Assembly (NCBI RefSeq): GCF_041021895.1
Contig: NZ_CP157428.1
Coordinates: forward strand, 1,054,001-1,118,000
Length of the DNA: 64,000 nt
Reading direction: 5' to 3'
DNA from: Acinetobacter sp. XH1741
Lineage (GTDB): Bacteria > Pseudomonadota > Gammaproteobacteria > Pseudomonadales > Moraxellaceae
Positions 1 to 64,000 of this stretch are shown here, piece after piece. The notes beneath the pieces were generated by a model, which saw nothing but the letters and a program-made list of their open reading frames with translations, did not search any database and was not told the DNA's origin. The position numbers and the translations under genes were made by a program. The number at the start of each line of letters is the position of its first letter. Within the stretch, counting starts at the first letter, position 1.

Positions 1-1302
1 CCTCAAGGACAAAAACATTGTTCATTTTGCGGTAAAACGCAGTCTGAAGTCGGGAAACTGATTGCGGGCGAGGACGCATATATTTGTAATGAGTGTGTAG
101 ATGTCTGCTTAGACCTTGTACAAACCAGCCAACAGGTTGAAGCAGGTGACTGGGCGAGCAAGGCATTGCCAAAACCACATGAAATACGTGCTGCACTTGA
201 TCAATATGTGATTGGTCAAGATCTTGCCAAAAAGACATTGTCCGTTGCCGTTTATAACCATTATAAGCGTTTGAAAGTCGGGCAGTCTGGTCATGTGTCT
301 AAAGAAGTGGAAATTGCTAAAAGTAATATCCTGCTGATTGGACCTACCGGTTCAGGTAAAACGTTACTAGCTCAAACATTGGCTCGTTTATTAGATGTTC
401 CATTTGCGATGGCAGATGCGACCACTTTAACTGAAGCGGGTTATGTGGGTGAAGACGTTGAAAATATTGTACAAAAGCTTTTGCAAAAAGCAGATTACGA
501 TGTAGAAAAAGCTCAAAAGGGCATTATCTATATCGATGAAATCGACAAAATTACACGTAAATCTGAAAATCCGTCAATTACACGTGACGTTTCTGGTGAA
601 GGTGTACAACAAGCATTGCTTAAGATGATTGAAGGTACAGTTGCTTCAATTCCACCACAAGGTGGACGTAAGCATCCGCAGCAAGAGTTCATTCAAATTG
701 ATACCTCAAATATCTTATTTATTTGTGGTGGTGCATTTGCTGGGCTGGAAAAGATTGTACAACAGCGCCAAGAGAAAGGCGGAATTGGCTTTACAGCTGA
801 CGTGAAGAAAAAAGATGAAAGCAAGAAAATTGCTGAATTGTTCCGTCAAGTTGAGCCAACTGACTTAGTAAAATTTGGTTTAATTCCAGAATTTATTGGT
901 CGTTTACCAGTTATTGCAACGCTTGAAGAGCTTGATGAAGAAGCATTAATGCAAATTTTGACAGAACCAAAAAATGCATTAACTCGCCAGTATCAATATT
1001 TGTTCAATATGGAAAATGTTGACCTTGTATTTGAAGACTCAGCTTTACGTGCAGTTGCTAAGCGAGCGCTTGAGCGTAATACTGGAGCTCGTGGTCTACG
1101 TTCGATTTTGGAAAATGTTTTACTTGAAACAATGTATGACTTACCAAGCCGTACAGATGTAGGAACAGTTTTCATTAATGAAGCCGTGATTAACGGTGAA
1201 GCTGAACCTGTTTACAAGTCAGAACGTCAGCCTAAAGAAGCAGGAACTCATGAAAGTGTTGCTAAGGCAGATTTAAAAGTAATTGATTCGAAGTCTGCTT
1301 AG
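1..1302 (+). CDS. clpX: ATP-dependent Clp protease ATP-binding subunit ClpX (5' end outside window)
   Basis: This is the AAA+ unfoldase that recognises substrates and feeds them to the ClpP peptidase in the cytoplasm. The reading frame is open from base 1. It begins just before the N-terminal zinc finger (CSFCGK, then CNECVDVC), so only a few N-terminal residues are missing. It continues through Walker A (GPTGSGKT), Walker B (IIYIDEID) and the C-terminal D2 small domain, ending at a TAG followed by a strong terminator. A TTG at 166 in the same frame is internal and is not the true start, because the zinc-binding domain lies upstream of it in frame. In related genomes clpP usually lies just upstream; that position is outside this window. 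Confidence 0.97.
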
Positions 1303-1315
1303 ATTTCATTCATCT

Positions 1316-1353
1316 AAAAAGCATGAATCGCGCTAGTGATTCATGCTTTTTTT
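1316..1353 (+). terminator. Rho-independent terminator of clpX
   Basis: A 9-bp perfect stem (GCATGAATC / GATTCATGC) with an 8-nt loop is followed by a run of seven T. It lies 14 bases after the clpX stop codon. Confidence 0.9.
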
Positions 1354-1449
1354 GTTTTCAATTCATGTAGGTGGTGTTAATCTAAAAAAACAAAATACGC
1401 ATAGTTTTGCGATATAGAAAAATCAAAAGAAAACGCTTTGAGGGATGTC

Positions 1450-2166
1450 ATGCGTTATTTAATTATTGCCTTAAGTTGTACCGCATTACTTGCAGGTTGC
1501 CAAAGTTCATCGCATTTAACAAAGAATTCAGGTGAGCTCACTGCGACTTTACCTAAAGTTGATGTAGATAAAGCACCCGGTGTATTTGATCAATATCATG
1601 TGGGTGGCTTTAGTATGGGTGGGTGGGTAAACCAGAAACTAGGTCAGACATTTGTACCGATTAAACCGCAAAATGAACATGCGGCAGTGGTGTATCTCTA
1701 TCGGCCAGATACCAAATGGAATCGTCAGGAAATTGCAGCAATCAATTTATTTGTAAATGGTAAACGAATCCCAAGCTTATTACATAACCATTATTACTGG
1801 ATTGAACTGCCAGCAGGAAATTACCGTATTTCAGCAAGTCGTCCTTTATTGGGGATTCATTTTCAAGAGCCAAAATATATTGATATTACGGTCGATGCTG
1901 GGACATCTTATTATTTGAAATATGATGAAGAAAATAAGATGGATCGTGGTGAACACACTGGCCCATTTATGTTAATGCAAGAAAATATCGGACGTAGAGA
2001 GATTGCTTTTACGGAGCTTAAATCTTCTAGCTATAATTTTGTGGCTGAAGATGCCTCAGGAAAAATACGTCATAAACCTCAAGAATTAAAGCCAGCTAAA
2101 TATGATGAAAAGTCAGATGTACATCTGATTAAACCATTTAAGTTATGGAATCCTTTAACTTGGTAA
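1450..2166 (+). CDS. Lipoprotein, DUF2846-like
   Basis: Predicted outer- or inner-membrane lipoprotein of about 238 residues. The N-terminus MRYLIIALSCTALLAGC is a classic lipoprotein signal with lipobox LAGC and acylated Cys17. The middle (AAVVYLYRPD, then INLFVNGKRIPSL and WIELPAGNYRISASR) resembles the DUF2846 family of small beta-rich envelope proteins, whose function is not established. I chose ATG at 1450 over the upstream TTG at 1438 because AGGG at 1441-1444 sits correctly for it and the signal peptide then has normal length. It has its own transcription unit between the clpX terminator and a convergent gene. Confidence 0.8.
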   Translation: MRYLIIALSCTALLAGCQSSSHLTKNSGELTATLPKVDVDKAPGVFDQYHVGGFSMGGWVNQKLGQTFVPIKPQNEHAAVVYLYRPDTKWNRQEIAAINLFVNGKRIPSLLHNHYYWIELPAGNYRISASRPLLGIHFQEPKYIDITVDAGTSYYLKYDEENKMDRGEHTGPFMLMQENIGRREIAFTELKSSSYNFVAEDASGKIRHKPQELKPAKYDEKSDVHLIKPFKLWNPLTW

Positions 2167-2175
2167 AAAGCCGCT

Positions 2176-2211
2176 AAAGATAAAGAAAAGTTAAGACTTT
2201 TCTTTATCTTT
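2176..2211. terminator. Perfect 15-bp inverted repeat between convergent genes
   Basis: AAAGATAAAGAAAAG at 2176-2190 and its exact reverse complement at 2197-2211 flank a 6-base loop. The arms are A+T-rich. The loop holds the stop codon of the minus-strand gene, whose last codons form one arm. It lies 10 bases past the stop of the plus-strand lipoprotein gene. The most likely role is a bidirectional 3' hairpin or transcript-end stabiliser; there is little G+C in the stem for a classical terminator. Confidence 0.5.
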
Positions 2212-2745
2212 CATCAATGGCGCAATAATTTTAAGCATCTCTTCTTGCATATGATCACGTGCTTTTGGATCGTTAAAGGTTTGTTGTCCCAACTCCATCA
2301 TATATTCTGAAATTTGCCCCATAATCTGTACGTTTTTACGCGTAATCGATTGGCCTTCTGGGGTTTTCAAAAACTTCAAATTTGCCTGAACTTCTTCTTC
2401 AGTATATGTCTTTAAATAAATATCTTGTAAAGCTTGAGTAGTTTTTGGGCTACTAATGAGCTGATTGCTCGAATCTTTTAGTAGTAAACCTAACTTTTTC
2501 GCTGCTTCTTTTTCTTTTGAGCCTAGAGTTTTTATGCCTGTAATATTAGTGATGATCTGTTCAGCTTGTTGATCATAATAAGGCGTTAATTCATTAATTG
2601 ATTCTTTAAGCAAATAATCAATTTGGCTCATTTGCATGAGTTCTTTCACTGAACTTAATTTGGCAGGAGAAGCAAATAAGCTTGTTGTAATACAGCTTAT
2701 GCAGAGGCTGATTGAGAGATTTTTAAGAATAGGGCGGATAGTCAT
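2191..2745 (-). CDS. DUF2059-domain secreted protein
   Basis: Small exported protein of about 184 residues with an N-terminal signal segment (hydrophobic stretch ending near SLFASPA) followed by an all-helical, charged domain. The block around KTYTEEEVQANLKFLKTPEGQSI matches the DUF2059 family as I know it, whose role is unknown. An upstream in-frame ATG at 2811 would add 22 residues, but the start at 2745 puts the signal peptide at the N-terminus. It converges with the preceding lipoprotein gene and shares its 3' hairpin. Confidence 0.75.
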   Translation of the reverse strand: MTIRPILKNLSISLCISCITTSLFASPAKLSSVKELMQMSQIDYLLKESINELTPYYDQQAEQIITNITGIKTLGSKEKEAAKKLGLLLKDSSNQLISSPKTTQALQDIYLKTYTEEEVQANLKFLKTPEGQSITRKNVQIMGQISEYMMELGQQTFNDPKARDHMQEEMLKIIAPLMKDKEKS

Positions 2746-2853
2746 GAAATGACCTATATGCAGTTTATGGCGGGTGGGTGTATTTATTAATAACATAGAT
2801 TGGTGAATCAATTGTTACAATTCTTTTCAATTTCCAAAAAATATTAAAAGGCA

Positions 2854-2883
2854 TAAAAAAAGCACCGAATCCGGTGCTTTTCT
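2854..2883 (-). terminator. Terminator of the fumarase gene
   Basis: On the minus strand AAAAGCACCGG and CCGAATCCGGTGC form a compact GC-rich hairpin (GCACCG/CGGTGC) followed by a T run (the A run at 2854-2860). It begins directly after the fumarase stop codon. Confidence 0.85.
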
Positions 2884-2886
2884 TGA

Positions 2887-4413
2887 TTAGCCTGCTGCGG
2901 CATCGATTACTGGAATTTTACCAATTTTCGCTTGCCAGATTTTTGGAGCCACGGCGTGAATTGAAGTACCGTTTACATCAACTGCGACAGATACAGGCAT
3001 ATCTTCAACTACAAACTTGTAGATTGCTTCCATACCTAAGTCTGCAAATGCAACAACTTCAGCTTCACGAACAGCTTTAGATACTAGGTAAGCTGCACCG
3101 CCAACTGCCATAAGGTAAGTTGCTTTGTTGTCTTTGATTGCTTCAATTGCTGTTGGACCACGGTCAGCTTTACCAATCATACCGAATAGACCAGTATGCT
3201 CGAGTACTTTACGTGTGAATTTGTCCATACGTGTTGCAGTGGTAGGACCAGCAGGACCAACAACTTCATCACCCACTGGATCAACAGGGCCAACGTAGTA
3301 AATAAATTTACCTTTAAGATCAACTGGTAATTCTTCACCGTTGTCGATCATTTCAACCATACGTTTGTGCGCAGCATCACGACCAGTGTACATTGTACCG
3401 CTAAGAAGTAATGTGTCACCCGGTTTCCAAGAATCCATTTCTTCTTGAGTAATGGTATCAAGGTTTACGCGCTTAGATTGTGAAGAGTCCCAAGTTACAG
3501 ATGGGTAGTCTTCAAGTTTTGGTGCTTGAATATGAGCTACACCTGTACCATCAAGCTGGAAGTGAGCATGACGAGTAGCAGCACAGTTAGGAATCATACC
3601 GACTGGTTTACCAGCAGCGTGACATGGGTAATCTTTGATTTTAATATCAAGAACAGTGGTTAAACCGCCAAGACCTTGTGCACCAATACCAAGAGCATTT
3701 ACTTTTTCAAAGATTTCGATACGAAGTTCTTCAATTTTGTTCTCTGGTCCACGGCGAAGTAATTCGTCCATGTTGATTTCTTCCATGAGTGCTTCTTTAG
3801 CAAGCATCATGGCTTTTTCAGCAGTACCACCAATACCGATACCGAGCATACCAGGCGGACACCAGCCTGCACCCATAGTCGGAACAGTTTTAAGTACCCA
3901 GTCAACAATCGAGTCAGATGGGTTAAGCATCGCAAGTTTAGATTTATTCTCTGAACCGCCACCTTTAGCAGCAACAGTAATATCTACTTTGTTACCCGGT
4001 ACGAGTTTGTAGTGAATAACAGCAGGGGTATTATCTTTTGTATTTTTACGACCAAATGCAGGGTCAGCAAGTACAGATGCACGAAGAACGTTGCTGTTTT
4101 CAAGGTAACCTTGGCGAACACCTTCGTTTACTGCATCGTCTAAGCTCATTGTTAAATCAAATTTAACATCTAAGCCCACTTCAAGGAAAACGTTAACAAT
4201 ACCAGTGTCTTGGCAAATTGGACGATGACCTTCCGCACACATGCGAGAGTTAATTAGAATCTGTGCAATTGCATCCTTTGCAGCTTTGTTTTCTTCACGA
4301 TCATAAGCACGGCTCATCGCTTGGATAAAGTCTTGCGGGTGATAGTACGAAATAAACTGTAGGGCGTCCTTGATCGATGTAATCAAGTCATCTTGTTTGA
4401 TAATCGTTGTCAT
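2887..4413 (-). CDS. fumA: Class I (Fe-S) fumarate hydratase
   Basis: Interconverts fumarate and L-malate in the TCA cycle. The 508-residue single chain has the N-terminal Fe-S hydro-lyase alpha domain and the C-terminal beta domain (SGTMYTGRDAAHKR, GPTTATRMD). Three cysteines, C67 (RPICQDTG), C185 (GWCPPG) and C277 (PNCAATRH), have the spacing expected of the ligands of the catalytic 4Fe-4S cluster in class I fumarases. This makes it the oxygen-sensitive enzyme type rather than FumC. It is monocistronic, with its own terminator. The symbol fumA follows common usage; fumB-type cannot be separated by sequence alone. Confidence 0.93.
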   Translation of the reverse strand: MTTIIKQDDLITSIKDALQFISYYHPQDFIQAMSRAYDREENKAAKDAIAQILINSRMCAEGHRPICQDTGIVNVFLEVGLDVKFDLTMSLDDAVNEGVRQGYLENSNVLRASVLADPAFGRKNTKDNTPAVIHYKLVPGNKVDITVAAKGGGSENKSKLAMLNPSDSIVDWVLKTVPTMGAGWCPPGMLGIGIGGTAEKAMMLAKEALMEEINMDELLRRGPENKIEELRIEIFEKVNALGIGAQGLGGLTTVLDIKIKDYPCHAAGKPVGMIPNCAATRHAHFQLDGTGVAHIQAPKLEDYPSVTWDSSQSKRVNLDTITQEEMDSWKPGDTLLLSGTMYTGRDAAHKRMVEMIDNGEELPVDLKGKFIYYVGPVDPVGDEVVGPAGPTTATRMDKFTRKVLEHTGLFGMIGKADRGPTAIEAIKDNKATYLMAVGGAAYLVSKAVREAEVVAFADLGMEAIYKFVVEDMPVSVAVDVNGTSIHAVAPKIWQAKIGKIPVIDAAAG

Positions 4414-4575
4414 ACCAGAAAATCTCTTGAGCGGGCTGTTAGCTAGCGGGCTAAATTATATGACAAAAAGACAAACTTGTGGGGGATTGGTTGATGTTTT
4501 GACCAAAAGTCGAATAAGGGTAATGCTAAGTGATTTAAAACTAAGAATAACCAACAGCTAAGGCAGTTATTTGAG

Positions 4576-4612
4576 AATAAAAAAAGCCATTTGAGCGGAT
4601 ATCAAATGGCGA
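4576..4612 (-). terminator. Terminator of the ackA-pta operon
   Basis: GCCATTTGA and TCAAATGGC form a perfect 9-bp stem. Read on the minus strand it is followed by a long T tract (the A run at 4578-4585). It lies downstream of the pta stop codon. The rest of 4414-4636 shows no gene and should hold the fumarase promoter. Confidence 0.85.
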
Positions 4613-4636
4613 GAGGTAGAAAAAATTAAACTATAT

Positions 4637-6784
4637 TTATCGTTTGGCAGCAGCTTGCTGTTCAGCCTGAATCGCTGTTAATGCAATAGTAAAGACAATG
4701 TCATCTACTAAAGCACCACGAGATAAGTCATTGACTGGCTTGTTTAGGCCTTGCAGCATTGGGCCAACGCTAACTACATTTGCAGCACGTTGTACTGCTT
4801 TATAAGTCGTGTTACCTGTATTTAAGTCAGGGAAAATAAATACATTGGCACGGCCAGCTACAGGAGAGTTCGGTGCCTTCTGGCGTCCTACACTTTCAAC
4901 CGAAGCTGCATCGTATTGGAGTGGGCCATCAATCAGTAAATCAGGGCGACGTTGCTGTGCAATTTGAGTTGCTTGCTGTACTTTTTCAACATCAGCACCT
5001 GTGCCAGATGTGCCGGTTGAGTAGCTGATCATGGCAATACGCGGGTCGATTCCAAACGCTTTTGCTGAGTCAGCAGACTGAATTGCAATTTCAGCAAGCT
5101 GGTCGGCTGTAGGGTCTGGGTTAATTGCACAGTCACCGTACACATAGACTTCATCTGGTAAAAGCATAAAGAAGATAGAAGAAACCAGTGAGTAAGAAGG
5201 TGCGGTTTTAATCAGCTGAAAAGCTGGACGTACCGTGTTCGCTGTGGTGTGAACTGCACCAGATACCAAGCCATCTACATGATCTAGAGCAAGCATCATG
5301 GTACCGAGAACTACGGTGTCTTGTAGTTGATCTTTGGCTTGTAAATCGTTGAGTTTACCTTTGCGCAGTTCAACCATTGGTGCAACATATTGGTTACGAA
5401 TACTGTCTGGATCAATAATTTCCAAGTCTGCTGGTAGTTCAATACCACGTGCTTTTGCAACGTCTTGTACTGCATCTGGCTTTGCTAGCAAAATACAATG
5501 CGCAATACCACGAGCCTGACAAATAGCAGCTGCTTCAATGGTACGTGGCTCATCACCTTCTGGAAGCACGATCCGTTTTTTGGCTGCAATTGATTTTTGC
5601 ACCAACTCATGACGGAATGCAGAAGGAGAAAGACGTGGTGTCGACCCATTATTACTATGTTGTTTAAGCCATTCGACATCGATATGACTTGAAACAAAAC
5701 GAGTCACTTGCTCAGCTCGCTCAGTGTCATCGGTTGGAATTTCATTACCAAAATCGGATAAACGCTGTGCGGTTTCCAGTGTATTTAAACGGGTATGTAA
5801 AATTGGTAAACCTTGTTTAATGGCACTTTGGCAAAACTCTAAAAGCTCAGGAGCAGGGGCTTCACGTTCAGTCAGTACCAGTCCTGCTAGAGGAATACCA
5901 TTACTGGTTGCTAGACTGCTTGCAAGTAAAACATCAGTGCGTTCAGATGCACTAATAATCAGTTCGCCAGCAATGAATTTATTCAGTTCATATTCAATAC
6001 TTGAGGCAATTAAACTTGAATGCAAAATACGACGTGTTTTCGCTTCACCTTGATGTACCCATTGCCCATCAATCACGTTCGCGATGTCTAAGGTTCTCGG
6101 TACACTTAAGGTATTACTAAATGGGACTAAACCAATAATGGGTAAATTGTTCGATCCAAAGTAGCGATTATATTTTTGCAGTTCTGTCGTAAATTTTGCG
6201 ATGTCTTCAGTTGGACGTAGCGATGGGTCAAAAGCGACAGGAATTTGCGCTGTTTCTTCAGATAACCCACGTGTACGCATAAAGAGTACACCCGCAGTCC
6301 GGTTTGAGGTTGCACCACCAAACTGACGTAAGTGTGCTTCAACTTTCTCTGCTGTTTTACGTGGGTTTTGAATGTCTGCAGTGCTTACTAACACCACTTC
6401 TGCATCGAGAGCTTGAGCAAGGCTTGCATTGAGCTCACTGGCAAAATGATCTTGTCCATTTGGTAATAAGCCTTCGACAATAATGACATTATTGTCTGCT
6501 GCAATACTGCGATGAAGACTGACTGCTTCTTCAAGTAGCTCATCAACTTCACCTGACGCAATGCGCTCGGTCAGTTTTTCATGAGAAATGGATTGAACAG
6601 TTTTACCTTGAAATAAATGACCAAATAAAGATGTAGTTCGGTCTAAAGTTTCTTGATCTACCTGAGAAAATGGTTTTAAAAAGCCTGCTTTAATTCCATT
6701 ACAATCAAGTGCATAAATCATACCTAAACAGGCAGAGGTTAAACCAACCCCTTCACCTGTAGGAATTAATAAAATTGTATTCAT
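4637..6784 (-). CDS. pta: Phosphate acetyltransferase
   Basis: Converts acetyl-CoA plus phosphate to acetyl phosphate, working with AckA in acetate overflow, acetate assimilation and acetyl-phosphate supply. At 715 residues it is the long three-domain form: an N-terminal P-loop-like CobB/MinD-type domain (MNTILLIPTGEGVGLTSA), a central DRTGG domain (about 210-330), and the C-terminal catalytic PTA_PTB domain (about 385-710) with the YSTGTSGTGAD loop and the FPDLNTGNTTYKAVQR block. It is the second gene of the ackA-pta operon, 43 bases after ackA. Confidence 0.96.
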   Translation of the reverse strand: MNTILLIPTGEGVGLTSACLGMIYALDCNGIKAGFLKPFSQVDQETLDRTTSLFGHLFQGKTVQSISHEKLTERIASGEVDELLEEAVSLHRSIAADNNVIIVEGLLPNGQDHFASELNASLAQALDAEVVLVSTADIQNPRKTAEKVEAHLRQFGGATSNRTAGVLFMRTRGLSEETAQIPVAFDPSLRPTEDIAKFTTELQKYNRYFGSNNLPIIGLVPFSNTLSVPRTLDIANVIDGQWVHQGEAKTRRILHSSLIASSIEYELNKFIAGELIISASERTDVLLASSLATSNGIPLAGLVLTEREAPAPELLEFCQSAIKQGLPILHTRLNTLETAQRLSDFGNEIPTDDTERAEQVTRFVSSHIDVEWLKQHSNNGSTPRLSPSAFRHELVQKSIAAKKRIVLPEGDEPRTIEAAAICQARGIAHCILLAKPDAVQDVAKARGIELPADLEIIDPDSIRNQYVAPMVELRKGKLNDLQAKDQLQDTVVLGTMMLALDHVDGLVSGAVHTTANTVRPAFQLIKTAPSYSLVSSIFFMLLPDEVYVYGDCAINPDPTADQLAEIAIQSADSAKAFGIDPRIAMISYSTGTSGTGADVEKVQQATQIAQQRRPDLLIDGPLQYDAASVESVGRQKAPNSPVAGRANVFIFPDLNTGNTTYKAVQRAANVVSVGPMLQGLNKPVNDLSRGALVDDIVFTIALTAIQAEQQAAAKR

Positions 6785-6827
6785 ATAAACCTATAAATAA
6801 ATGAATAACGTTCTTTGACTTCTGTAA

Positions 6828-8030
6828 TTAAGCAAGGCTAACTTCAGGAGATGTATTTTGTGAAACGTCTACAACCTGACGAGTTTCCTTAGCAATACGC
6901 CCTTCTTCGTCTGTTGGAATAACCCAGATTTGTGGACCTGTACCGCTATCGATACGACCTTCTGTACCACGTTTTAAGTTGTTGTTCTGGTCTTTATCGA
7001 GCTGTAAACCAAAATGAGGTAAATAAGCTAAAGTCTTTTCACGAATATAAGCTGAGTTCTCACCAATACCACCTGTGAAGATCAGGCCATCAATGCTCGG
7101 TAAACCACAGCTTAATGCTGCAAGTGATTTTGCAAGGCGGTAGCTAAATACTTCAATTGCAAGACACGCATCTTCGTTGCCATTTTCAGAGGCTTCAATC
7201 ACTGTACGCATATCATTAGAAAGTTGTGATAAGCCAAGTAAGCCACTTTCGTTATTCAAAACTTTATCGATTTTAGCTAAATCCCAGCCGAGATTTTTTG
7301 CAAGGAAACTATGTAAGCTTGGGTCAACGTCACCACTACGGGTTCCCATCACAACGCCTTCAAGCGGAGTAAGACCCATAGAGGTATCAACACTTTGTCC
7401 ATTCCATACTGCACAAGTCGAGCTACCATTGCCCAAGTGTGCTGTTAACCAGCCACCTTTTTGGAAATTCCCAGCCAGTTCACTGCCTCGGTCCGACACA
7501 TACGCATGGCTTGTCCCATGGAAGCCGTAGCGGCGAACGTTATGTTCTGTATATAAGAATTTAGGAATTGCATAACGATATGCATGCGCAGGCATGGTTT
7601 GGTGGAAGGCAGTATCAAATACAGCAACTTGTGGTAATTTAGGAAATAGGCGCATTGTTGCTTCAATCCCGATTAAGTGGGCTGGGTTGTGAAGCGGTGC
7701 AAGAGGAGTGGCTGCACGAATACGGTCTATAATTTCAGGAGTAAGTAATTCAGCTTTAGTGAGGCTTCCACCATGTACAACACGGTGACCGATTGCTTGA
7801 GGTTTATAGTTTGCAAGACGGGCAAGTAAAGTTTCTAAAGCTTTGGCGTGGTCAGCATAGGGAATTGAAAGCTCGAGTGGTTCTCCACCGACTGTAATCC
7901 CTTTAATACGAGCATCAGCTGCCCCTAAGTTTTCTGCTAAACCATAAATACGATCTTCACGACGATCTGAAACCAGCGCGTATTTGATAGATGAGGAACC
8001 GCAATTAATAACTAATACTGATGTAGCCAC
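6828..8030 (-). CDS. ackA: Acetate kinase
   Basis: Phosphorylates acetate with ATP, or makes ATP from acetyl phosphate. The GTG start at 8030 gives 400 residues, the usual family length. It begins [19 protein letters not shown], which is the ASKHA phosphate-1 motif. An ATG at 8108 in frame would add 26 residues that do not belong to the family. Other recognisable sites are [27 protein letters not shown] and GGIGENS. It is the first gene of the operon, with pta following, and a candidate promoter lies about 95-120 bases upstream. Confidence 0.95.
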
Positions 8031-8124
8031 GTTGAAATACCCAAGTCCTGATATAAAAATAGTTTTCCTAACTTCCTGATCAAAATACATTAATTCCAAT
8101 ATGCACAAAGAGCAGGTTGTGATG

Positions 8125-8152
8125 TTTTAACATGTGTTGTTTTTCTGTCCAA
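8125..8152 (-). promoter_or_regulatory. Candidate ackA promoter
   Basis: On the minus strand TTGGAC (8152-8147) and TTAAAA (8130-8125) are separated by 16 bases. The -10 lies within an inverted repeat, ATGTT TT AACAT. The implied leader is about 90 bases. This is a consensus match by eye only. Confidence 0.35.
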
Positions 8153-8203
8153 GATAGACTTTAGCCCATTAGACTTAAGCACTATCGACCACTTAACTAT
8201 TTA

Positions 8204-8216
8204 TGAATAATATTCA
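8204..8216. promoter_or_regulatory. 13-bp odd palindrome upstream of ackA
   Basis: TGAATA A TATTCA is a perfect dyad around one central base, upstream of the candidate ackA promoter. It could be an operator or merely an AT-rich coincidence. Confidence 0.25.
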
Positions 8217-8791
8217 TTCAGTATAAAGCTTAACCACTGTATTCATTGTTTTTTTGTAGAGGAATTAACCGGTTTTTTGTATACATTTATAAAGAATGGA
8301 TTTTCATTTAATGTAATTTTCAAATATTTGGTATAAATTTTTTAGAAAAAATAGGTGCTGTTATTTTAAGCAAACTTGAGAAATATATTACAAATAATAT
8401 ACGTAATTGAAATTAAGTTTTAATCGTTTATATATAGGTTAAAACGAATAAATCATAAACATTTTTAATATAAAACCCACTATAAAAAAGTTGTTATTGA
8501 TACATTTCTAAAAATATTTTATTGCTTTGATATTATGGGAATTTTCTCATATTTATTCATGTTTAATATACCTGTAAATATAGTCAAAAATAAAATCAGT
8601 CTTTTGTCTAAAACTTAAACATTATTTGTCTTTAATGCTAAGGCCTAAAGGATTACTACAGCATTATAAGGGCTTGCATGTCGCTTTTTGCCTTAATAAT
8701 ATTGTTGATCTCTCTGCCAAATGATCGTGAAATATATCATTTGGTCTATTTCTATTTTTCCGGCTTATCCGGTTGTACAGGAGCGTCCTGC

Positions 8792-10645
8792 ATGGACTTG
8801 CCGAATCCAGTATTGGCAAAGGTTACTGAACGTGTAATCGCACGTAGCCAAAAAACTCGTTCTGCATATTTACAACGTATTGAACATGCGCAAGGCAAAT
8901 TTCCAGCTCGCGGCGCATTATCATGTGCCAATCTGGCTCATGGTTTTGCTGGCATGGAAGATAATGAAAAATTAATTATTAAAGTTGGCCGTGAACCTAA
9001 TATTGGTATTGTGTCTTCATATAATGAAATGCTTTCAGCACATGCCCCTTATAAAACCTTCCCAGATATTATAAAAACAGCTGCTCGTGAAAATGGTGGT
9101 GTTGCACAGTTTGCAGGTGGGGTACCGGCAATGTGTGACGGTATTACTCAAGGTAATGCTGGCATGGAATTGTCATTATTTTCACGTGAAACGATTGCAA
9201 TGAGTACAGCTATTGCACTTTCTCATAATATGTTTGACGCGGCATTATGTCTTGGGGTGTGCGATAAGATTGTACCGGGCTTACTGATTGGCGCCTTACA
9301 GTTCGGTTATTTACCGACTATTTTTGTGCCTGCCGGTCCAATGAGTAGTGGTTTATCAAATGATGATAAAGCCAAAATTCGTCAACAGTTTGCTACTGGT
9401 CAAGTAGGCCGTGATGCCTTACTTGAAGCTGAATCAGCGGCTTATCATGGTCAAGGTACATGTACATTTTACGGAACAGCCAACAGTAACCAGATGCTGA
9501 TGGAAGTGATGGGCTTACATTTACCAAGCGCTGCTTTTGTTCATCCTCACACACCATTACGTGATGCCTTAACTGCAGAAGCAGCTATTCGTGTACTTGA
9601 TTTAACGGTTGAGCGTGGTAATTACACACCAATTGGCCATGTGGTTGATGAAAAAGCCATTATCAATGGCATTGTGGCATTACTGGCTACAGGTGGTTCA
9701 ACTAACCATACTCTACATCTTATTGCGATTGCACGTGCCGCTGGCATCTTGATTGACTGGGATGACTTTGATGAGTTGTCTGCTGTTGTGCCATTGCTCG
9801 CAAAAATCTATCCAAACGGTAAGGCTGATGTAAACCATTTCCAAGCTGCGGGTGGGGTAGCATTCCTTATTCGTAACTTACTTGAAGCAGGTCTACTACA
9901 TAACGATGTAACGACTGTTGCTGGTAAAGGTTTACAGCACTACACCAAAGAGCCGAAGTTAATTGACGGTAAGCTCACTTGGGTGGATGGTGTGGTTCAA
10001 AGTCTTGATGACAAAGTACTCCGTAGCATTGATGCGCCGTTTCAACCAGATGGTGGCTTGCGTTTAATGCAAGGTCGCCTTGGCCGTGGGGTTATCAAGA
10101 TTTCTGCTGTTGCACCAGAGCATCGTAAAGTTAAAGCGCCAGCAATTGTGTTTGACTCTCAAGAAGCAGTACAAGCAGCGTTTGATCGTGGCGAGTTACA
10201 CCGTGACTTTATTGCGGTGGTTCGTTTCCAAGGTGCTCGCGCGAATGGTATGCCTGAGTTGCACCGTTTGACTCCTGTGTTGGGTGTTTTACAAGACCAA
10301 GGTTTCCATGTGGCATTAGTGACTGATGGCCGTATGTCGGGTGCTTCAGGCAAAGTGCCGGCAGTTATTCATTTATCTCCAGAAGCGTTATTGAATGGTC
10401 CAATTGCTAAAGTTCAAACCAGAGATATGTTGGTGATTGATGCTGAGGCTGGTGTACTTGATATCGAGTTAGATGAGCAAACTTGGCAGTCACGCCCTGT
10501 TGCACAGCCAGAACATCAGGCAGAAAACGAAGTTGGCTTTGGCCGAGAATTATTTGGTGTATTCCGTGCAGCAGCAGCACCTGCTGAGCACGGTGCATCT
10601 GTGTTTGGTGCACTTGTTGGCGAAGAGCCACAAACGCATATTTGA
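8792..10645 (+). CDS. edd: Phosphogluconate dehydratase (Entner-Doudoroff)
   Basis: Dehydrates 6-phosphogluconate to 2-keto-3-deoxy-6-phosphogluconate (KDPG). The 617-residue protein belongs to the IlvD/Edd Fe-S dehydratase family. It shows [42 protein letters not shown] (cluster cysteine), [11 protein letters not shown], and a C-terminal [13 protein letters not shown] substrate-binding loop. The start at ATG 8792 is preceded by AGGAG at 8779-8783 with 8-base spacing. The longer frame from 8678 adds a hydrophobic stretch not seen in the family. It is the first gene of a gluconate-use block, followed at once by eda. Confidence 0.96.
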
Positions 10646-10665
10646 GACAAAGGAATTACATAGTA

Positions 10666-11295
10666 ATGAGCAAGATTGAAGATGTTGTCAAATTAGGCCC
10701 AGTAATTCCTGTGTTGGCTTTTGACTCTGCTGAACAAGGTGAACATGTCTCACGTGCATTGCATGCGGGTGGTGTAAAAGTACTTGAAATTACTTTGCGT
10801 ACTGCCGCAGGTCTTGCTGCGATTGAGCGTGCAAGCCAGTTGGCAGATGACATTGTGGTAGGTGTGGGAACAATTACCAAACCAGAACATTGTGCCCAAG
10901 CCAAAAAAGCAGGTGCTAAATTCGGGGTATCTCCTGGTTTAACGAAAGATTTGCATTTGGCTGCACAAGATGCTGGTTTGCCACTTTTACCGGGGGTCAT
11001 GACACCGAGTGATTTGATTCAAGCAATTGAACTTGGCTATGACATTGTGAAGTTTTTCCCTGCTCAGCAAGCGGGTGGTGTCGAGATGCTAAAAGCATTT
11101 TATGGCCCATTTCCAAACTTACGTTTTTGCCCAACAGGTGGAATTACAGCACAGTCAGCACCAGATTTCTTAAAGCAACCTAACGTGGTTTGTGTAGGTG
11201 GTTCATGGTTAACTCCCAAAGCTGTTGTCGCTACACAAGATTGGGCTGAGATTACTCGCTTGGCACAATTGGCTAGTCAGTTGAGAGCGGTTTAA
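10666..11295 (+). CDS. eda: 2-dehydro-3-deoxy-6-phosphogluconate (KDPG) aldolase
   Basis: Cleaves KDPG to pyruvate and glyceraldehyde-3-phosphate, completing the Entner-Doudoroff route. The 209-residue class I aldolase has the catalytic Glu41 in VLEITLRT and the Schiff-base Lys129 in YDIVKFFPA, spaced as in the family. Start ATG 10666 has AAAGGAA at 10649-10655 upstream. It lies 20 bases after edd and is surely co-transcribed with it. Confidence 0.96.
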   Translation: MSKIEDVVKLGPVIPVLAFDSAEQGEHVSRALHAGGVKVLEITLRTAAGLAAIERASQLADDIVVGVGTITKPEHCAQAKKAGAKFGVSPGLTKDLHLAAQDAGLPLLPGVMTPSDLIQAIELGYDIVKFFPAQQAGGVEMLKAFYGPFPNLRFCPTGGITAQSAPDFLKQPNVVCVGGSWLTPKAVVATQDWAEITRLAQLASQLRAV

Positions 11296-11354
11296 TGTAG
11301 TAAATATTTATAAAAAATGAAGTGCGTTTGACGTGCTTTAGAGCTTGTGTCGAT

Positions 11355-11378
11355 ATGGCCAGTAGTGATGCTGGTCAT
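11355..11378. promoter_or_regulatory. Intercistronic hairpin between eda and the gluconate permease
   Basis: ATGGCCAG and CTGGTCAT pair as an 8-bp stem, including one G-T pair, around an 8-base loop. No T run follows, so it is not a clear terminator. It may affect mRNA processing or act as an operator in the 188-base gap. Confidence 0.3.
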
Positions 11379-11483
11379 ACCTAAATATAAAAAAATGAGT
11401 GTCTCAACAGTAGGAGTTATCCTGGTTGAAGACCTTTGTTTGGGCTTTGGTGCCTAAATAGTTACTCCAAGGAGAAATGTCAC

Positions 11484-12842
11484 ATGGAGACCGTTCAGGG
11501 TGGCATGTTGCTTATCTATACTGTAATCGCGATTATTGCTTTAGTTGTCATGATTGCGAAATTCAGAATTTATCCATTTCTGGTTCTTATTATTGTTTCA
11601 CTCGGTTTGGCCCTTGCTGTTGGCATGCCAATGGGCGATATCGTTAAATCATATGAAGCTGGTACCGGTAAAACTTTGGGTCACCTTGCGATTGTAATCG
11701 CACTCGGAACGATGCTCGGCAAGATGATGGCCGAGTCGGGCGGCGCAGAGCGAATAGCCATTACTTTAATTAAATGGTTTGGTGAGAAAAATATTCACTG
11801 GGCGATGATGTTTATTGCCCTTATTGTGGGGTTGCCCGTATTTTTCGAAGTGGGTTTCGTACTCCTTATTCCAATTGCGTTTAACATTGCTAAACGGACA
11901 GGAAAATCCTTACTGGTGGTTGGTTTACCGATGGTTGCCGGTTTGTCGGTTGTGCATGGCTTAATTCCGCCACATCCAGCCGCATTATTGGCCGTACAGG
12001 CATATCATGCTGATATTGGTAAAACGATTGCCTACAGTTTAATCGTCGGTGTGCCAACGGCTATTGTTGCTGGCCCTTTGTATGCACTATGGATTAATAA
12101 ATACGTCAAATTGCCTGAAAATAATCCGTTAGCAAAGCAGTTTGTTGATGCAGATACGACTAAGACCCGTGAGTTACCAAGCTTTGGGATTACCTTATTT
12201 ACGATTATGCTGCCTGTCGTACTCATGTTAATCGGAAGTTGGGCTGATCTATTCTTTGCACCAAAGACTTTCGCAAATGATGTACTACGTTTCATTGGTA
12301 CTTCTGATATTGCGTTGCTTATTGCCGTACTGGTCAGCTTTATTACCTTTGGTACGATGCAGGGCTTTAACCGTGAACAAATTGAAAAATTCTGTGGTGG
12401 GTGCTTAGCTTCTATTGCTGGAATCATGTTGATTGTAGGTGCTGGTGGTGGTTTTGGTGGCATTCTACGTGACACGGGTATTTCTGATGAGATTGTATCT
12501 ACAGCTTTAAAGGCAAATTTGTCGCCGTTATTGTTGGGCTGGTTTGTTGCCGCATTGATTCGCTTGGCTACGGGTTCTGCAACGGTTGCTATGGCTACAG
12601 CTTGTAGCATTGTTGCTCCAATTGCAGCTACGGCTGGTGTGGCTGTTAGACCAGAACTTTTAGTTCTTGCGACGGGTTCAGGTTCATTGGTCTTTTCACA
12701 TGTAAATGACGCAGGATTCTGGTTAATCAAAGAATATTTCGGTATGACAGTCGGGCAGACACTCAAAACTTGGTCGGTGTTAGAAACGATTATCTCGGTG
12801 TTGGGTTTATCTTTCACACTGCTGCTTAGTGCTATTTTATAA
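11484..12842 (+). CDS. Gluconate:H+ symporter (GntP family)
   Basis: Inner-membrane permease expected to import gluconate. The 452-residue protein is almost wholly hydrophobic, with roughly 12-14 membrane segments. It carries family signatures such as GLPVFFEVGFVLLIP, HGLIPPHPA and the C-terminal GSGSLVFSHVNDAGFW. The start at ATG 11484 is set by AAGGAG at 11469-11474; the ATG at 11436 lacks such a site. Context between eda and gluconokinase supports gluconate as the substrate. The subtype (GntT, GntP or GntU) cannot be decided, so no symbol is given. Confidence 0.92.
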   Translation: METVQGGMLLIYTVIAIIALVVMIAKFRIYPFLVLIIVSLGLALAVGMPMGDIVKSYEAGTGKTLGHLAIVIALGTMLGKMMAESGGAERIAITLIKWFGEKNIHWAMMFIALIVGLPVFFEVGFVLLIPIAFNIAKRTGKSLLVVGLPMVAGLSVVHGLIPPHPAALLAVQAYHADIGKTIAYSLIVGVPTAIVAGPLYALWINKYVKLPENNPLAKQFVDADTTKTRELPSFGITLFTIMLPVVLMLIGSWADLFFAPKTFANDVLRFIGTSDIALLIAVLVSFITFGTMQGFNREQIEKFCGGCLASIAGIMLIVGAGGGFGGILRDTGISDEIVSTALKANLSPLLLGWFVAALIRLATGSATVAMATACSIVAPIAATAGVAVRPELLVLATGSGSLVFSHVNDAGFWLIKEYFGMTVGQTLKTWSVLETIISVLGLSFTLLLSAIL

Positions 12843-12859
12843 TTAGAGGTAAGTAATCC

Positions 12860-13372
12860 ATGATCGTGATTGCAATGGGTGTCTGTGGAACAGGCAAAAC
12901 ACTAATTGGCGAGTTGCTATCAGAGCAGCTAGCTTGTGAATTTCTCGATGGTGATACGCTTCATTCGGCTGCAAATAAAAGCAAGATGAGTCAAGGTATT
13001 CCTTTAACTGATGAAGATCGTTTGCCTTGGTTGCAAGCTATTCGTAAGGCAATTGAAGAAAAACAACAAGCAGGTGAAACGGCTGTATTTACTTGTTCTT
13101 CACTCAAACGAGTCTACCGCGATATTTTACGTGGTCATGACCAAAATGTGCAGTTTGTCTATTTAAAAGGTTCATATGAGCTGTTGCAGCAACGCCTTGC
13201 TGAACGATCAGGCCATTTTTTCGATCCTTCTTTATTGCAGACTCAACTTGATACTTTAGAAGAACCTGATGTTCATGAGGCAATTACGATTGATATTGCA
13301 TTGACACCTGAACAAATCGTTGTGCAAGTCATGCAGAAACTAGGGGTAACTGACAGTGTGTGTCGCGGTTAA
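12860..13372 (+). CDS. gntK: Gluconokinase
   Basis: Phosphorylates incoming gluconate to 6-phosphogluconate, the substrate of Edd. The 170-residue P-loop kinase has Walker A GVCGTGKT at residues 7-14, the LDGDTLHSAANKSKM gluconate-binding segment, and the family motifs LKRVYRDILRG and LAERSGHFFDPSLLQTQL. It starts 17 bases after the permease gene with AGAGGT as ribosome-binding site, so the two form one unit. Confidence 0.94.
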   Translation: MIVIAMGVCGTGKTLIGELLSEQLACEFLDGDTLHSAANKSKMSQGIPLTDEDRLPWLQAIRKAIEEKQQAGETAVFTCSSLKRVYRDILRGHDQNVQFVYLKGSYELLQQRLAERSGHFFDPSLLQTQLDTLEEPDVHEAITIDIALTPEQIVVQVMQKLGVTDSVCRG

Positions 13373-13424
13373 CCTCGGGTAGAAACAAATATACAAAGCC
13401 TTGAAGGCTTATAAATCAAGAAAA

Positions 13425-13454
13425 GTGAATACCGGTATTGGTACTGGTATTTAC
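13425..13454. promoter_or_regulatory. 13-bp imperfect palindrome upstream of the GapN-like gene
   Basis: GTGAATACCGGTA and TACTGGTATTTAC flank a TTGG loop. All positions pair if two G-T pairs are allowed. It lies 75 bases before the dehydrogenase start. It could be an operator for a sugar-acid regulator or an RNA hairpin; it lacks a terminator T run. Confidence 0.4.
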
Positions 13455-13529
13455 AAAAGAAGCCCGATCACAACAGGCTAGCTTCAAATATATAAATACA
13501 TAAATTATAAATAACCGGAGATAAGAACA

Positions 13530-15158
13530 ATGAGTTATTCAAATAATTTGCAGCAGAAATTTCCTATAGAAGACGGTATTCCTGAGAGCGTACGTCTGCC
13601 ATCTCAGATTCATCAGCGCGTCTCGTTAGTGGATGGTGAGCTGAAGTTGTGGGCTGGAGCAACAAGGAAAACCTTATCCCCAATCTGGATTCAGCAGTCT
13701 GATGGTAGCTTGCAGCAAGTTGAGCTTGGCAGCTATCCAATCATGGGTGAGAAAGAAAGCGACGAAGCGCTAGAAGCAGCAGTACGCGCCTACAATAATG
13801 GCCGTGGCGAATGGCCAATGATGAAAGTTGGTGAGCGTATCGCTTGTATGCAGAACTTCATTCAGCGTATGGTGGAGCAGCGTGATCTCATTGTTAAACT
13901 GATCATGTGGGAAATTGGCAAGAGCTTGGCTGACTCAGAGAAAGAGTTTGACCGCACTGTCACCTATATGCGTCAAACCATAGATGCCCTGAAAGATTTG
14001 GATAATGCCAACTCCCGCTTTGTGATTGCTGAAGGTACCATTGGTCAAATCCGTCGTACCCCATTGGGTGTGGTGTTATGTATGGGACCATATAATTACC
14101 CATTGAATGAAACCTTTGCTACCTTGATTCCAGCCATGTTAATGGGCAACACGATTATCTTCAAACCACCTCAATTTGGTACCTTGTTATTTGAACCGTT
14201 GCTAGAAGCATTCCGTGATTCATTTCCGAAAGGTGTGATCAATACCATTTATGCACCAGGTTCATTGGTGGTGCCACATCTGTTGGCATCTGGAAAAATT
14301 AATGTATTGGCATTGATTGGTTCTAGTAAAGTGGCTGATCATTTGAAAAAACAACATCCTAAATCTCACCGTCTACGTGCAATCTTGGGGCTGGATGCAA
14401 AGAATGCAGCTATTATTTTGCCTGATGCCGATTTGGATTTGACGGTGAAAGAGTGTTTGCTAGGGGCATTGTCATTTAATGGTCAGCGTTGTACTGCGCT
14501 CAAAATGCTGATGGTGCATCGCTCAATCGCTGACGAATTCGTTAAGCGCTTAACGGCTGAACTGGCTAAACTGAAAGTAGGTATGCCATGGGAAAAGGGT
14601 GTGTTTATTACTCCGCTGCCTGGTATGCACCGTACGACTTATATGACCGAAGTCATTGAAGATGCCATAGCTAAAGGCGCCAAAGTTGTTAATCCAGAAG
14701 GTGGTGAATTCTGCAAAACGATGTTCTATCCTGCGGTAGTTTATCCGGTGACAGAGGGCATGAGGCTGTATCGCGAAGAACAGTTTGGTCCAGTGGTGCC
14801 TGTTTCTGTATATGATGACATTGAAACTGTGCTGGAATATGTTACGACTTCTGATCATGGTCAGCAGGTGAGTATTTTTGGCAGTGATCCTGAGCAAATT
14901 GGTCATTTAGTCGATACACTTGTACATCAAGTTTGTCGTGTAAATATCAATTGTCAGTGTCAACGCGGTCCAGATGTGTTTCCATTCGGTGGTCGTAAAG
15001 ATTCTGCGGAAGGTACACTGTCTGTGCATGATGCGCTGCGTGCATTCTCTATACGTTCTATGATTGCTGCTAAACAGACCGATGATAGCAAAGGCATGCT
15101 GGCCTCAATGGTGTCTGAGCACTATTCTAAATTTGTGAATACCGACTTTATTTTCTAG
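13530..15158 (+). CDS. NADP-dependent glyceraldehyde-3-phosphate dehydrogenase, GapN-like ALDH
   Basis: Aldehyde dehydrogenase superfamily protein of 542 residues. It is best read as a non-phosphorylating GAPDH that would oxidise the glyceraldehyde-3-phosphate released by Eda to 3-phosphoglycerate, making NADPH. Supporting features are the catalytic cysteine C321 in NGQRCTALK, the MGPYNYPLN oxyanion segment (N189), the EEQFGPVVPV block, and the position after the Entner-Doudoroff genes. Oddly, the place where most ALDHs carry the general-base Glu of ELGGK reads LGLDAK here, with Gly287 at the Glu position. The substrate is inferred from family resemblance and context; another phosphorylated or sugar-acid aldehyde is possible. 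The start has CCGGAG upstream. Confidence 0.8.
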   Translation: MSYSNNLQQKFPIEDGIPESVRLPSQIHQRVSLVDGELKLWAGATRKTLSPIWIQQSDGSLQQVELGSYPIMGEKESDEALEAAVRAYNNGRGEWPMMKVGERIACMQNFIQRMVEQRDLIVKLIMWEIGKSLADSEKEFDRTVTYMRQTIDALKDLDNANSRFVIAEGTIGQIRRTPLGVVLCMGPYNYPLNETFATLIPAMLMGNTIIFKPPQFGTLLFEPLLEAFRDSFPKGVINTIYAPGSLVVPHLLASGKINVLALIGSSKVADHLKKQHPKSHRLRAILGLDAKNAAIILPDADLDLTVKECLLGALSFNGQRCTALKMLMVHRSIADEFVKRLTAELAKLKVGMPWEKGVFITPLPGMHRTTYMTEVIEDAIAKGAKVVNPEGGEFCKTMFYPAVVYPVTEGMRLYREEQFGPVVPVSVYDDIETVLEYVTTSDHGQQVSIFGSDPEQIGHLVDTLVHQVCRVNINCQCQRGPDVFPFGGRKDSAEGTLSVHDALRAFSIRSMIAAKQTDDSKGMLASMVSEHYSKFVNTDFIF

Positions 15159-15171
15159 TGAATATACGATT

Positions 15172-15201
15172 AAAAAAACCAGTCTTTGGACTGGTTTTTT
15201 T
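15172..15201 (+). terminator. Terminator of the GapN-like gene
   Basis: AAAAAACCAGTC and GACTGGTTTTTT form a strong hairpin with flanking A and T runs, 14 bases after the stop codon. Confidence 0.9.
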
Positions 15202-15224
15202 ATAGTTGCTAATAACTCCCATAA

Positions 15225-15258
15225 TAAAAAACGCCTGACATTCATCAGGCGTTTTTTG
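15225..15258 (-). terminator. Terminator of proA
   Basis: ACGCCTGA and TCAGGCGT form a perfect stem with A and T runs on the two sides. It lies just past the proA stop codon on the minus strand. Confidence 0.9.
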
Positions 15259-15272
15259 CAAGAATAGATTGA

Positions 15273-16538
15273 TTATTGACGAATTTGACCGTCACCTAAC
15301 ACAATCCATTTTTGAGAAGTTAAGCCTTCTAAACCAACTGGACCGCGTGCATGAATTTTATCTGTTGAGATACCAATTTCAGCACCTAAACCATATTCAA
15401 AGCCATCAGCAAAACGAGTTGATGCATTAATCACGACTGAGCTTGAATCTACACGAGCTAAGAACTGACGCGCCAAAGTGTAGTTTTCAGTCACAATTGC
15501 ATCGGTGTGATGTGAACCATATTTGTTGATATGGTCAATTGCTTCATCAATGCCGCTAACCACTTTAACAGCAAGAATTGGTCCTAAATATTCGGTGTAC
15601 CAGTCTTCTTCAGTTGCAGGTTTTACAGAGGTACCCAAAATACGACGTGTTTCTGGGCAACCGCGTAGCTCAACTTGCTTTTCAGCATACAGTTCAGCAA
15701 TACGTGGTAAGAAAACCTCTGCAATTTTCTCATCGACGAGCAGTGTTTCCATCGCATTACACACACCATAACGATGTGTTTTGGCATTTAAAGTAATTGG
15801 TAATGCTTTTTGCAAGTCTGCCTGTGCTTCAACAAATACATGGCAGTTACCATCAAGATGTTTAATCACAGGAATACGCGCTTCGTTGGTTACACGCTCA
15901 ATTAAGCTTTTGCCACCACGTGGAACAATCACATCCACATATTCAGTCATAGTAATAAGGTGACCAACCGCTGCACGGTCAGAAGTTTCAATCACTTGTA
16001 CCGAATGTTCAGGTAAACCAGCAACTTTTAAGCCATGTTTCACTGCTTCGGCAATTGCTTTATTTGACTCAAGTGCTTCTGAACCACCACGTAAAATAAT
16101 GGCATTACCCGATTTAATCGCTAAAGATGCAGCTTCAAGTGTTACGTTTGGACGTGATTCGTAAATCATACCCACCACACCTAAAGGCACACGCATTTTT
16201 CCAATTTGAATGCCTGTGGGGCGATATGCAAGATCAGTAATTTCCCCAATTGGATCGACAAGCGCGATCACATCTTTTAAACCTTGCAACATCCCTTTAA
16301 AGCGTGCGGGTGTAAGTTCAAGACGATCAAGTAAGGCACTGTCAAGCTGGTTGCTACGGCCTTTTTCCATGTCGAGTTGATTCGCCGCTAAAATTGCTGC
16401 CTGATTATTTTCCAAAGCAGTATAAATAGCAGAGAGTGCATGATTTTTAAGTGAGGTAGAAGCACTTGTTAGGACGCGAGACGCCTCACGTGCTTGTTGC
16501 CCGACTTTTTGCATATATTGTTCAATTGAATCTTGCAT
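15273..16538 (-). CDS. proA: Gamma-glutamyl phosphate reductase
   Basis: Second step of proline synthesis: reduces gamma-glutamyl phosphate to glutamate semialdehyde with NADPH. The 421-residue ALDH-like protein has the catalytic cysteine in [14 protein letters not shown], the cofactor region [10 protein letters not shown], and the conserved C-terminal block [33 protein letters not shown]. Length and start (ATG at 16538) match the family. It stands alone, divergent from the hydrolase gene, with proB not in the window. Confidence 0.96.
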
Positions 16539-16617
16539 AGCATTTTTTAATCATTTACCAATGATTACGATAGTAGCAGTCAAATGCGGAACAATGAATG
16601 GCTTTTTTTGAAAAATG

Positions 16618-16684
16618 TGACCGCTATAAAAAAACATTTAAATATTTTGAAAACTATTAGCGGCTTAAACAAGATGAGCGGTCA
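16618..16684. promoter_or_regulatory. Spaced inverted repeat TGACCGCT...AGCGGTCA
   Basis: Two 8-base arms (16618-16625 and 16677-16684) are exact reverse complements, 51 bases apart. They lie in the 299-base region between divergent proA and the PilZ-hydrolase gene. A third related AGCGG lies at about 16659. This may be a pair of operator half-sites or a coincidence. No gene is visible in this gap. Confidence 0.3.
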
Positions 16685-16837
16685 TTTAAGCGATTGCGTA
16701 TATTTCAGACAATTGTTTAGAATGGACTTGTGCAATACAAACTAATACAAATTTTAAAGATTTGTGCATAAAAGATTACATGTTCAAGAAGGAACTCTTG
16801 CAGCATAAAAAAATTACAGCAAGGAGGAAGCAAGGAT

Positions 16838-18151
16838 ATGAATTCCATTATTCAAATGGATTCGGAGATAAACCAAGCTTATGCCGGTTTTGGGTTTTTC
16901 GATATCTACCATAGAGATAGTTTTAAACAGCCAGCTCGTACGACATGGATTGACGGTTGGAAAATTGAATATATGGCAATTGCTCACCCAAACACCATTC
17001 ACAAAACACCGATTGTGATTGTTGGCGGTGCTTTTCAAAATTTTAACTCTTATAAATATTGTGTTGAGCAACTATTTGAAAGTGGACCGGTTATTTTAAT
17101 CGACTTACCCTCTATGGGCGCAAATCAACAAATTACCAATCGGGATACCGGAATTTCTGCGGGTACATTAGAACTTCCTGATTTATCGGAAATGTTAGGC
17201 CGATGGCTGGATATTGTCGGGATTCAAAAAGTTTCTGTTATGGGAATGTCATTAGGGTCAGTAATTGCCTCTTGTTTTGCCTATCATCGTCCAGACTTGA
17301 TGGATCGTATGATTTTGATGGGTGTGATGCAAAAGACCCGTAAAAGTTGGCGCATGATTTTGGAAGAATCACTCAAACTCATGCAAGAAAATCGTATGGA
17401 AGAGTTTGGGCAAGCCGTTATTTTATATTTGGTGAATCATGCCAAATTAGATAAAACACGTATGTCCCCTACAGCTAAAAAATTGTTTTTTAGGCAAATG
17501 GCTGAGTTTAGTGCTACAGAACAAGAACGTTACGAAATTAACTGTAATCGCCTTTTACGTTTAACTGATGTGCCGATTCCAGAGTGTAAAACACTGGTCG
17601 CAGCAGGGCAGTATGATAGTTTTACCTTACCGCATGAAAATGCGAACTTTGCGTTGCAGTGTCCTGATATGGAGTTTGCACTGATTGCAAATGCAGATCA
17701 TGTGCCGCAGCTCCAGCGCCGTAAAGAAACCATGAGTTTATTCACCACTTTTTTAAAAGGGGAATCTATTCAAAATCTGGATGGTATTATTCCAATGACG
17801 CGCGAACAAATGCAAAAGCTAGAGCGCCGAGGTGAAGAGCGAATTTCTGTTATTCAGCCTAAAACTAAGTTGAGCCAACGTGATGGTGGTACCGAAGTAG
17901 CCGTAACGATTGTTGATGTGACTTTCTTTGGGATGTATTTGAAGCTAGATAATAAATCACAGCTCGACTTTGTAAATGAGCATCCGCGTGATTTGGCTCT
18001 GCATTTAGAAGATGAGGAAGGCTCTTTCTCAATTGAATGCTTAATCTTTGATGCCACTGAACAAGGAATCCGTGCATTATTTAAACATGGTAGTTTTGAG
18101 CTTGCTGACCGCTTAAGCCGTTTTATTGCACGTCAAAAACAAACTGCTTAA
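16838..18151 (+). CDS. Alpha/beta hydrolase with C-terminal PilZ-like domain
   Basis: A 437-residue cytoplasmic protein with two parts. Residues about 25-315 form an alpha/beta-hydrolase fold: GGAFQNF oxyanion loop, nucleophile Ser in GMSLG, acid Asp in AGQYDS, and His in NADHVPQ. The segment VILIDLPSMG recalls RhlA-type hydrolases. Residues about 328-437 carry RRGEER (RxxxR, 331-335) and, 25 residues later, DVTFFG (360-365), a variant of the (D/N)xSxxG motif. Both are hallmarks of PilZ c-di-GMP receptors. The likely role is a c-di-GMP-controlled hydrolase or acyltransferase; the substrate is unknown. An AAGGAGG site at 16821 fixes the start. Confidence 0.8.
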   Translation: MNSIIQMDSEINQAYAGFGFFDIYHRDSFKQPARTTWIDGWKIEYMAIAHPNTIHKTPIVIVGGAFQNFNSYKYCVEQLFESGPVILIDLPSMGANQQITNRDTGISAGTLELPDLSEMLGRWLDIVGIQKVSVMGMSLGSVIASCFAYHRPDLMDRMILMGVMQKTRKSWRMILEESLKLMQENRMEEFGQAVILYLVNHAKLDKTRMSPTAKKLFFRQMAEFSATEQERYEINCNRLLRLTDVPIPECKTLVAAGQYDSFTLPHENANFALQCPDMEFALIANADHVPQLQRRKETMSLFTTFLKGESIQNLDGIIPMTREQMQKLERRGEERISVIQPKTKLSQRDGGTEVAVTIVDVTFFGMYLKLDNKSQLDFVNEHPRDLALHLEDEEGSFSIECLIFDATEQGIRALFKHGSFELADRLSRFIARQKQTA

Positions 18152-18163
18152 TTAAAGAGTGAT

Positions 18164-18198
18164 AAATGGAAGCTGGTTTCTTTCGAGCTTCCATTTTT
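18164..18198. terminator. Bidirectional terminator
   Basis: AAATGGAAGCT and AGCTTCCATTT pair as an 11-bp perfect stem around an 11-base loop, followed by a T run. It lies between the convergent PilZ-hydrolase and methyltransferase genes. Confidence 0.88.
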
Positions 18199-18206
18199 TA
18201 TGTCTA

Positions 18207-19049
18207 TTATTTTGTTTGGGCGTGAATGGTCCAAACCAAATCACCTAAATGTTGTTGATGAGCTTCAGGGGAAACTTGCCCAAAAAATATTTGTGGCTGC
18301 TCAATCGTAACTTGCTCAAAACCTGCATCTTTAAAAAAGTCTTTAACTTGTTGTGGGCTTTTAAAATGAAAACTAAATGAGCTTCGAGACATGAGTTTAA
18401 GTAATTTACTACTGTTCCAGATAATACTGGCGAGTTTATTTTTAACAGGTTCAGGGTATAAATCGGTTAAATAATGGAACTTTTTAAAAGAAGCCCCATT
18501 GTGAGCAATTGACTGGATCAGTTGTTTTAATAAATCTTTATCAAAATAGTTAATCAAGCCTTCACTGATCACAACCAGTGGACGGTTGGGGTCAAATACT
18601 TCAAATGCTTGAGCAAAGGCTTCGGTAAATAAATCGACTGATAAAATTTCAGGTGCATTTTGTTCAATTTGTTGTAGTGCATTTTGTTTGGTTTGAGCCA
18701 TATCGGGCAAATCAAGCTCCCGATAGATAATAGAAGGGTAATGCTGTCTAAACCACCAACCACGTGGTGATAAGCCACAAGCTATTTCTAGAACTTGTAA
18801 ATCAGGACTTTCTTGAATGAGTTGTTCTAAATGATGATCAAGCATGGTGTGACGTTGTTTAAGCGTGGTGCGCATGCTGCCACCTACATATTTCTCTGCC
18901 CAAGACTCTAATGGGTGAGCTAAATATGCCAGTGATTTGCCTTTGCTGGTGGCAAGTGCTTGATGAGAAATCCCCATTTGATACCAGATATAACCCGTAT
19001 AGTGGGCTGTAAAAGAGATGTGGCGGTGTTTTGAAAGTTGTTGTGTCAT
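18207..19049 (-). CDS. Class I SAM methyltransferase, leucine carboxyl methyltransferase-like
   Basis: Predicted S-adenosylmethionine-dependent methyltransferase of 280 residues. Motif I appears as VLEIACGLSPRGWWF and is followed by an acidic strand end (YRELDLPDM). SEGLINYF and the late FKDAGFEQV block fit the LCM/TcmP-type branch of class I enzymes. The substrate is unknown. It is transcribed after nagZ with an 80-base gap containing a strong hairpin, so it may be in the same unit or separately promoted. Confidence 0.75.
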   Translation of the reverse strand: MTQQLSKHRHISFTAHYTGYIWYQMGISHQALATSKGKSLAYLAHPLESWAEKYVGGSMRTTLKQRHTMLDHHLEQLIQESPDLQVLEIACGLSPRGWWFRQHYPSIIYRELDLPDMAQTKQNALQQIEQNAPEILSVDLFTEAFAQAFEVFDPNRPLVVISEGLINYFDKDLLKQLIQSIAHNGASFKKFHYLTDLYPEPVKNKLASIIWNSSKLLKLMSRSSFSFHFKSPQQVKDFFKDAGFEQVTIEQPQIFFGQVSPEAHQQHLGDLVWTIHAQTK

Positions 19050-19082
19050 TCGTCCTGAACTCGATTTATTGTTCTTGTATGG

Positions 19083-19112
19083 TTTGACTGATGATCGAGA
19101 CCATCAGTCAAA
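19083..19112 (-). terminator. Perfect 11-bp hairpin between nagZ and the methyltransferase gene
   Basis: TTTGACTGATG and CATCAGTCAAA flank an 8-base loop, 17 bases beyond the nagZ stop codon. There is no T run on the minus strand, so it may be a weak terminator or a processing/stability element. Confidence 0.45.
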
Positions 19113-19129
19113 TATAGGTTTAACTCAAT

Positions 19130-20149
19130 TTAAATCGAATTTTTAAACTCTTCAATGGCGGTTTTGACAGCTTGCCAGTGTTCGCCAAGCGATAAAGTTT
19201 CGCCCACCTGAATCTGTGGAATTTGACCACGCATGCGTTCAAGGCGTTCTTGGTTTGGTAGCTCTAAGTGAGCAATACCTTCAAGAGCTGTACATGCGGC
19301 GCTACGGTCATTACACACTAGTCCCATATCACAACCAGCTGCGAGAGCTGCTTGAATACGCGCATCTGCACCACCAGCCACACAAGCAGCTTGCATGCTT
19401 AAGTCATCAGAGAAAAGTACGCCATTAAACTTCAAGCGATTACGAAGCACTTCTTTAATCCAGAAAGGTGAGAAACCTGCCGGATTTGGGTCAACCTGAT
19501 CATAAATCACATGTGCAGGCATGAGTGCATCTAGCTCAGGCATAAGCTTAATGAAGCTTTGCATGTCATGATTATAAATTTCGTCATAGCTACGACTATC
19601 AATAGCAGCTGCGACATGAGAGTCAGCTTTTACCGAACCGTGGCCTGGGAAGTGTTTCCCTGTATTTGCCATTCCTGCTTTTTTCATGCCTCGCATAAAC
19701 GCGCCAGCAAGCGGAGCAATATCCTCTATATTTTTAGAGAAGCCACGGTCACCAATGACATCACTAATTGCATTAAGATCTAAAACGGGTGCAAAACTAA
19801 AATCGATACCAACAGCAAGAACTTCAGTTGCCATGAGCCAGCCACACTGTTCAGCCAGTTCAAGCGCTTTTTGTGGTTGGGTGATATAGAGTTCACCAAA
19901 GCGCCCCATCGCTGGCAATAGCGTAAAACCAGATTTTAAACGTTGAACTCGACCACCTTCTTGATCGACAGCAATCAAAATATCTGGGCGAATTTGGCGC
20001 ATATGGTCGGTTAAAGCACGGACTTGTTGTGGTGATTCAATATTTCGTGCAAATAAAATCATGCCACCGACTTGCGGAGCTTGTAATAGTTCAATATCTT
20101 CTTTAGTAAGTTCTGTGCTGGCAATGTCCAGCATCAACGCGCCAATCAT
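19130..20149 (-). CDS. nagZ: Beta-N-acetylhexosaminidase NagZ
   Basis: Cytoplasmic family 3 glycosidase that removes N-acetylglucosamine from anhydromuropeptides in cell-wall recycling. It thereby affects the signals that induce AmpC in many bacteria. The 339-residue protein has the signature NTGKHFPGHGSV (165-171), the dyad His178, and nucleophile Asp248 in FSDDLSM. Start ATG 20149 has GGAA nearby; 11 extra residues from 20182 are not family-like. It is divergent from prc. Confidence 0.95.
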   Translation of the reverse strand: MIGALMLDIASTELTKEDIELLQAPQVGGMILFARNIESPQQVRALTDHMRQIRPDILIAVDQEGGRVQRLKSGFTLLPAMGRFGELYITQPQKALELAEQCGWLMATEVLAVGIDFSFAPVLDLNAISDVIGDRGFSKNIEDIAPLAGAFMRGMKKAGMANTGKHFPGHGSVKADSHVAAAIDSRSYDEIYNHDMQSFIKLMPELDALMPAHVIYDQVDPNPAGFSPFWIKEVLRNRLKFNGVLFSDDLSMQAACVAGGADARIQAALAAGCDMGLVCNDRSAACTALEGIAHLELPNQERLERMRGQIPQIQVGETLSLGEHWQAVKTAIEEFKNSI

Positions 20150-20202
20150 ATTGGTTCCATTTGAATTTTGATTGAAAAACAATAAGCGAATTTTGCAATG
20201 AT

Positions 20203-20232
20203 TTGCTACATTTTGTCAGTACAGAATATGAT
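20203..20232 (+). promoter_or_regulatory. Candidate prc promoter
   Basis: TTGCTA and TATGAT are separated by 18 bases, about 110 bases before the prc start. This is a match by eye only. Confidence 0.35.
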
Positions 20233-20341
20233 AAAACTACACGGTATAAACAATTTAGTTGGTTAAGATGTTGAATCTGCTTAGTTCATATCGAAAACAG
20301 AGCGTGTAAGATACGAACACCCAAGGAAGTATTAAGAATTT

Positions 20342-22525
20342 ATGAAACTTCAAACTATAGCTTGTGCAGTAGCAATCGCGACTGGCGGTTTATTCTTCTC
20401 TCATACGATGAACGAAGCAAGAGCAGCAACCAATACTGCCGCTGTTTCTCAATCGATTCAGCCAACGCAAGAGCAGGCCTTGGTGGCTCGTCAACTGGCA
20501 ACTTTAGTTGATCGCCAACATTATTTAAATATGCGTCTAGATGCGAATACATCTAACCGTATTCTCGATATGTATTTAGACAGTCTTGATCCAGACCACT
20601 CATTATTTTTAGACGCAGAAGTTCAAAATTATAAAAAACTCTATGGTTCAAATTTTGGTGCTTCATTAAAAGCGGGGAACTTAACTGGGCCGTTTGCCAT
20701 TCATCAGCAATATCGTGAACGCTTAAAACAATTTTACGAATTCATGCTGGCTGAGTTGAAGCAACAACAGAACTTAAAACAGCCAAATAGCTATATTGAA
20801 GTAGATCGCGAAAAAGCACCATATTTTAAAACAACGGCTGAGCAACAAAATCACTGGCGTAAAATGCTAGTTTCACAGTTAATTAATTTAACCATTAGCC
20901 GTGAAGAAGAGCAGGCAAAACAAAAGGCGCTTAAAGAGAACCCGTCACTTGCTGATGGTCAAGATTTGAAAGGTCCAGAAGATTTAACGCCAGCTCAAAC
21001 TTTGACTAAACGTTATACGCGTCAGCTTGAAAGAATTAGTCGTGTAAAAAGTGATGATGTCTTAGATAAGACATTAAACGCGATGTTAGCGACCTATGAT
21101 CCACATAGTAACTATTATCCGCCAATCGATGCGATAGAACTGAATCGCCAAACGACCTTGCAGCTTGAGGGGATCGGGGTATCGATTCGTCCAGAGCGTG
21201 GCAACGAAGATTACACCAAGATTGAAACCATTGTAGAAGGTGGTCCTGCAAGTAAGTCTGGTCAAGTGAAATCAGGAGATCGAATCGTTGGAGTCGCTCA
21301 AGAGGGCGGGAAAATGATCGATGTGGTTGGTTGGTCGAGTTCGGAAATTGTTGGGCTGATTCGTGGTAAACGTGGCACTAAAGTAACACTTAAGCTTCTT
21401 GGTGCTGGTGCGTCAATGAGTCAGGCACGTAATGTGACTTTAGTCCGTGATGTTATTCAAGAAGAAGATGCTGGTGTTCGCTCACGTACAGTTGAAGTGA
21501 GCCGTGATGGTAAAAAGCACTTGTTAGGTGTTATTGAAATTCCATCATTCTATTTTGACTATCGTTCACGTCGTGCTGGTCAGCAATATCGTTCAGTTTC
21601 TGAAGATACTGCCAATGCTTTTGAAGCATTAAAAGCCAAAAAAGTTGAAGGTATCATTATTGACTTGCGTAATGACCCAGGTGGTTCATTAGAAGAAGTT
21701 GCTCGTATGCTTGGGCAAGTGATTAAGTCAGGCCCAGTGGTGCAAATTCGTGATGGCAATGGCAATGTAAGTGTATTTGAAGACAACGATGGTGGTCAGC
21801 AAATCTATACAGGTCCACTTGCTGTATTGGTGAACTTGGCATCTGCTTCGGCAAGTGAAATTTACTCTGCTGCAATTCAAGATTATGAGCGCGGTATTAT
21901 TATTGGTAGTACAACTACGGGTAAAGGTACAGCTCAGGTTCAATTGGATACTTTGGCATACGGACAAGCGACTTTAACGCAACGTAAATTCTATCGTATT
22001 ACAGGTGGTAGTACGCAAAACAAAGGTGTAGTACCAGACATTAAACTGGTTGATATCTACAACGAAGAGTTTGGTGAGCGTAAATCGAAGAACGCATTGA
22101 AGTGGGATACGATTCCGACTGCGCCATTTAAACGTGAAGGTTCTGTTCAACCGTATGTTGCAAAGTTGTCTCAGTCTTCTGAACAACGTGTTGCTGTCGA
22201 TCCTCAGTTTAAATATTTAAATAAGCGTACAGCGATTGCTAAGGTAACAAGTGACCAGAAACAGGTTGTACTTGATATTGATAAGCGTCGTGCTGAGCTT
22301 CTTAATTTAGAAAAGCAAACGTTAGATGCTGAAAATGAACGCCGTGCGGCAACGGGTCAAAAACCTTTTGCAAATTGGGAAAGCTATCAGGCTTCTTTAG
22401 ATGCCCTAGCTGAATCTCGTGCCAAAATGAAAGCTAATCAGCGTCCTGCATTGCCAGAAGAAGAAACGTTCGTGACTGAAGCGGCAAATGTACTTATGGA
22501 TTATGCAAAACTACAGAACCGTTAA
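20342..22525 (+). CDS. prc: Tail-specific (carboxy-terminal processing) protease Prc
   Basis: Periplasmic S41 protease that trims or degrades proteins from the C-terminus, including cell-wall hydrolases and lipoproteins in other species. The 727-residue protein has a signal peptide (MKLQTIACAVAIATGGLFF..., cleavage near EARA), an N-terminal helical domain, a PDZ domain (about 285-375), the S41 core with Ser503 in SASASE and Lys528 in TTGKGT, and the C-terminal DUF3340-like region. The Ser-Lys spacing of 25 matches E. coli Prc. It is monocistronic with its own terminator. Confidence 0.94.
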   Translation: MKLQTIACAVAIATGGLFFSHTMNEARAATNTAAVSQSIQPTQEQALVARQLATLVDRQHYLNMRLDANTSNRILDMYLDSLDPDHSLFLDAEVQNYKKLYGSNFGASLKAGNLTGPFAIHQQYRERLKQFYEFMLAELKQQQNLKQPNSYIEVDREKAPYFKTTAEQQNHWRKMLVSQLINLTISREEEQAKQKALKENPSLADGQDLKGPEDLTPAQTLTKRYTRQLERISRVKSDDVLDKTLNAMLATYDPHSNYYPPIDAIELNRQTTLQLEGIGVSIRPERGNEDYTKIETIVEGGPASKSGQVKSGDRIVGVAQEGGKMIDVVGWSSSEIVGLIRGKRGTKVTLKLLGAGASMSQARNVTLVRDVIQEEDAGVRSRTVEVSRDGKKHLLGVIEIPSFYFDYRSRRAGQQYRSVSEDTANAFEALKAKKVEGIIIDLRNDPGGSLEEVARMLGQVIKSGPVVQIRDGNGNVSVFEDNDGGQQIYTGPLAVLVNLASASASEIYSAAIQDYERGIIIGSTTTGKGTAQVQLDTLAYGQATLTQRKFYRITGGSTQNKGVVPDIKLVDIYNEEFGERKSKNALKWDTIPTAPFKREGSVQPYVAKLSQSSEQRVAVDPQFKYLNKRTAIAKVTSDQKQVVLDIDKRRAELLNLEKQTLDAENERRAATGQKPFANWESYQASLDALAESRAKMKANQRPALPEEETFVTEAANVLMDYAKLQNR

Positions 22526-22544
22526 GCTCTATTGATTGTTTATG

Positions 22545-22576
22545 AAAAAGCACGCTGTTCTTAGCGTGCTTTTTTA
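22545..22576 (+). terminator. Terminator of prc
   Basis: AAAAAGCACGCT and AGCGTGCTTTTTT form a strong hairpin with a T run, 20 bases after the stop codon. Confidence 0.9.
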
Positions 22577-22645
22577 ATTTTTTATGTCAGTAAACTGTCA
22601 TGCATTTATCATCAAAGTGTCAAGAAAGTTGCTTAATCTTTAAGC

Positions 22646-23962
22646 ATGAAAATAAATACATTGATGGATGGCGCTATGCAAGGCTCATTCGCGACAGCAC
22701 TATTAAAACAACAGCAACTCCCTGAAAGCTTCCAATTCTATTTTAAACAAAAACAGCAGTTGTCTAATACTCAGGAATTGCACCAACTTCATGAGTTGGT
22801 TCGTCCACGTTTAAAAATTGCGATTGTCACAGAGACATGGCCACCAGAGATTAATGGTGTAGCACTCTCGTTATTGCAGTTATGCCAAGGCCTTCAAAAA
22901 CAAGGGCATAAAATTCTACTTGTTCGACCAGAACAAAAAGCAAAATGCTATGACTTTTTACCAGAGCAAGAGTGTCTGGTGATGTCACAGGCCATACCAA
23001 AATATCCGACTTTACAGTTTGGCTGGCCACAATATTTAAAAGTATCAAAAGCATTTGAAAAATTTGCGCCAGATGTCGTGCACATTGTGACTGAAGGGCC
23101 GTTAGGCTTAACAGCGATGCAGGCTGCAAAAGCAAAATCGATTCCGGTTTCTAGTGGCTTTCACTCACCATTTCAAGATTTTAGTCGGTTCTTTGATTTG
23201 GCTTTTTTAGTTAAACCGATTCAAAAATACCTTTGCTGGTTTCACAACAATACTCAAGTGACTTGTGTGCCAAGTAAGGATACACAAGAAGCTTTACGTG
23301 GTTTCGGTATTACCTGTCCCCTGATTGTGGTTGGACGGGGCGTGGATACGACTCGCTTTTCACCAAAACATCGTTCTGAAAGTTTGCGCCAGCAATGGGG
23401 AGTCGATTCAGATACACGTGTCATGCTCTATGTGGGACGTTTGTCGCCGGAAAAAGAAGTGCAACTCATTGTTGAAAGTTATGCGGCCATGCAAAACATG
23501 CAACAGTACAAGACGAAATTGGTTGTGGTGGGAGATGGCCCCGATCTTGCTCGGTTAAAAGAATTACCTGAAGCAAAAAATGTTATTTTTACAGGTAGCT
23601 TGCGTGGACAAGATCTAGCGACAGCATATGCAAGCGCAGACGTCTTTGTCTTTGCAAGTCAAGTCGAAACGTTTGGTAACGTAGTTTTAGAAGCAATGGC
23701 GAGCGGTTTGCCTGTTATCGCGTATGATTATGCATGTGCACATCAATATTTAATCCATGGCGTGAGTGGTTGGTTAAGCCCACTTGGACAAAAAAGCCAT
23801 TTTATACAGCAAATTTATCAACTTCCTTCAGTACAACAACTTAGAGAAATGGGCATACAAGCCTGTCATAAAGTACAGCAAAGCGGTTGGCAACTGCCGG
23901 TACAGCAATTAGAACAGGCATTTTATCAGGTGGTGAAAGAATCCTCGATGGACTTCACCTAA
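22646..23962 (+). CDS. Glycosyltransferase family 4 (GT-B fold)
   Basis: A 438-residue protein. After a variable N-terminal 50 residues it has the GT4 start IAIVTETWPPEINGVALSL, a mid-domain VVGRGVDTTRF, MLYVGRLSPEKEV, and the donor-binding E-x7-E block around ETFGNVVLEAMASGLPVIAYD. It resembles MgtA/SqdX-like lipid or mannosyl glycosyltransferases. The acceptor is unknown. No good ribosome-binding site precedes ATG 22646, and in-frame ATGs at 22664 and 22676 are alternatives. A PAP2 phosphatase gene follows 24 bases later, suggesting a membrane glycolipid step. Confidence 0.82.
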   Translation: MKINTLMDGAMQGSFATALLKQQQLPESFQFYFKQKQQLSNTQELHQLHELVRPRLKIAIVTETWPPEINGVALSLLQLCQGLQKQGHKILLVRPEQKAKCYDFLPEQECLVMSQAIPKYPTLQFGWPQYLKVSKAFEKFAPDVVHIVTEGPLGLTAMQAAKAKSIPVSSGFHSPFQDFSRFFDLAFLVKPIQKYLCWFHNNTQVTCVPSKDTQEALRGFGITCPLIVVGRGVDTTRFSPKHRSESLRQQWGVDSDTRVMLYVGRLSPEKEVQLIVESYAAMQNMQQYKTKLVVVGDGPDLARLKELPEAKNVIFTGSLRGQDLATAYASADVFVFASQVETFGNVVLEAMASGLPVIAYDYACAHQYLIHGVSGWLSPLGQKSHFIQQIYQLPSVQQLREMGIQACHKVQQSGWQLPVQQLEQAFYQVVKESSMDFT

Positions 23963-23986
23963 GTATCCTAAAATAGGAGAACAACC

Positions 23987-24538
23987 ATGAAATTCAAGAA
24001 TGCAAAAATAAAAATACTGGATCTCGATTTAAGAGGCTGCTTATATTTAAATAACTTCTCTCACTCACAGCGTGTAGCGTTATTCTTCAAAATTATTAGT
24101 CGTGCCGGTGATGGACCATTTTGGTACCTGATGCTGGCGATTGTATGGGGAATGCATGGTATTAACTACAGTCTACAAATTATCTATTTATTAGTAGGTG
24201 GCTCAGTCGGCACCGGAATTTATAAATTTTTAAAACATAAAACGACACGGCCTCGCCCTTATCAAGTACATCAAGTGATTATACTTGGCGAAAGACCTCT
24301 CGATCATTTCAGCTTTCCATCTGGCCATACACTTCATGCCGTGATGGTGACAATTGTATTGGGTTATATCCAGCCAGTATTACTCGCAGCGATGTTACCT
24401 TTTATGGTGCTTGTTGCCTTATCTCGTATGGTTCTTGGGCTTCACTATCCAAGTGATGTGATTGTGGGTGCATTAATTGGATCGGCAATGGCAAGCCTGA
24501 TTATTTTTATGGCTCCTTTATTGAACATCGCTTTATAA
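23987..24538 (+). CDS. PAP2-family membrane phosphatase
   Basis: Integral membrane phosphatase of 183 residues with the three acid-phosphatase motifs: KTTRPRP, FPSGH, and SRMVLGLHYPSD. It has about five hydrophobic segments. Likely substrates are a lipid phosphate such as phosphatidate, phosphatidylglycerophosphate or undecaprenyl pyrophosphate. AGGAG 12 bases upstream supports the start. Its close coupling to the GT4 gene suggests it dephosphorylates a product or carrier of that enzyme. Confidence 0.87.
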   Translation: MKFKNAKIKILDLDLRGCLYLNNFSHSQRVALFFKIISRAGDGPFWYLMLAIVWGMHGINYSLQIIYLLVGGSVGTGIYKFLKHKTTRPRPYQVHQVIILGERPLDHFSFPSGHTLHAVMVTIVLGYIQPVLLAAMLPFMVLVALSRMVLGLHYPSDVIVGALIGSAMASLIIFMAPLLNIAL

Positions 24539-24637
24539 GCGACCGCAATTTTTATTCACTTAAACTATCGATTAGGTTTGTGGATTTGCTAAAGTACACA
24601 GTTCGTGATTTAGCAGATTAAACAGATAGGAGCCGCT

Positions 24638-24838
24638 ATGGGCTTACGTTGGACAGATACCATTGATATTGCCATTGAATTGTCAGAAGCACATCCAGAA
24701 GTTGATCCGCAATGGATCCGTTTTACAGATTTACACGCATGGGTATGCGCTTTACCCGACTTCAGTGATGATCCAAATAAATCGACTGAAGGCTTGCTAG
24801 AAGGCATTCAGATGGCCTGGATTGACGAAGTTCGCTAA
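24638..24838 (+). CDS. iscX: Fe-S cluster assembly accessory protein IscX
   Basis: Small acidic protein of 66 residues matching IscX/YfhJ (MGLRWTDTIDIAIELSEAHP, then FTDLHAWVCALPDF). In other bacteria it binds IscS and iron and tunes Fe-S assembly. ATAGGAG lies 7 bases before the ATG. It is not next to iscRSUA here; it leads the ndk-rlmN run, from which a promoter candidate separates it. Confidence 0.92.
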   Translation: MGLRWTDTIDIAIELSEAHPEVDPQWIRFTDLHAWVCALPDFSDDPNKSTEGLLEGIQMAWIDEVR

Positions 24839-24876
24839 AAACAGTAGAAAAAATCGCAACTTTTACACATTCAAAG

Positions 24877-24905
24877 CTGATTATTGCCTATGACATCGGT
24901 ATAAT
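24877..24905 (+). promoter_or_regulatory. Candidate ndk promoter
   Basis: A perfect TATAAT at 24900-24905 has a weak -35 (CTGATT) 17 bases upstream. The implied leader is about 40 bases. Confidence 0.5.
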
Positions 24906-24951
24906 GCGGCAAATTTTTTAAAGTTTAAATCTTAAAATAAAGGAGCCACTC

Positions 24952-25383
24952 ATGGCAATTGAACGTACTTTGTCTATCGTAAAGCCAGATGCTGTGTCTA
25001 AAAACCACATCGGTGAAATTTTTGCTCGTTTCGAAAAAGCGGGTTTAAAAATTGTTGCGACTAAAATGAAACACCTTTCTCAAGCTGATGCTGAAGGTTT
25101 CTATGCAGAGCACAAAGAACGTGGTTTCTTTGGTGACTTAGTTGCATTCATGACTTCTGGTCCAGTTGTTGTATCTGTTCTTGAAGGTGAAAACGCAGTT
25201 CTTGCTCACCGTGAAATTTTAGGTGCTACAAACCCTAAAGAAGCGGCTCCTGGTACTATCCGTGCTGATTTCGCTGTAAGCATCGACGAAAATGCTGCTC
25301 ACGGTTCTGACTCAGTTGCTTCTGCAGAGCGTGAAATTGCTTACTTCTTTGCTGACAACGAGATCTGCCCACGCACTCGTTAA
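24952..25383 (+). CDS. ndk: Nucleoside diphosphate kinase
   Basis: Transfers phosphate from ATP to nucleoside diphosphates, balancing NTP and dNTP pools. The 143-residue protein starts [15 protein letters not shown]. It has the active-site His in the family block [27 protein letters not shown] lies 8 bases before the start. Codon use is strongly biased, as expected for a highly expressed gene. It is followed by a terminator. Confidence 0.98.
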
Positions 25384-25395
25384 TCGAAAGCATTC

Positions 25396-25434
25396 AAACC
25401 AGATAAGTGGTATACTACTTATCTGGTTTTTTTA
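25396..25434 (+). terminator. Terminator of ndk
   Basis: AAACCAGATAAG and CTTATCTGGTTT form a 12-bp stem followed by a long T run. Confidence 0.9.
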
Positions 25435-25506
25435 TTCTCTCAAGAGAAGTTTGTTTGATTCTTGAACAATATCTTCTGTTTTTTGACATGGTTTAGGTAA
25501 ATACAC

Positions 25507-26742
25507 ATGAGTTCTGCAGTGGTCGTTTCATCTGAAAATCTTGATGGACAGCAGCAATCTTCGTCCACGCCGGTAATCTCTGCTGCCGAAAATAAAGTGA
25601 ATTTACTCGGCATGTCTCGTACTGAGTTAGAAAAATTCTTTGAAAATATTGGTGAAAAAAAGTTTCGTGCCGGACAGGTCATGAAATGGATACACCAATA
25701 CTTTGTTACTGATTTTGCTGAAATGACCAATATTTCAGGCAAATTACGTGCAAAACTTGAACAGATTTGTGAGATTAAAGCCCCTGAAGTGGTTCACCGT
25801 CACTATTCAAAAGATGGTACACGTAAGTGGGTATTTCGCGTAGGTGAGGGGGCAGGTTCTTTAGTTGAAACTGTATTAATTCCTGCCGAAGATAAAACTG
25901 GATTACGTAAAACGCTTTGTATTTCCTCTCAAGTGGGCTGTGCATTGGACTGCTCGTTTTGTTCAACAGGTAAACAAGGTTTCCAACGTGATTTAACGCC
26001 AGATGAAATTATTGGGCAACTCTGGATGGCAAACTATTCTTATATGGAAGAAGTGCCTGTTGCAGAGCGTGAACGTTCAGTCACCAATGTCGTGATGATG
26101 GGTATGGGTGAGCCATTGCTCAACTATGATGCCGTATTAAGTTCAATGCAGATTATGCTTGATGACTTTGCTTATGGTATGTCAAAACGTCGCGTGACTT
26201 TGTCAACCTCAGGTGTTGTACCAAAAATTGACCAACTTGCAAAAGATATTGATGTCGCTTTAGCAATTTCCTTACATGCGCCAAACGATGAGCTACGTAA
26301 TGAACTTGTGCCTATTAATAAAAAATATCCATTGGCTCAGTTAATCGCAGCATGTCAGCGTTATATTGCCAAAGATGGTAATGAAAGTACGCGTAAACAT
26401 GTGACCATTGAATATGTGATGTTAGAGGGCGTAAATGATCAGCCTGAACATGCACAGCAGTTACTTAAATTGCTTAAAAACTTGCCAAGTAAAATTAACT
26501 TGATCCCGTTTAACCCATTCCCACATGCGCCATATGGTCGCTCAAGTCGAAATCGTATTATCTCGTTCCAAAAAACTTTGTCTGATGCCGGATTTGTGTG
26601 TACGATTCGTCAAACACGTGGTGATGATATTGATGCTGCATGTGGACAGTTAGTCGGTCAAGTGGCTGACAGAACTCGCCGTGCTGAACAGTGGCAGAAA
26701 AAGGTCACACAGCGTCAAGAGATTTTACGTACACAAGGATAA
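25507..26742 (+). CDS. rlmN: 23S rRNA (adenine(2503)-C(2))-methyltransferase / tRNA m2A37
   Basis: Radical-SAM enzyme that methylates A2503 of 23S rRNA and A37 of some tRNAs. The 411-residue protein has the CxxxCxxC cluster motif in [15 protein letters not shown], the [11 protein letters not shown] loop, SLHAPND, and the C-terminal [16 protein letters not shown] with the catalytic cysteine. The first 30 residues are a variable, Ser-rich extension. It is first in the rlmN-pilW-rodZ-ispG-hisS-yfgM-bamB run. Confidence 0.96.
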
Positions 26743-26757
26743 AGTTGAGGGCAGACT

Positions 26758-27558
26758 TTGAGTACTCCGAAGTTAAAGATCATGTTATGTATGGGGGTTG
26801 CTGTTGCATTTCTGGCAAGTGGTTGTCAGACGTCGCCAACGCTTAAAAAGGACCCAGAAAAAGCAGTTAAGGTGCGTACGCAGCTTGCTGCTGAATACAT
26901 TCGTTCTGGTGACTTGGACTCTGCAAAACGGTCCCTTGACCAAGCTCTAAGTATCGAGAGTCGTGACGCAACAGCAAATATGATGATGGGTATTTTATTG
27001 CAACAAGAAGGCAGTAAACCCAATTTAGAAAAAGCAGAACATTATTTTAAACGTGCAATTTCTTCTGAGCCAGACAATGCTCAGGCGCGTAATAATTATG
27101 GTACGTATTTGTATCAAATGGAGCGTTATAATGATGCCATCGAGCAATTTCGTATTGCTGGTGCAACATTAGGCTATGACCAACGCTATCAGGCTTTAGA
27201 AAATCTAGGACGGATTTATTTAAAGTTAGGCGATATTGCGAGTGCTGAAAAAACATTCAAACAAGCGCTTCTTGCTAACCGCGATTCCTACATTTCAATG
27301 TTAGAGTTAGCAGAAATTTTTTATTTGCAGCAGCAGATTCCGGCTGCTACACAAATGTATGAGCAATACGTTCATACAGTGGGGCAGAAAAATCAGGGTG
27401 CACGCGCACTTTGGATTGGTTTAAGAGTGGCTCGAGCCAATGCGGATAAAATGGGAATGCAAGTTTTAGTAAACCAGTTACGTGCTTTATTCCCGGAAAG
27501 TCCAGAATATCAACGTTATTTGCAATTACAGTATAGTACTGAGGCCGTATGGAAATAA
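26758..27558 (+). CDS. pilW: Type IV pilus biogenesis/stability lipoprotein PilW (PilF)
   Basis: TPR lipoprotein that in relatives helps the PilQ secretin assemble in the outer membrane. The 266-residue protein has lipobox LASGC, then about six TPR units (for example DNAQARNNYGTYLYQMERYNDAIEQF). The start is TTG at 26758, with GAGGG 6 bases before it. A downstream ATG at 26782 would shorten but not destroy the signal. It overlaps rodZ by 10 bases, implying translational coupling. Confidence 0.92.
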   Translation: MSTPKLKIMLCMGVAVAFLASGCQTSPTLKKDPEKAVKVRTQLAAEYIRSGDLDSAKRSLDQALSIESRDATANMMMGILLQQEGSKPNLEKAEHYFKRAISSEPDNAQARNNYGTYLYQMERYNDAIEQFRIAGATLGYDQRYQALENLGRIYLKLGDIASAEKTFKQALLANRDSYISMLELAEIFYLQQQIPAATQMYEQYVHTVGQKNQGARALWIGLRVARANADKMGMQVLVNQLRALFPESPEYQRYLQLQYSTEAVWK

Positions 27559-28340
27559 ATCCTAATTCACAGCAGCCAACTGGCTCAAGCTTACCGACTT
27601 CTGCTTTAGGAAATATTCAACGTCCTGGTGAGTATTTACGTCAAATTCGTGTTTCTCAGAAAAAAGAATTAGAGCAAGTATCTTCTGATTTAAATATGCC
27701 GCTTAAAACGCTGAGTGCGTTAGAGCAAGACGATTATAAATCTTTGCCAGAAGCAACTTTTATCAAAGGTTATTATCGTTCTTATGCGAAGTATTTAAAT
27801 GCTGATGCAACTGCAATTATCCAGCGTTTTGATGAGATTTATGCAAACGATACAGGACTTTTGCCAAATCATGCTTTAAACAATTCACCAATTAAAATCA
27901 TGGGTAAACTACCCGGTTCTAATAGTGACCGTAACAAAAAATGGTTAAAGCGTGCGTTGCTTGCGATTTTGATTATTGCTGTCGTGTCATTAATCGTGAT
28001 GGGTGTTCAAAAGTGGACTTCAAATAAAGAAGATGCTGATATGCCAAAAGCAAATCAGTCTAATGTTGAAGTTTTACCTATGAAGGGAAATGACTCTGCA
28101 ACAGCGGGCGATCAATTGGTGTTAAACTTTAACCGTCCAACTTCTGTTCATATTGTAGATGCAACAGGAAAGGTTTTAGCAACGGGTCGTCAGGCATCCA
28201 CTTTAACCTTAAATGGTGAGTCTCCATTCCAGATTCGTCTTGATGATGCAACAGCTGTGTCATTAAGTCTAAACCAAGAACAGATTTCATTGTCTCCATA
28301 TACGGTAAACGGTAAAGCTGAATTCCGTTTATCCCGCTAA
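27549..28340 (+). CDS. rodZ: Cytoskeleton protein RodZ
   Basis: Bitopic inner-membrane protein that links MreB to the elongation machinery and sets cell width. The 263-residue protein has an N-terminal helix-turn-helix (GEYLRQIRVSQKKELEQVSSDLNM, about 26-95), a single membrane segment (LLAILIIAVVSLIVMGV, about 138-157), and a periplasmic DUF4115 beta domain at the C-terminus. It overlaps pilW. Confidence 0.92.
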   Translation: MEINPNSQQPTGSSLPTSALGNIQRPGEYLRQIRVSQKKELEQVSSDLNMPLKTLSALEQDDYKSLPEATFIKGYYRSYAKYLNADATAIIQRFDEIYANDTGLLPNHALNNSPIKIMGKLPGSNSDRNKKWLKRALLAILIIAVVSLIVMGVQKWTSNKEDADMPKANQSNVEVLPMKGNDSATAGDQLVLNFNRPTSVHIVDATGKVLATGRQASTLTLNGESPFQIRLDDATAVSLSLNQEQISLSPYTVNGKAEFRLSR

Positions 28341-28361
28341 TACCATGAGTTGAGCGATACA

Positions 28362-29477
28362 ATGATAGAGAACCCAATTAAACGTCGACCAACACGTAAA
28401 ATTCGTGTTGGTTCGGTCTATGTCGGTGGCGATGCACCTATTAGCGTGCAAAGTATGACAAATACCGAAACTTGCGATGTCGATGCAACTGTGGCTCAGA
28501 TTGAGCGTTGTGTTGATGCAGGTGCAGATATTATGCGTGTTTCAGTGCCTTCTATGGAGGCTGCTGAAGCGTTTGGTGCGATCCGTAAACGTGTTTCAGT
28601 TCCATTAGTGGCTGATATTCACTTTGACCATAGAATTGCTTTGGCAGTTGCAGACTATGGCGCAGACTGTTTGCGTATTAACCCGGGTAATATCGGTTCA
28701 GACCAGAAAGTTCGTGAAGTCGTTGCTGCTGCACGTCATCACGGTATTTCCATGCGTATTGGTGTGAATGCGGGTTCTCTAGAAAAAGATTTACAGAAAA
28801 AATATGGCGAGCCTACAGGGCAGGCACTTCTTGAGTCAGCTTTACGTCATATTGATATTTTAGACCGTCTTGATTTTCATGAGTTTAAAGTTAGTGTCAA
28901 AGCATCAAATGTGTTTTTAACCATGGATGCTTACCGCTTACTCTCTCAGCAAATTGACAATCCATTACATTTAGGCGTAACCGAAGCAGGTATTTACCGT
29001 ACTGGTACTGTGAAGTCAGCAATCGCGCTTGGTGGATTATTGATGGAAGGCATTGGCGATACCATGCGTATTTCGCTTGCTGCTGAACCTGAGGACGAAA
29101 TCAAAATTGGTTTTGATATCTTAAAATCGCTTGGTCTACGCTCTAACGGTATTAACTTTATTGCTTGCCCAAGTTGCTCTCGCCAAGAGTTTAACGTAAT
29201 TCAGGTGATGCAAGCCTTAGAAGAGCGTTTGGAAGATATACGTACACCAATGGACGTTTCGGTCATTGGTTGTAAAGTAAATGGCCCAGGTGAAGCAAAA
29301 GAAGCAGATATTGGGGTTGTCGGGGCTGCGCCTCGCTCATTGGTTTATCGTAATGGTGAAAAAAGCCATTTAATTGATACCAATCAATTGGTTGATGAAA
29401 TCGAAACTATGGTTCGTCAACGTGTTCAAGAGCTTGAAGAAGCTAAATCTAAAGAAATTATTCGTAGTTCATCATGA
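28362..29477 (+). CDS. ispG: 4-hydroxy-3-methylbut-2-enyl-diphosphate synthase
   Basis: Fe-S enzyme of the MEP isoprenoid pathway, converting MEcPP to HMBPP. The 371-residue protein carries [27 protein letters not shown], and the cluster cysteines in CPSCSRQ and CKVNGPGE. I prefer ATG 28362, which gives the usual length; a TTG at 28350 would add four residues. Its stop overlaps the hisS start by 4 bases (ATGA). Confidence 0.96.
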
Positions 29478-30766
29478 GTTCAATTGTCGCAATCAAAGGT
29501 TTTAATGACGTTTTACCAACGCAAACAGCAGCGTGGAGACGTCTCGAGCAGCATTTAGCATCGTTAATGGATGCTTATGGGTATCAACAAATTCGTTTGC
29601 CGATCGTTGAACAAACGGGACTGTTTAAACGTGCTATTGGTGATGCAACCGATATCGTTGAAAAAGAAATGTATACGTTCTTCGATAAAGGAAACCCACC
29701 TGAATCACTGACTTTACGTCCAGAAGGTACAGCAGGTTGTGTTCGCGCGTTGGTTGAACATAACTTGTTGCGTGGTGCTACGCCGCGTGTGTGGTATATG
29801 GGACCTATGTTCCGTTATGAAAAACCACAAAAAGGTCGTTACCGCCAGTTCCATCAGTTCGGTGTAGAAACTTTTGGTGTAGCGACTCCTGATATCGATG
29901 CAGAACTAATTCTGTTGACAGCTCGTTTGTGGAAACGTATGGGCGTTGATCACATGGTTCAGCTTGAGTTGAATACTTTGGGTGAAACAGATGAGCGTAC
30001 AGAATACCGTAACGCGTTGGTTACGTTCTTAAATGAACATAAAGATGCTCTGGATGAAGATTCACAGCGTCGTTTAACGACTAACCCATTACGTATTTTA
30101 GATTCTAAAATTGAATCGACCCAGAAAATTCTGGAAAACGCGCCGAAACTACATGACTTCTTAAAAGAAGACAGTTTAAGCCACTTCCAGCAATTACAAG
30201 ATTATTTGACTGCTGCTGGCGTTAAATTTGTAATTAACCAAAAATTGGTACGTGGTCTAGATTACTACAATAAAACTGTTTTTGAGTGGACAACGACAGC
30301 TTTAGGTTCACAAGGCACAGTATGTGCAGGCGGTCGCTATGATGGTCTGGTTGGGCAGTTAAAAGGTAAAGCTGATCAGTCTGTTCCTGCTGTTGGTTTT
30401 GCAATGGGGATGGAGCGTTTATTGCTTCTACTTGAGCAAGTTGAACAAGCTGAAACTGTACGCGATTGTGAAGTTTTCTTGGTTGCAGAACCTGCTTATC
30501 AAGCTAAAGCATTGGTTTTGGCAGAGCAATTACGTGATCAGTTAGAAGCTGCTAATAGCAATGTTCGCATTAAAACGGGTTCACAAGGCAGCATGAAGAG
30601 TCAGATGAAAAAAGCTGATCAGGCTGGGGCTGTTTACGCCATGATTTTAGGTGAGCGTGAATGGGAAGCACAGCAGCTTGCTATCAAAGAGTTAGCAACA
30701 GCTGAGCAGACACAAGTTGCCTTAGCTGAACTCGTACCATTCTTAATTGAAAAATTTACAAAATAA
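29474..30766 (+). CDS. hisS: Histidyl-tRNA synthetase
   Basis: Class II aminoacyl-tRNA synthetase of 430 residues. It has motif 2 ([25 protein letters not shown]), the histidine A motif LVRGLDYYN, motif 3 ([12 protein letters not shown]), and a C-terminal anticodon-binding domain (about 335-425). The ATGA overlap with ispG suggests coupled translation. Confidence 0.98.
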
Positions 30767-30794
30767 ACTGAAACATCTGGAAAAGGACAATCAC

Positions 30795-31493
30795 ATGAGC
30801 TTAAGTGATGAAGAACAATTCGACAGCTTAAAGTCGTTCGCCAAAAAATATGGTTCTGCCATGATTAGCGGGATTCTCATTGCATTGATTGCCTTTTTTG
30901 GGTGGGAATATTGGCAAAAAAGAAATCTTGCAACAAGCCAAACACAAACTGCAAAAGTACAGCAGTTAATGGATGAGGCGAATGCAACAGCTGATAATCC
31001 AAATGCTTTAGCTTCAGTAACAGCTTCGGCAGATAAAGTTGTAAAAGATGATATTGATTCAGTTCAAGCGATACAAACTCAATTCGTGTTGGCAAAGCTT
31101 GCTTATGAAAAGCAAGATTATGCTGCTGCTGAAAAAGCACTGAAGAGAGTTGAAAATGCAAAAGTAAAAGATGACGGATTGATTCAAGTTGTAAAATTGC
31201 GTTTGGCAGATGCACAATTAGCGCAAAACAAATATGATGAAGCTCTAAAAACATTGTCTGGTAATGTCGATCCGGCATTCAAAGCAACAGTAGAAGAGTT
31301 ACGTGGTGATATCTTTGTTGCGAAGAAAGATATTGATTCTGCTAAAAAAGCGTATCAAGCTGCATGGGATTCGTTACTGGAACGTAAACAAGAGCGACAA
31401 ATTTTACAAATTAAACTCGAAAGTGTTGGCGTTTTAGTTGAAGATCCACAGATTGAGCGCCCAATTTTGGAAACACAGGTGGAAGAGTCTTAA
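30795..31493 (+). CDS. yfgM: YfgM family membrane-anchored TPR protein
   Basis: Inner-membrane protein of 232 residues with a short cytoplasmic N-terminus, one membrane segment (AMISGILIALIAFFGWEYW, about 21-39), and a periplasmic TPR_21-like domain. In E. coli the homologue binds SecYEG and PpiD. Start ATG 30795 is set by AAAAGGACA upstream; 16 more residues from 30747 would overlap hisS. Its stop shares a base with the bamB start (TAATG). Confidence 0.88.
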   Translation: MSLSDEEQFDSLKSFAKKYGSAMISGILIALIAFFGWEYWQKRNLATSQTQTAKVQQLMDEANATADNPNALASVTASADKVVKDDIDSVQAIQTQFVLAKLAYEKQDYAAAEKALKRVENAKVKDDGLIQVVKLRLADAQLAQNKYDEALKTLSGNVDPAFKATVEELRGDIFVAKKDIDSAKKAYQAAWDSLLERKQERQILQIKLESVGVLVEDPQIERPILETQVEES

Positions 31494-32638
31494 TGAATCA
31501 GAAATTCAAACTGCCTTTGGCAATTGCAATCGCATCGGCTGTACTGGTGGGATGTTCTAGCAACAAAGTAAAAGAACCAAAACCAAATCCACTACCGAAA
31601 TTGACTGAGTCGAAAAAGACTTTAGTACCCGTGTTTTCGCGCAGTGTCTCTTCTACGAATAAGGCAGATCCATTACGTTTACAACTTGATGCTAGTGATG
31701 GCGTCGTTTTTACGCTTGACCCTAAAGGCGAAGTTGCTGCATATCGCGGTAAACAACGTGTTTGGGAGAAAAAAGTGAGTAAGCTAGGCTTGAGCTCTGG
31801 TGTTGAAGCCGCTGAAGGTATTGTGGTTGTTGGTAACAGTAAGGGTCAGTTATTTGCTTTAGATCAAGCGACAGGCGAGCAAAAATGGACAGCACAATTA
31901 TCTGGTGCATTATTAAGTCCATCTTTAGTTCAGTCTGGACGTGTGATTACGATTGCCAACGACGGTACTGTATTTGCACATGATGCATCATCAGGACAAC
32001 AAGTTTGGGCATATAAATTACCAAATGTTCAGTTCAGTTTGCGCGGTCAACCATCACCTGTAAGTCTTGATTCGCGTACTGTGTTAATTGCTTCAGCAAA
32101 TGCATATGTTTATGCGATTGATATTATTAGCGGTATTCCTCGTTTCCAACGTCGTGTTGCTGTAAGTGAAGGTCGCTCTGATATTCAGCGTCTGATTGAT
32201 ATTGATGGCGATCCAGTTGTTGTAGGTCAGCTCATGGTTACAACGAGCTTCCAAGGGCAAGTAACTGTTACTGATATTGCTTCTCAACGTGTGGTTTGGA
32301 GTGAAGACTCAAGCAGCACGAAGCGTCCAGAAGTTTATGACAATAAAGTATTTGTCTCATCAGCTGATGGTAAGTTGACTGCTTATGATTTATCTACAGG
32401 CGAAAAGCTTTGGGAAAATGAAAGTCTCTTAAATCGTCATTTAAGTAATCCTGTTGTGTTAGGCCAAGACTTAATTGTGGGTGATTTGGATGGTGTTTTA
32501 CATCTTATTGACCCGGCAACAGGTAAGCTAATAGGTCGTTCGAAGACAAGTGGTGAGGTTAATACATTACGTGTTATTGAGAACCAACTTTACGTTTCGA
32601 CCCGAAAAGGCGATTTAAGTATTTGGCAGAATCGTTAA
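31493..32638 (+). CDS. bamB: Outer membrane protein assembly factor BamB
   Basis: Outer-membrane lipoprotein of the BAM complex, which folds beta-barrel proteins. The 381-residue protein has lipobox LVGCS, then an eight-bladed PQQ-type beta-propeller with repeated AYDLSTGEKLWE / ALDQATGEQKW motifs. It overlaps yfgM by one base, and der follows after a terminator. Confidence 0.95.
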   Translation: MNQKFKLPLAIAIASAVLVGCSSNKVKEPKPNPLPKLTESKKTLVPVFSRSVSSTNKADPLRLQLDASDGVVFTLDPKGEVAAYRGKQRVWEKKVSKLGLSSGVEAAEGIVVVGNSKGQLFALDQATGEQKWTAQLSGALLSPSLVQSGRVITIANDGTVFAHDASSGQQVWAYKLPNVQFSLRGQPSPVSLDSRTVLIASANAYVYAIDIISGIPRFQRRVAVSEGRSDIQRLIDIDGDPVVVGQLMVTTSFQGQVTVTDIASQRVVWSEDSSSTKRPEVYDNKVFVSSADGKLTAYDLSTGEKLWENESLLNRHLSNPVVLGQDLIVGDLDGVLHLIDPATGKLIGRSKTSGEVNTLRVIENQLYVSTRKGDLSIWQNR

Positions 32639-32651
32639 TTTCGTTCGCTTG

Positions 32652-32660
32652 TGCTAAAAT
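32652..32660 (+). promoter_or_regulatory. Extended -10 promoter upstream of der
   Basis: TGC TAAAAT at 32652-32660 is an extended -10 element just past the bamB stop codon. No good -35 is visible. Transcripts from here would run through the hairpin at 32694-32727 before der. Confidence 0.45.
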
Positions 32661-32693
32661 AGCCGCTTAACAAATTACGCTGTTAAAAAATAT

Positions 32694-32737
32694 CGGGGTG
32701 TTTGAATTAAATCAGTTCAAAGCCCCGTCTTTTATTA
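32694..32737 (+). terminator. Terminator or attenuator between bamB and der
   Basis: CGGGG plus TTTGAA pair with TTCAAA plus CCCCG in a long stem with a small bulge and a 9-base loop, followed by TCTTTTATT. It ends the bamB operon. If the extended -10 at 32652 is used, it lies in the der leader. Confidence 0.7.
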
Positions 32738-32787
32738 TGGTCATATCTGACCTTAAAATATATCTCCTGTATTGTTTCTAATGCTCA

Positions 32788-32804
32788 AGCCATGAGATAT
32801 GGCT
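32788..32804 (+). promoter_or_regulatory. Small hairpin in the der leader
   Basis: AGCCAT and ATGGCT pair around GAGAT, ending about 22 bases before the der start codon. It could influence translation of der. Confidence 0.25.
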
Positions 32805-32826
32805 GGTCTTGAATTAAGGTTATTGT

Positions 32827-34236
32827 ATGAAACCCGTTATTGCGCTCATTGGTCGTCCGAATGTCGGAAAATCAACGTTATTTAACCAGATTACCAAGAG
32901 TCGTGATGCACTTGTAGCCGACTTCGCGGGTCTGACTCGTGACCGTAAATATGGTGATGCGACTTATCAAAATAAGTCGTTCATTGTCGTTGATACTGGC
33001 GGTATCGGTGAAAGTGAAGGCGGCATCGATAACTACATGGCCGAGCAGTCAAAAACAGCGATTAACGAAGCAGATATTATTATTTTTGTGGTTGATGCTC
33101 GTGCTGGATTGTTAGCTTCTGATGAGCAGATTGCCCGTGAACTTCGTACATTAGGTAAGAAAATTTATCTTGTTGCGAACAAGGTAGATGGTGTTCATGC
33201 TGAAGCCGCTCTCGTTGAGTTTTACAAGCTTGGTATGGGCGAACCATTACAAGTTGCGGCGAGCCATGGTCGTGGCGTACAGCAAATGCTGGAAGACGTA
33301 CTTGCAGAAGTTCCAGAAGATGAAAATCCGGAAGAGCATGACAGAGATACGGGCTTACGTTTAGCGATTATTGGTCGTCCAAACGTTGGTAAGTCAACAT
33401 TAGTAAACCGCCTACTTGGTGAAGACCGTGTGGTAGCATTTGACCAACCGGGTACAACTCGTGACTCTATTTATATTCCATTTGAGCGTGAAGGTCGTAA
33501 ATACACATTAATCGATACAGCAGGTGTGCGTCGTAAAGGTAAAGTTGATGAAATGATTGAGAAGTTCTCAATCGTGAAAACTTTACAAGCAATGAAAGAT
33601 GCGCACGTTGTAGTTGTTGTGGTTGATGCACGCGAAGGTATTGTTGAGCAAGACTTACATTTAATTGGCTATGCGCTTGAAGCTGGGCGTGCCATGGTTA
33701 TTGCGATCAACAAATGGGACAACATGTCTGAATATGACCGCAAGCAGTGTAAGCTTGACGTTGAGCGCCGTTTTGACTTTATTCCTTGGGCAAAAATCCA
33801 TTTAATTTCTGCACTGCATGGAACAGGGGTAGGTGAGTTATATCCTTCTATCCACCGTGCTTATGAGTCTGCAAACTTAAAAGTATCACCAGCTAAATTG
33901 ACTCAAATTTTGAGTGATGCGACAGAAGCACATCAACCACCAATGATTAGCGGCCGCCGTATTAAAATGCGTTATGCGCATATGGGCGGACAGAACCCAC
34001 CGACTATTGTAATCCATGGTAATAAGGTTGATAAAACACCTGCAGACTATCGCCGTTACTTAGAAAACGTATTCCGTAAAGTGTATAAACTTGAAGGTAC
34101 GCCAGTTCGTATTGACTTTAAAACCTCTGAAAACCCATTTGAAGGTCGTAAGAGCCAAATTGATGAGCGTACTGCTGCACGTCGTCGTCGTTATATTCAG
34201 AAATTCAAAAAAGCGGAAAAGAAATTTAACCGTTAA
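32827..34236 (+). CDS. der: Ribosome biogenesis GTPase Der (EngA)
   Basis: Essential double-GTPase needed for 50S subunit maturation. The 469-residue protein has two tandem G domains, with GRPNVGKST at residues 8-16 and again at about 182-190, DTGG and DTAG switch II motifs, NKVD and NKWD, and a C-terminal KH-like RNA-binding domain. The basic tail ([17 protein letters not shown]) fits ribosome binding. A strong terminator follows and forms the left border of the polyketide cluster. Confidence 0.97.
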
Positions 34237-34250
34237 TCTGTATAAATGTA

Positions 34251-34282
34251 AAAAAGCCCAAAGTCTTCTTTGGGCTTTTTTT
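34251..34282 (+). terminator. Terminator of der
   Basis: AAAAAGCCCAAAG and CTTTGGGCTTTTTTT form a strong hairpin with a TCTT loop. It isolates the polyketide cluster from upstream transcription. Confidence 0.92.
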
Positions 34283-34341
34283 ACAAAGAATTAAGACAGA
34301 TCAAAGATTTATGCAAAAGTGTGAATGATAAACGTAATTTT

Positions 34342-34369
34342 TTGTAAATTTCATAACGAATGCTATAAT
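34342..34369 (+). promoter_or_regulatory. Near-consensus promoter of the aryl-polyene-type cluster
   Basis: TTGTAA (34342-34347) and TGC TATAAT (34361-34369) are spaced by 16 bases. The -10 hexamer is perfect and extended. Transcription would start near 34376, about 57 bases before the first cluster gene. No obvious operator is seen, suggesting a fairly strong basal promoter. Confidence 0.6.
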
Positions 34370-34407
34370 CCGTTTTTTTATAAAATAATCTATATTCCGA
34401 AAGAATA

Positions 34408-34431
34408 ATGCTGCTTAAGGTTCTTTTTTAG
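34408..34431 (+). other. Possible 7-codon leader ORF before the first cluster gene
   Basis: ATG at 34408 opens a seven-codon frame (MLLKVLF) that ends with TAG at 34429-34431, one base before the ATG of the chain-length-factor gene. The main gene has only a weak, distant AAGG, so terminating ribosomes could reinitiate there. Speculative. Confidence 0.25.
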
Positions 34432-34432
34432 C

Positions 34433-35047
34433 ATGGTAACATTACATCTTGCCCAGTTAACGCTTACACATGCCCAACCTTCCTATGCGGCACTTGAGTG
34501 TATTCCCTCTATGCAAAGAAGGCGTCTGTCATCTTTAGCTAAATTAGCACTCAATAGTGCAATTAGCGCATTAGATGGGCAACGTGTGGATTATATTGTT
34601 TGGGTATCACGTTATGGTGATGAGGCTAAAACATTAGGAATATTGCAAGATGTTCTGCAAGGTCAAACACCATCTCCTACGCAGTTCTCTACCTCAGTTC
34701 ATAATGCGATATCTGGTTTATATTCTATTTTATGTCAGGATGATACCCCGTCTACTAGTTTAAGTTGTTCATGGACCGAAGGTCTAATAGAAGCGTATGC
34801 TGCATTAAAAGCTTTACCGGCTATTCAACAGGTTTTAGTTGTTGCTTACGATGAGCCGCTACCTAAAATTTATAGTGAGTCTATTGATTTTCCTGCCTAT
34901 GCAATGGCTGCTTTAGTAAGTTTAGATCAGCCTAATTTACAGTTTACTGAATGGTCACCTACAGATGAATTAGATGGTTTGGCATTTTCTCGGTTTTGGC
35001 AAAGTGCTGATCTTTCTATGTCTGAATATGGGTGGAAGAAATGCTAA
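34433..35047 (+). CDS. Ketosynthase-like chain-length factor of the APE-type PKS
   Basis: Protein of 204 residues resembling the beta-ketoacyl synthase chain-length-factor family (Ketoacyl-synt_2), through segments such as TSVHNAISGLYSI and SLSCSWTEGLIEAYAAL. It lacks the full Cys-His-His triad, so it should be a non-catalytic partner of one of the ketosynthases downstream and limit polyene length. In characterised aryl polyene clusters this role is given to ApeC, as I recall. It is first in the operon, and its stop overlaps the next start. Confidence 0.78.
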   Translation: MVTLHLAQLTLTHAQPSYAALECIPSMQRRRLSSLAKLALNSAISALDGQRVDYIVWVSRYGDEAKTLGILQDVLQGQTPSPTQFSTSVHNAISGLYSILCQDDTPSTSLSCSWTEGLIEAYAALKALPAIQQVLVVAYDEPLPKIYSESIDFPAYAMAALVSLDQPNLQFTEWSPTDELDGLAFSRFWQSADLSMSEYGWKKC

Positions 35048-35835
35048 ATCTTAAAAATCTAAAGCAAAAAAGTAATTATTGTTGGCGTGTAGCTGCTACA
35101 GGTTTTAGTTTTGCAAGTTTTGGTATAGGTGGGATGGCAATTGCGGCAGTCATTGCACCTGCATTGAAAGTGACCACATCAGATCCAGAAAAACGCCAAC
35201 AATATGCACAAAGTATAATTAAGCATAGTTTTAAAGGCTTTACTGAAATGATGGTTAAGCTTGGGATTATGACCTATTCAGTAGAAGGCTTGGAAAAATT
35301 AGAAAATAGTCGCCAAGAACTTGTGATTGCCAACCATCCGACTTTAATTGATGTTGTAGTACTAATTGGTATGATGCAGCAAGCTAATTGTGTGGTGAAA
35401 CAATCTCTTTGGACGAATCCTTTTACTAAAGGACCAGTACAAAGTGCAGGTTATATTTTAAATGCTGGTTCTAAGCAGTTTGTCGAGGATTGTGTTTCTC
35501 GGCTAAAAGAGGATAATGCCGCTTCTCTTTTGATCTTTCCGGAAGGTACTCGGACTGAAAAAGGGGTGACTCTAAATGAGTTTCAGCGAGGTGCAGCAAA
35601 TATTGCCATTCGTGCAAATGTACCAATTCGCCCAGTAGTGATTACATGTGCTCCATCTACATTAACCAAAAATGAAAAATGGTATCACGTACCATCTCGA
35701 CCATTTCATATAGAAGTGAAGGTACTAGATGCAGTGTATGTAAAAGATCTATTAGAAGATTTAACGGTAGGACCTAAACAAGTTCGTGAGTTAAGTCGCA
35801 GTTTTTACAAAATTTTTGATGAAGAGTTATCTTAA
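35041..35835 (+). CDS. PlsC-like 1-acylglycerol-3-phosphate O-acyltransferase family
   Basis: LPLAT-family acyltransferase of 264 residues with the HX4D motif (NHPTLID, His99-Asp104) and FPEGTR at 166-171. There is one hydrophobic N-terminal segment. In the APE context it probably transfers an acyl or polyene chain to a glycerol or lipid acceptor, anchoring the pigment in membrane. Start ATG 35041 is chosen because it follows GGAAGA; a GTG at 35032 is possible. It overlaps the chain-length-factor gene by 7 bases. Confidence 0.82.
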   Translation: MLNLKNLKQKSNYCWRVAATGFSFASFGIGGMAIAAVIAPALKVTTSDPEKRQQYAQSIIKHSFKGFTEMMVKLGIMTYSVEGLEKLENSRQELVIANHPTLIDVVVLIGMMQQANCVVKQSLWTNPFTKGPVQSAGYILNAGSKQFVEDCVSRLKEDNAASLLIFPEGTRTEKGVTLNEFQRGAANIAIRANVPIRPVVITCAPSTLTKNEKWYHVPSRPFHIEVKVLDAVYVKDLLEDLTVGPKQVRELSRSFYKIFDEELS

Positions 35836-35836
35836 A

Positions 35837-36097
35837 ATGAGCAATCTTGCTGATGAACTAAAGCAAATGATTATTGATGTTTTAGCACTAGAAGATATTA
35901 CTATTGCCGATATTGATACAGAAGCTCCATTATTTGGAGAAGGTTTAGGATTAGACTCGATTGATGCCCTTGAGTTAGGGCTTGCTTTGAAAAAACGTTA
36001 CAACATCCATTTAAGTGCAGAATCGGATGAGACCAAACAGCACTTTAAATCAGTTCAAAGTTTGGTTGCGTTGGTCGAAGCGCAGCAGCAAGCATAA
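35837..36097 (+). CDS. Acyl carrier protein 1 of the cluster
   Basis: Acidic, helical carrier protein of 86 residues. The phosphopantetheine attachment is Ser41 in GLGLDSIDALEL. It should carry the growing aryl polyene or the starter. Start ATG 35837 lies one base after the upstream stop; an in-frame start at 35816 would overlap the acyltransferase gene. Confidence 0.92.
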   Translation: MSNLADELKQMIIDVLALEDITIADIDTEAPLFGEGLGLDSIDALELGLALKKRYNIHLSAESDETKQHFKSVQSLVALVEAQQQA

Positions 36098-36108
36098 GGA
36101 GTGTGATG

Positions 36109-36357
36109 ATGTTATCTCAAGAACAAGTATTGGCAAAACTCCGTGAATGGATGGAAGACTTATTTGAAATCGAACCTGAGTCTGTACAGTTAGATTCAAA
36201 CTTATATTCAGATCTAGACGTAGACAGTATCGATGCAGTCGATTTAGTGGTTAAGATTAAGGAGTTGACGGGTAAGCAAGTAAAACCTGAAGACTTTAAA
36301 AATGTAAGAACTGTATTAGATGTTGTGACTGTTATTCAGAATATGACTGCTGAATGA
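36109..36357 (+). CDS. Acyl carrier protein 2 of the cluster
   Basis: Second carrier protein, about 82 residues, with attachment Ser40 in DLDVDSIDAVDL. AAGGAG at 36096-36101 favours ATG 36109 (7-base spacing) over GTG 36103 or ATG 36106. Two distinct carriers in tandem are typical of aryl polyene clusters (ApeE/ApeF). They differ clearly in sequence, so they are probably specialised, for instance starter versus chain elongation. Confidence 0.92.
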   Translation: MLSQEQVLAKLREWMEDLFEIEPESVQLDSNLYSDLDVDSIDAVDLVVKIKELTGKQVKPEDFKNVRTVLDVVTVIQNMTAE

Positions 36358-36908
36358 AAATCTTGATTAAAGGGATAATTACAGCACTTTTTGTGTTGTA
36401 TCCCTTTATTGTTGGCTGGAGTTTATCGCACGGACAATTTGTCTGGGTAAGTGTATTACTTATTGGGCTAGGTGTTTTACGTTTATTGAGTAAAGGTAAT
36501 CACCTTTTATGGCCTTTAACCAGCCTTGCTATTATTTGTGGTGGCTTAAGTTTACTACTACATGATCATGCATGGTTAAAGCTTTATCCAGTTGGGATGA
36601 GTTTAGGTGCTTTAGGTATTTTTGCATTCACCTTAATTAAACCTCCTTCTATGATTGAGCGTTTTGCTCGCTTGGTTGAACCTGATTTACCACCATCAGG
36701 TGTTCATTGGACCAGGCAGGTTACAAAAGTCTGGTGCGTTTTCTTTTTATGTAATGCATTAATTGCATTAATTACGGTTTTTTTTACTTCGACTCAAATT
36801 TGGGTCATTTATAATGGTTTTATTTCTTATGTGCTGATGGGCATGTTATTCCTAGGCGAATTTATTTTGCGCAAAAGACATCAGCGTTTACATTCTTCAA
36901 ATCACTAA
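36354..36908 (+). CDS. Integral membrane protein of the APE-type cluster (COG4648-like)
   Basis: A 184-residue hydrophobic protein with about five or six membrane segments and few polar loops (SKGNHLLWPLTSL, LIKPPSMIERFARLVEPDLPPSG). The segment around RFARLVEPDLPPSGVHWTRQVTKVWC resembles a conserved membrane protein found beside APE acyl carrier proteins. Its role is unknown; assembly of the enzymes at the membrane is possible. It overlaps ACP2 by 4 bases (ATGA). Confidence 0.75.
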   Translation: MKILIKGIITALFVLYPFIVGWSLSHGQFVWVSVLLIGLGVLRLLSKGNHLLWPLTSLAIICGGLSLLLHDHAWLKLYPVGMSLGALGIFAFTLIKPPSMIERFARLVEPDLPPSGVHWTRQVTKVWCVFFLCNALIALITVFFTSTQIWVIYNGFISYVLMGMLFLGEFILRKRHQRLHSSNH

Positions 36909-36917
36909 TTCAAAATT

Positions 36918-38576
36918 ATGCAGTGTCATTTTCAGAAATTCATCGATTCGGTTCAGCCACTTTGCTTAGACAATGCTCTGAACTCAATCAGCTTTCATCA
37001 TTTTTGGCAGGATGTAGCTTTACAAGCTGCTGCAATTGCTCAAATAGAAAATTTAACATGGGCTTTATGGGAAACTGATAGCTACGAATTTCTGGTTTTA
37101 TTGTTTGCGGCATTATTAGCTAAAAAACAAGTGCTGTTACCACCAAATCGAGTGCGTGAATTAGAACAAGATTTTGCAGCACAGCATATTTATTTTTTAA
37201 AGCGCCAAAATGCTGAGTCAATTGCTCCCTTATCTTTAACGTTGGATGATGCCTTTTTAGAGCAGGCACAACTCTATTTTTATACATCAGGTTCAACAGG
37301 GCAGCCAAAAAGAATCCCAAGAACCTTAAAACAATTACTTAATGAGGTACAAGGCTTAAGTCAAAGCTTTGCTTTTGAAAATGATGCTATAGCTATTGCA
37401 ACGGTGAGCCATCAACATATTTATGGATTACTGTTTAAGTTACTTTTACCACTTGCAACTGGACGTTGTTTTTATATACCGCAAGTTGCTTATCCTGAAG
37501 ATGTTGTACAGGTTCAAAAGCAATTAAAAACATTGGAATTAAGCAATTATTTGATTTCAAGTCCAGCTTTATTAAAACGTTGGACAACCGATGTAGTTTT
37601 ACAACAATGTCAAATGGTCTTTAGCTCCGGTGGTAAACTGGAAAGTGGTGTCCGGCCTTTAGTAAATTGCTTAATCATTGAAGTTTTAGGAAGTTCGGAA
37701 ACGGGTGGCATTGCTCATCGTAGTAAAGATGATGATGTGTGGACACCTTTTGCGAATGTGGCTATTCGTATTGAAGATCATCAACTGATGGTCAAAAGTA
37801 ATCATGCTTATGAAGATAATTGGATTACCACAGGTGACCGTGCCGAATGGGCAGATAATATATGCAAAAGCTTTCAGCTTTTAGGGCGTACAGATCGAAT
37901 TATTAAGCTTGAAGAAAAGCGTTTGAGTCTAGATGCGATTGAACAAAGTATTCAAGCCTTAGACGAAGTTAAACAGTGTCATGTACTGGTATTTGAGCAT
38001 GAGCATCGACAAATGCTGGGTTGTATTGTGGTTTTGACAGAGCAGGCTCGTGAGCAGTTGCAAAAACAGAGTAAGGCAGTTTTTGTTGGTCATTTAAAAT
38101 ATCAGTTGAAAGATCATTTAGAAACTTTAGCAATTCCACGTCAATGGCGTTTTTTAAGTCAGCTACCGCAAAATACACAGTCTAAACTCGATAAAAACTA
38201 TTTAAAAATGCTATTCAAGCCGATGTTGCAACCTGTTGTGCTATCCCAGACTCAAAGTGCAGATGACTATATTTTTAGCCTTGAGTTTCCGCCCGAGTTA
38301 GTATGTTTTAAAGGCCACTTTCCAAACCAACCTATTTATCCAGGGGTGGGACAAATAGGGTTTTTACAACATTTTGCTAAATCAATTTGGTCCGATTTAA
38401 ATTGGTGCCAAGGGTATGAGCAGTTAAAATTCCAAAATCTCATTTGTCCTTATGCTGTCGTGCAACTCAAATTTTCTCGAAAAGAGCATAAGGTAAGTTT
38501 TGAATTACGTGATTCAGAACAGATTTTGGCTTCAGGACGACTATTATTTGCTTTGCAAACGGAAGTAGAGGGTTAG
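36918..38576 (+). CDS. AMP-forming acyl/aryl ligase fused to a FabZ/FabA-like hotdog dehydratase
   Basis: Two-domain protein of 552 residues. Residues 1 to about 435 form an ANL adenylating enzyme: P-loop YTSGSTGQPK (122-131), GSSETGG (258-264), TGD (305-307), and the catalytic Lys of QSKLDKN (about 423). It would load an aryl acid such as a coumarate- or benzoate-type starter onto a carrier protein. Residues about 450-552 form a hotdog domain with FKGHFPNQPIYPG (464-476, His467), the 3-hydroxyacyl-ACP dehydratase signature. In other APE clusters these are separate proteins (ApeH and ApeI, from memory). There is no internal stop or start suggesting two genes. Confidence 0.85.
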   Translation: MQCHFQKFIDSVQPLCLDNALNSISFHHFWQDVALQAAAIAQIENLTWALWETDSYEFLVLLFAALLAKKQVLLPPNRVRELEQDFAAQHIYFLKRQNAESIAPLSLTLDDAFLEQAQLYFYTSGSTGQPKRIPRTLKQLLNEVQGLSQSFAFENDAIAIATVSHQHIYGLLFKLLLPLATGRCFYIPQVAYPEDVVQVQKQLKTLELSNYLISSPALLKRWTTDVVLQQCQMVFSSGGKLESGVRPLVNCLIIEVLGSSETGGIAHRSKDDDVWTPFANVAIRIEDHQLMVKSNHAYEDNWITTGDRAEWADNICKSFQLLGRTDRIIKLEEKRLSLDAIEQSIQALDEVKQCHVLVFEHEHRQMLGCIVVLTEQAREQLQKQSKAVFVGHLKYQLKDHLETLAIPRQWRFLSQLPQNTQSKLDKNYLKMLFKPMLQPVVLSQTQSADDYIFSLEFPPELVCFKGHFPNQPIYPGVGQIGFLQHFAKSIWSDLNWCQGYEQLKFQNLICPYAVVQLKFSRKEHKVSFELRDSEQILASGRLLFALQTEVEG

Positions 38577-38578
38577 AA

Positions 38579-39319
38579 ATGCAGACTAACTATGGCTTTG
38601 TTGTCCCAGTTTATAATCATCCATATTTCTTAGCAGACTTGATTGCTAAGTTGGATGGTTTTCATCTGCCGATTGTGTTGGTAAATGATGGAAGTGATGA
38701 TACGTGTAGCCAAATTTTAAGAGCTTTGGCAGAGCAGTATCCACAAATACATTTAATCGAGCATGAGGTAAACAAAGGGAAAGGCCAAGCCGTAATGACT
38801 GGATTACGCACAGCACATGAGCTTGGTTTAAGTCATGCACTACAACTTGATGCAGATGGTCAGCACTGCTGGGATGACATTCCAAAATTTCTGGAACAGT
38901 CTGGGCAGCATCCAGATGCGATGGTTATTGGTCAGCCATATTTCGATGCTTCTATTCCTAAAAAACGTTTATATGGGCGTTACATTACTCACTTTTGGGT
39001 GTGGTTAAATAGTTTGTCGTTTGAAATTAAGGACAGTATGTGTGGGTTCCGAGTGTACCCGCTCGAGAGCACGATAAAGGTATTGGATAGCGCTAAATTC
39101 CAACCGCGTATGGGATTTGATAGTGAAATTTTAGTGCGGTTAAAATGGGAAAATATACCTTTTATTAATGTCCCGACAGCAGTGATTTACCCAGAGCAGG
39201 GTATTTCCCATTTTCATGCTTGGCGAGATAACTTAGGAATAAGTAAGGCACACGCAAGTCTATTTATGGGAATGCTCATCCGTTTGCCGAAACTATTAAA
39301 ACATAAGCTGCAAGGTTAA
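38579..39319 (+). CDS. Family 2 glycosyltransferase
   Basis: GT-A glycosyltransferase of 246 residues: MQTNYGFVVPVYNHP start, VNDGSDD (35-41), and the metal-binding LDADGQH (D91xD93), then SMCGFRVYP as in dolichyl-phosphate-mannose-synthase-like proteins. It has no obvious membrane anchor. It presumably attaches a sugar to the polyene lipid. It lies 2 bases after the ligase gene and 2 before the acyltransferase gene. In some APE clusters the two activities are on one polypeptide. Confidence 0.85.
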   Translation: MQTNYGFVVPVYNHPYFLADLIAKLDGFHLPIVLVNDGSDDTCSQILRALAEQYPQIHLIEHEVNKGKGQAVMTGLRTAHELGLSHALQLDADGQHCWDDIPKFLEQSGQHPDAMVIGQPYFDASIPKKRLYGRYITHFWVWLNSLSFEIKDSMCGFRVYPLESTIKVLDSAKFQPRMGFDSEILVRLKWENIPFINVPTAVIYPEQGISHFHAWRDNLGISKAHASLFMGMLIRLPKLLKHKLQG

Positions 39320-39321
39320 CC

Positions 39322-40248
39322 ATGACTCAGTCAGCTTCTCCAAAATGGAATGATATTAAAGAGCGTGGTGGCATGTTGCCATTAATGTTAATGCTTTGGT
39401 TTTATCGTTTTGGTGGACGCTGGTTATGTAAACTGGTGTTGTACTTCGTCATTATGTGGTACTGGTTATTTGCAGTCACAGCAAGACAAGCTTCACTACT
39501 CTATTTAAGAAAGTTACATCGTTTTGCGGGAGCTAACTCTCCATTTACACATGAGCCGACTTTAGGAAATAGCTATGTTCATTTTATGCAGTTCGGTGAA
39601 TGTATTTTAGATAAGATTGAGGGGTGGCTTGGCAATATTCCAGAACAAAATCTAGAAATTTTTGGACATGAATATTTCCATCAGCATTACCAAAAGGGCG
39701 CTCTCATTGTTGTCTCGCATTTTGGTAATATTGAGTTGCTCCGTGCAATAAAATCAGACCATCCACAAAAAATTAATGTGTTGGTTTATCAAAAACATGC
39801 AACAAAATTTAATGATTTTCTAAAAAAAATAAATGATAAAGCAGATGTTTGTCTTTTATCGGTCGATGAACTCGGTATTGAAACGGCTATGTTGCTACAA
39901 GACAAAATGCAACAAGGCGAGTGGGTCATTGTCGCGGCAGACCGAGTGCCTGTGCAGTCAGACCGAGTACAACAGCTAGAGTTTTTAGGGGAGAATGCTG
40001 CATTTCCACAAGGTGCATGGATTTTGGCAAATTTGCTTAAAGTGCCAGTGATTGCCGTATTTTGTTATCGCATGCAGCAACAATTTCAAGTGCATATCCA
40101 TCTGATTTCAGAGCAGGTGAATTTACCGCGTGCGCAACGTATTGAAAGTATGCAGAGTGTGACTCGAACCTATGTAAATGTATTAGAGCAGCATTGTGTG
40201 CGGGCTCCTTACCAGTGGTTTAATTTTTATAATTTTTGGACGAAATAA
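39322..40248 (+). CDS. LpxL/HtrB-type lipid acyltransferase
   Basis: Late-acyltransferase-like protein of 308 residues. It has an N-terminal membrane segment (about 35-53) and the HX4E motif in VSHFGNIELL (His133-Glu138), followed by ADRVPVQ and FPQGAWILA. Homologues acylate lipid A; here the operon context suggests acylation of the glycosylated aryl polyene or of its glycerol/lipid anchor. Confidence 0.83.
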   Translation: MTQSASPKWNDIKERGGMLPLMLMLWFYRFGGRWLCKLVLYFVIMWYWLFAVTARQASLLYLRKLHRFAGANSPFTHEPTLGNSYVHFMQFGECILDKIEGWLGNIPEQNLEIFGHEYFHQHYQKGALIVVSHFGNIELLRAIKSDHPQKINVLVYQKHATKFNDFLKKINDKADVCLLSVDELGIETAMLLQDKMQQGEWVIVAADRVPVQSDRVQQLEFLGENAAFPQGAWILANLLKVPVIAVFCYRMQQQFQVHIHLISEQVNLPRAQRIESMQSVTRTYVNVLEQHCVRAPYQWFNFYNFWTK

Positions 40249-40249
40249 C

Positions 40250-41785
40250 ATGCATGTGTTAACCGTAGGGGAACAGCCACTTCGCATTGAAGATGTTGTT
40301 GCTGTAGCGAGAGGTGAATGCCAGGTTACTTTGCCTACTTCTTCTGAGTGGCGTGAGCTCATTCAAAAAGGAGCTGATTTTCTTGATCAGTTACTTGCAG
40401 AGGAAGGGGTAATTTACGGAGTAACGACAGGTTATGGTGACTCATGTTTAGTTGAAGTTCCATTACATCAGGTCAATGAATTACCGCTACATCTTTCTCG
40501 TTTTCATGGCTGTGGTTTAGGTGAAAATCTTGATGTGATCACCGCACGTGCAGTTGTTGCTACTCGATTATGTTCATTGGCACGTGGTTATTCGGGTGTA
40601 TCAATCGCATTACTTGAACGCTTAGTTTGGTTGCTAAATGAAAATGTGATTCCAGTTATTCCCTCTGAAGGTTCGGTAGGAGCAAGCGGGGACTTAACAC
40701 CTTTGTCTTACATTGCAGGAACTTTAGTTGGCGAGCGTGATGTTTATGTCGATGGACGAATTGTTCCGGTTGCTCAGGTATATGCCGAAAAAGGGTTACA
40801 GCCTTTAACGCTCAGACCGAAAGAGGGTTTGGCCCTTATGAATGGTACTGCGGTGATGACGGCAATTGCATGTTTAAACTATAAAAAAGCTGAGCAAATT
40901 GCTCTTGCAAGTACTTTGATTACAGCGCTAAACGTGTTGGCGTTGGAAGGTAATCCAAGTCATTTCGATGAAGTACTGTTTGCACAAAAGCCACATCCGG
41001 GGCAGCAGCAAATTGCAAAGCAATTACGTGATTGGCTTAACAGTGAAGTACAAACAGCACATCAAAGCCCTCGTTTGCAAGATCGTTACTCATTGCGCTG
41101 TGCACCGCATATTATTGGTGTTTTTGAAGACTCAAAAGTATGGTTACGTCAGTTTATTGAAAATGAGCTGAATTCGAGTAACGACAATCCATTAATTGAT
41201 CCAGTCGGAATGCGTGTATTGCATGGTGGTCACTTCTACGGTGGACACATTGCACAGGCGATGGATAGCTTAAAAATTATGATTGCCAATATTGCCGACT
41301 TGATGGATAGACAAATTGCACAGTTGGTCGATCATAAAATGAATCATGGTTTACCGCGTAATTTAACAGGTGCAACGGCTGAACGTTTACCACTGAATCA
41401 TGGTTTTAAAGCTGTACAAATCGGAGTATCAGCGTGGACCGCCGAGGCTCTAAAAAATACTTTAGCTGCTTCAATTTTTTCACGTTCAACCGAATGTCAT
41501 AATCAAGACAAAGTCAGTATGGGAACCATTGCTGCACGTGATGCAAGTCGTGTGATTACCTTGACGCAGCAAGTGATTGCAGCGCTGTGCTGCGCAAGTG
41601 TACAGGCGATTCATTTGAAAGGTTTAACAGCACAGTTAAGCCCAGCATTACAAGCCTTTATGCAATGGACCTTACAAAGCTTTGCATTTGTTGAAGAAGA
41701 TCGACCATTACAAACCGAATTACAACAGATTGTTGATCGTTTAGACCAACTTGAGTTGTTTAATCAAACAGAATTTATGGGATAA
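40250..41785 (+). CDS. Aromatic amino acid (HAL/PAL/TAL family) ammonia-lyase
   Basis: MIO-dependent ammonia-lyase of 511 residues. Ala145-Ser146-Gly147 (GSVGASGDL) would cyclise to the MIO cofactor, and Tyr56 in IYGVTTGYG is the catalytic base region. The pocket pair that separates family members, usually Ser-His in HAL, Phe-Leu in PAL and His-Leu in some TAL, reads Phe85-His86 here (HLSRFHGCG). No hut genes are near; it lies inside the polyketide operon. I infer that it makes cinnamate or 4-coumarate (or a related arylacrylate) as starter for the ligase. Histidine as substrate is less likely. Start ATG 40250 lies 1 base after the previous stop. Confidence 0.85.
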   Translation: MHVLTVGEQPLRIEDVVAVARGECQVTLPTSSEWRELIQKGADFLDQLLAEEGVIYGVTTGYGDSCLVEVPLHQVNELPLHLSRFHGCGLGENLDVITARAVVATRLCSLARGYSGVSIALLERLVWLLNENVIPVIPSEGSVGASGDLTPLSYIAGTLVGERDVYVDGRIVPVAQVYAEKGLQPLTLRPKEGLALMNGTAVMTAIACLNYKKAEQIALASTLITALNVLALEGNPSHFDEVLFAQKPHPGQQQIAKQLRDWLNSEVQTAHQSPRLQDRYSLRCAPHIIGVFEDSKVWLRQFIENELNSSNDNPLIDPVGMRVLHGGHFYGGHIAQAMDSLKIMIANIADLMDRQIAQLVDHKMNHGLPRNLTGATAERLPLNHGFKAVQIGVSAWTAEALKNTLAASIFSRSTECHNQDKVSMGTIAARDASRVITLTQQVIAALCCASVQAIHLKGLTAQLSPALQAFMQWTLQSFAFVEEDRPLQTELQQIVDRLDQLELFNQTEFMG

Positions 41786-41794
41786 GGTGAGCGA

Positions 41795-42223
41795 ATGCAT
41801 GCGGATGTAATCATTGAGATTCCATTTCATGATGTTGATACCATGAATGTGGTTTGGCATGGACACTATTTAAAGTATTTTGAGATTGCACGTTGTAAAT
41901 TGCTTGATCAATTTCATTACAACTATATGCAAATGAAAGAATCTGGTTATGCATGGCCTGTGATAGAAAGTCATGTTCGCTATGCATATGGCATTGAGTT
42001 TGAACAAAAGATTCGGGTTCGGGCTATTTTAAAAGAATGGGAAAACCGTTTAAAAATAGATTATCTGATTTTTGATGCTGAGTCTGGAAAGCGTTTAACC
42101 AAAGGTTATACCACACAGGTTGCTGTAAATATTGCAAACCGTGAAATGTGCCTTCAGTCACCTCCGGTTTTATTTGAACGTTTAAATGCATGGTCTGAGT
42201 TCCAACCAACGAGGGGAGCATGA
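41795..42223 (+). CDS. 4HBT-type thioesterase
   Basis: Hotdog thioesterase of 142 residues with the YbgC-like active-site segment HDVDTMNVVWHGHYLKYFE (12-30). It could release or proofread chains stuck on the carrier proteins, or hydrolyse the finished polyene thioester. APE clusters commonly encode one (ApeK in my recollection). AAGGTGAG precedes the ATG. Confidence 0.85.
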   Translation: MHADVIIEIPFHDVDTMNVVWHGHYLKYFEIARCKLLDQFHYNYMQMKESGYAWPVIESHVRYAYGIEFEQKIRVRAILKEWENRLKIDYLIFDAESGKRLTKGYTTQVAVNIANREMCLQSPPVLFERLNAWSEFQPTRGA

Positions 42224-42852
42224 TGTCTAAATTTATTAAAACTTTAGGGATAGGCCTCACGGTTTGGATGGGCAGCTTGAGTACTGTTTTTGCAGCGTCG
42301 ACAGAAGTGACACAGATTTTTCAGCAGTTGGCACAAACACCGATTGTCCGTGCTGATTTCGAGCAGCAAAAGAAATTACCATCTTTAAATAAAACTTTTG
42401 TATCGAATGGTTCTTTATTATTTGCAAAATCTTATGGTGTCGCATGGCAAATCAAACGTCCGGTACAGGCAGATTTAATTGTTACTCCAACGAAACTGGT
42501 ACAAAAAACCCAGCGAACATTTAGCCAGATTCAAATTAATCAATCACCTTATAGTTCTGTTGCAACACTCTTTTTACAGCTAATGTCAGGTAATGAACAA
42601 GCCTTGGTGAAGAACTTTAATGTGGTTAGCGCAAACTACAGTCCAGCGGGTTGGAATATTAGTTTAACGCCAAAAAGTAGCTTATTTAAAAAATTGTTTG
42701 TGCGTGTGGATGCTCAAGGGCAGCAATATGTAAATCAAATTTTGATTACTGAAAAAGCCAATAATCAGACCACAATTCGCTTTAGTCACCAGACTTCTCA
42801 ACCGACGACTTTAATGGCTACCGAGCATGCGCTTTTCCAATTGGCAAAATAA
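42223..42852 (+). CDS. LolA-like outer membrane lipoprotein carrier
   Basis: Periplasmic protein of 209 residues with a signal peptide (MSKFIKTLGIGLTVWMGSLST, cleavage near VFAA) and a LolA-type domain (FQQLAQTPIVRADFEQQKKLPSL, then GSLLFAKSYGVAWQIKRP). It probably shuttles the hydrophobic product between membranes. Two ATG codons overlap the thioesterase stop (42220 and 42223). GGAG at 42215-42218 is better spaced for 42223. It overlaps the exporter gene by 26 bases. Confidence 0.83.
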   Translation: MSKFIKTLGIGLTVWMGSLSTVFAASTEVTQIFQQLAQTPIVRADFEQQKKLPSLNKTFVSNGSLLFAKSYGVAWQIKRPVQADLIVTPTKLVQKTQRTFSQIQINQSPYSSVATLFLQLMSGNEQALVKNFNVVSANYSPAGWNISLTPKSSLFKKLFVRVDAQGQQYVNQILITEKANNQTTIRFSHQTSQPTTLMATEHALFQLAK

Positions 42853-45142
42853 ATTTACTGTCCTGTGGTTAATTGCGCTCTTGCTAATGGCTGTGGGTTT
42901 GGGTGTAACGTGGCTTCAAAAAGATATTCATATTCAAACGGATATTTTTGCGCTATTGCCCAAAATGCAACAGGACCCACAGCTCGCGCGTACTCAGCAA
43001 TATATGAATGAGCAGCTCAACAATAAAGTGTTTGTTGTTGTTGATGCCAAAGATGAGTCTGCGATAAAGCACGCAACCGATTTTTTAATGGTACAAGCTA
43101 AAAGCAGTGCATTATGGCAACCTTTGAAACCGCAGCTTGATTTTGATCAATTTGCAAAGCAACTCTATCAACATCGGGTAGGTTTATTGAGTGAGCAAGA
43201 TCAACAGCTATTACAAAAAAAAGACTACTCGGCACTTAGCGAACAAAGCTTAATGCAGATGATGAGTCCAGGCCTACCTGTGACAGCAGAATCACTTAAG
43301 CAAGATCCATTACTTTTGTTTCCTCGCTATGCCATGCAATTGGCAAAGCCATCACAACAAAATATTGAAATGGAACAAGGTTTTGCGACGATTCATCATG
43401 ATCAGGGGCTTTCTCGACTTTTTGTATTACAGTTAACTCAAAGCCCATACAATATTGATTATCAAGAACAAGTATCAAACTGGATTGAGCAGACCAAGCA
43501 AAAATTAGCTGCAATGGGGCTAAATTCCCATTGGACGGGAACGATTTTATTTACAAATTTTGGAACGCAATCAGCTAAAGAGGAAATCTCCACCATTGGT
43601 ATTGGTTCCACATTAGGTCTGATTTTTCTGGTGTGGTTTGGTTTCCGTTCATTACGTCCTATGGCAACAGAATTTATTGCTGTTTCGACGGGAAGCTTTG
43701 TTGCATTTGCAGTGACTCACTGGGTATTTGGGGAAATTCATCTCATCACTTTAGTATTTGGTGCGAGTTTGATTGGGGTTTGTGTCGATTTTTCTTTTTA
43801 CTTTATGGCAATGCAATCACAGCATCGCAAGCTCGGTGGTTTCCAGATTTTAAAACCCCTGTTACCTAGTCTGTTTATGGGCTTAATGACCACTTTAGTG
43901 GCTTATGTCTTTTTGAGTTTTACGCCATTTCCCGGGTTTAGGCAGATTGCTGTATTTTCAATTGTCGGATTAATTGCGGCTTGGATAAGTAGTGTGCTTT
44001 TGTTGCCAAGATTACCTGCACTTAATGCTCAGCCAGCTATACGTACTTTGTCATGGATAGGTCAAACACGACTATGGTTTCAGCAACGTGCAAAAATACG
44101 TTATAGCTTGATAGCGGCTATTTTAGTTGCAGGCACCATTAGTCTTTTCTACCTTAAAACAAACGATGATATTCGTAATTTGCAAGGTATGGATGTGAGT
44201 TTGAAACAGCAAGATCAAGCTGTACGCGAACAATTTGGACAACAACAAGGCAGTGATTATTTTGTAGTAAAAGCGGCCTCTGCGGGTGAAATGCAGCAAC
44301 GTGAGCAACAACTCATTAGGCAGTTGCAGCAGTTGCAGGCAAATGGCGAAATTTCTGCATTTCAAGCTTTGGGACAGTGGATACCACCGTTGGTTCAGCA
44401 GCAACATAATGTACAGTTATTACAAAGTATTCCGCGCTCGACTTTAAAACAATATGCGCAAAGTATGGGGTTAAATATAGCTGATGTATTGCAATGGCAA
44501 CAGCAGCTAGCGAAACAACCCTTATTGGATTTCGCCGTATTTAAAGATCACCCTTTGGCATTTTTACAACTACAAGCGAATGAACGCTTGGTGATGGTGA
44601 CAGGAATAAAACATCCAGAAGTTTTAAAAGGGCTACAAACCCAATATGTACATTTTCAGCAACCGATTACAACGATGTCGCAAATGTTTGCTGAACATAG
44701 AATACAAGCTCAGCATCTGCTCATTTATGCCTTAATTGGGTTAACAGTAGGCTTAGCCGTTATTTATGGGCTAAGTTCGATTGTGCCTTTAGTTCTGCCT
44801 GTGAGTTTGGCGTTATTGAGCACTTTTGCTGTTCAGGCCTGGTTAGGTGTAGAAATTAACTTGTTTAGTATTATGGGTACTTTCCTGATAATTGGGATTG
44901 GTGTCGATTATGCAATTTTTTATCGACATGGGCATAGTCATCCACAAGTAGTTGGAATGGCGTTATTTTTATGTATGATGTCGACCTTACTTGGCTTTGG
45001 ATTACTTTCATTTAGCCATACGTATGCAATTCACTGTTTTGGTTTAACGGTTTTATTTGGGGTGGTTTTCTCATTTATCTATGCGACGTTATTTACTCCA
45101 GCAGATGAAGAACATATTGTGAATTTAAAAGACCATTCATAA
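42827..45142 (+). CDS. MMPL/RND-family exporter
   Basis: Large inner-membrane transporter of 771 residues with two symmetrical halves, each having one membrane helix, a periplasmic loop of about 220 residues and then five helices. Family features include LVFGASLIGVCVDFSFYF in the first half and FLIIGIGVDYAIFYRHG in the second, where the Asp sits in the proton-relay helix. Similar proteins move lipids or polyketides. Next to the LolA-like carrier it should deliver the aryl polyene lipid to the periplasm or outer membrane. Confidence 0.88.
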   Translation: MRFSNWQNKFTVLWLIALLLMAVGLGVTWLQKDIHIQTDIFALLPKMQQDPQLARTQQYMNEQLNNKVFVVVDAKDESAIKHATDFLMVQAKSSALWQPLKPQLDFDQFAKQLYQHRVGLLSEQDQQLLQKKDYSALSEQSLMQMMSPGLPVTAESLKQDPLLLFPRYAMQLAKPSQQNIEMEQGFATIHHDQGLSRLFVLQLTQSPYNIDYQEQVSNWIEQTKQKLAAMGLNSHWTGTILFTNFGTQSAKEEISTIGIGSTLGLIFLVWFGFRSLRPMATEFIAVSTGSFVAFAVTHWVFGEIHLITLVFGASLIGVCVDFSFYFMAMQSQHRKLGGFQILKPLLPSLFMGLMTTLVAYVFLSFTPFPGFRQIAVFSIVGLIAAWISSVLLLPRLPALNAQPAIRTLSWIGQTRLWFQQRAKIRYSLIAAILVAGTISLFYLKTNDDIRNLQGMDVSLKQQDQAVREQFGQQQGSDYFVVKAASAGEMQQREQQLIRQLQQLQANGEISAFQALGQWIPPLVQQQHNVQLLQSIPRSTLKQYAQSMGLNIADVLQWQQQLAKQPLLDFAVFKDHPLAFLQLQANERLVMVTGIKHPEVLKGLQTQYVHFQQPITTMSQMFAEHRIQAQHLLIYALIGLTVGLAVIYGLSSIVPLVLPVSLALLSTFAVQAWLGVEINLFSIMGTFLIIGIGVDYAIFYRHGHSHPQVVGMALFLCMMSTLLGFGLLSFSHTYAIHCFGLTVLFGVVFSFIYATLFTPADEEHIVNLKDHS

Positions 45143-45172
45143 TTTGAATAAATTAAAAAGGAAAGTCGTGCT

Positions 45173-46468
45173 ATGAGCACTTTAGAAAAAATTGATGTAG
45201 TGATTATTGGGGCTGGGCCATCAGGAAGTTCTGCTGCGGCACTTCTTCGAAAAAAAGGCTATAAAGTCGCGGTTTTGGAAAAGCAGTATTTCCCACGGTT
45301 TTCAATTGGTGAGTCATTACTACCGCAATCTATGGTGTTTTTAGAAGAGGCTGGCTTACTAGAAACAGTTCGCGATCACGTTGAGCAGTATGCATTTCAA
45401 TTTAAAAATGGGGCTGCCTTTTTGCGTGGTAAACAGCGCAGTTTTTATAACTTTACTGAAAAATTTACAGACGGGCCAGGGACGACTTGGCAGGTTCGCC
45501 GTGCTGATTTTGACAATTTGCTGGCCAAACAAGCTCACGCTTATGGGGCAGACCTGCGTTTTGGACATGAAGTTTTAGATGTAGATGTAGCACCAGAACA
45601 GCCTGTACTTACGGTATTAGATGAAAATAAGCAAAGCTATCAAATTCAAACCAAGTTCTTACTTGATGCGAGTGGGTTTGGTCGAATTTTGCCAAAATTG
45701 TTAGATTTAGAGAGTCCGTCAAACTTTCCGGTACGTCGTGCGCTATTTGCTCATATTGAAGATGGTATTGCTGATGATTTAGAGTTTGACCGTAATAAGA
45801 TTTTAATTACTGTACATGAAAAAGACCACCGTGCATGGTATTGGTTAATTCCATTTGCTGATGGTCGCTCCTCTTTTGGTGTAGTTGCAGAACAAGATTT
45901 CTTTGACAAATACACAGTTGATAATGCTGCGGATAATGAGCCAGAAGCAATGTTCAAACGCATTTTAGCTGACGAACCAAGCTTGTCGCATGTACTACAT
46001 CAGGCTAAATTTGATACACCTGTACGTACTTTGGTGGGCTATTCTGCAAATGTTAAGCATTTGGCAGACCGCAACTATGCACTTTTAGGAAATGCGGGTG
46101 AGTTTCTTGACCCAGTATTTTCATCAGGTGTGACTATCGCGTTAAAATCTTCCAGCTTGGCTGTACCTTTGGTTGAGCGTGTTTTGCAAGGTGAACAGGT
46201 AGACTGGTTGCAAGAGTATGAAAAACCATTACGCCGTGGTATTCAGGTGTTTCGTGCCTATGTTGAGTCATGGTACGAAGGTGAATTTCAAGAAGTGGTG
46301 TTCTCGCAAAATCAGAATGATGGCATTCGCCGTATGATTTCTTCATTACTGGCAGGTTATGCATGGGATGAAAAAAACCCAATTCATAAGAATGCCAAAC
46401 GTAGACTTAGCACCCTAGCAGAATACTGTCGTGAAGGCTTAACGCAAGAGCAGGTATTAGAGGTATAA
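45173..46468 (+). CDS. FAD-dependent oxidoreductase, flavin-dependent-halogenase-like
   Basis: Flavoprotein of 431 residues with GAGPSG (13-18) for FAD binding, the halogenase-diagnostic WYWLIP (222-227, WxWxIP), and FLDPVFSSG (311-319, FxxPxxSxG). Lys78 in FQFKNGAAF lies where halogenases carry the Lys that binds hypohalite. These motifs suggest chlorination or bromination of the aryl head, as is known for xanthomonadin pigments. Non-halogenating relatives (hydroxylases, geranylgeranyl-reductase-like) share part of this pattern, so the reaction remains open. Confidence 0.8.
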   Translation: MSTLEKIDVVIIGAGPSGSSAAALLRKKGYKVAVLEKQYFPRFSIGESLLPQSMVFLEEAGLLETVRDHVEQYAFQFKNGAAFLRGKQRSFYNFTEKFTDGPGTTWQVRRADFDNLLAKQAHAYGADLRFGHEVLDVDVAPEQPVLTVLDENKQSYQIQTKFLLDASGFGRILPKLLDLESPSNFPVRRALFAHIEDGIADDLEFDRNKILITVHEKDHRAWYWLIPFADGRSSFGVVAEQDFFDKYTVDNAADNEPEAMFKRILADEPSLSHVLHQAKFDTPVRTLVGYSANVKHLADRNYALLGNAGEFLDPVFSSGVTIALKSSSLAVPLVERVLQGEQVDWLQEYEKPLRRGIQVFRAYVESWYEGEFQEVVFSQNQNDGIRRMISSLLAGYAWDEKNPIHKNAKRRLSTLAEYCREGLTQEQVLEV

Positions 46469-46470
46469 GC

Positions 46471-47016
46471 ATGCAGCGCAAATGGATGATGTTATTACTT
46501 GGTAGTTGCCTATGTTTTACAGGCTGCCAAGTGATGCCACATGCTAAAGGTTTACAAAGCCCCTTATGGCAGACTCAAGCCTATCAAAGGCAAGACCAGG
46601 TTGAAGTTCAGTGGAAACAACAAAGTTTTAGTTTTTTGCTTTATCAACAACAGCAAGGAACTGTACTGGATATGGTCGCTTTGAGCCTGACTGGACAACA
46701 GCTGTTTAAACTACAGTTTGATGGGCAACGAGTTCATGTAGAGCAGCGTATTGACCAAATGTGCTTATTACCTTTTGAATTTGTGGTACGTGATCTTTTA
46801 TTTGCAACTTACCCAAAATTTTCGAGCTTAGGACAACAAGCGGTAGAAATGAAACAACAGGCTGATAATCAAGTGGTTTATATCGATAATCAACCTGTGT
46901 TACAGATCAAAAAAGGTCAAGGAAGCGTCGAGTTACGTAATCAGCAAGTTCCTTATAGCATGACGCTAAGTTCGATTGAAAATACCTTGCAGCCTCAAAA
47001 AAGCAGTACACCATGA
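46471..47016 (+). CDS. DUF3261-type lipoprotein of the cluster
   Basis: Predicted outer-membrane lipoprotein of 181 residues with the signal MQRKWMMLLLGSCLCFTGC (lipobox FTGC) and a Gln-rich beta domain. DUF3261-like proteins are common in APE and flexirubin-type clusters and may help place the pigment in the outer membrane. The function is not established. It overlaps the next gene by 4 bases. Confidence 0.75.
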   Translation: MQRKWMMLLLGSCLCFTGCQVMPHAKGLQSPLWQTQAYQRQDQVEVQWKQQSFSFLLYQQQQGTVLDMVALSLTGQQLFKLQFDGQRVHVEQRIDQMCLLPFEFVVRDLLFATYPKFSSLGQQAVEMKQQADNQVVYIDNQPVLQIKKGQGSVELRNQQVPYSMTLSSIENTLQPQKSSTP

Positions 47017-48215
47017 GCGATTCATCTATAAACAATTCTGCTCAAATGGCAGTCGGTATAAAGTTCAGTGTCGGTTTATCTGCATTAGGTTGTGAACCTG
47101 AGCAACTCAAACAAGCATTAGGTCAGTCTCAGCAAACTTTAAGTTTGCGCAATGATTTAATCAGCGATTGTTCTGTATGGGTGGGACAATATAGATATCC
47201 GTTATGTTCAAAAGTACCCGATGCCTTACAGTCTGTCGATTCTCGTAATTTAAGATTTGCTCTGACTGCTTTAGAAAAAATTGAAACTGGACTAAAAAGT
47301 TATACAGAGAAATTTTCACCAGAACGTTTAGCCATAGTCGTTGGAACCTCTACTTCTGGTATTTCTGATAGCGAATTGTTGCTTAAGCAATATTTTGAAG
47401 GGCAAACTCAGCAATTGATTTCTCACCGACGTCAGGAAATGAGTTGTTTAGCAAAGGCCTTACAACAGTACTTAAACTGGGAAGGGCCCGCATATACCAT
47501 CTCCACAGCCTGTTCCTCAAGTGCTAAAGCAATGGCTGCTGGGCAGCGTTTGTTACACGCAGATTTAGCTGATGCAGTACTTGTTGGTGGTGTCGATACT
47601 TTGTGCCAACTCACATTAAATGGATTTAATAGCCTAGAGAGTTTATCTGGTGATATTTGTCAGCCATGTGGGGTTGGGCGTGATGGTATTAATATTGGTG
47701 AAGCCGCAGCTTTCTTTTTGCTCACTAAAGAGCAAACCCCAGTCATGTTAATGGGTGCTGGAGAATCAATGGATGCATGGCATATTTCTGCTCCGCATCC
47801 GGAAGGTAACGGTGCTGCTATTGCTATGACGAGGGCATTGGAGATGGCAAATATATCTGCACACGATATTGGTTATTTAAACCTTCATGGAACTGCAACT
47901 CCCCAAAACGATGCCATGGAAATAAAAGCTGTACGACAAGTCTTTGGTAATTATCAAGTCGCTTTAAGTAGTACCAAGCATAAAACTGGACATTGTCTTG
48001 GTGCAGCTGGTGCTATAGAAGCGTTTATTTGTGAGCAGGTTTTAAAAGATCAAAGCTGGTTGCCATTGCATCGACATGTTGAGATTGATCAGGATTTGGC
48101 TGACCAAAACTATGTGCAAAATACTGAACTAAAACAACCTATACGTTATGTGATGAGTAATTCTTTCGCTTTTGGGGGAAGTAATATTAGTCTTGTTTTT
48201 GGAGTGAAGCCCTGA
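47013..48215 (+). CDS. Beta-ketoacyl-ACP synthase (first cluster ketosynthase)
   Basis: Thiolase-fold ketosynthase of 400 residues with a complete triad: Cys167 (STACSSS), His292 (NLHGTATPQND) and His327 (KHKTGHCLGAAG). The N-terminal 50 residues diverge from FabF. It is the likely catalytic partner of the chain-length factor, or the enzyme for a distinct round of extension. It overlaps the DUF3261 gene and shares one base with the dehydratase gene. Confidence 0.9.
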   Translation: MSDSSINNSAQMAVGIKFSVGLSALGCEPEQLKQALGQSQQTLSLRNDLISDCSVWVGQYRYPLCSKVPDALQSVDSRNLRFALTALEKIETGLKSYTEKFSPERLAIVVGTSTSGISDSELLLKQYFEGQTQQLISHRRQEMSCLAKALQQYLNWEGPAYTISTACSSSAKAMAAGQRLLHADLADAVLVGGVDTLCQLTLNGFNSLESLSGDICQPCGVGRDGINIGEAAAFFLLTKEQTPVMLMGAGESMDAWHISAPHPEGNGAAIAMTRALEMANISAHDIGYLNLHGTATPQNDAMEIKAVRQVFGNYQVALSSTKHKTGHCLGAAGAIEAFICEQVLKDQSWLPLHRHVEIDQDLADQNYVQNTELKQPIRYVMSNSFAFGGSNISLVFGVKP

Positions 48216-48640
48216 TGAAATTGGAGGCAATTCAATATATTCCTCATGAGCAGCCTATGGTATTTATTGACCATTTAACTGAGGTTGCAGAAGGGCGAGC
48301 ACAAGCTGAGCTAACCATTACACCTGAGCTTATGTTCTGTGACGCAGAAGGTTTACCAACGTGGGCAAGCATTGAAATTATGGCGCAAACCATTAGTGCC
48401 TATTCTGGCTGGCAAGGTCAACAGTTAAAACAAGCGCCAAAAGTCGGATTTTTACTAGGAACACGTAAATTACATTTACCTATTCCTTATTTCGCCTTGG
48501 GTTCTCGATTGATCATTGAAATAGAACAACAATATTTTCATGAAGGACTTGGGCAATTTTCCTGTGAAATTCAATATGCTGAACACCGTATTCAAGCAAC
48601 GTTAAGCGTATTTGAGCCAACAGAAACACCATTTGAATAA
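48215..48640 (+). CDS. 3-hydroxyacyl-ACP dehydratase-like hotdog protein
   Basis: Hotdog protein of 141 residues (IPHEQPMVFIDHLTEVAEG; ASIEIMAQTISAYSGWQ), resembling the ApeP-type dehydratase family of aryl polyene clusters. It may pair with the hotdog domain fused to the ligase (ApeI-like) to make an active dehydratase that forms each double bond. It overlaps the upstream ketosynthase by one base. Confidence 0.84.
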   Translation: MKLEAIQYIPHEQPMVFIDHLTEVAEGRAQAELTITPELMFCDAEGLPTWASIEIMAQTISAYSGWQGQQLKQAPKVGFLLGTRKLHLPIPYFALGSRLIIEIEQQYFHEGLGQFSCEIQYAEHRIQATLSVFEPTETPFE

Positions 48641-48663
48641 CCACAAAGAATTAGGAATACATT

Positions 48664-49389
48664 GTGACAAGACGAATTTTAGTAACGGGTTCAAGTCGAG
48701 GGATCGGAAAGGCAATTGCATTACAATTGGCAAAGGCTGGTTTTGATGTAACAGTACACGCGCGTTCGCGTCAAGCTGAAGCTGAGCAAGTTGTACAAGA
48801 GATTCAAGCTTTAGGACAAAACAGCCACTATTTAATGTTTGATGTAAATGAGCGCAGTACTGTTCAGCAAATTTTAGAACAAGATGTAGAGCAGCATGGT
48901 GCTTTTTATGGTGTGGTTCTCAATGCTGGACTTACCCATGATGGTGCTTTTCCTGCACTCACCGATCAAGATTGGGATGAAGTTATCTCGACCTCATTAG
49001 ATGGCTTCTATAATGTTTTAAAACCACTCATTATGCCAATGATTCATTTACGCAAGGGCGGGCGTATTGTTACTTTATCTTCTGTTTCTGGAATTATGGG
49101 TAACCGTGGTCAAGTTAACTATAGCGCTGCAAAGGCAGGTTTAATTGGTGCGACCAAAGCCTTGGCACTCGAGTTGGCAAAGCGAAAAATTACCGTGAAT
49201 TGTGTTGCGCCAGGGCTGATTGAAACAGAAATGGTCACCGATGAAGTTAAAGAACATGCACTTAAAATGATTCCATTACAACGCATGGGACAGGTTGATG
49301 AAGTTGCGAGCGTAGTGAAATTTTTATGTTCAGATGAAGCCTCTTATGTCACCCGACAGGTGATCTCTGTAAATGGAGGACTCATTTAA
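48664..49389 (+). CDS. 3-oxoacyl-ACP reductase (FabG-like)
   Basis: Short-chain dehydrogenase of 241 residues with the NADP(H) motif TGSSRGIG (8-15), NAG at 87-89, and the catalytic Ser140, Tyr153 and Lys157 (YSAAK). It reduces the beta-keto group after each condensation. The start is GTG at 48664, with AGGA 7 bases upstream. Its final base is shared with the next start (TAATG). Confidence 0.92.
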   Translation: MTRRILVTGSSRGIGKAIALQLAKAGFDVTVHARSRQAEAEQVVQEIQALGQNSHYLMFDVNERSTVQQILEQDVEQHGAFYGVVLNAGLTHDGAFPALTDQDWDEVISTSLDGFYNVLKPLIMPMIHLRKGGRIVTLSSVSGIMGNRGQVNYSAAKAGLIGATKALALELAKRKITVNCVAPGLIETEMVTDEVKEHALKMIPLQRMGQVDEVASVVKFLCSDEASYVTRQVISVNGGLI

Positions 49390-50615
49390 TGAAGCGCGTT
49401 GTTGTGACAGGAATGGCAGGGATTACTTCTTTAGGTGAAACCTCCGATGAGATTTTTGCTCAATTTAATGCAGCGAAAAGTGGCATCCGTTATATGCCTG
49501 AATGGGAACAGTATGTTGACCTTCGAACTAAGCTCGGTGGTCCTGTAGAGACATTTCATGTTCCTAAGCACTTTAACCGTAAAGTGACCCGTGGTATGGG
49601 GCGTGTTGCCCTCATGTCAGTGGTATGTGCTGAAACAGCTTTGCAAAATGCAGGTTTACTTGGACATGAAATTTTGTCCAGTGGTGAAACGGGTGTTGCA
49701 TTTGGTTCTTCGGCAGGTAGCGTAGAGGCCGTGGGTGAGTTTGCAAGTATGTTACTTCATCAGAGCATGAGTAAGATCAATGCGACCACTTATATACGTA
49801 TGATGGCGCATACAAGCGCTGTGAATATGACTGTGTATTTTGGTCTAAAAGGCTTAACGTTACCTACGTCTAGCGCTTGTACTTCTGGTTCTATGGCCAT
49901 TGGGCAAGCTTATGAAGCAATTAAGTATGGTAAACAACAGGTCATGATTGCTGGTGGTGCAGAAGAACTCAGTGCTGCGGGTGCGGCTGTTTTTGATGTT
50001 CTATTTGCAACAAGTAATATGAATGATCAACCAGAAAAAACACCGCGTCCATTTGATGCAAAAAGAGATGGATTGGTCATTGGGGAAGGTGCAGGCTGTT
50101 TAATTCTGGAAGAGTATGAACATGCCAAAGCACGCGGTGCACATATTTATGCTGAACTTATTGGATATGGAAGCAATACTGATGGACAGCATGTAACAAG
50201 ACCTGACGCTGACATGATGGGGCGCTGTATGGAGTTGGCGCTTAAAGATGCATCTTTGCAGGCTAGTGATATTGGTTATGTGAATGCACATGGCACATCA
50301 ACCGATCAGGGTGATGTCGCAGAAAGTCAGGCGACAGCAAAAATTTTAGGGCGTAAACCAATTAGTTCATTAAAAAGTTATTTTGGACATACGTTGGGGG
50401 CGTGCGGTGCCATTGAAGCTTGGCTCAGTATTGAAATGATGAACCGTAACTGCTTCATTCCGACATTGAATCTAGATGAAATTGATCCGCTTTGTGGAGA
50501 TCTGGATTATATCGTCCAGCAACCCAAAGCCCTCAATGCTGACATTATTATGAGCAACAATTTTGCTTTTGGTGGGATTAATACCTCACTTATTTTTAAA
50601 CGTGTTAAACAATAA
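49389..50615 (+). CDS. Beta-ketoacyl-ACP synthase (second cluster ketosynthase, FabF-like)
   Basis: Ketosynthase of 408 residues, closer to FabF than the first one. Its triad is Cys164 (SSACTSGS), His301 (NAHGTSTDQGD) and His334 (SYFGHTLGACG). In aryl polyene systems one ketosynthase (ApeR-type) works apart from the KS:CLF pair, possibly in chain initiation; the assignment here is inference. Confidence 0.92.
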   Translation: MKRVVVTGMAGITSLGETSDEIFAQFNAAKSGIRYMPEWEQYVDLRTKLGGPVETFHVPKHFNRKVTRGMGRVALMSVVCAETALQNAGLLGHEILSSGETGVAFGSSAGSVEAVGEFASMLLHQSMSKINATTYIRMMAHTSAVNMTVYFGLKGLTLPTSSACTSGSMAIGQAYEAIKYGKQQVMIAGGAEELSAAGAAVFDVLFATSNMNDQPEKTPRPFDAKRDGLVIGEGAGCLILEEYEHAKARGAHIYAELIGYGSNTDGQHVTRPDADMMGRCMELALKDASLQASDIGYVNAHGTSTDQGDVAESQATAKILGRKPISSLKSYFGHTLGACGAIEAWLSIEMMNRNCFIPTLNLDEIDPLCGDLDYIVQQPKALNADIIMSNNFAFGGINTSLIFKRVKQ

Positions 50616-50626
50616 GGAACACAACA

Positions 50627-51061
50627 ATGTTAAATAAAAAAATTTTATTGGTAGCAATGCTTAGTGCTGGCTTTACTGCTACCGTTCAGGCTGCTGATGA
50701 AGTACATCCTTTAAACTTTAAAGACGCTGTAGACCGTGCTGTAGCCGATGGAACATTAGATGGCTCTGTAAAATTTTATTTAAGTGGTACAAAATCGGGT
50801 GGTAAAGTTATCCAAAAAGATGTGGTAACCAATAAAAAGACCAATGGTTTTGGTAAAACAGCAGAAGCTTCGTGTGATTGGGTTTTACGCTCAGCACTTA
50901 TTCAATTGCAAAACAACGCTAAAGCACAAGGTGCAAATGCAGTGACCAATATTGTGAGTTATTTTAAGTCAAATGAAACACGTAGTACGACCACGTATAA
51001 CTGTTATAAAGGCGCAATGATGGCAGGCGTGACGCTTAAAGGCGACATCGTTAAATTTTAA
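50627..51061 (+). CDS. Small periplasmic protein of the APE-type cluster (RcsF/YbjQ-like fold suspected)
   Basis: Exported protein of 144 residues with signal peptide MLNKKILLVAMLSAGFTATV (cleavage after VQA). The segment LRSALIQLQNNAKAQGANAVTNIVSYF recalls the helix-strand of RcsF/YbjQ-like proteins. Two cysteines (ASCDW, YNCYKG) could form a disulphide. Homologues in APE clusters are sometimes labelled excinuclease subunits, which the sequence does not support. The function is unknown. Confidence 0.7.
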   Translation: MLNKKILLVAMLSAGFTATVQAADEVHPLNFKDAVDRAVADGTLDGSVKFYLSGTKSGGKVIQKDVVTNKKTNGFGKTAEASCDWVLRSALIQLQNNAKAQGANAVTNIVSYFKSNETRSTTTYNCYKGAMMAGVTLKGDIVKF

Positions 51062-51087
51062 TTCATTTGGTAAATAGGGTAGAGATA

Positions 51088-51747
51088 ATGTCTGAACATA
51101 CTATAGAAGTCTATACACAGACATTATCTCAGCTTCTTTTAAAGTCGAAACCAGACTTTCCTGACTTTCGCACATTTAATGATTATAAAAAGCAGCAAAT
51201 ACAACACATTAAAAATAAGCTATTAGCTCAAAAGCTAAATGTAACTCCAACAGATTTGGTATTTGCGAAACATGAGTATGGTAAACCCTATTTGTTAAAT
51301 CATACTTTGCATTTTAATCATTCACATAGCCAACAATATTATGCTTTAGCGCTGAGCGAGAGAGTTAAAGATATTGGTATCGATGTTGAAGAACTTGATC
51401 GTAAAGTACGTTTAGATAATCTGGCACAGCATGCCTTTCATCCTGATGAATATGCAATATGGCAAAGTCTAGATCAAGATAGAGAATATTGGTTTAAAGT
51501 CTGGACAACTAAAGAAGCGGTTTTAAAAGCATCAGGACTTGGTATACGTTTAGATTTAAATACTTTAAATACTCAAGCACATCCTACAAATCATGGGGGA
51601 TTATGTTCGCATGAAATGATTGGGACATTTGCTTATCAAAACTTTGTTTTAGGCAACATGATCTTAACTGTTGCATGGCGCTCGGAGCAGTCCTGCCGTG
51701 GTTTTCAGTTTCCTTCTATTCAGCTTCATTCGTTGGGTAGTGAATGA
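51088..51747 (+). CDS. 4'-phosphopantetheinyl transferase
   Basis: Sfp/AcpT-like transferase of 219 residues that would attach phosphopantetheine to the two cluster carrier proteins. Its metal-binding motifs are GIDVEELDR (Asp99, Glu101) and WFKVWTTKEAVLKASG (Glu143). Start ATG 51088 follows TAGGG; an upstream in-frame start at 51067 lacks a ribosome-binding site. It is the last gene of the cluster, before a bidirectional terminator. Confidence 0.9.
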   Translation: MSEHTIEVYTQTLSQLLLKSKPDFPDFRTFNDYKKQQIQHIKNKLLAQKLNVTPTDLVFAKHEYGKPYLLNHTLHFNHSHSQQYYALALSERVKDIGIDVEELDRKVRLDNLAQHAFHPDEYAIWQSLDQDREYWFKVWTTKEAVLKASGLGIRLDLNTLNTQAHPTNHGGLCSHEMIGTFAYQNFVLGNMILTVAWRSEQSCRGFQFPSIQLHSLGSE

Positions 51748-51762
51748 GCCAAATAGCACACA

Positions 51763-51794
51763 TAAAAAAACCGCGAATTACGCGGTTTTTTTAT
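51763..51794. terminator. Bidirectional terminator, right border of the APE-type cluster
   Basis: AAAAAAACCGCG and CGCGGTTTTTTT flank an AATTA loop. It serves the cluster on the plus strand and secB on the minus strand. Confidence 0.92.
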
Positions 51795-51812
51795 GTAGAG
51801 CAAGCTATGAAA

Positions 51813-52265
51813 TTAAGCTTGGCCTTCAACAGCTTGAGCACGTTCCATATTTGCTTCGAACTCTGCATCAAAGTTGATTGGAGTAAGAAGTAATTGTGGG
51901 AAGCTACCCTTAGTCACTAAGTCATTTACAGCTTCACGTAAGAACGGGAACAAAATGTTCGGACAATATGCACCCAAAATGTAAGGTAAGCGATCTTCTT
52001 CGATATTGTCGATTAAGAAAATACCAGACTGGGTTACATCTACAATGAAAGCTGTTTCATTGTCGTTATTGGCTTGAACCACAACTTTTAAAGATACTTC
52101 AAAGTGAGTCGGGTCAATCTTTTCAGCAGCAGAAGAAAGATTGATGTTGAGTTCAGGTTGCCATTGCTTAGTGAAAACCTGCGCCCCAGGAACCTCAAAA
52201 GAAATATCTTTTGTATAAATACGCTCTAAAGCTAATTGTGGTTGAACTTGTTGTTCTTCGCTCAT
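51813..52265 (-). CDS. secB: Protein-export chaperone SecB
   Basis: Cytoplasmic tetrameric chaperone that keeps preproteins unfolded and hands them to SecA. The 150-residue acidic protein has the family blocks [24 protein letters not shown] and [33 protein letters not shown]. It is the last gene of a rhodanese-grxC-secB unit, 27 bases after grxC, the same order as in E. coli. Confidence 0.97.
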
Positions 52266-52292
52266 TGTTTTTTCCTTAATATGGATGCGATG

Positions 52293-52550
52293 TTAAGCCA
52301 ATAATTCGTCGAGTTTACCTTCACGCTCTAAAGCATAAAGTTGGTCAAAACCACCGATAAACTGATCATTAATAAAAATTTGTGGAACAGTACGGTGGTT
52401 TGTACGTTGCATTAATTCAGCACGTACTTCTGGTGCTTCAACAGAAAGATTTACTTCTTTGTAAGCAACACCTTTACGCTCAAGTAATTGTTTCGCGCGA
52501 ACGCAATACGGGCATACAGAAGTTGAGTAAACAATGACATTTGCTGCCAT
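52293..52550 (-). CDS. grxC: Glutaredoxin 3
   Basis: Thiol-disulphide oxidoreductase of 85 residues using glutathione. The active site is SVCPYCVRA (Cys12/Cys15), followed by the glutathione-binding TVPQIF cis-proline loop and GGFDQLYAL. It lies 11 bases after the rhodanese gene, with AGGAGA upstream. Confidence 0.96.
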   Translation of the reverse strand: MAANVIVYSTSVCPYCVRAKQLLERKGVAYKEVNLSVEAPEVRAELMQRTNHRTVPQIFINDQFIGGFDQLYALEREGKLDELLA

Positions 52551-52561
52551 AACAATTCTCC

Positions 52562-52978
52562 TTAAGCTTTTGGTTTGCTTTTAACGAGAGGTAAGCCTTG
52601 AGCTTTCCAGTTACTGATACCACCATCAAGGCGATAGCTGTCGTGGTGAGCAACTTTTTGTAAAGCGCTACCGGCAACTTGCCCTAGGTTGCAAATAAAT
52701 ACCAATGGACGGTCACTTGCTTTTAATTCATCAGCATGACTTGCAATTTGACTATAAGGAATATTGCGGCTACCACTAATGTGACCTTCGCGGAAGTCTT
52801 TGCTATCGCGTAAGTCAATCAAAATAGCATTTTTAGCTTTCACTAAAATACCAAGCGACTGTGGAGAAATTTTACGACCGTTACGTTGACCTTCAAAAAT
52901 GAAGAACAATACGATCAAGACTCCGAGTGTACCAAACAAAATGGGGTGATTCCCCATAAACTCTAACCAGCGTTCCAC
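52562..52978 (-). CDS. Membrane-anchored rhodanese-like protein (YibN type)
   Basis: Single rhodanese domain of 138 residues behind an N-terminal membrane helix (PILFGTLGVLIVLFFIF, about 11-27). The expected active-site cysteine is in VFICNLGQVAGSA. Relatives such as YibN sit beside grxC-secB and interact with the Sec machinery in E. coli; that link is from the literature, not visible here. Confidence 0.88.
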   Translation of the reverse strand: MERWLEFMGNHPILFGTLGVLIVLFFIFEGQRNGRKISPQSLGILVKAKNAILIDLRDSKDFREGHISGSRNIPYSQIASHADELKASDRPLVFICNLGQVAGSALQKVAHHDSYRLDGGISNWKAQGLPLVKSKPKA

Positions 52979-53075
52979 AAGTCACCTAAAAAAATTAAAA
53001 ACAAAATTGACCTAGAGTATAGCCTATATAGATGGTGATCAAAATCACCACTTCAAGGGCAAAAGGGGGAGAAAA

Positions 53076-54134
53076 TTAGTTTTTTTGCTGCGCTTCTTGA
53101 ATCTCATCGATTAAACGTAAGAAGCTATCTAAGCGGCGCGGTAAAATTTCACCTGCTTCTACAGCCTGTTTTAAACCACAGTTCTTTTCATGGGTATGCG
53201 TACAATTACGGAATTGGCATGAACCTAAATGCGCTGCAATTTCAGGAAAACCCATACGAATTTTTTCTAAATCGAGATGCCAAAGCCCAAACTCACGAAT
53301 TCCCGGTGAATCGATTAACGCACCATTCTTACCAAAGTTGATTAAGCGTGTAGAGGTCGTTGTATGTTGTCCAAGTGCAGAGTTTTCCGAAATAATATTG
53401 GTTTTCTGCTCGGCATCTGGAATGAGTACATTAATAAGCGTACTTTTTCCAACACCAGACTGGCCTACAAAAGCAACCGTCTCGCCATCAAGTCGCTGAG
53501 ACAAGGCAGAGATGTCACCTTTAGAGTGACAAATCATGACTTCATAACCTAAATCTTCATACTCTTTAAGCATGCTATGAATCGAGTCATTTTCAGTAAG
53601 TAAATCCGATTTGTTTAGTACCAATAGGGCAGGAATATTTGCATCTGCACATGCCACTAAATAACGATCAATCAAAGTGGGTGCCGGCTCTGGAAGCGGT
53701 GCAAAAACAATAACGATTAAACTGATATTGGCTGCTACAGGTTTTACTTTGTGATAGCGATCTGGGCGGGTAAGCAGTGAAGTGCGTGGATGAATGGCAG
53801 TGATAATCCCTAAGCCTGTGTTAGGGTCTGCTTGCCATTTTACTCGGTCACCCGTGACCAGTAGTTCAAGGTTCGTGCGGGTGTGACAGCGCCAAACACT
53901 GTTAAGCTCAATTGGTTTCCAAAACGGTTCTGGTTCGCCTTCGGCAACTTGAGGTTTTTCTGGGTGATGAGCGGGTACCGAAAGTGCCTGTACTTCAAGT
54001 TGACGACCATAGTGCTGTACAACTAATCCGTCTAGATCTTGTGAAGTATCGACTTCTTCTTGGCGAGTTTTATGCTGTTTTTCAATACGACGTTGCTGTT
54101 GTTCAGTTAAACGACGCTTACGAATTAAAGCCAT
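53076..54134 (-). CDS. rsgA: Ribosome small subunit-dependent GTPase A
   Basis: Circularly permuted GTPase that assists late 30S maturation. The 352-residue protein has an N-terminal OB-fold (about 70-140), the permuted G motifs NKSDLL (G4) then GQSGVGKST (G1) and DSPGIREFG (G3), and a C-terminal zinc finger (CQFRNCTHTHEKNC). It is divergent from orn, the usual partner. Confidence 0.96.
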   Translation of the reverse strand: MALIRKRRLTEQQQRRIEKQHKTRQEEVDTSQDLDGLVVQHYGRQLEVQALSVPAHHPEKPQVAEGEPEPFWKPIELNSVWRCHTRTNLELLVTGDRVKWQADPNTGLGIITAIHPRTSLLTRPDRYHKVKPVAANISLIVIVFAPLPEPAPTLIDRYLVACADANIPALLVLNKSDLLTENDSIHSMLKEYEDLGYEVMICHSKGDISALSQRLDGETVAFVGQSGVGKSTLINVLIPDAEQKTNIISENSALGQHTTTSTRLINFGKNGALIDSPGIREFGLWHLDLEKIRMGFPEIAAHLGSCQFRNCTHTHEKNCGLKQAVEAGEILPRRLDSFLRLIDEIQEAQQKN

Positions 54135-54259
54135 TCATATCCCAAAAAAACCACTGTTTGAAGATGGCAAAAATAGCATGAAGCGGCTATAGAATTACAG
54201 CGCAGATGTAAGAAATTTGCTACTATTGATGTTTTTACGGCATTTTAGAACGTACATAC

Positions 54260-54826
54260 ATGAGCAGTACTTTAAATACACGATTAATTTGGATTGATCT
54301 GGAAATGACCGGTTTAGATACCGATAATGACCAAATTATTGAAATTGCAACAATTATTACAGATGATCATTTAAATGTACTTGCCGAAGGTCCGGTTTTG
54401 GCTATTCATCAGCCTGATCGTATTTTAAATGCGATGGATGAGTGGAATACTCGCCAGCACGGACAATCTGGTTTAATTGAGCGAGTTCGTCGTAGCAAAT
54501 TAACAGCTCGTGATGCAGAGTTACAAACTTTAGAATTCCTAAAAAAATGGGTTAATCCAAAAGTTTCACCAATGTGTGGTAACTCGATTTGTCAGGATCG
54601 CCGTTTCTTACATCGTTTAATGCCTGAACTAGAGCAGTATTTCCATTATCGTAATCTTGATGTATCTACAGTAAAAGAGCTTTCAAAACGCTGGCGCCCT
54701 GAAATTATGAGTGGTTTGAAAAAGAATGCATCGCATTTAGCAATGGATGATATTCGTGATTCAATCTCTGAACTTAAGTATTACCGTGAATACTTCTTTA
54801 TTATGAATACTGATGGTAAAGATTAA
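54260..54826 (+). CDS. orn: Oligoribonuclease
   Basis: 3'-5' exonuclease of 188 residues that degrades 2-5-nt RNAs and the pGpG product of c-di-GMP turnover. It is a DEDDh enzyme: [11 protein letters not shown] supplies Asp and Glu, [12 protein letters not shown] the next Asp, and [11 protein letters not shown] the final His and Asp. It is monocistronic, with a terminator. Confidence 0.97.
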
Positions 54827-54847
54827 TTATATTGTTGAAATGATATG

Positions 54848-54872
54848 AAAGGGGGCAATAGCCTCCTTTTTT
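54848..54872 (+). terminator. Terminator of orn
   Basis: AAAGGGGGC and GCCTCCTTT pair, including one G-T pair, around AATA, followed by a T run. Confidence 0.8.
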
Positions 54873-54981
54873 ATTATTTAAAGGACATTGTTACAATAAT
54901 GCCAAGGGCTAATTTGGCTTTCATATTCATTTTGCTTAAAATGATGTTTTAAGTTTATTTATTATAAAAAAGAGAGCATTT

Positions 54982-55713
54982 ATGCAAAGTAATAACCCGA
55001 TACTGACTCGCGTTGAAACGGTCAGTGACTATAGTCAACCGATGACCGTGCAAGGTGCGATTCAAAAATCTGTAATGTTGACCATCATTGCTGCCGCAGT
55101 GGGTGTCGCTTTATTTTTCTATGCAGCCTTTACTGCAAATGTTGGTATTGCTTACGCAGCTTCAATTGTTGGCGCAATTGGTGGCTTGGTTTTAGCTTTA
55201 ATTACCACATTTAAACCGACAACTGCGCCAACCCTAGCAATTCCTTATGCTTTATTTGAAGGGGCTTTTTTGGGTGGTATTTCGTTTACTTTCCAGTTGA
55301 AGTATCCGGGGGTTCCTCTTCAAGCTTTATTGGCAACATTTGTTACCACCTTGGTGATGTTTGGTCTATATAAGTTCCAAATTATACGTGCAACCGAAAA
55401 GTTCAAATCAGTTGTGATCTCGGCATCTTTGGCGATCTTTATTGTATTTATCGTGCAGATGATCATGCGTTTGGCCTTTGGTTCAAGCGTTCCTTATATT
55501 TTTGAAAGTAACTGGTTAGGAATTGGTTTTGCTGCATTTGTAGCAGTCATTGCTTCACTTAACCTGATTTTAGATTTTGACTTAATTGAAACCAACGCAG
55601 CATATCGTGCCCCAAAATTCATGGAATGGTTATGTGGTATTGCGTTACTAGCAACTTTAGTCTGGATGTATATCTCTTTCTTACGTTTACTTGGCCTACT
55701 GTCTGACGACTAA
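54982..55713 (+). CDS. Bax inhibitor-1/YccA family membrane protein
   Basis: Polytopic inner-membrane protein of 243 residues with about seven hydrophobic helices after a polar N-terminus. The family block GIGFAAFVAVIASLNLILDFDLIE carries the conserved acidic pair near the last helices. Relatives modulate FtsH proteolysis or leak calcium; the role here is not known. AGAGAG precedes the ATG. Confidence 0.88.
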   Translation: MQSNNPILTRVETVSDYSQPMTVQGAIQKSVMLTIIAAAVGVALFFYAAFTANVGIAYAASIVGAIGGLVLALITTFKPTTAPTLAIPYALFEGAFLGGISFTFQLKYPGVPLQALLATFVTTLVMFGLYKFQIIRATEKFKSVVISASLAIFIVFIVQMIMRLAFGSSVPYIFESNWLGIGFAAFVAVIASLNLILDFDLIETNAAYRAPKFMEWLCGIALLATLVWMYISFLRLLGLLSDD

Positions 55714-55848
55714 AATTTAGGTAATAAAAAGTCGCTCCTGAGTAGGGGTGATTTTTTTCGTGCGATTTTTGAAAAAAGATGCATTATGCAATTTCGAAAA
55801 CTGCTGAATATTGGCATTATGCTGAAAATTGTTTTGAGTGAGATCGGC

Positions 55849-56652
55849 ATGACACAAGGACTTTTAGCAGGTAAGCGCTTTTTGATTGCAGGCGTTGCTA
55901 GTAAATTATCAATTGCTTTTGGTATTGCCCAAGCATTACACCGTGAAGGTGCTGAGCTTGCGTTTACTTATCCAAACGAAAAATTAAAAAAACGTGTAGA
56001 TGAGTTTGCTGAGCAATTCGGTTCTAAGCTTGTGTTTCCATGTGATGTTGCTGTTGATGCTGAAATTGATAATGCATTTGCGGAACTTGCAAAACATTGG
56101 GACGGCCTAGACGGTGTTGTGCACTCAATTGGTTTTGCACCTGCACACACACTTGATGGTGACTTTACTGACGTAACTGACCGTGACGGTTTTAAAATTG
56201 CTCATGACATCAGTGCATACAGCTTTGTTGCAATGGCACGTGCTGCAAAACCTTTATTACAAGCTCGCCAAGGTTGTTTATTAACTTTGACTTACCAAGG
56301 TTCTGAGCGCGTTATGCCTAACTACAACGTAATGGGTATGGCAAAAGCATCTTTAGAAGCTGGTGTTCGTTACTTGGCATCAAGCTTAGGTGTTGATGGT
56401 ATTCGTGTAAACGCAATTTCTGCGGGTCCAATCCGTACTTTAGCTGCTTCTGGTATTAAATCTTTCCGTAAAATGTTAGATGCTAATGAAAAAGTTGCAC
56501 CGTTAAAGCGTAACGTAACGATTGAAGAAGTAGGTAACGCAGCATTATTCCTATGCTCACCTTGGGCTTCAGGTATTACTGGTGAAATTCTATATGTAGA
56601 TGGTGGTTTCAATACTGTAGGTATGAGCGAATCTATGATGGATGATGAATAA
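55849..56652 (+). CDS. fabI: Enoyl-[acyl-carrier-protein] reductase I
   Basis: NADH-dependent last step of each fatty-acid elongation cycle and the target of triclosan. The 267-residue short-chain dehydrogenase begins [19 protein letters not shown] and carries the FabI Tyr-x6-Lys (YNVMGMAK). HSIGFAP has Gly at position 95, the wild-type residue at a site where substitutions confer triclosan resistance elsewhere. The start at 55849 removes 21 non-family residues. Confidence 0.96.
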
Positions 56653-56674
56653 GTCCTAAGATTTGTTCAGACAT

Positions 56675-56710
56675 AAAAAAGCCGTAGTTGAAGGACTACG
56701 GCTTTTTTAC
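56675..56710. terminator. Bidirectional terminator between fabI and the efflux operon
   Basis: AAAAAAGCCGTAGT and ACTACGGCTTTTTT form a long stem with A/T runs on both sides, between convergent genes. Confidence 0.92.
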
Positions 56711-56720
56711 TGGGCGCAAG

Positions 56721-58127
56721 TTATTGCGGCAGTTCTTTTACAGGTGAACCACCTAAGGCTTGCATGAGGGTGACATACGCGTTGTACTGGCTTTGTTTGG
56801 TTTCAACAAGGCTCAATCTTGCCGTACGTGTTGTTTGCTGTGCATCAAGAAGTGTTTTTAATGCAACCGCGCCATAACGGTAGCGGACTTCTGTTAAACG
56901 TTCGGTTTTTTCTGCAAGTTCAACATTACGTTGTTGTAGCTCTACTTGTTTGTCGAGCTCGGTACGGCTTGATAATGCGTTTTCTACATCAGCAAAAGCC
57001 TGATAAAGCGTTTGGCGATATTGAACAATCGCTTTTTCATAATCAAGATTGCTAATCGCAATATCTTTCTTCATGTCGTTATATTGCAAAAACGGTAAGC
57101 TCAAACTTGCACCAAGCGCTAGAGCAGGGTTACGCAACAATTCCGTTAAAGATGTGCTGCTTGAACCCAAGCTACTGGTTAAGCTAATCGATGGATAGTA
57201 GCTCGCTTTGGTCGCATCTTTAGTTGCTAAAGCTTTTCTTAAACGAAGCTCGGATGCTTGTAGGTCAGGGCGACGTGACAAAATATCCGCTGGTAAACCA
57301 GCACCAATTACTGGTAATGCTGTGCGTGGTAAACGCTGCGGCTCTTGAATATTTAACTGTTGCAATGGCTCATGCAACAGCACGGCAATAGCTGTACGTG
57401 TTTCAACGAGTTGTTGTTGAATTTGACTTAAACTCGCTTTTTGGCTTTGTACAGATTGTTCTGCTTGAGTCAGATCTACACCTGAAACTGCACCCGCTTT
57501 ATACTGGGTTTGCACCAACTGATAAAGCTTTTGTGAAGTAGCTAAGCTTTGCTGTGCGGTAGCATAACGTTCATTTAAATAGCCGAGTTGCCAGTAGAGT
57601 TTAGCAGTGGTGGCAATAAGGCTTTGACCAGTCGCTTGTAAGTCTTGCTCTGTTGCCAAGGCTTCCCATTTACTCGCTTCTGTTTGACGAGCAAGCTTGC
57701 CAAACAAGTCAAGTTCATAGCTTACCCCAGCACTCATTGATAGGCCTTTAGAGCTGTCATCGCCTGAATGTAGGTCAAAAGTATGGCCTGTAGAAACATT
57801 TGAACTGGTGCGTAAACCTTGTTGGTTTGCAGTTAAATCAGCTCTTAACCGAGCTTGCTTTAAAGTAATACCTGCAACGGCTAAATCGCTATTGCGCTCT
57901 AATACATTACTCACGAGCTGGTTGAGCTGTGCATCACCAAAAAGTGTCCACCAACGGTCAGAATATTGCTGAACTGATGCTGTTTTAGCTTTAGTTGTAT
58001 CGTATTGAAAACTACCCGGAACTTGCACAGATGGTGCTTGGTAAGGTGTTTTAACCATTGCTGCACATCCCACAAGAGAACTGGTGAGGAGAAGTGCTGC
58101 GCTAAGTTTAGTCATCGAAAAAGACAT
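56721..58127 (-). CDS. Outer membrane efflux lipoprotein (NodT/OprM family)
   Basis: TolC-like outer-membrane channel of 468 residues with lipoprotein signal MSFSMTKLSAALLLTSSLVGC and two OEP repeats of alternating long helices and strands (ADLTANQQGLRTSSNVS; ALGASLSLPFLQYND). AAGGAAAA lies before ATG 58127; an earlier in-frame start at 58214 overlaps macB. It is the third gene of the macA-macB unit and completes a tripartite pump. Confidence 0.92.
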   Translation of the reverse strand: MSFSMTKLSAALLLTSSLVGCAAMVKTPYQAPSVQVPGSFQYDTTKAKTASVQQYSDRWWTLFGDAQLNQLVSNVLERNSDLAVAGITLKQARLRADLTANQQGLRTSSNVSTGHTFDLHSGDDSSKGLSMSAGVSYELDLFGKLARQTEASKWEALATEQDLQATGQSLIATTAKLYWQLGYLNERYATAQQSLATSQKLYQLVQTQYKAGAVSGVDLTQAEQSVQSQKASLSQIQQQLVETRTAIAVLLHEPLQQLNIQEPQRLPRTALPVIGAGLPADILSRRPDLQASELRLRKALATKDATKASYYPSISLTSSLGSSSTSLTELLRNPALALGASLSLPFLQYNDMKKDIAISNLDYEKAIVQYRQTLYQAFADVENALSSRTELDKQVELQQRNVELAEKTERLTEVRYRYGAVALKTLLDAQQTTRTARLSLVETKQSQYNAYVTLMQALGGSPVKELPQ

Positions 58128-58137
58128 GCAATTTTCC

Positions 58138-60132
58138 TTATTCTCGTGATAGTGCGGCAACAGGGTCGAGTTTTGCGGCATTTTTAGCAGGCAAGAAACC
58201 GAATACAACCCCAATCAGTGTTGAGCAAACAAATGCTGCCACAATAGAAGTCGTAGAATATGCCACTGCAAAATTACCTGCGGCTACTTTGTTAATGAGC
58301 TGCCCTAAGCCGAGCGAAAGTAATACGCCGAGTACACCACCAATTAAACACACTAAAATTGCTTCAATCAGGAACTGCTGCAAAATATCACTTTGACGGG
58401 CGCCAACAGCCATACGTACACCAATTTCTTGCGTACGTTCAGTCACTGAAACCAACATAATATTCATTACACCGATACCACCAACTACTAGCGAAATGAC
58501 AGCAATTGCTGAGACCAGAAGCGTCATGGTGCTGGTTGTTTTCTCAATGGTCTGACGAATACTGTCACTGTTCATCGTGAAAATATCTTGTGCGCCATGT
58601 CGTTGTGTTAATAAGTTAACGATGGCATTTTCAGCAGCGCTAGTCGAATATTTATCATTAATACGTACCACGATATTGCGGACATTGGCTTGCCCTAACA
58701 TACGGCTCATGACCGTGGTATAAGGCATATACACATTGAGTGTGTCATCAGAACCCATACCGCTGGTTTGAGGTTCTACAATCCCGATAATACGAGCCGG
58801 TACACTCCCAAGTAATACCACTTGTCCAATCGGGTTGGTACCATCACTAAAGAACTGCTTTTGTGTGTTGGTATCAATCACTACATCTTGTGAACGATCT
58901 CGTACACTACGCTGGTCAAAGGTTTGACCGTCTTTAAAGACAAGTCCCTTTACGTCAAAGAAATCATTACTAACGCCATTAATGGTCGCGTTCGCTTCAT
59001 TCTGTTGATAACGCATTGTCTTGGATGTGCTGACCATTGGACTGACAGCACTTACATAAGGCTGCGTCATTAATGCATCGGCATCGGCAGGAACCAGTGT
59101 TTTAAAACTGGCTGTTTTTGAGTTATCACCGAAACCACGTCCTTGGAATACCGTAATCGTGTTGGTACCTAAGCTGCTAATGTTACTCAGAATTTGTTGT
59201 TGAGAGCCATTACCTAGTGCAACTACGGTAACTACAGAGGCAATACCAATAATGATACCGAGCATGGTCAAAAAGGTACGCATACGGTGGGCATTCATGG
59301 ACAGTAAAGCCATTTGGAACGCTTCAGATAAGCGGTCTAAGGTTGAACGCCAAGCTGAAATACTTTTGCCTTTTTTCTGCTTGTTTTGCAGGGCAGGTGC
59401 TGCATCTGGATCAGTTTTAATTTCTTCTGGAGATTGGTCAGGAACATTAGGACGGTCACTAATAATTTCGCCGTCGCTAATCTCGATAATACGTGTTGCA
59501 TTCTTTGCAACTTGCATATCGTGTGTAACCAAAATAATTGTGTGACCAGCCGCATTGAGTTCACGCAAAATTCGCATCACCTCAACACCGCTGTGTGAGT
59601 CAAGCGCACCAGTCGGTTCATCGGCCAAGATCACGTCACCGCCATTCATGAGGGCACGCGCAATCGAAACACGTTGCTGCTGACCCCCAGAAAGCTGGCT
59701 TGGTCTATTTTGTGTTTTAGTTCCTAAACCCAACTCGGTGAGTAGGGCAGTGGCACGCTGTTTACGGTCAGAAGGTGTAACACCTGCATAAACGGCTGGA
59801 ACTTCTACGTTACCTTCAGCAGATAAATCACCGAGTAAATGATAACGCTGGAAAATAAAACCAAAATATTCACGGCGTAACTGCGCTAACTGGTCGGGTT
59901 CGAGCTTGCCGGTCTCTTGCCCATTCACCTTATAGCTACCACTCGTTGGGCGGTCTAGACAGCCCAGAATGTTCATAAGTGTTGATTTACCAGAACCAGA
60001 CTGGCCGACAATGGCAACCAGTTCACCTTCATAGATGGTCAGGTCAATGCCTTTTAAAATTTGTATCGTGCTTTCGCCAGCAGGGAATTCCCGAACCAGA
60101 TTGCTGACTTCAAGCAAAGCTTGTTTTGTCAT
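58138..60132 (-). CDS. macB: MacB-type ABC transporter, fused ATPase and permease
   Basis: Inner-membrane mechanotransmission ABC transporter of 664 residues. The N-terminal ATPase has Walker A GQSGSGKST (about 42-50), signature LSGGQQQRVSIARAL, and Walker B VILADEPTGALD. The first membrane helix follows near 290, then a large periplasmic domain, then three C-terminal helices (FtsX-like). With MacA and the outer-membrane factor it should export macrolides, lipopeptides, haem precursors or a native substrate; specificity is not readable. Confidence 0.94.
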   Translation of the reverse strand: MTKQALLEVSNLVREFPAGESTIQILKGIDLTIYEGELVAIVGQSGSGKSTLMNILGCLDRPTSGSYKVNGQETGKLEPDQLAQLRREYFGFIFQRYHLLGDLSAEGNVEVPAVYAGVTPSDRKQRATALLTELGLGTKTQNRPSQLSGGQQQRVSIARALMNGGDVILADEPTGALDSHSGVEVMRILRELNAAGHTIILVTHDMQVAKNATRIIEISDGEIISDRPNVPDQSPEEIKTDPDAAPALQNKQKKGKSISAWRSTLDRLSEAFQMALLSMNAHRMRTFLTMLGIIIGIASVVTVVALGNGSQQQILSNISSLGTNTITVFQGRGFGDNSKTASFKTLVPADADALMTQPYVSAVSPMVSTSKTMRYQQNEANATINGVSNDFFDVKGLVFKDGQTFDQRSVRDRSQDVVIDTNTQKQFFSDGTNPIGQVVLLGSVPARIIGIVEPQTSGMGSDDTLNVYMPYTTVMSRMLGQANVRNIVVRINDKYSTSAAENAIVNLLTQRHGAQDIFTMNSDSIRQTIEKTTSTMTLLVSAIAVISLVVGGIGVMNIMLVSVTERTQEIGVRMAVGARQSDILQQFLIEAILVCLIGGVLGVLLSLGLGQLINKVAAGNFAVAYSTTSIVAAFVCSTLIGVVFGFLPAKNAAKLDPVAALSRE

Positions 60133-60134
60133 GC

Positions 60135-61472
60135 TTACATTCCCATTGGGCCACGGCGGCGGTTATTACCACTATTTGCAGAAGCAGCAGAAGTATCTGA
60201 ACTATCAGCAATTACGACTTGGTCACCTTGTTTCAATCCGGCAAGCACTTGTGCATTTACACGGTTATTAATACCTACCAAAATTTGAGTTGGTTTCGTT
60301 GTGCCATCTGCTTGTAAAATACGAACGACACTCAGCGTTGCTTTACCTTGATCAACGAGTTGTTTTTGTTCAGGAGTTAAGTTTAAGCGTTCTAAACGAG
60401 CACCGTTACCTTGATGTTTTCGTTCTGCACTTGGTGTTGAAGCAGCTTTATCTGCTGATTGACCAGATTTTTTCTGACCAGAAAATTGTTTGCTACTTAA
60501 AGCAGAAGATGGGACAAGCAAAGCATTTTTTGCTGAATCTAATACGATAAAAACTTGTGCCGTCATATCAATACGCAATTTGCCATCGGTATTTGGAACG
60601 TCAAATAAAGCATTGTAGTAAACAGCTGAATTACTCGTTGAACTTGTTGTGCTGTTTGATTCGCTCGAAATTGAATCTGGGGCAGGTTCAATCTGGCGTA
60701 AAGTTGCATAACGTTTAGTCTCATCACCTAAAGTCGTGAAGTAGACTTGTTGGCCTTTTTCTACCTTCATAATGTCGGCTTCACTGACCTGTGCCTTAAT
60801 CGTCATGTTTTGTAATTTTGCAATTTTAACGATCGTTGGAGCACTTTGGTTGGCGTTTACTGTTTGACCTTCTTCAGTCACAATCGCAACAACTGTACCA
60901 TCAGTTGGCGCAACAATACGCGTATAACCAATGTTGGTTTGTGCTGTTGAACGAGTTACTTTTGCAGATTCAATTTGTGCATCTAATGCTTTGATTTGTG
61001 CCTGAGCTGTTTTATAACTTGCTTCAGCAGATTCTAAGTCTGCACGAGGTGTTGCATCTTGAGCATACATTTGTTGCTGACGACGATATTCAAGTTGCTT
61101 TTCATTTAAAGAAGCCACTTGTTGGAGACGCTGAGCTTCTAAGTTTTTAATATTGGCGTCGGATGTTTTTAAACTGTTTTCTTGAGTAGTCGAGTCAATT
61201 TGTGCAATGAGTTGACCTTGTTTTACTTGATCGCCAAGCTGCACATACATTTTTTTAACCTGACCAGAAACCTGAGCACCGACACTAATGAGTTTGGTTG
61301 CATCAAGTGTACCTGTTGCAAGTACATTATTTTCTAGATCTCCGCGAGTTACCTCAGCTGTAATATATTGAGGCTGCTGTTGTTTAGGTTTTAAAAATTT
61401 CCAAGCTAACACAGCAATAATTGCTATACAGACGACAATAATAACGAGTTTGATTGGCTTTATTTTTGGCAT
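60135..61472 (-). CDS. macA: MacA-type periplasmic adaptor subunit
   Basis: Membrane-fusion protein of 445 residues: N-terminal membrane anchor (LVIIVVCIAIIAVLAW), split lipoyl domain (VGAQVSGQVKKMYVQLGD; GYTRIVAPTDGTVV), an alpha-helical hairpin (about 95-175), beta-barrel and membrane-proximal domain. It is longer than E. coli MacA because of a charged, low-complexity insertion of about 60 residues near 335-395 (rich in K, S, Q) that ends with LERLNLTPEQKQ. It lies 2 bases before macB. Confidence 0.92.
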   Translation of the reverse strand: MPKIKPIKLVIIVVCIAIIAVLAWKFLKPKQQQPQYITAEVTRGDLENNVLATGTLDATKLISVGAQVSGQVKKMYVQLGDQVKQGQLIAQIDSTTQENSLKTSDANIKNLEAQRLQQVASLNEKQLEYRRQQQMYAQDATPRADLESAEASYKTAQAQIKALDAQIESAKVTRSTAQTNIGYTRIVAPTDGTVVAIVTEEGQTVNANQSAPTIVKIAKLQNMTIKAQVSEADIMKVEKGQQVYFTTLGDETKRYATLRQIEPAPDSISSESNSTTSSTSNSAVYYNALFDVPNTDGKLRIDMTAQVFIVLDSAKNALLVPSSALSSKQFSGQKKSGQSADKAASTPSAERKHQGNGARLERLNLTPEQKQLVDQGKATLSVVRILQADGTTKPTQILVGINNRVNAQVLAGLKQGDQVVIADSSDTSAASANSGNNRRRGPMGM

Positions 61473-61579
61473 AGTGAGAGGTCAAAAAGTCTAAAATTTG
61501 ACTTAGTATAAGAGTCAAATGAGGATAAAACGTGAATTTTTATGATATTTCAACAAAGCAGGCAAAGGATTTGACTGCT

Positions 61580-62569
61580 CTACTGTATAAATAATGTTTT
61601 ACCGCACAACTCGGCAATCGCCTGTTGCATTAAGTGTTCGGCATTTTCATTAGACATGCCTTTGATTGCTGCATCGATTTGCAAGAGTAGGGCAGGCCAC
61701 GCCAAAAACTGCTGTGGATTGAGTCTTCTCAAGGCTTGTTGGTATAAGCTGACTTTGGTTTTCCAGATACCTAGTTGTAATGCATTATGTGGTTGTTCAA
61801 ACAACTGCATTAATAAGCGCATTTCTTTGCTGAGAGTCCATAAAATCAGACTTTCAGGCTCGCCAGCCCCAATTAAATACTGAAAAATTTTAATCGATTG
61901 GGCTAAATTACCTTCTAATAAGGCATCGCTTAAATCATAAGTGGTATAGCGAGATTGATCTTGTAAGCAAGCATACAATTGCTCAATCTGAATCAGCTTT
62001 TGATCTGGGAAGGTATCACGTACACGCATCAAGCTATTTTTTGCAGCAAGTAAATTATGCTCATGATGTTGCATTAACCATTGCCAAGCATCATTGTCGA
62101 GCTGAATTTCAAGCTTTTCTGCTTCTGTTGTTAAAATGCGTTGGCGGTCTTGCGGATAGTTTGCAGCGAGGGCAACAACAACGCCGTTTGCTTCGACGAC
62201 TTGGAAAAAAGCAGACTTTAAGCTGCTACTGTCTTGTTTGGGTAGAACAATTAACAGCAGGTTAGTTTCATTATGCTGGATATAACTTTTAAGCTGTTTT
62301 AACCCATTTGCATCGGGTTTGATATTGCCATGAACTTCAATAGCAAGTTGCTGCGAAAATAAAGACAAGCTGTTGAGAGCATTAAAGACATTTTTCCAGT
62401 CACTCACACTACTAATGTCATAGCGCTGTCTTTCAATGTCTTGCTGTTGCCAGCTTTTACGAAAAGTATCTAATAAGTTTTGTTCTAATAAAGGTTCCTG
62501 CCCATGCAGAATCCACGCACCCCGAGCTTCCGGAATGCGTTTAAGAGCTTGTAAATAGTCAAGTTTCAT
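61580..62569 (-). CDS. holA: DNA polymerase III subunit delta
   Basis: Clamp-loader subunit of 329 residues that opens the beta sliding clamp. It has an ARGAWILHGQEPLLEQNLLD start, the mid-domain LLIVLPKQDSSS, and the C-terminal collar (LSKEMRLLMQLFEQ; LAWPALLLQIDAAIKG). It follows lptE after 20 bases in the usual leuS-lptE-holA order. Confidence 0.95.
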   Translation of the reverse strand: MKLDYLQALKRIPEARGAWILHGQEPLLEQNLLDTFRKSWQQQDIERQRYDISSVSDWKNVFNALNSLSLFSQQLAIEVHGNIKPDANGLKQLKSYIQHNETNLLLIVLPKQDSSSLKSAFFQVVEANGVVVALAANYPQDRQRILTTEAEKLEIQLDNDAWQWLMQHHEHNLLAAKNSLMRVRDTFPDQKLIQIEQLYACLQDQSRYTTYDLSDALLEGNLAQSIKIFQYLIGAGEPESLILWTLSKEMRLLMQLFEQPHNALQLGIWKTKVSLYQQALRRLNPQQFLAWPALLLQIDAAIKGMSNENAEHLMQQAIAELCGKTLFIQ

Positions 62570-62589
62570 TAATTAAGAACAAATAAATC

Positions 62590-63099
62590 TTATGGTTGAG
62601 CTTTTGGTAAGCGGTTTGCTGAAATTTGACGAGTAATTTGCTGTGCAATGTCATCAATCACAATACGTTGCAAGTAACCTTCTTGCTGGTTCTCAGTGTT
62701 GACGGTTGCCAAGTCGTATTGATAACTACGTGACGCAGTTAAAGTACGTGGCTCAGTAATTTTATTACCTTGACGGTCTTCAATTTGGAAAGTCACAGTC
62801 AGACGTAATAGTACTTCTGTGAGCTTACCATTTAAAAGCTGACGACGAGGCGTATATTCTAAAACACGAAGCACATAAGCATCGTTGCTATTGCTGAGCT
62901 GAACGCCATTTGCTGCCAAATACACTTTTAACTGTGTTTCTAAGTCATCGGTTTTTGCCGGTAACTCAAGGCTTAACTTTTTATAAACAAGTGGAGTCGC
63001 AGTCGGGTTAGTTCCTTTTAAATGGAAACCACACCCGACTAAGCCTGCACTAAGGCCTAAGGTTAAAACAACAGCGGCTAAACGTTGGGCTAAGTGCAT
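62590..63099 (-). CDS. lptE: LPS-assembly lipoprotein LptE
   Basis: Outer-membrane lipoprotein plug of the LptD lipopolysaccharide (here lipooligosaccharide) translocon. The 169-residue protein has lipobox LVGC followed by GFHLKGTNP, which is typical of LptE, and a small alpha/beta domain. ATG 63099 is chosen because GAGAGGA precedes it; a start at 63114 is possible. It lies between leuS and holA. Confidence 0.94.
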   Translation of the reverse strand: MHLAQRLAAVVLTLGLSAGLVGCGFHLKGTNPTATPLVYKKLSLELPAKTDDLETQLKVYLAANGVQLSNSNDAYVLRVLEYTPRRQLLNGKLTEVLLRLTVTFQIEDRQGNKITEPRTLTASRSYQYDLATVNTENQQEGYLQRIVIDDIAQQITRQISANRLPKAQP

Positions 63100-63126
63100 G
63101 CTTGATCCTCTCATTAATACCTGTAA

Positions 63127-64000
63127 TTAAACCACGAGGTTAACCAATTTGTTTGGAACCACAATTTCTTTTTTGGTTGGTCCTGTTATGAACTGTTGAA
63201 CTTCCGGTAAAGCTTTCGCTTGAGCTAATAACTCATCTTTAGAAATATCAACAGAAACTTCAAGTTTACCGCGAAGTTTACCATTTACTTGTACAACAAT
63301 CGTTTGGGTATTACGTGTTAACGCAGAAGCATCTACTTCAGGGAAAGTTGCTTGTGTTACATCTGTACCAAACTGAGTCAATAAAGTTTGACTTAAATGC
63401 GGTGCAAATGGAGCAAGTAAAGTTAACAATGTTGTGATTGCTTCACGTTCTACAGCAATATCATTGTCATCTTTTGCTTCAAACTTGTTGCTTGCGTTTA
63501 ACAATTCCATCAGTGCAGCAATTGCAGTATTGAAGGCATGACGGCGTTCAATATCATCACTTACTTTTTGAATGGTTTCGTGAGACTTACGACGTAAATC
63601 TTGAGCATCTTTAGACAAGTTTGCTGTATCGATCGCAGTTGCAGCGTTTCCTTTTTCAAGGAAGCTTGCTACAAGACGCCATACACGTTTTAAGAAACGG
63701 TTTGCACCTTCAACACCTGCATCAGACCATTCTAAAGATTGATCTGGTGGAGCAGCAAACATCATAAATACACGTGCTGTATCTGCGCCGTATTGATCAA
63801 TAATGGCTTGCGGGTCAATACCGTTATTTTTCGACTTAGACATTTTTTCTTGTCCGCCGATAATAACCTCTTGACCATCACCTGAATATTTCGCAGAAAT
63901 GATGCGACCTTTTTCGTCACGCTCTAACTCGATGTCAGCAGGGTTGAACCAAGTTTTCTTACCATTTTCTGCTTCACGATAGAATGTTTCTGCAAGCACC
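63127..64000 (-). CDS. leuS: Leucyl-tRNA synthetase (N-terminal part outside window)
   Basis: C-terminal 290 residues of the class I synthetase. The KMSKS ATP-binding motif is present (EKMSKSKNNG), followed by the anticodon-binding helical domain (DTARVFMMFAAPPDQSLEWSD; HAFNTAIAALMELLN) and the C-terminal domain (VQVNGKLRGKLEVS) ending at 63127. The frame is open to the right edge of the window, so the 5' part lies beyond. Confidence 0.97.
   Translation of the reverse strand, partial: VLAETFYREAENGKKTWFNPADIELERDEKGRIISAKYSGDGQEVIIGGQEKMSKSKNNGIDPQAIIDQYGADTARVFMMFAAPPDQSLEWSDAGVEGANRFLKRVWRLVASFLEKGNAATAIDTANLSKDAQDLRRKSHETIQKVSDDIERRHAFNTAIAALMELLNASNKFEAKDDNDIAVEREAITTLLTLLAPFAPHLSQTLLTQFGTDVTQATFPEVDASALTRNTQTIVVQVNGKLRGKLEVSVDISKDELLAQAKALPEVQQFITGPTKKEIVVPNKLVNLVV

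Follow-up and report, generated by a model that had tools for sequence, protein, structure and literature searches.

Aryl polyene operon of Acinetobacter

Positions 34433-51747 of the window (the whole stretch of chromosome analyzed here, 64,000 nt) very likely hold an Acinetobacter-type operon for the biosynthesis and export of an aryl polyene (APE). It comprises 19 genes, apeC being the first and a 144-aa gene the last, and would operate by the mechanism proposed below; the PPTase gene that comes next is probably resident. The initial annotation was right to assign this region to the aryl polyenes, as published for A. baumannii (PMC8358021, PMC8041823). The cluster is already described, and it is common and ordinary in the genus: we found apeC in 54 of 99 Acinetobacter genomes. 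The initial annotation also listed an ammonia-lyase gene and a halogenase-like FAD gene as non-canonical extras; both are present, but they can hardly be called extra, since the lyase gene is found in 52 of the 54 apeC-positive genomes and the FAD gene in the same 54 (54/54).

The gene content agrees with the criteria for an APE cluster. We found a KS-CLF pair (ApeO-ApeC) with a second KS (ApeR), two free ACPs, a ligase, a KR and the ApeI/ApeP dehydratase pair, as well as acyltransferases, a thioesterase and a LolA/MMPL/DUF3261 export set. For A. baumannii, crystal structures of ApeC, ApeO, ApeR and ApeQ have been published, as has an ApeH-ApeI fusion, and these enzymes are reported to form polyene in vitro when ACP1 carries benzoyl or 4HBA (PMC8358021, PMC8041823). 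The four corresponding proteins of the window align over their full or nearly full length with these solved proteins, and the catalytic cysteines lie at the published positions (Cys167 in ApeO and Cys164 in ApeR). We found no Acinetobacter APE chemistry in the literature searched, and the terms 'lyase', 'coumar' and 'halogen' are absent from the main texts of the A. baumannii APE papers (PMC8358021, PMC8041823).

Organization of the locus

The region was claimed to contain 20 co-oriented, mostly overlapping genes, and our ORF check recovered all 20 ORFs on the + strand, at the positions claimed. Neighbors are spaced by at most 30 bp, with junctions ranging from -26 to +30 bp; the packing is therefore tight, but 'mostly' is slightly strong, as 8 of the 19 junctions overlap. 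Of the 43 Acinetobacter loci compared, 42 have identical order and strand from apeD to gene 19, and the remaining locus (L035) differs by the absence of the lyase alone. This recurrence excludes a chance arrangement.

Consensus scans gave two further candidate features. A promoter-like site (TTGTAA-16-TATAAT, with a TG before the second hexamer; 10/12 matches) precedes apeC at 34342..34369 on the + strand. However, the sigma-70 scan of the region yielded fewer sites than shuffled sequences (33 against a mean of 50.4) and thus provides no evidence. A terminator-like hairpin with a 17-pair stem lies in the gap where the PPTase and secB genes converge, on the secB strand (51759..51797, - strand). 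No tRNA gene was found in the 64,000-nt window.

The PPTase gene (51067..51747; PF01648) had been counted as part of the cluster. In two cluster-free relatives, it is the sole ape-type gene remaining between der and secB, which rules it out as obligatory cluster cargo and makes it a probable resident of the chromosome that adjoins the operon.

Gene-by-gene assignment

Pfam and NCBIfam searches bore out nearly all of the families initially named: the CLF domain, two KS, two ACPs, the KR, a 4HBT thioesterase, an AMP-binding ligase, ApeI-like and ApeP-like dehydratase domains, two acyltransferases, GT2, LolA, the PPTase, an aromatic amino-acid lyase and a Trp_halogenase/FAD protein, as well as a DUF3261 protein. 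The chain-length factor ApeC (34433..35047; 204 aa; PF13723, 8e-44) matches chain A of 7F28 over its full length (362 bits), and its ketosynthase partner ApeO (47013..48215) matches chain B over residues 7-400 (742 bits). The FabB-like ketosynthase ApeR (49389..50615) and the ketoreductase ApeQ (48664..49389) match 7F27 and 7CAW, respectively, over their full length (856 and 513 bits). Acyl carrier protein 1, ApeE (35816..36097; PF00550), is 62% identical to E. coli ApeE and carries Ser48 in LDSIDA; acyl carrier protein 2, ApeF (36103..36357; PF00550, NF003757), shows 43% identity to its E. coli counterpart and carries Ser42. The ApeH-ApeI fusion joins an acyl-ACP ligase to a hotdog dehydratase domain (36918..38576; PF00501, PF22818) and had no match among solved structures at E 1e-10. 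ApeP, the dehydratase partner of ApeI, lies at 48215..48640 (PF22817, 2e-21), and the 4HBT thioesterase ApeK at 41795..42223 (PF13279; 60% to E. coli ApeK).

ApeD is a lysophospholipid-type acyltransferase (35032..35835; PF01553; 40% identity to E. coli ApeD). ApeJ is encoded by two genes, an N-half GT2 glycosyltransferase (38579..39319; PF00535; 49% to residues 1-242 of E. coli ApeJ) and a C-half lipid-A-type acyltransferase (39322..40248; PF03279; 33% to residues 246-549). ApeG is an IspA-like membrane protein (36354..36908; PF04279; 42% to E. coli ApeG over 110 columns), and ApeL a LolA-like periplasmic carrier (42220..42852; PF03548, with NF053544 below cut-off; 24% to E. coli ApeL). The claimed MMPL exporter, ApeM (42827..45142; 771 aa), had no Pfam match at E<=0.001, but its identity as an MMPL/HpnN-like exporter finds support in an HpnN/MMPL-type NCBIfam model (TIGR03480, below cut-off) and in 27% identity to E. 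coli ApeM over 785 columns; a crude hydropathy count gave 11 hydrophobic segments. ApeN (46471..47016; PF11659; 30% to E. coli ApeN over 67 columns) is a DUF3261 LolB-like protein and a probable lipoprotein, with an N-terminal lipobox-like stretch with FTGC, as judged by eye. Gene 19 (50627..51061) encodes an apparently exported 144-aa protein for which a YbjQ/RcsF-like fold is tentatively predicted, and BLASTP returned no match to the E. coli Ape proteins, ApeA included, at E 0.1.

Proposed mechanism

These assignments suggest the following pathway. The lyase would convert tyrosine to 4-coumarate. Loading of an aromatic acid on ACP1 by ApeH is published for A. baumannii, and 4-coumarate may be that acid here. 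As published for A. baumannii, ApeO-ApeC and ApeR would condense malonyl units, ApeQ would reduce, and ApeI (fused to ApeH) and ApeP would dehydrate, which in vitro gives a conjugated polyene. ApeK could then release the acid for attachment to a lipid by ApeD together with both halves of ApeJ, and ApeL, ApeM and ApeN, perhaps with gene 19, would carry the product to the outer membrane. The product should be a yellow, membrane-bound aryl polyene pigment; by analogy with relatives, it may be lipid-anchored and may protect from oxidants.

The ammonia-lyase and the starter unit

The lyase (40250..41785; PF00221, 1e-158) is an MIO-type aromatic amino-acid ammonia-lyase that probably acts on tyrosine; ATG 40250 is a likelier start than GTG 40196. 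The ASG triad, the NQD motif and F-H at the selectivity site were present in 58/58 sequences; the triad is that of MIO enzymes, and NQD is of the TAL/PAL type. In NCBIfam, the tyrosine lyase (BagA/FevW) and histidine lyase models were nearly tied, with 402.6 and 400.2 bits, all below cut-off. We considered a stray histidine lyase and rejected it: the host has its own HutH (G000:C1:450833-452179), which is 31% identical and presents NQED in place of NQD and S-H instead of F-H at the selectivity position. The F-H pair matches neither this S-H nor an assignable specificity pattern, and such a motif is misleading in FlxA.

It is fairly likely that the lyase supplies a 4-coumarate starter from tyrosine. 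Alternatively, the starter could be 4-hydroxybenzoate drawn from ubiquinone synthesis, the route proposed in E. coli, with the lyase providing a second, optional starter or serving another purpose. AbApeH accepted 4-hydroxybenzoate in vitro, loading it on ACP1 with formation of polyene (A. baumannii; PMC8358021, PMC8041823), so the lyase may be dispensable; moreover, the E. coli cluster lacks a lyase, and 2 of the 54 apeC-positive Acinetobacter genomes are without one. However, the retention of the lyase in all the others, its position within the operon in 42/43 loci and its clear distinctness from HutH all argue against this alternative, as does flexirubin synthesis, where the cluster's lyase favors tyrosine and feeds 4-coumarate (PMC3992019). 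We consider a 4-hydroxybenzoate starter rather unlikely. If 4-coumarate is the starter, the lyase would bring one vinyl unit ready made, and the benzoyl or 4-hydroxybenzoyl in vitro product would be a near-analogue of the natural one.

The FAD enzyme and the head group

The FAD enzyme (45173..46468; PF04820) belongs to the flavin-dependent halogenase superfamily. It contains GxGxxG, a lysine, WxWxIP and FxxPxxSxG, the motif set of flavin-dependent halogenases, in 65/65 sequences, with K78, WxWxIP 222-227 and FLDPVFSSG 311-319 invariant. In a class sample of 229 genomes, where lyase and FAD genes recur outside Acinetobacter, the FAD enzyme was found in 10 genomes, all within the 50 CLF-domain genomes, and in 9 of the 10 on the same contig as the CLF, within ~12 kb. 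It co-occurs with the lyase in 5 of the 50 CLF-positive genomes (P = 0.018, relatedness ignored). In one gammaproteobacterium, the FAD reading frame is interrupted by three internal stops. Mutual exclusion with the ApeB methyltransferase was not supported among the 50 CLF-positive genomes (four more genomes with ApeB matches but without CLF were left out): each gene is found in 10, and they occur together in one, on different contigs (Fisher P = 0.66).

The aryl head group is the most likely target of modification by the FAD enzyme. Since the halogenase lysine and motifs are kept throughout, the head group may carry a halogen, although such motifs are no proof of halogenation; that the enzyme halogenates is a tentative reading, more specific than the data prove. 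The chances seem about even that it is no halogenase but a monooxygenase or dehydrogenase with the ring or the polyene as its substrate. Its top solved match is 3NIX ('Flavoprotein/dehydrogenase'; 342 bits), far above the best halogenases (~129 bits), and it also matches geranylgeranyl reductase and monooxygenase models below cut-off. Against this, K78 lines up with the halogenase lysine within an invariant motif set, the halogenase CmlS gives the best NCBIfam match (below cut-off), and xanthomonadin clusters include a halogenase gene (PMC3691225, PMC3949708). That the natural pigment is both 4-coumarate-primed and halogenated, with halogenation of the head group by the FAD enzyme replacing the methylation that has been put forward in E. 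coli, appears doubtful as a combined claim. In this known and common cluster, the interest lies in the chemistry: knowing the starter, the halogenation and the role of gene 19 would show whether the benzoyl and 4-hydroxybenzoyl models in the structural studies of ApeR, ApeQ and ApeO from A. baumannii correspond to the natural substrate.

Comparison with known clusters

The gene order was initially said to differ from known clusters. Against E. coli, this does not hold: C, D, E, F, G, HI, J1, J2, K, L, M, N, O, P, Q and R pair one-to-one and in order with C to R of the E. coli apeA-R cluster (PMC8253772; L069). Relative to E. coli, the window has neither the ApeA lipoprotein nor the ApeB methyltransferase, adds the lyase, the FAD enzyme, the 144-aa protein and the adjacent PPTase, and presents H-I fused and J split in two genes. 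At the DNA level, only 48% of a 3.6-kb query was matched in E. coli (800/5426 genomes, among the matches listed). The A. baumannii cluster shares ApeC, ApeO, ApeR, ApeQ, the ApeH-I fusion, two ACPs and Lol-type and membrane transport genes with the window, and we found no difference from its main texts (PMC8358021, PMC8041823).

The Chitinophaga pinensis flexirubin cluster has in common with the window a tyrosine lyase/ligase start, polyene synthesis and LolA and exporter genes (PMC3992019). The lyase, KR and LolA do match the FlxA, FlxB and LolA2 models, all below cut-off. However, Pfam and NCBIfam recognized no dialkylresorcinol-forming enzyme (darA/darB) among the 20 genes, and both the genes present and their arrangement follow the E. 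coli ape pattern; a flexirubin-type product, with the polyene esterified to dialkylresorcinol, is very improbable. Flexirubin and xanthomonadin clusters are reported to contain a lyase and halogenases (PMC3992019, PMC3691225, PMC3949708). Xanthomonadin-type clusters of Xanthomonas and Azoarcus resemble the window in having an aryl polyene and a halogenase gene, but in Azoarcus a chorismatase (XanB2-type) gives a hydroxybenzoate starter where the window has a lyase instead (PMC3691225, PMC3949708).

Identity of the cluster

The gene cluster of the window (G000:C1:1054001-1118000) consists of 20 ORFs, all on the + strand, occupying positions 34433-51747. Junctions between ORFs range from -26 to +30 bp, with overlaps at 8 of the 19; for the lyase, ATG 40250 is a more likely start than GTG 40196. 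The cluster is preceded by hisS, a TPR gene, a bamB-like gene and der, and followed by secB, a small gene, a rhodanese gene and rsgA. Family searches of the ORFs recovered the gene families named in the initial annotation, and its assignment to the aryl polyene (APE) type was confirmed by comparison with solved structures: ApeC matched 7F28 chain A (362 bits, residues 1-204), ApeO matched 7F28 chain B (742 bits, residues 7-400), ApeR matched 7F27 (856 bits, residues 1-408) and ApeQ matched 7CAW (513 bits, two differing positions in the printed alignment). The catalytic cysteine lies at residue 167 in ApeO and 164 in ApeR, the same numbers as in PMC8358021. For A. baumannii, PMC8358021 and PMC8041823 report the ApeH-ApeI fusion, polyene made in vitro from ACP1 carrying benzoyl or 4HBA, and the presence of the cluster in GC2 strains with its absence from AYE and ATCC 17978. 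The window cluster is thus the published Acinetobacter APE cluster: a real, complete and well-conserved pigment operon that is already described. The protein of its flavin-dependent halogenase superfamily gene (FAD enzyme) shares 96% identity with the A. nosocomialis GNU001 protein and 92-93% with its counterparts in A. pittii, A. calcoaceticus and A. lactucae, which places the window genome near the A. calcoaceticus-baumannii group; the list of relatives may omit the records closest to this genome.

Distribution of the lyase and FAD genes

We found apeC in 54 of 99 Acinetobacter genomes. Matching the genome sets by reading the tables, the FAD gene (E < 1e-200) was present in exactly these 54, and the MIO-type aromatic amino-acid ammonia-lyase gene (>800 bits) in 52, all but G076 and G097. 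Across 229 genomes of the class, 50 carry the chain-length factor (CLF) domain PF13723; the FAD gene (E up to 1e-60) and the lyase (>500 bits) were each detected in 10 genomes, all CLF-positive, and together in five. The contig was shared with the CLF in 9/10 genomes for the FAD gene and 7/10 for the lyase, the remaining cases lying on other contigs of fragmented assemblies. The chance of all 10 FAD genomes falling among the 50 CLF-positive ones is ~1e-7 assuming independent genomes, which they are not. Among 64 comparison loci selected by the FAD gene, 57 possess the lyase (42/43 in Acinetobacter and 15/21 elsewhere, in Colwellia, Cognaticolwellia, Pseudoalteromonas and Shewanella); outside Acinetobacter, the loci without a lyase match come from Marinomonas, Avibacterium (three), Rosenbergiella and a Neisseria MAG. 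Both genes are thus optional modules that recur across genomes and are not peculiar to that of the window, and the initial view of them as non-canonical extras does not hold.

Several loci present unusual arrangements. In one lyase-free, apeC-positive Acinetobacter cluster, an additional AMP-ligase gene (PF00501, 6e-72; L073:3128-4780) lies between FAD gene and apeN; in the other, a further pair of dehydratases, one ApeI-like (sub-cut-off) and one ApeP-like, is encoded upstream of apeC (L072:5103-5919). The Neisseria MAG carries a solitary FAD homologue (46%) near ribosomal-protein genes (L061:9977-11191), the other 19 cluster proteins being unmatched within the fetched 21 kb. On one contig of Acinetobacter rathckeae EC24 the cluster occurs twice, in opposite orientation and with identical match scores (L033 and L034). 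Since der and secB are duplicated as well in G026, the doubled cluster is probably an assembly artefact.

Predicted activities of the two enzymes

All 58 lyases compared (the window and 57 loci) carry the ASG triad of MIO enzymes together with an NQDKVSMG motif; the host HutH presents NQEDHVSMA at the corresponding motif, and the selectivity site reads RFHG in the lyase versus LSHA in HutH. The best solved-chain matches are tyrosine aminomutases, followed by chains labelled (putative) histidine ammonia-lyase, of which 2O6Y and 2O78 represent a tyrosine lyase, and by AdmH and phenylalanine lyases. The NCBIfam scores are ambivalent and all sub-cut-off: 402.6 bits for the tyrosine-lyase model BagA/FevW, 400.2 for the histidine-lyase model and 339.2 for FlxA. 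The flexirubin lyase FlxA has a HAL-like motif 1, yet prefers tyrosine ~1000-fold over phenylalanine and is inactive on histidine (PMC3992019). The lyase of the window thus likely converts tyrosine to 4-coumarate.

The FAD enzyme matched 3NIX, named only as a flavoprotein/dehydrogenase, with 342 bits, and halogenases ranked after it (best ~129 bits). Four features are kept in 65/65 sequences (the window and 64 loci): the nucleotide motif GAGP, a lysine (K78) corresponding to that of halogenases, WxWxIP (222-227) and FLDPVFSSG (311-319). To our knowledge, no activity is known for this subfamily, which counts against a halogenase, as does a homologous frame with three internal stops ~4 kb from a CLF gene (G147:C1:293512-294747). 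Xanthomonadin-type clusters with halogenase genes are described (PMC3691225, PMC3949708), as is a Lysobacter cluster of this type from which the halogenase gene is absent (PMC3691225).

Chromosomal site and PPTase

Comparing tables by eye, we observed apeC within 0.7 kb of der in 31 of the 54 apeC-positive Acinetobacter genomes, at 3.1 kb in G014, and elsewhere or on a different contig in 22. Two relatives that lack the cluster, G004 and G084, have the PPTase as the sole gene between der and secB, with 77% and 80% identity, respectively, to that of the window; DNA homology to the window stops 44-49 bp past der and restarts 70-82 bp within the PPTase. The PPTase is therefore separable from the operon. 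Within the fetched stretches, 13 of 43 Acinetobacter loci have no PPTase match and none of the 21 others has one. On these comparisons, the PPTase appears to be a resident gene adjoining the operon. The secB frame of G004 contains one TAA.

Proposed pathway and comparison with E. coli

In A. baumannii, loading, condensation, reduction, dehydration and polyene formation are in print (PMC8358021, PMC8041823). The starter would be tyrosine-derived and the head group modified by the FAD enzyme; ApeD and ApeJ would attach the lipid, and ApeL, ApeM and ApeN would export the product, lipid attachment and export both following the proposal for E. coli (PMC8253772). Protection against oxidants is a putative role carried over from other APE clusters. 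A mostly abstract-level literature search, sparse in subscription journals, returned no paper giving the chemical structure of an Acinetobacter APE or assigning the lyase or FAD enzyme of these clusters. The remaining interest lies in two tailoring steps and one small protein.

The gene order was initially described as differing from known clusters. When the 20 proteins of the window were compared by BLASTP with those of the E. coli cluster (L069, 18 Ape proteins), we found that C, D, E, F, G, the ApeH-ApeI fusion, both halves of ApeJ, K, L, M, N, O, P, Q and R pair collinearly with E. coli C to R, the weakest pair being ApeN (30% over 67 columns, E 3e-4). The order in CFT073 is identical (Table 1 of PMC8253772), so a differing order is unsupported for E. 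coli. The two clusters differ instead in content: the lyase, the FAD enzyme, the 144-aa protein encoded before the PPTase (gene 19) and the PPTase have no E. coli partner, whereas apeA and apeB of E. coli have none in the window.
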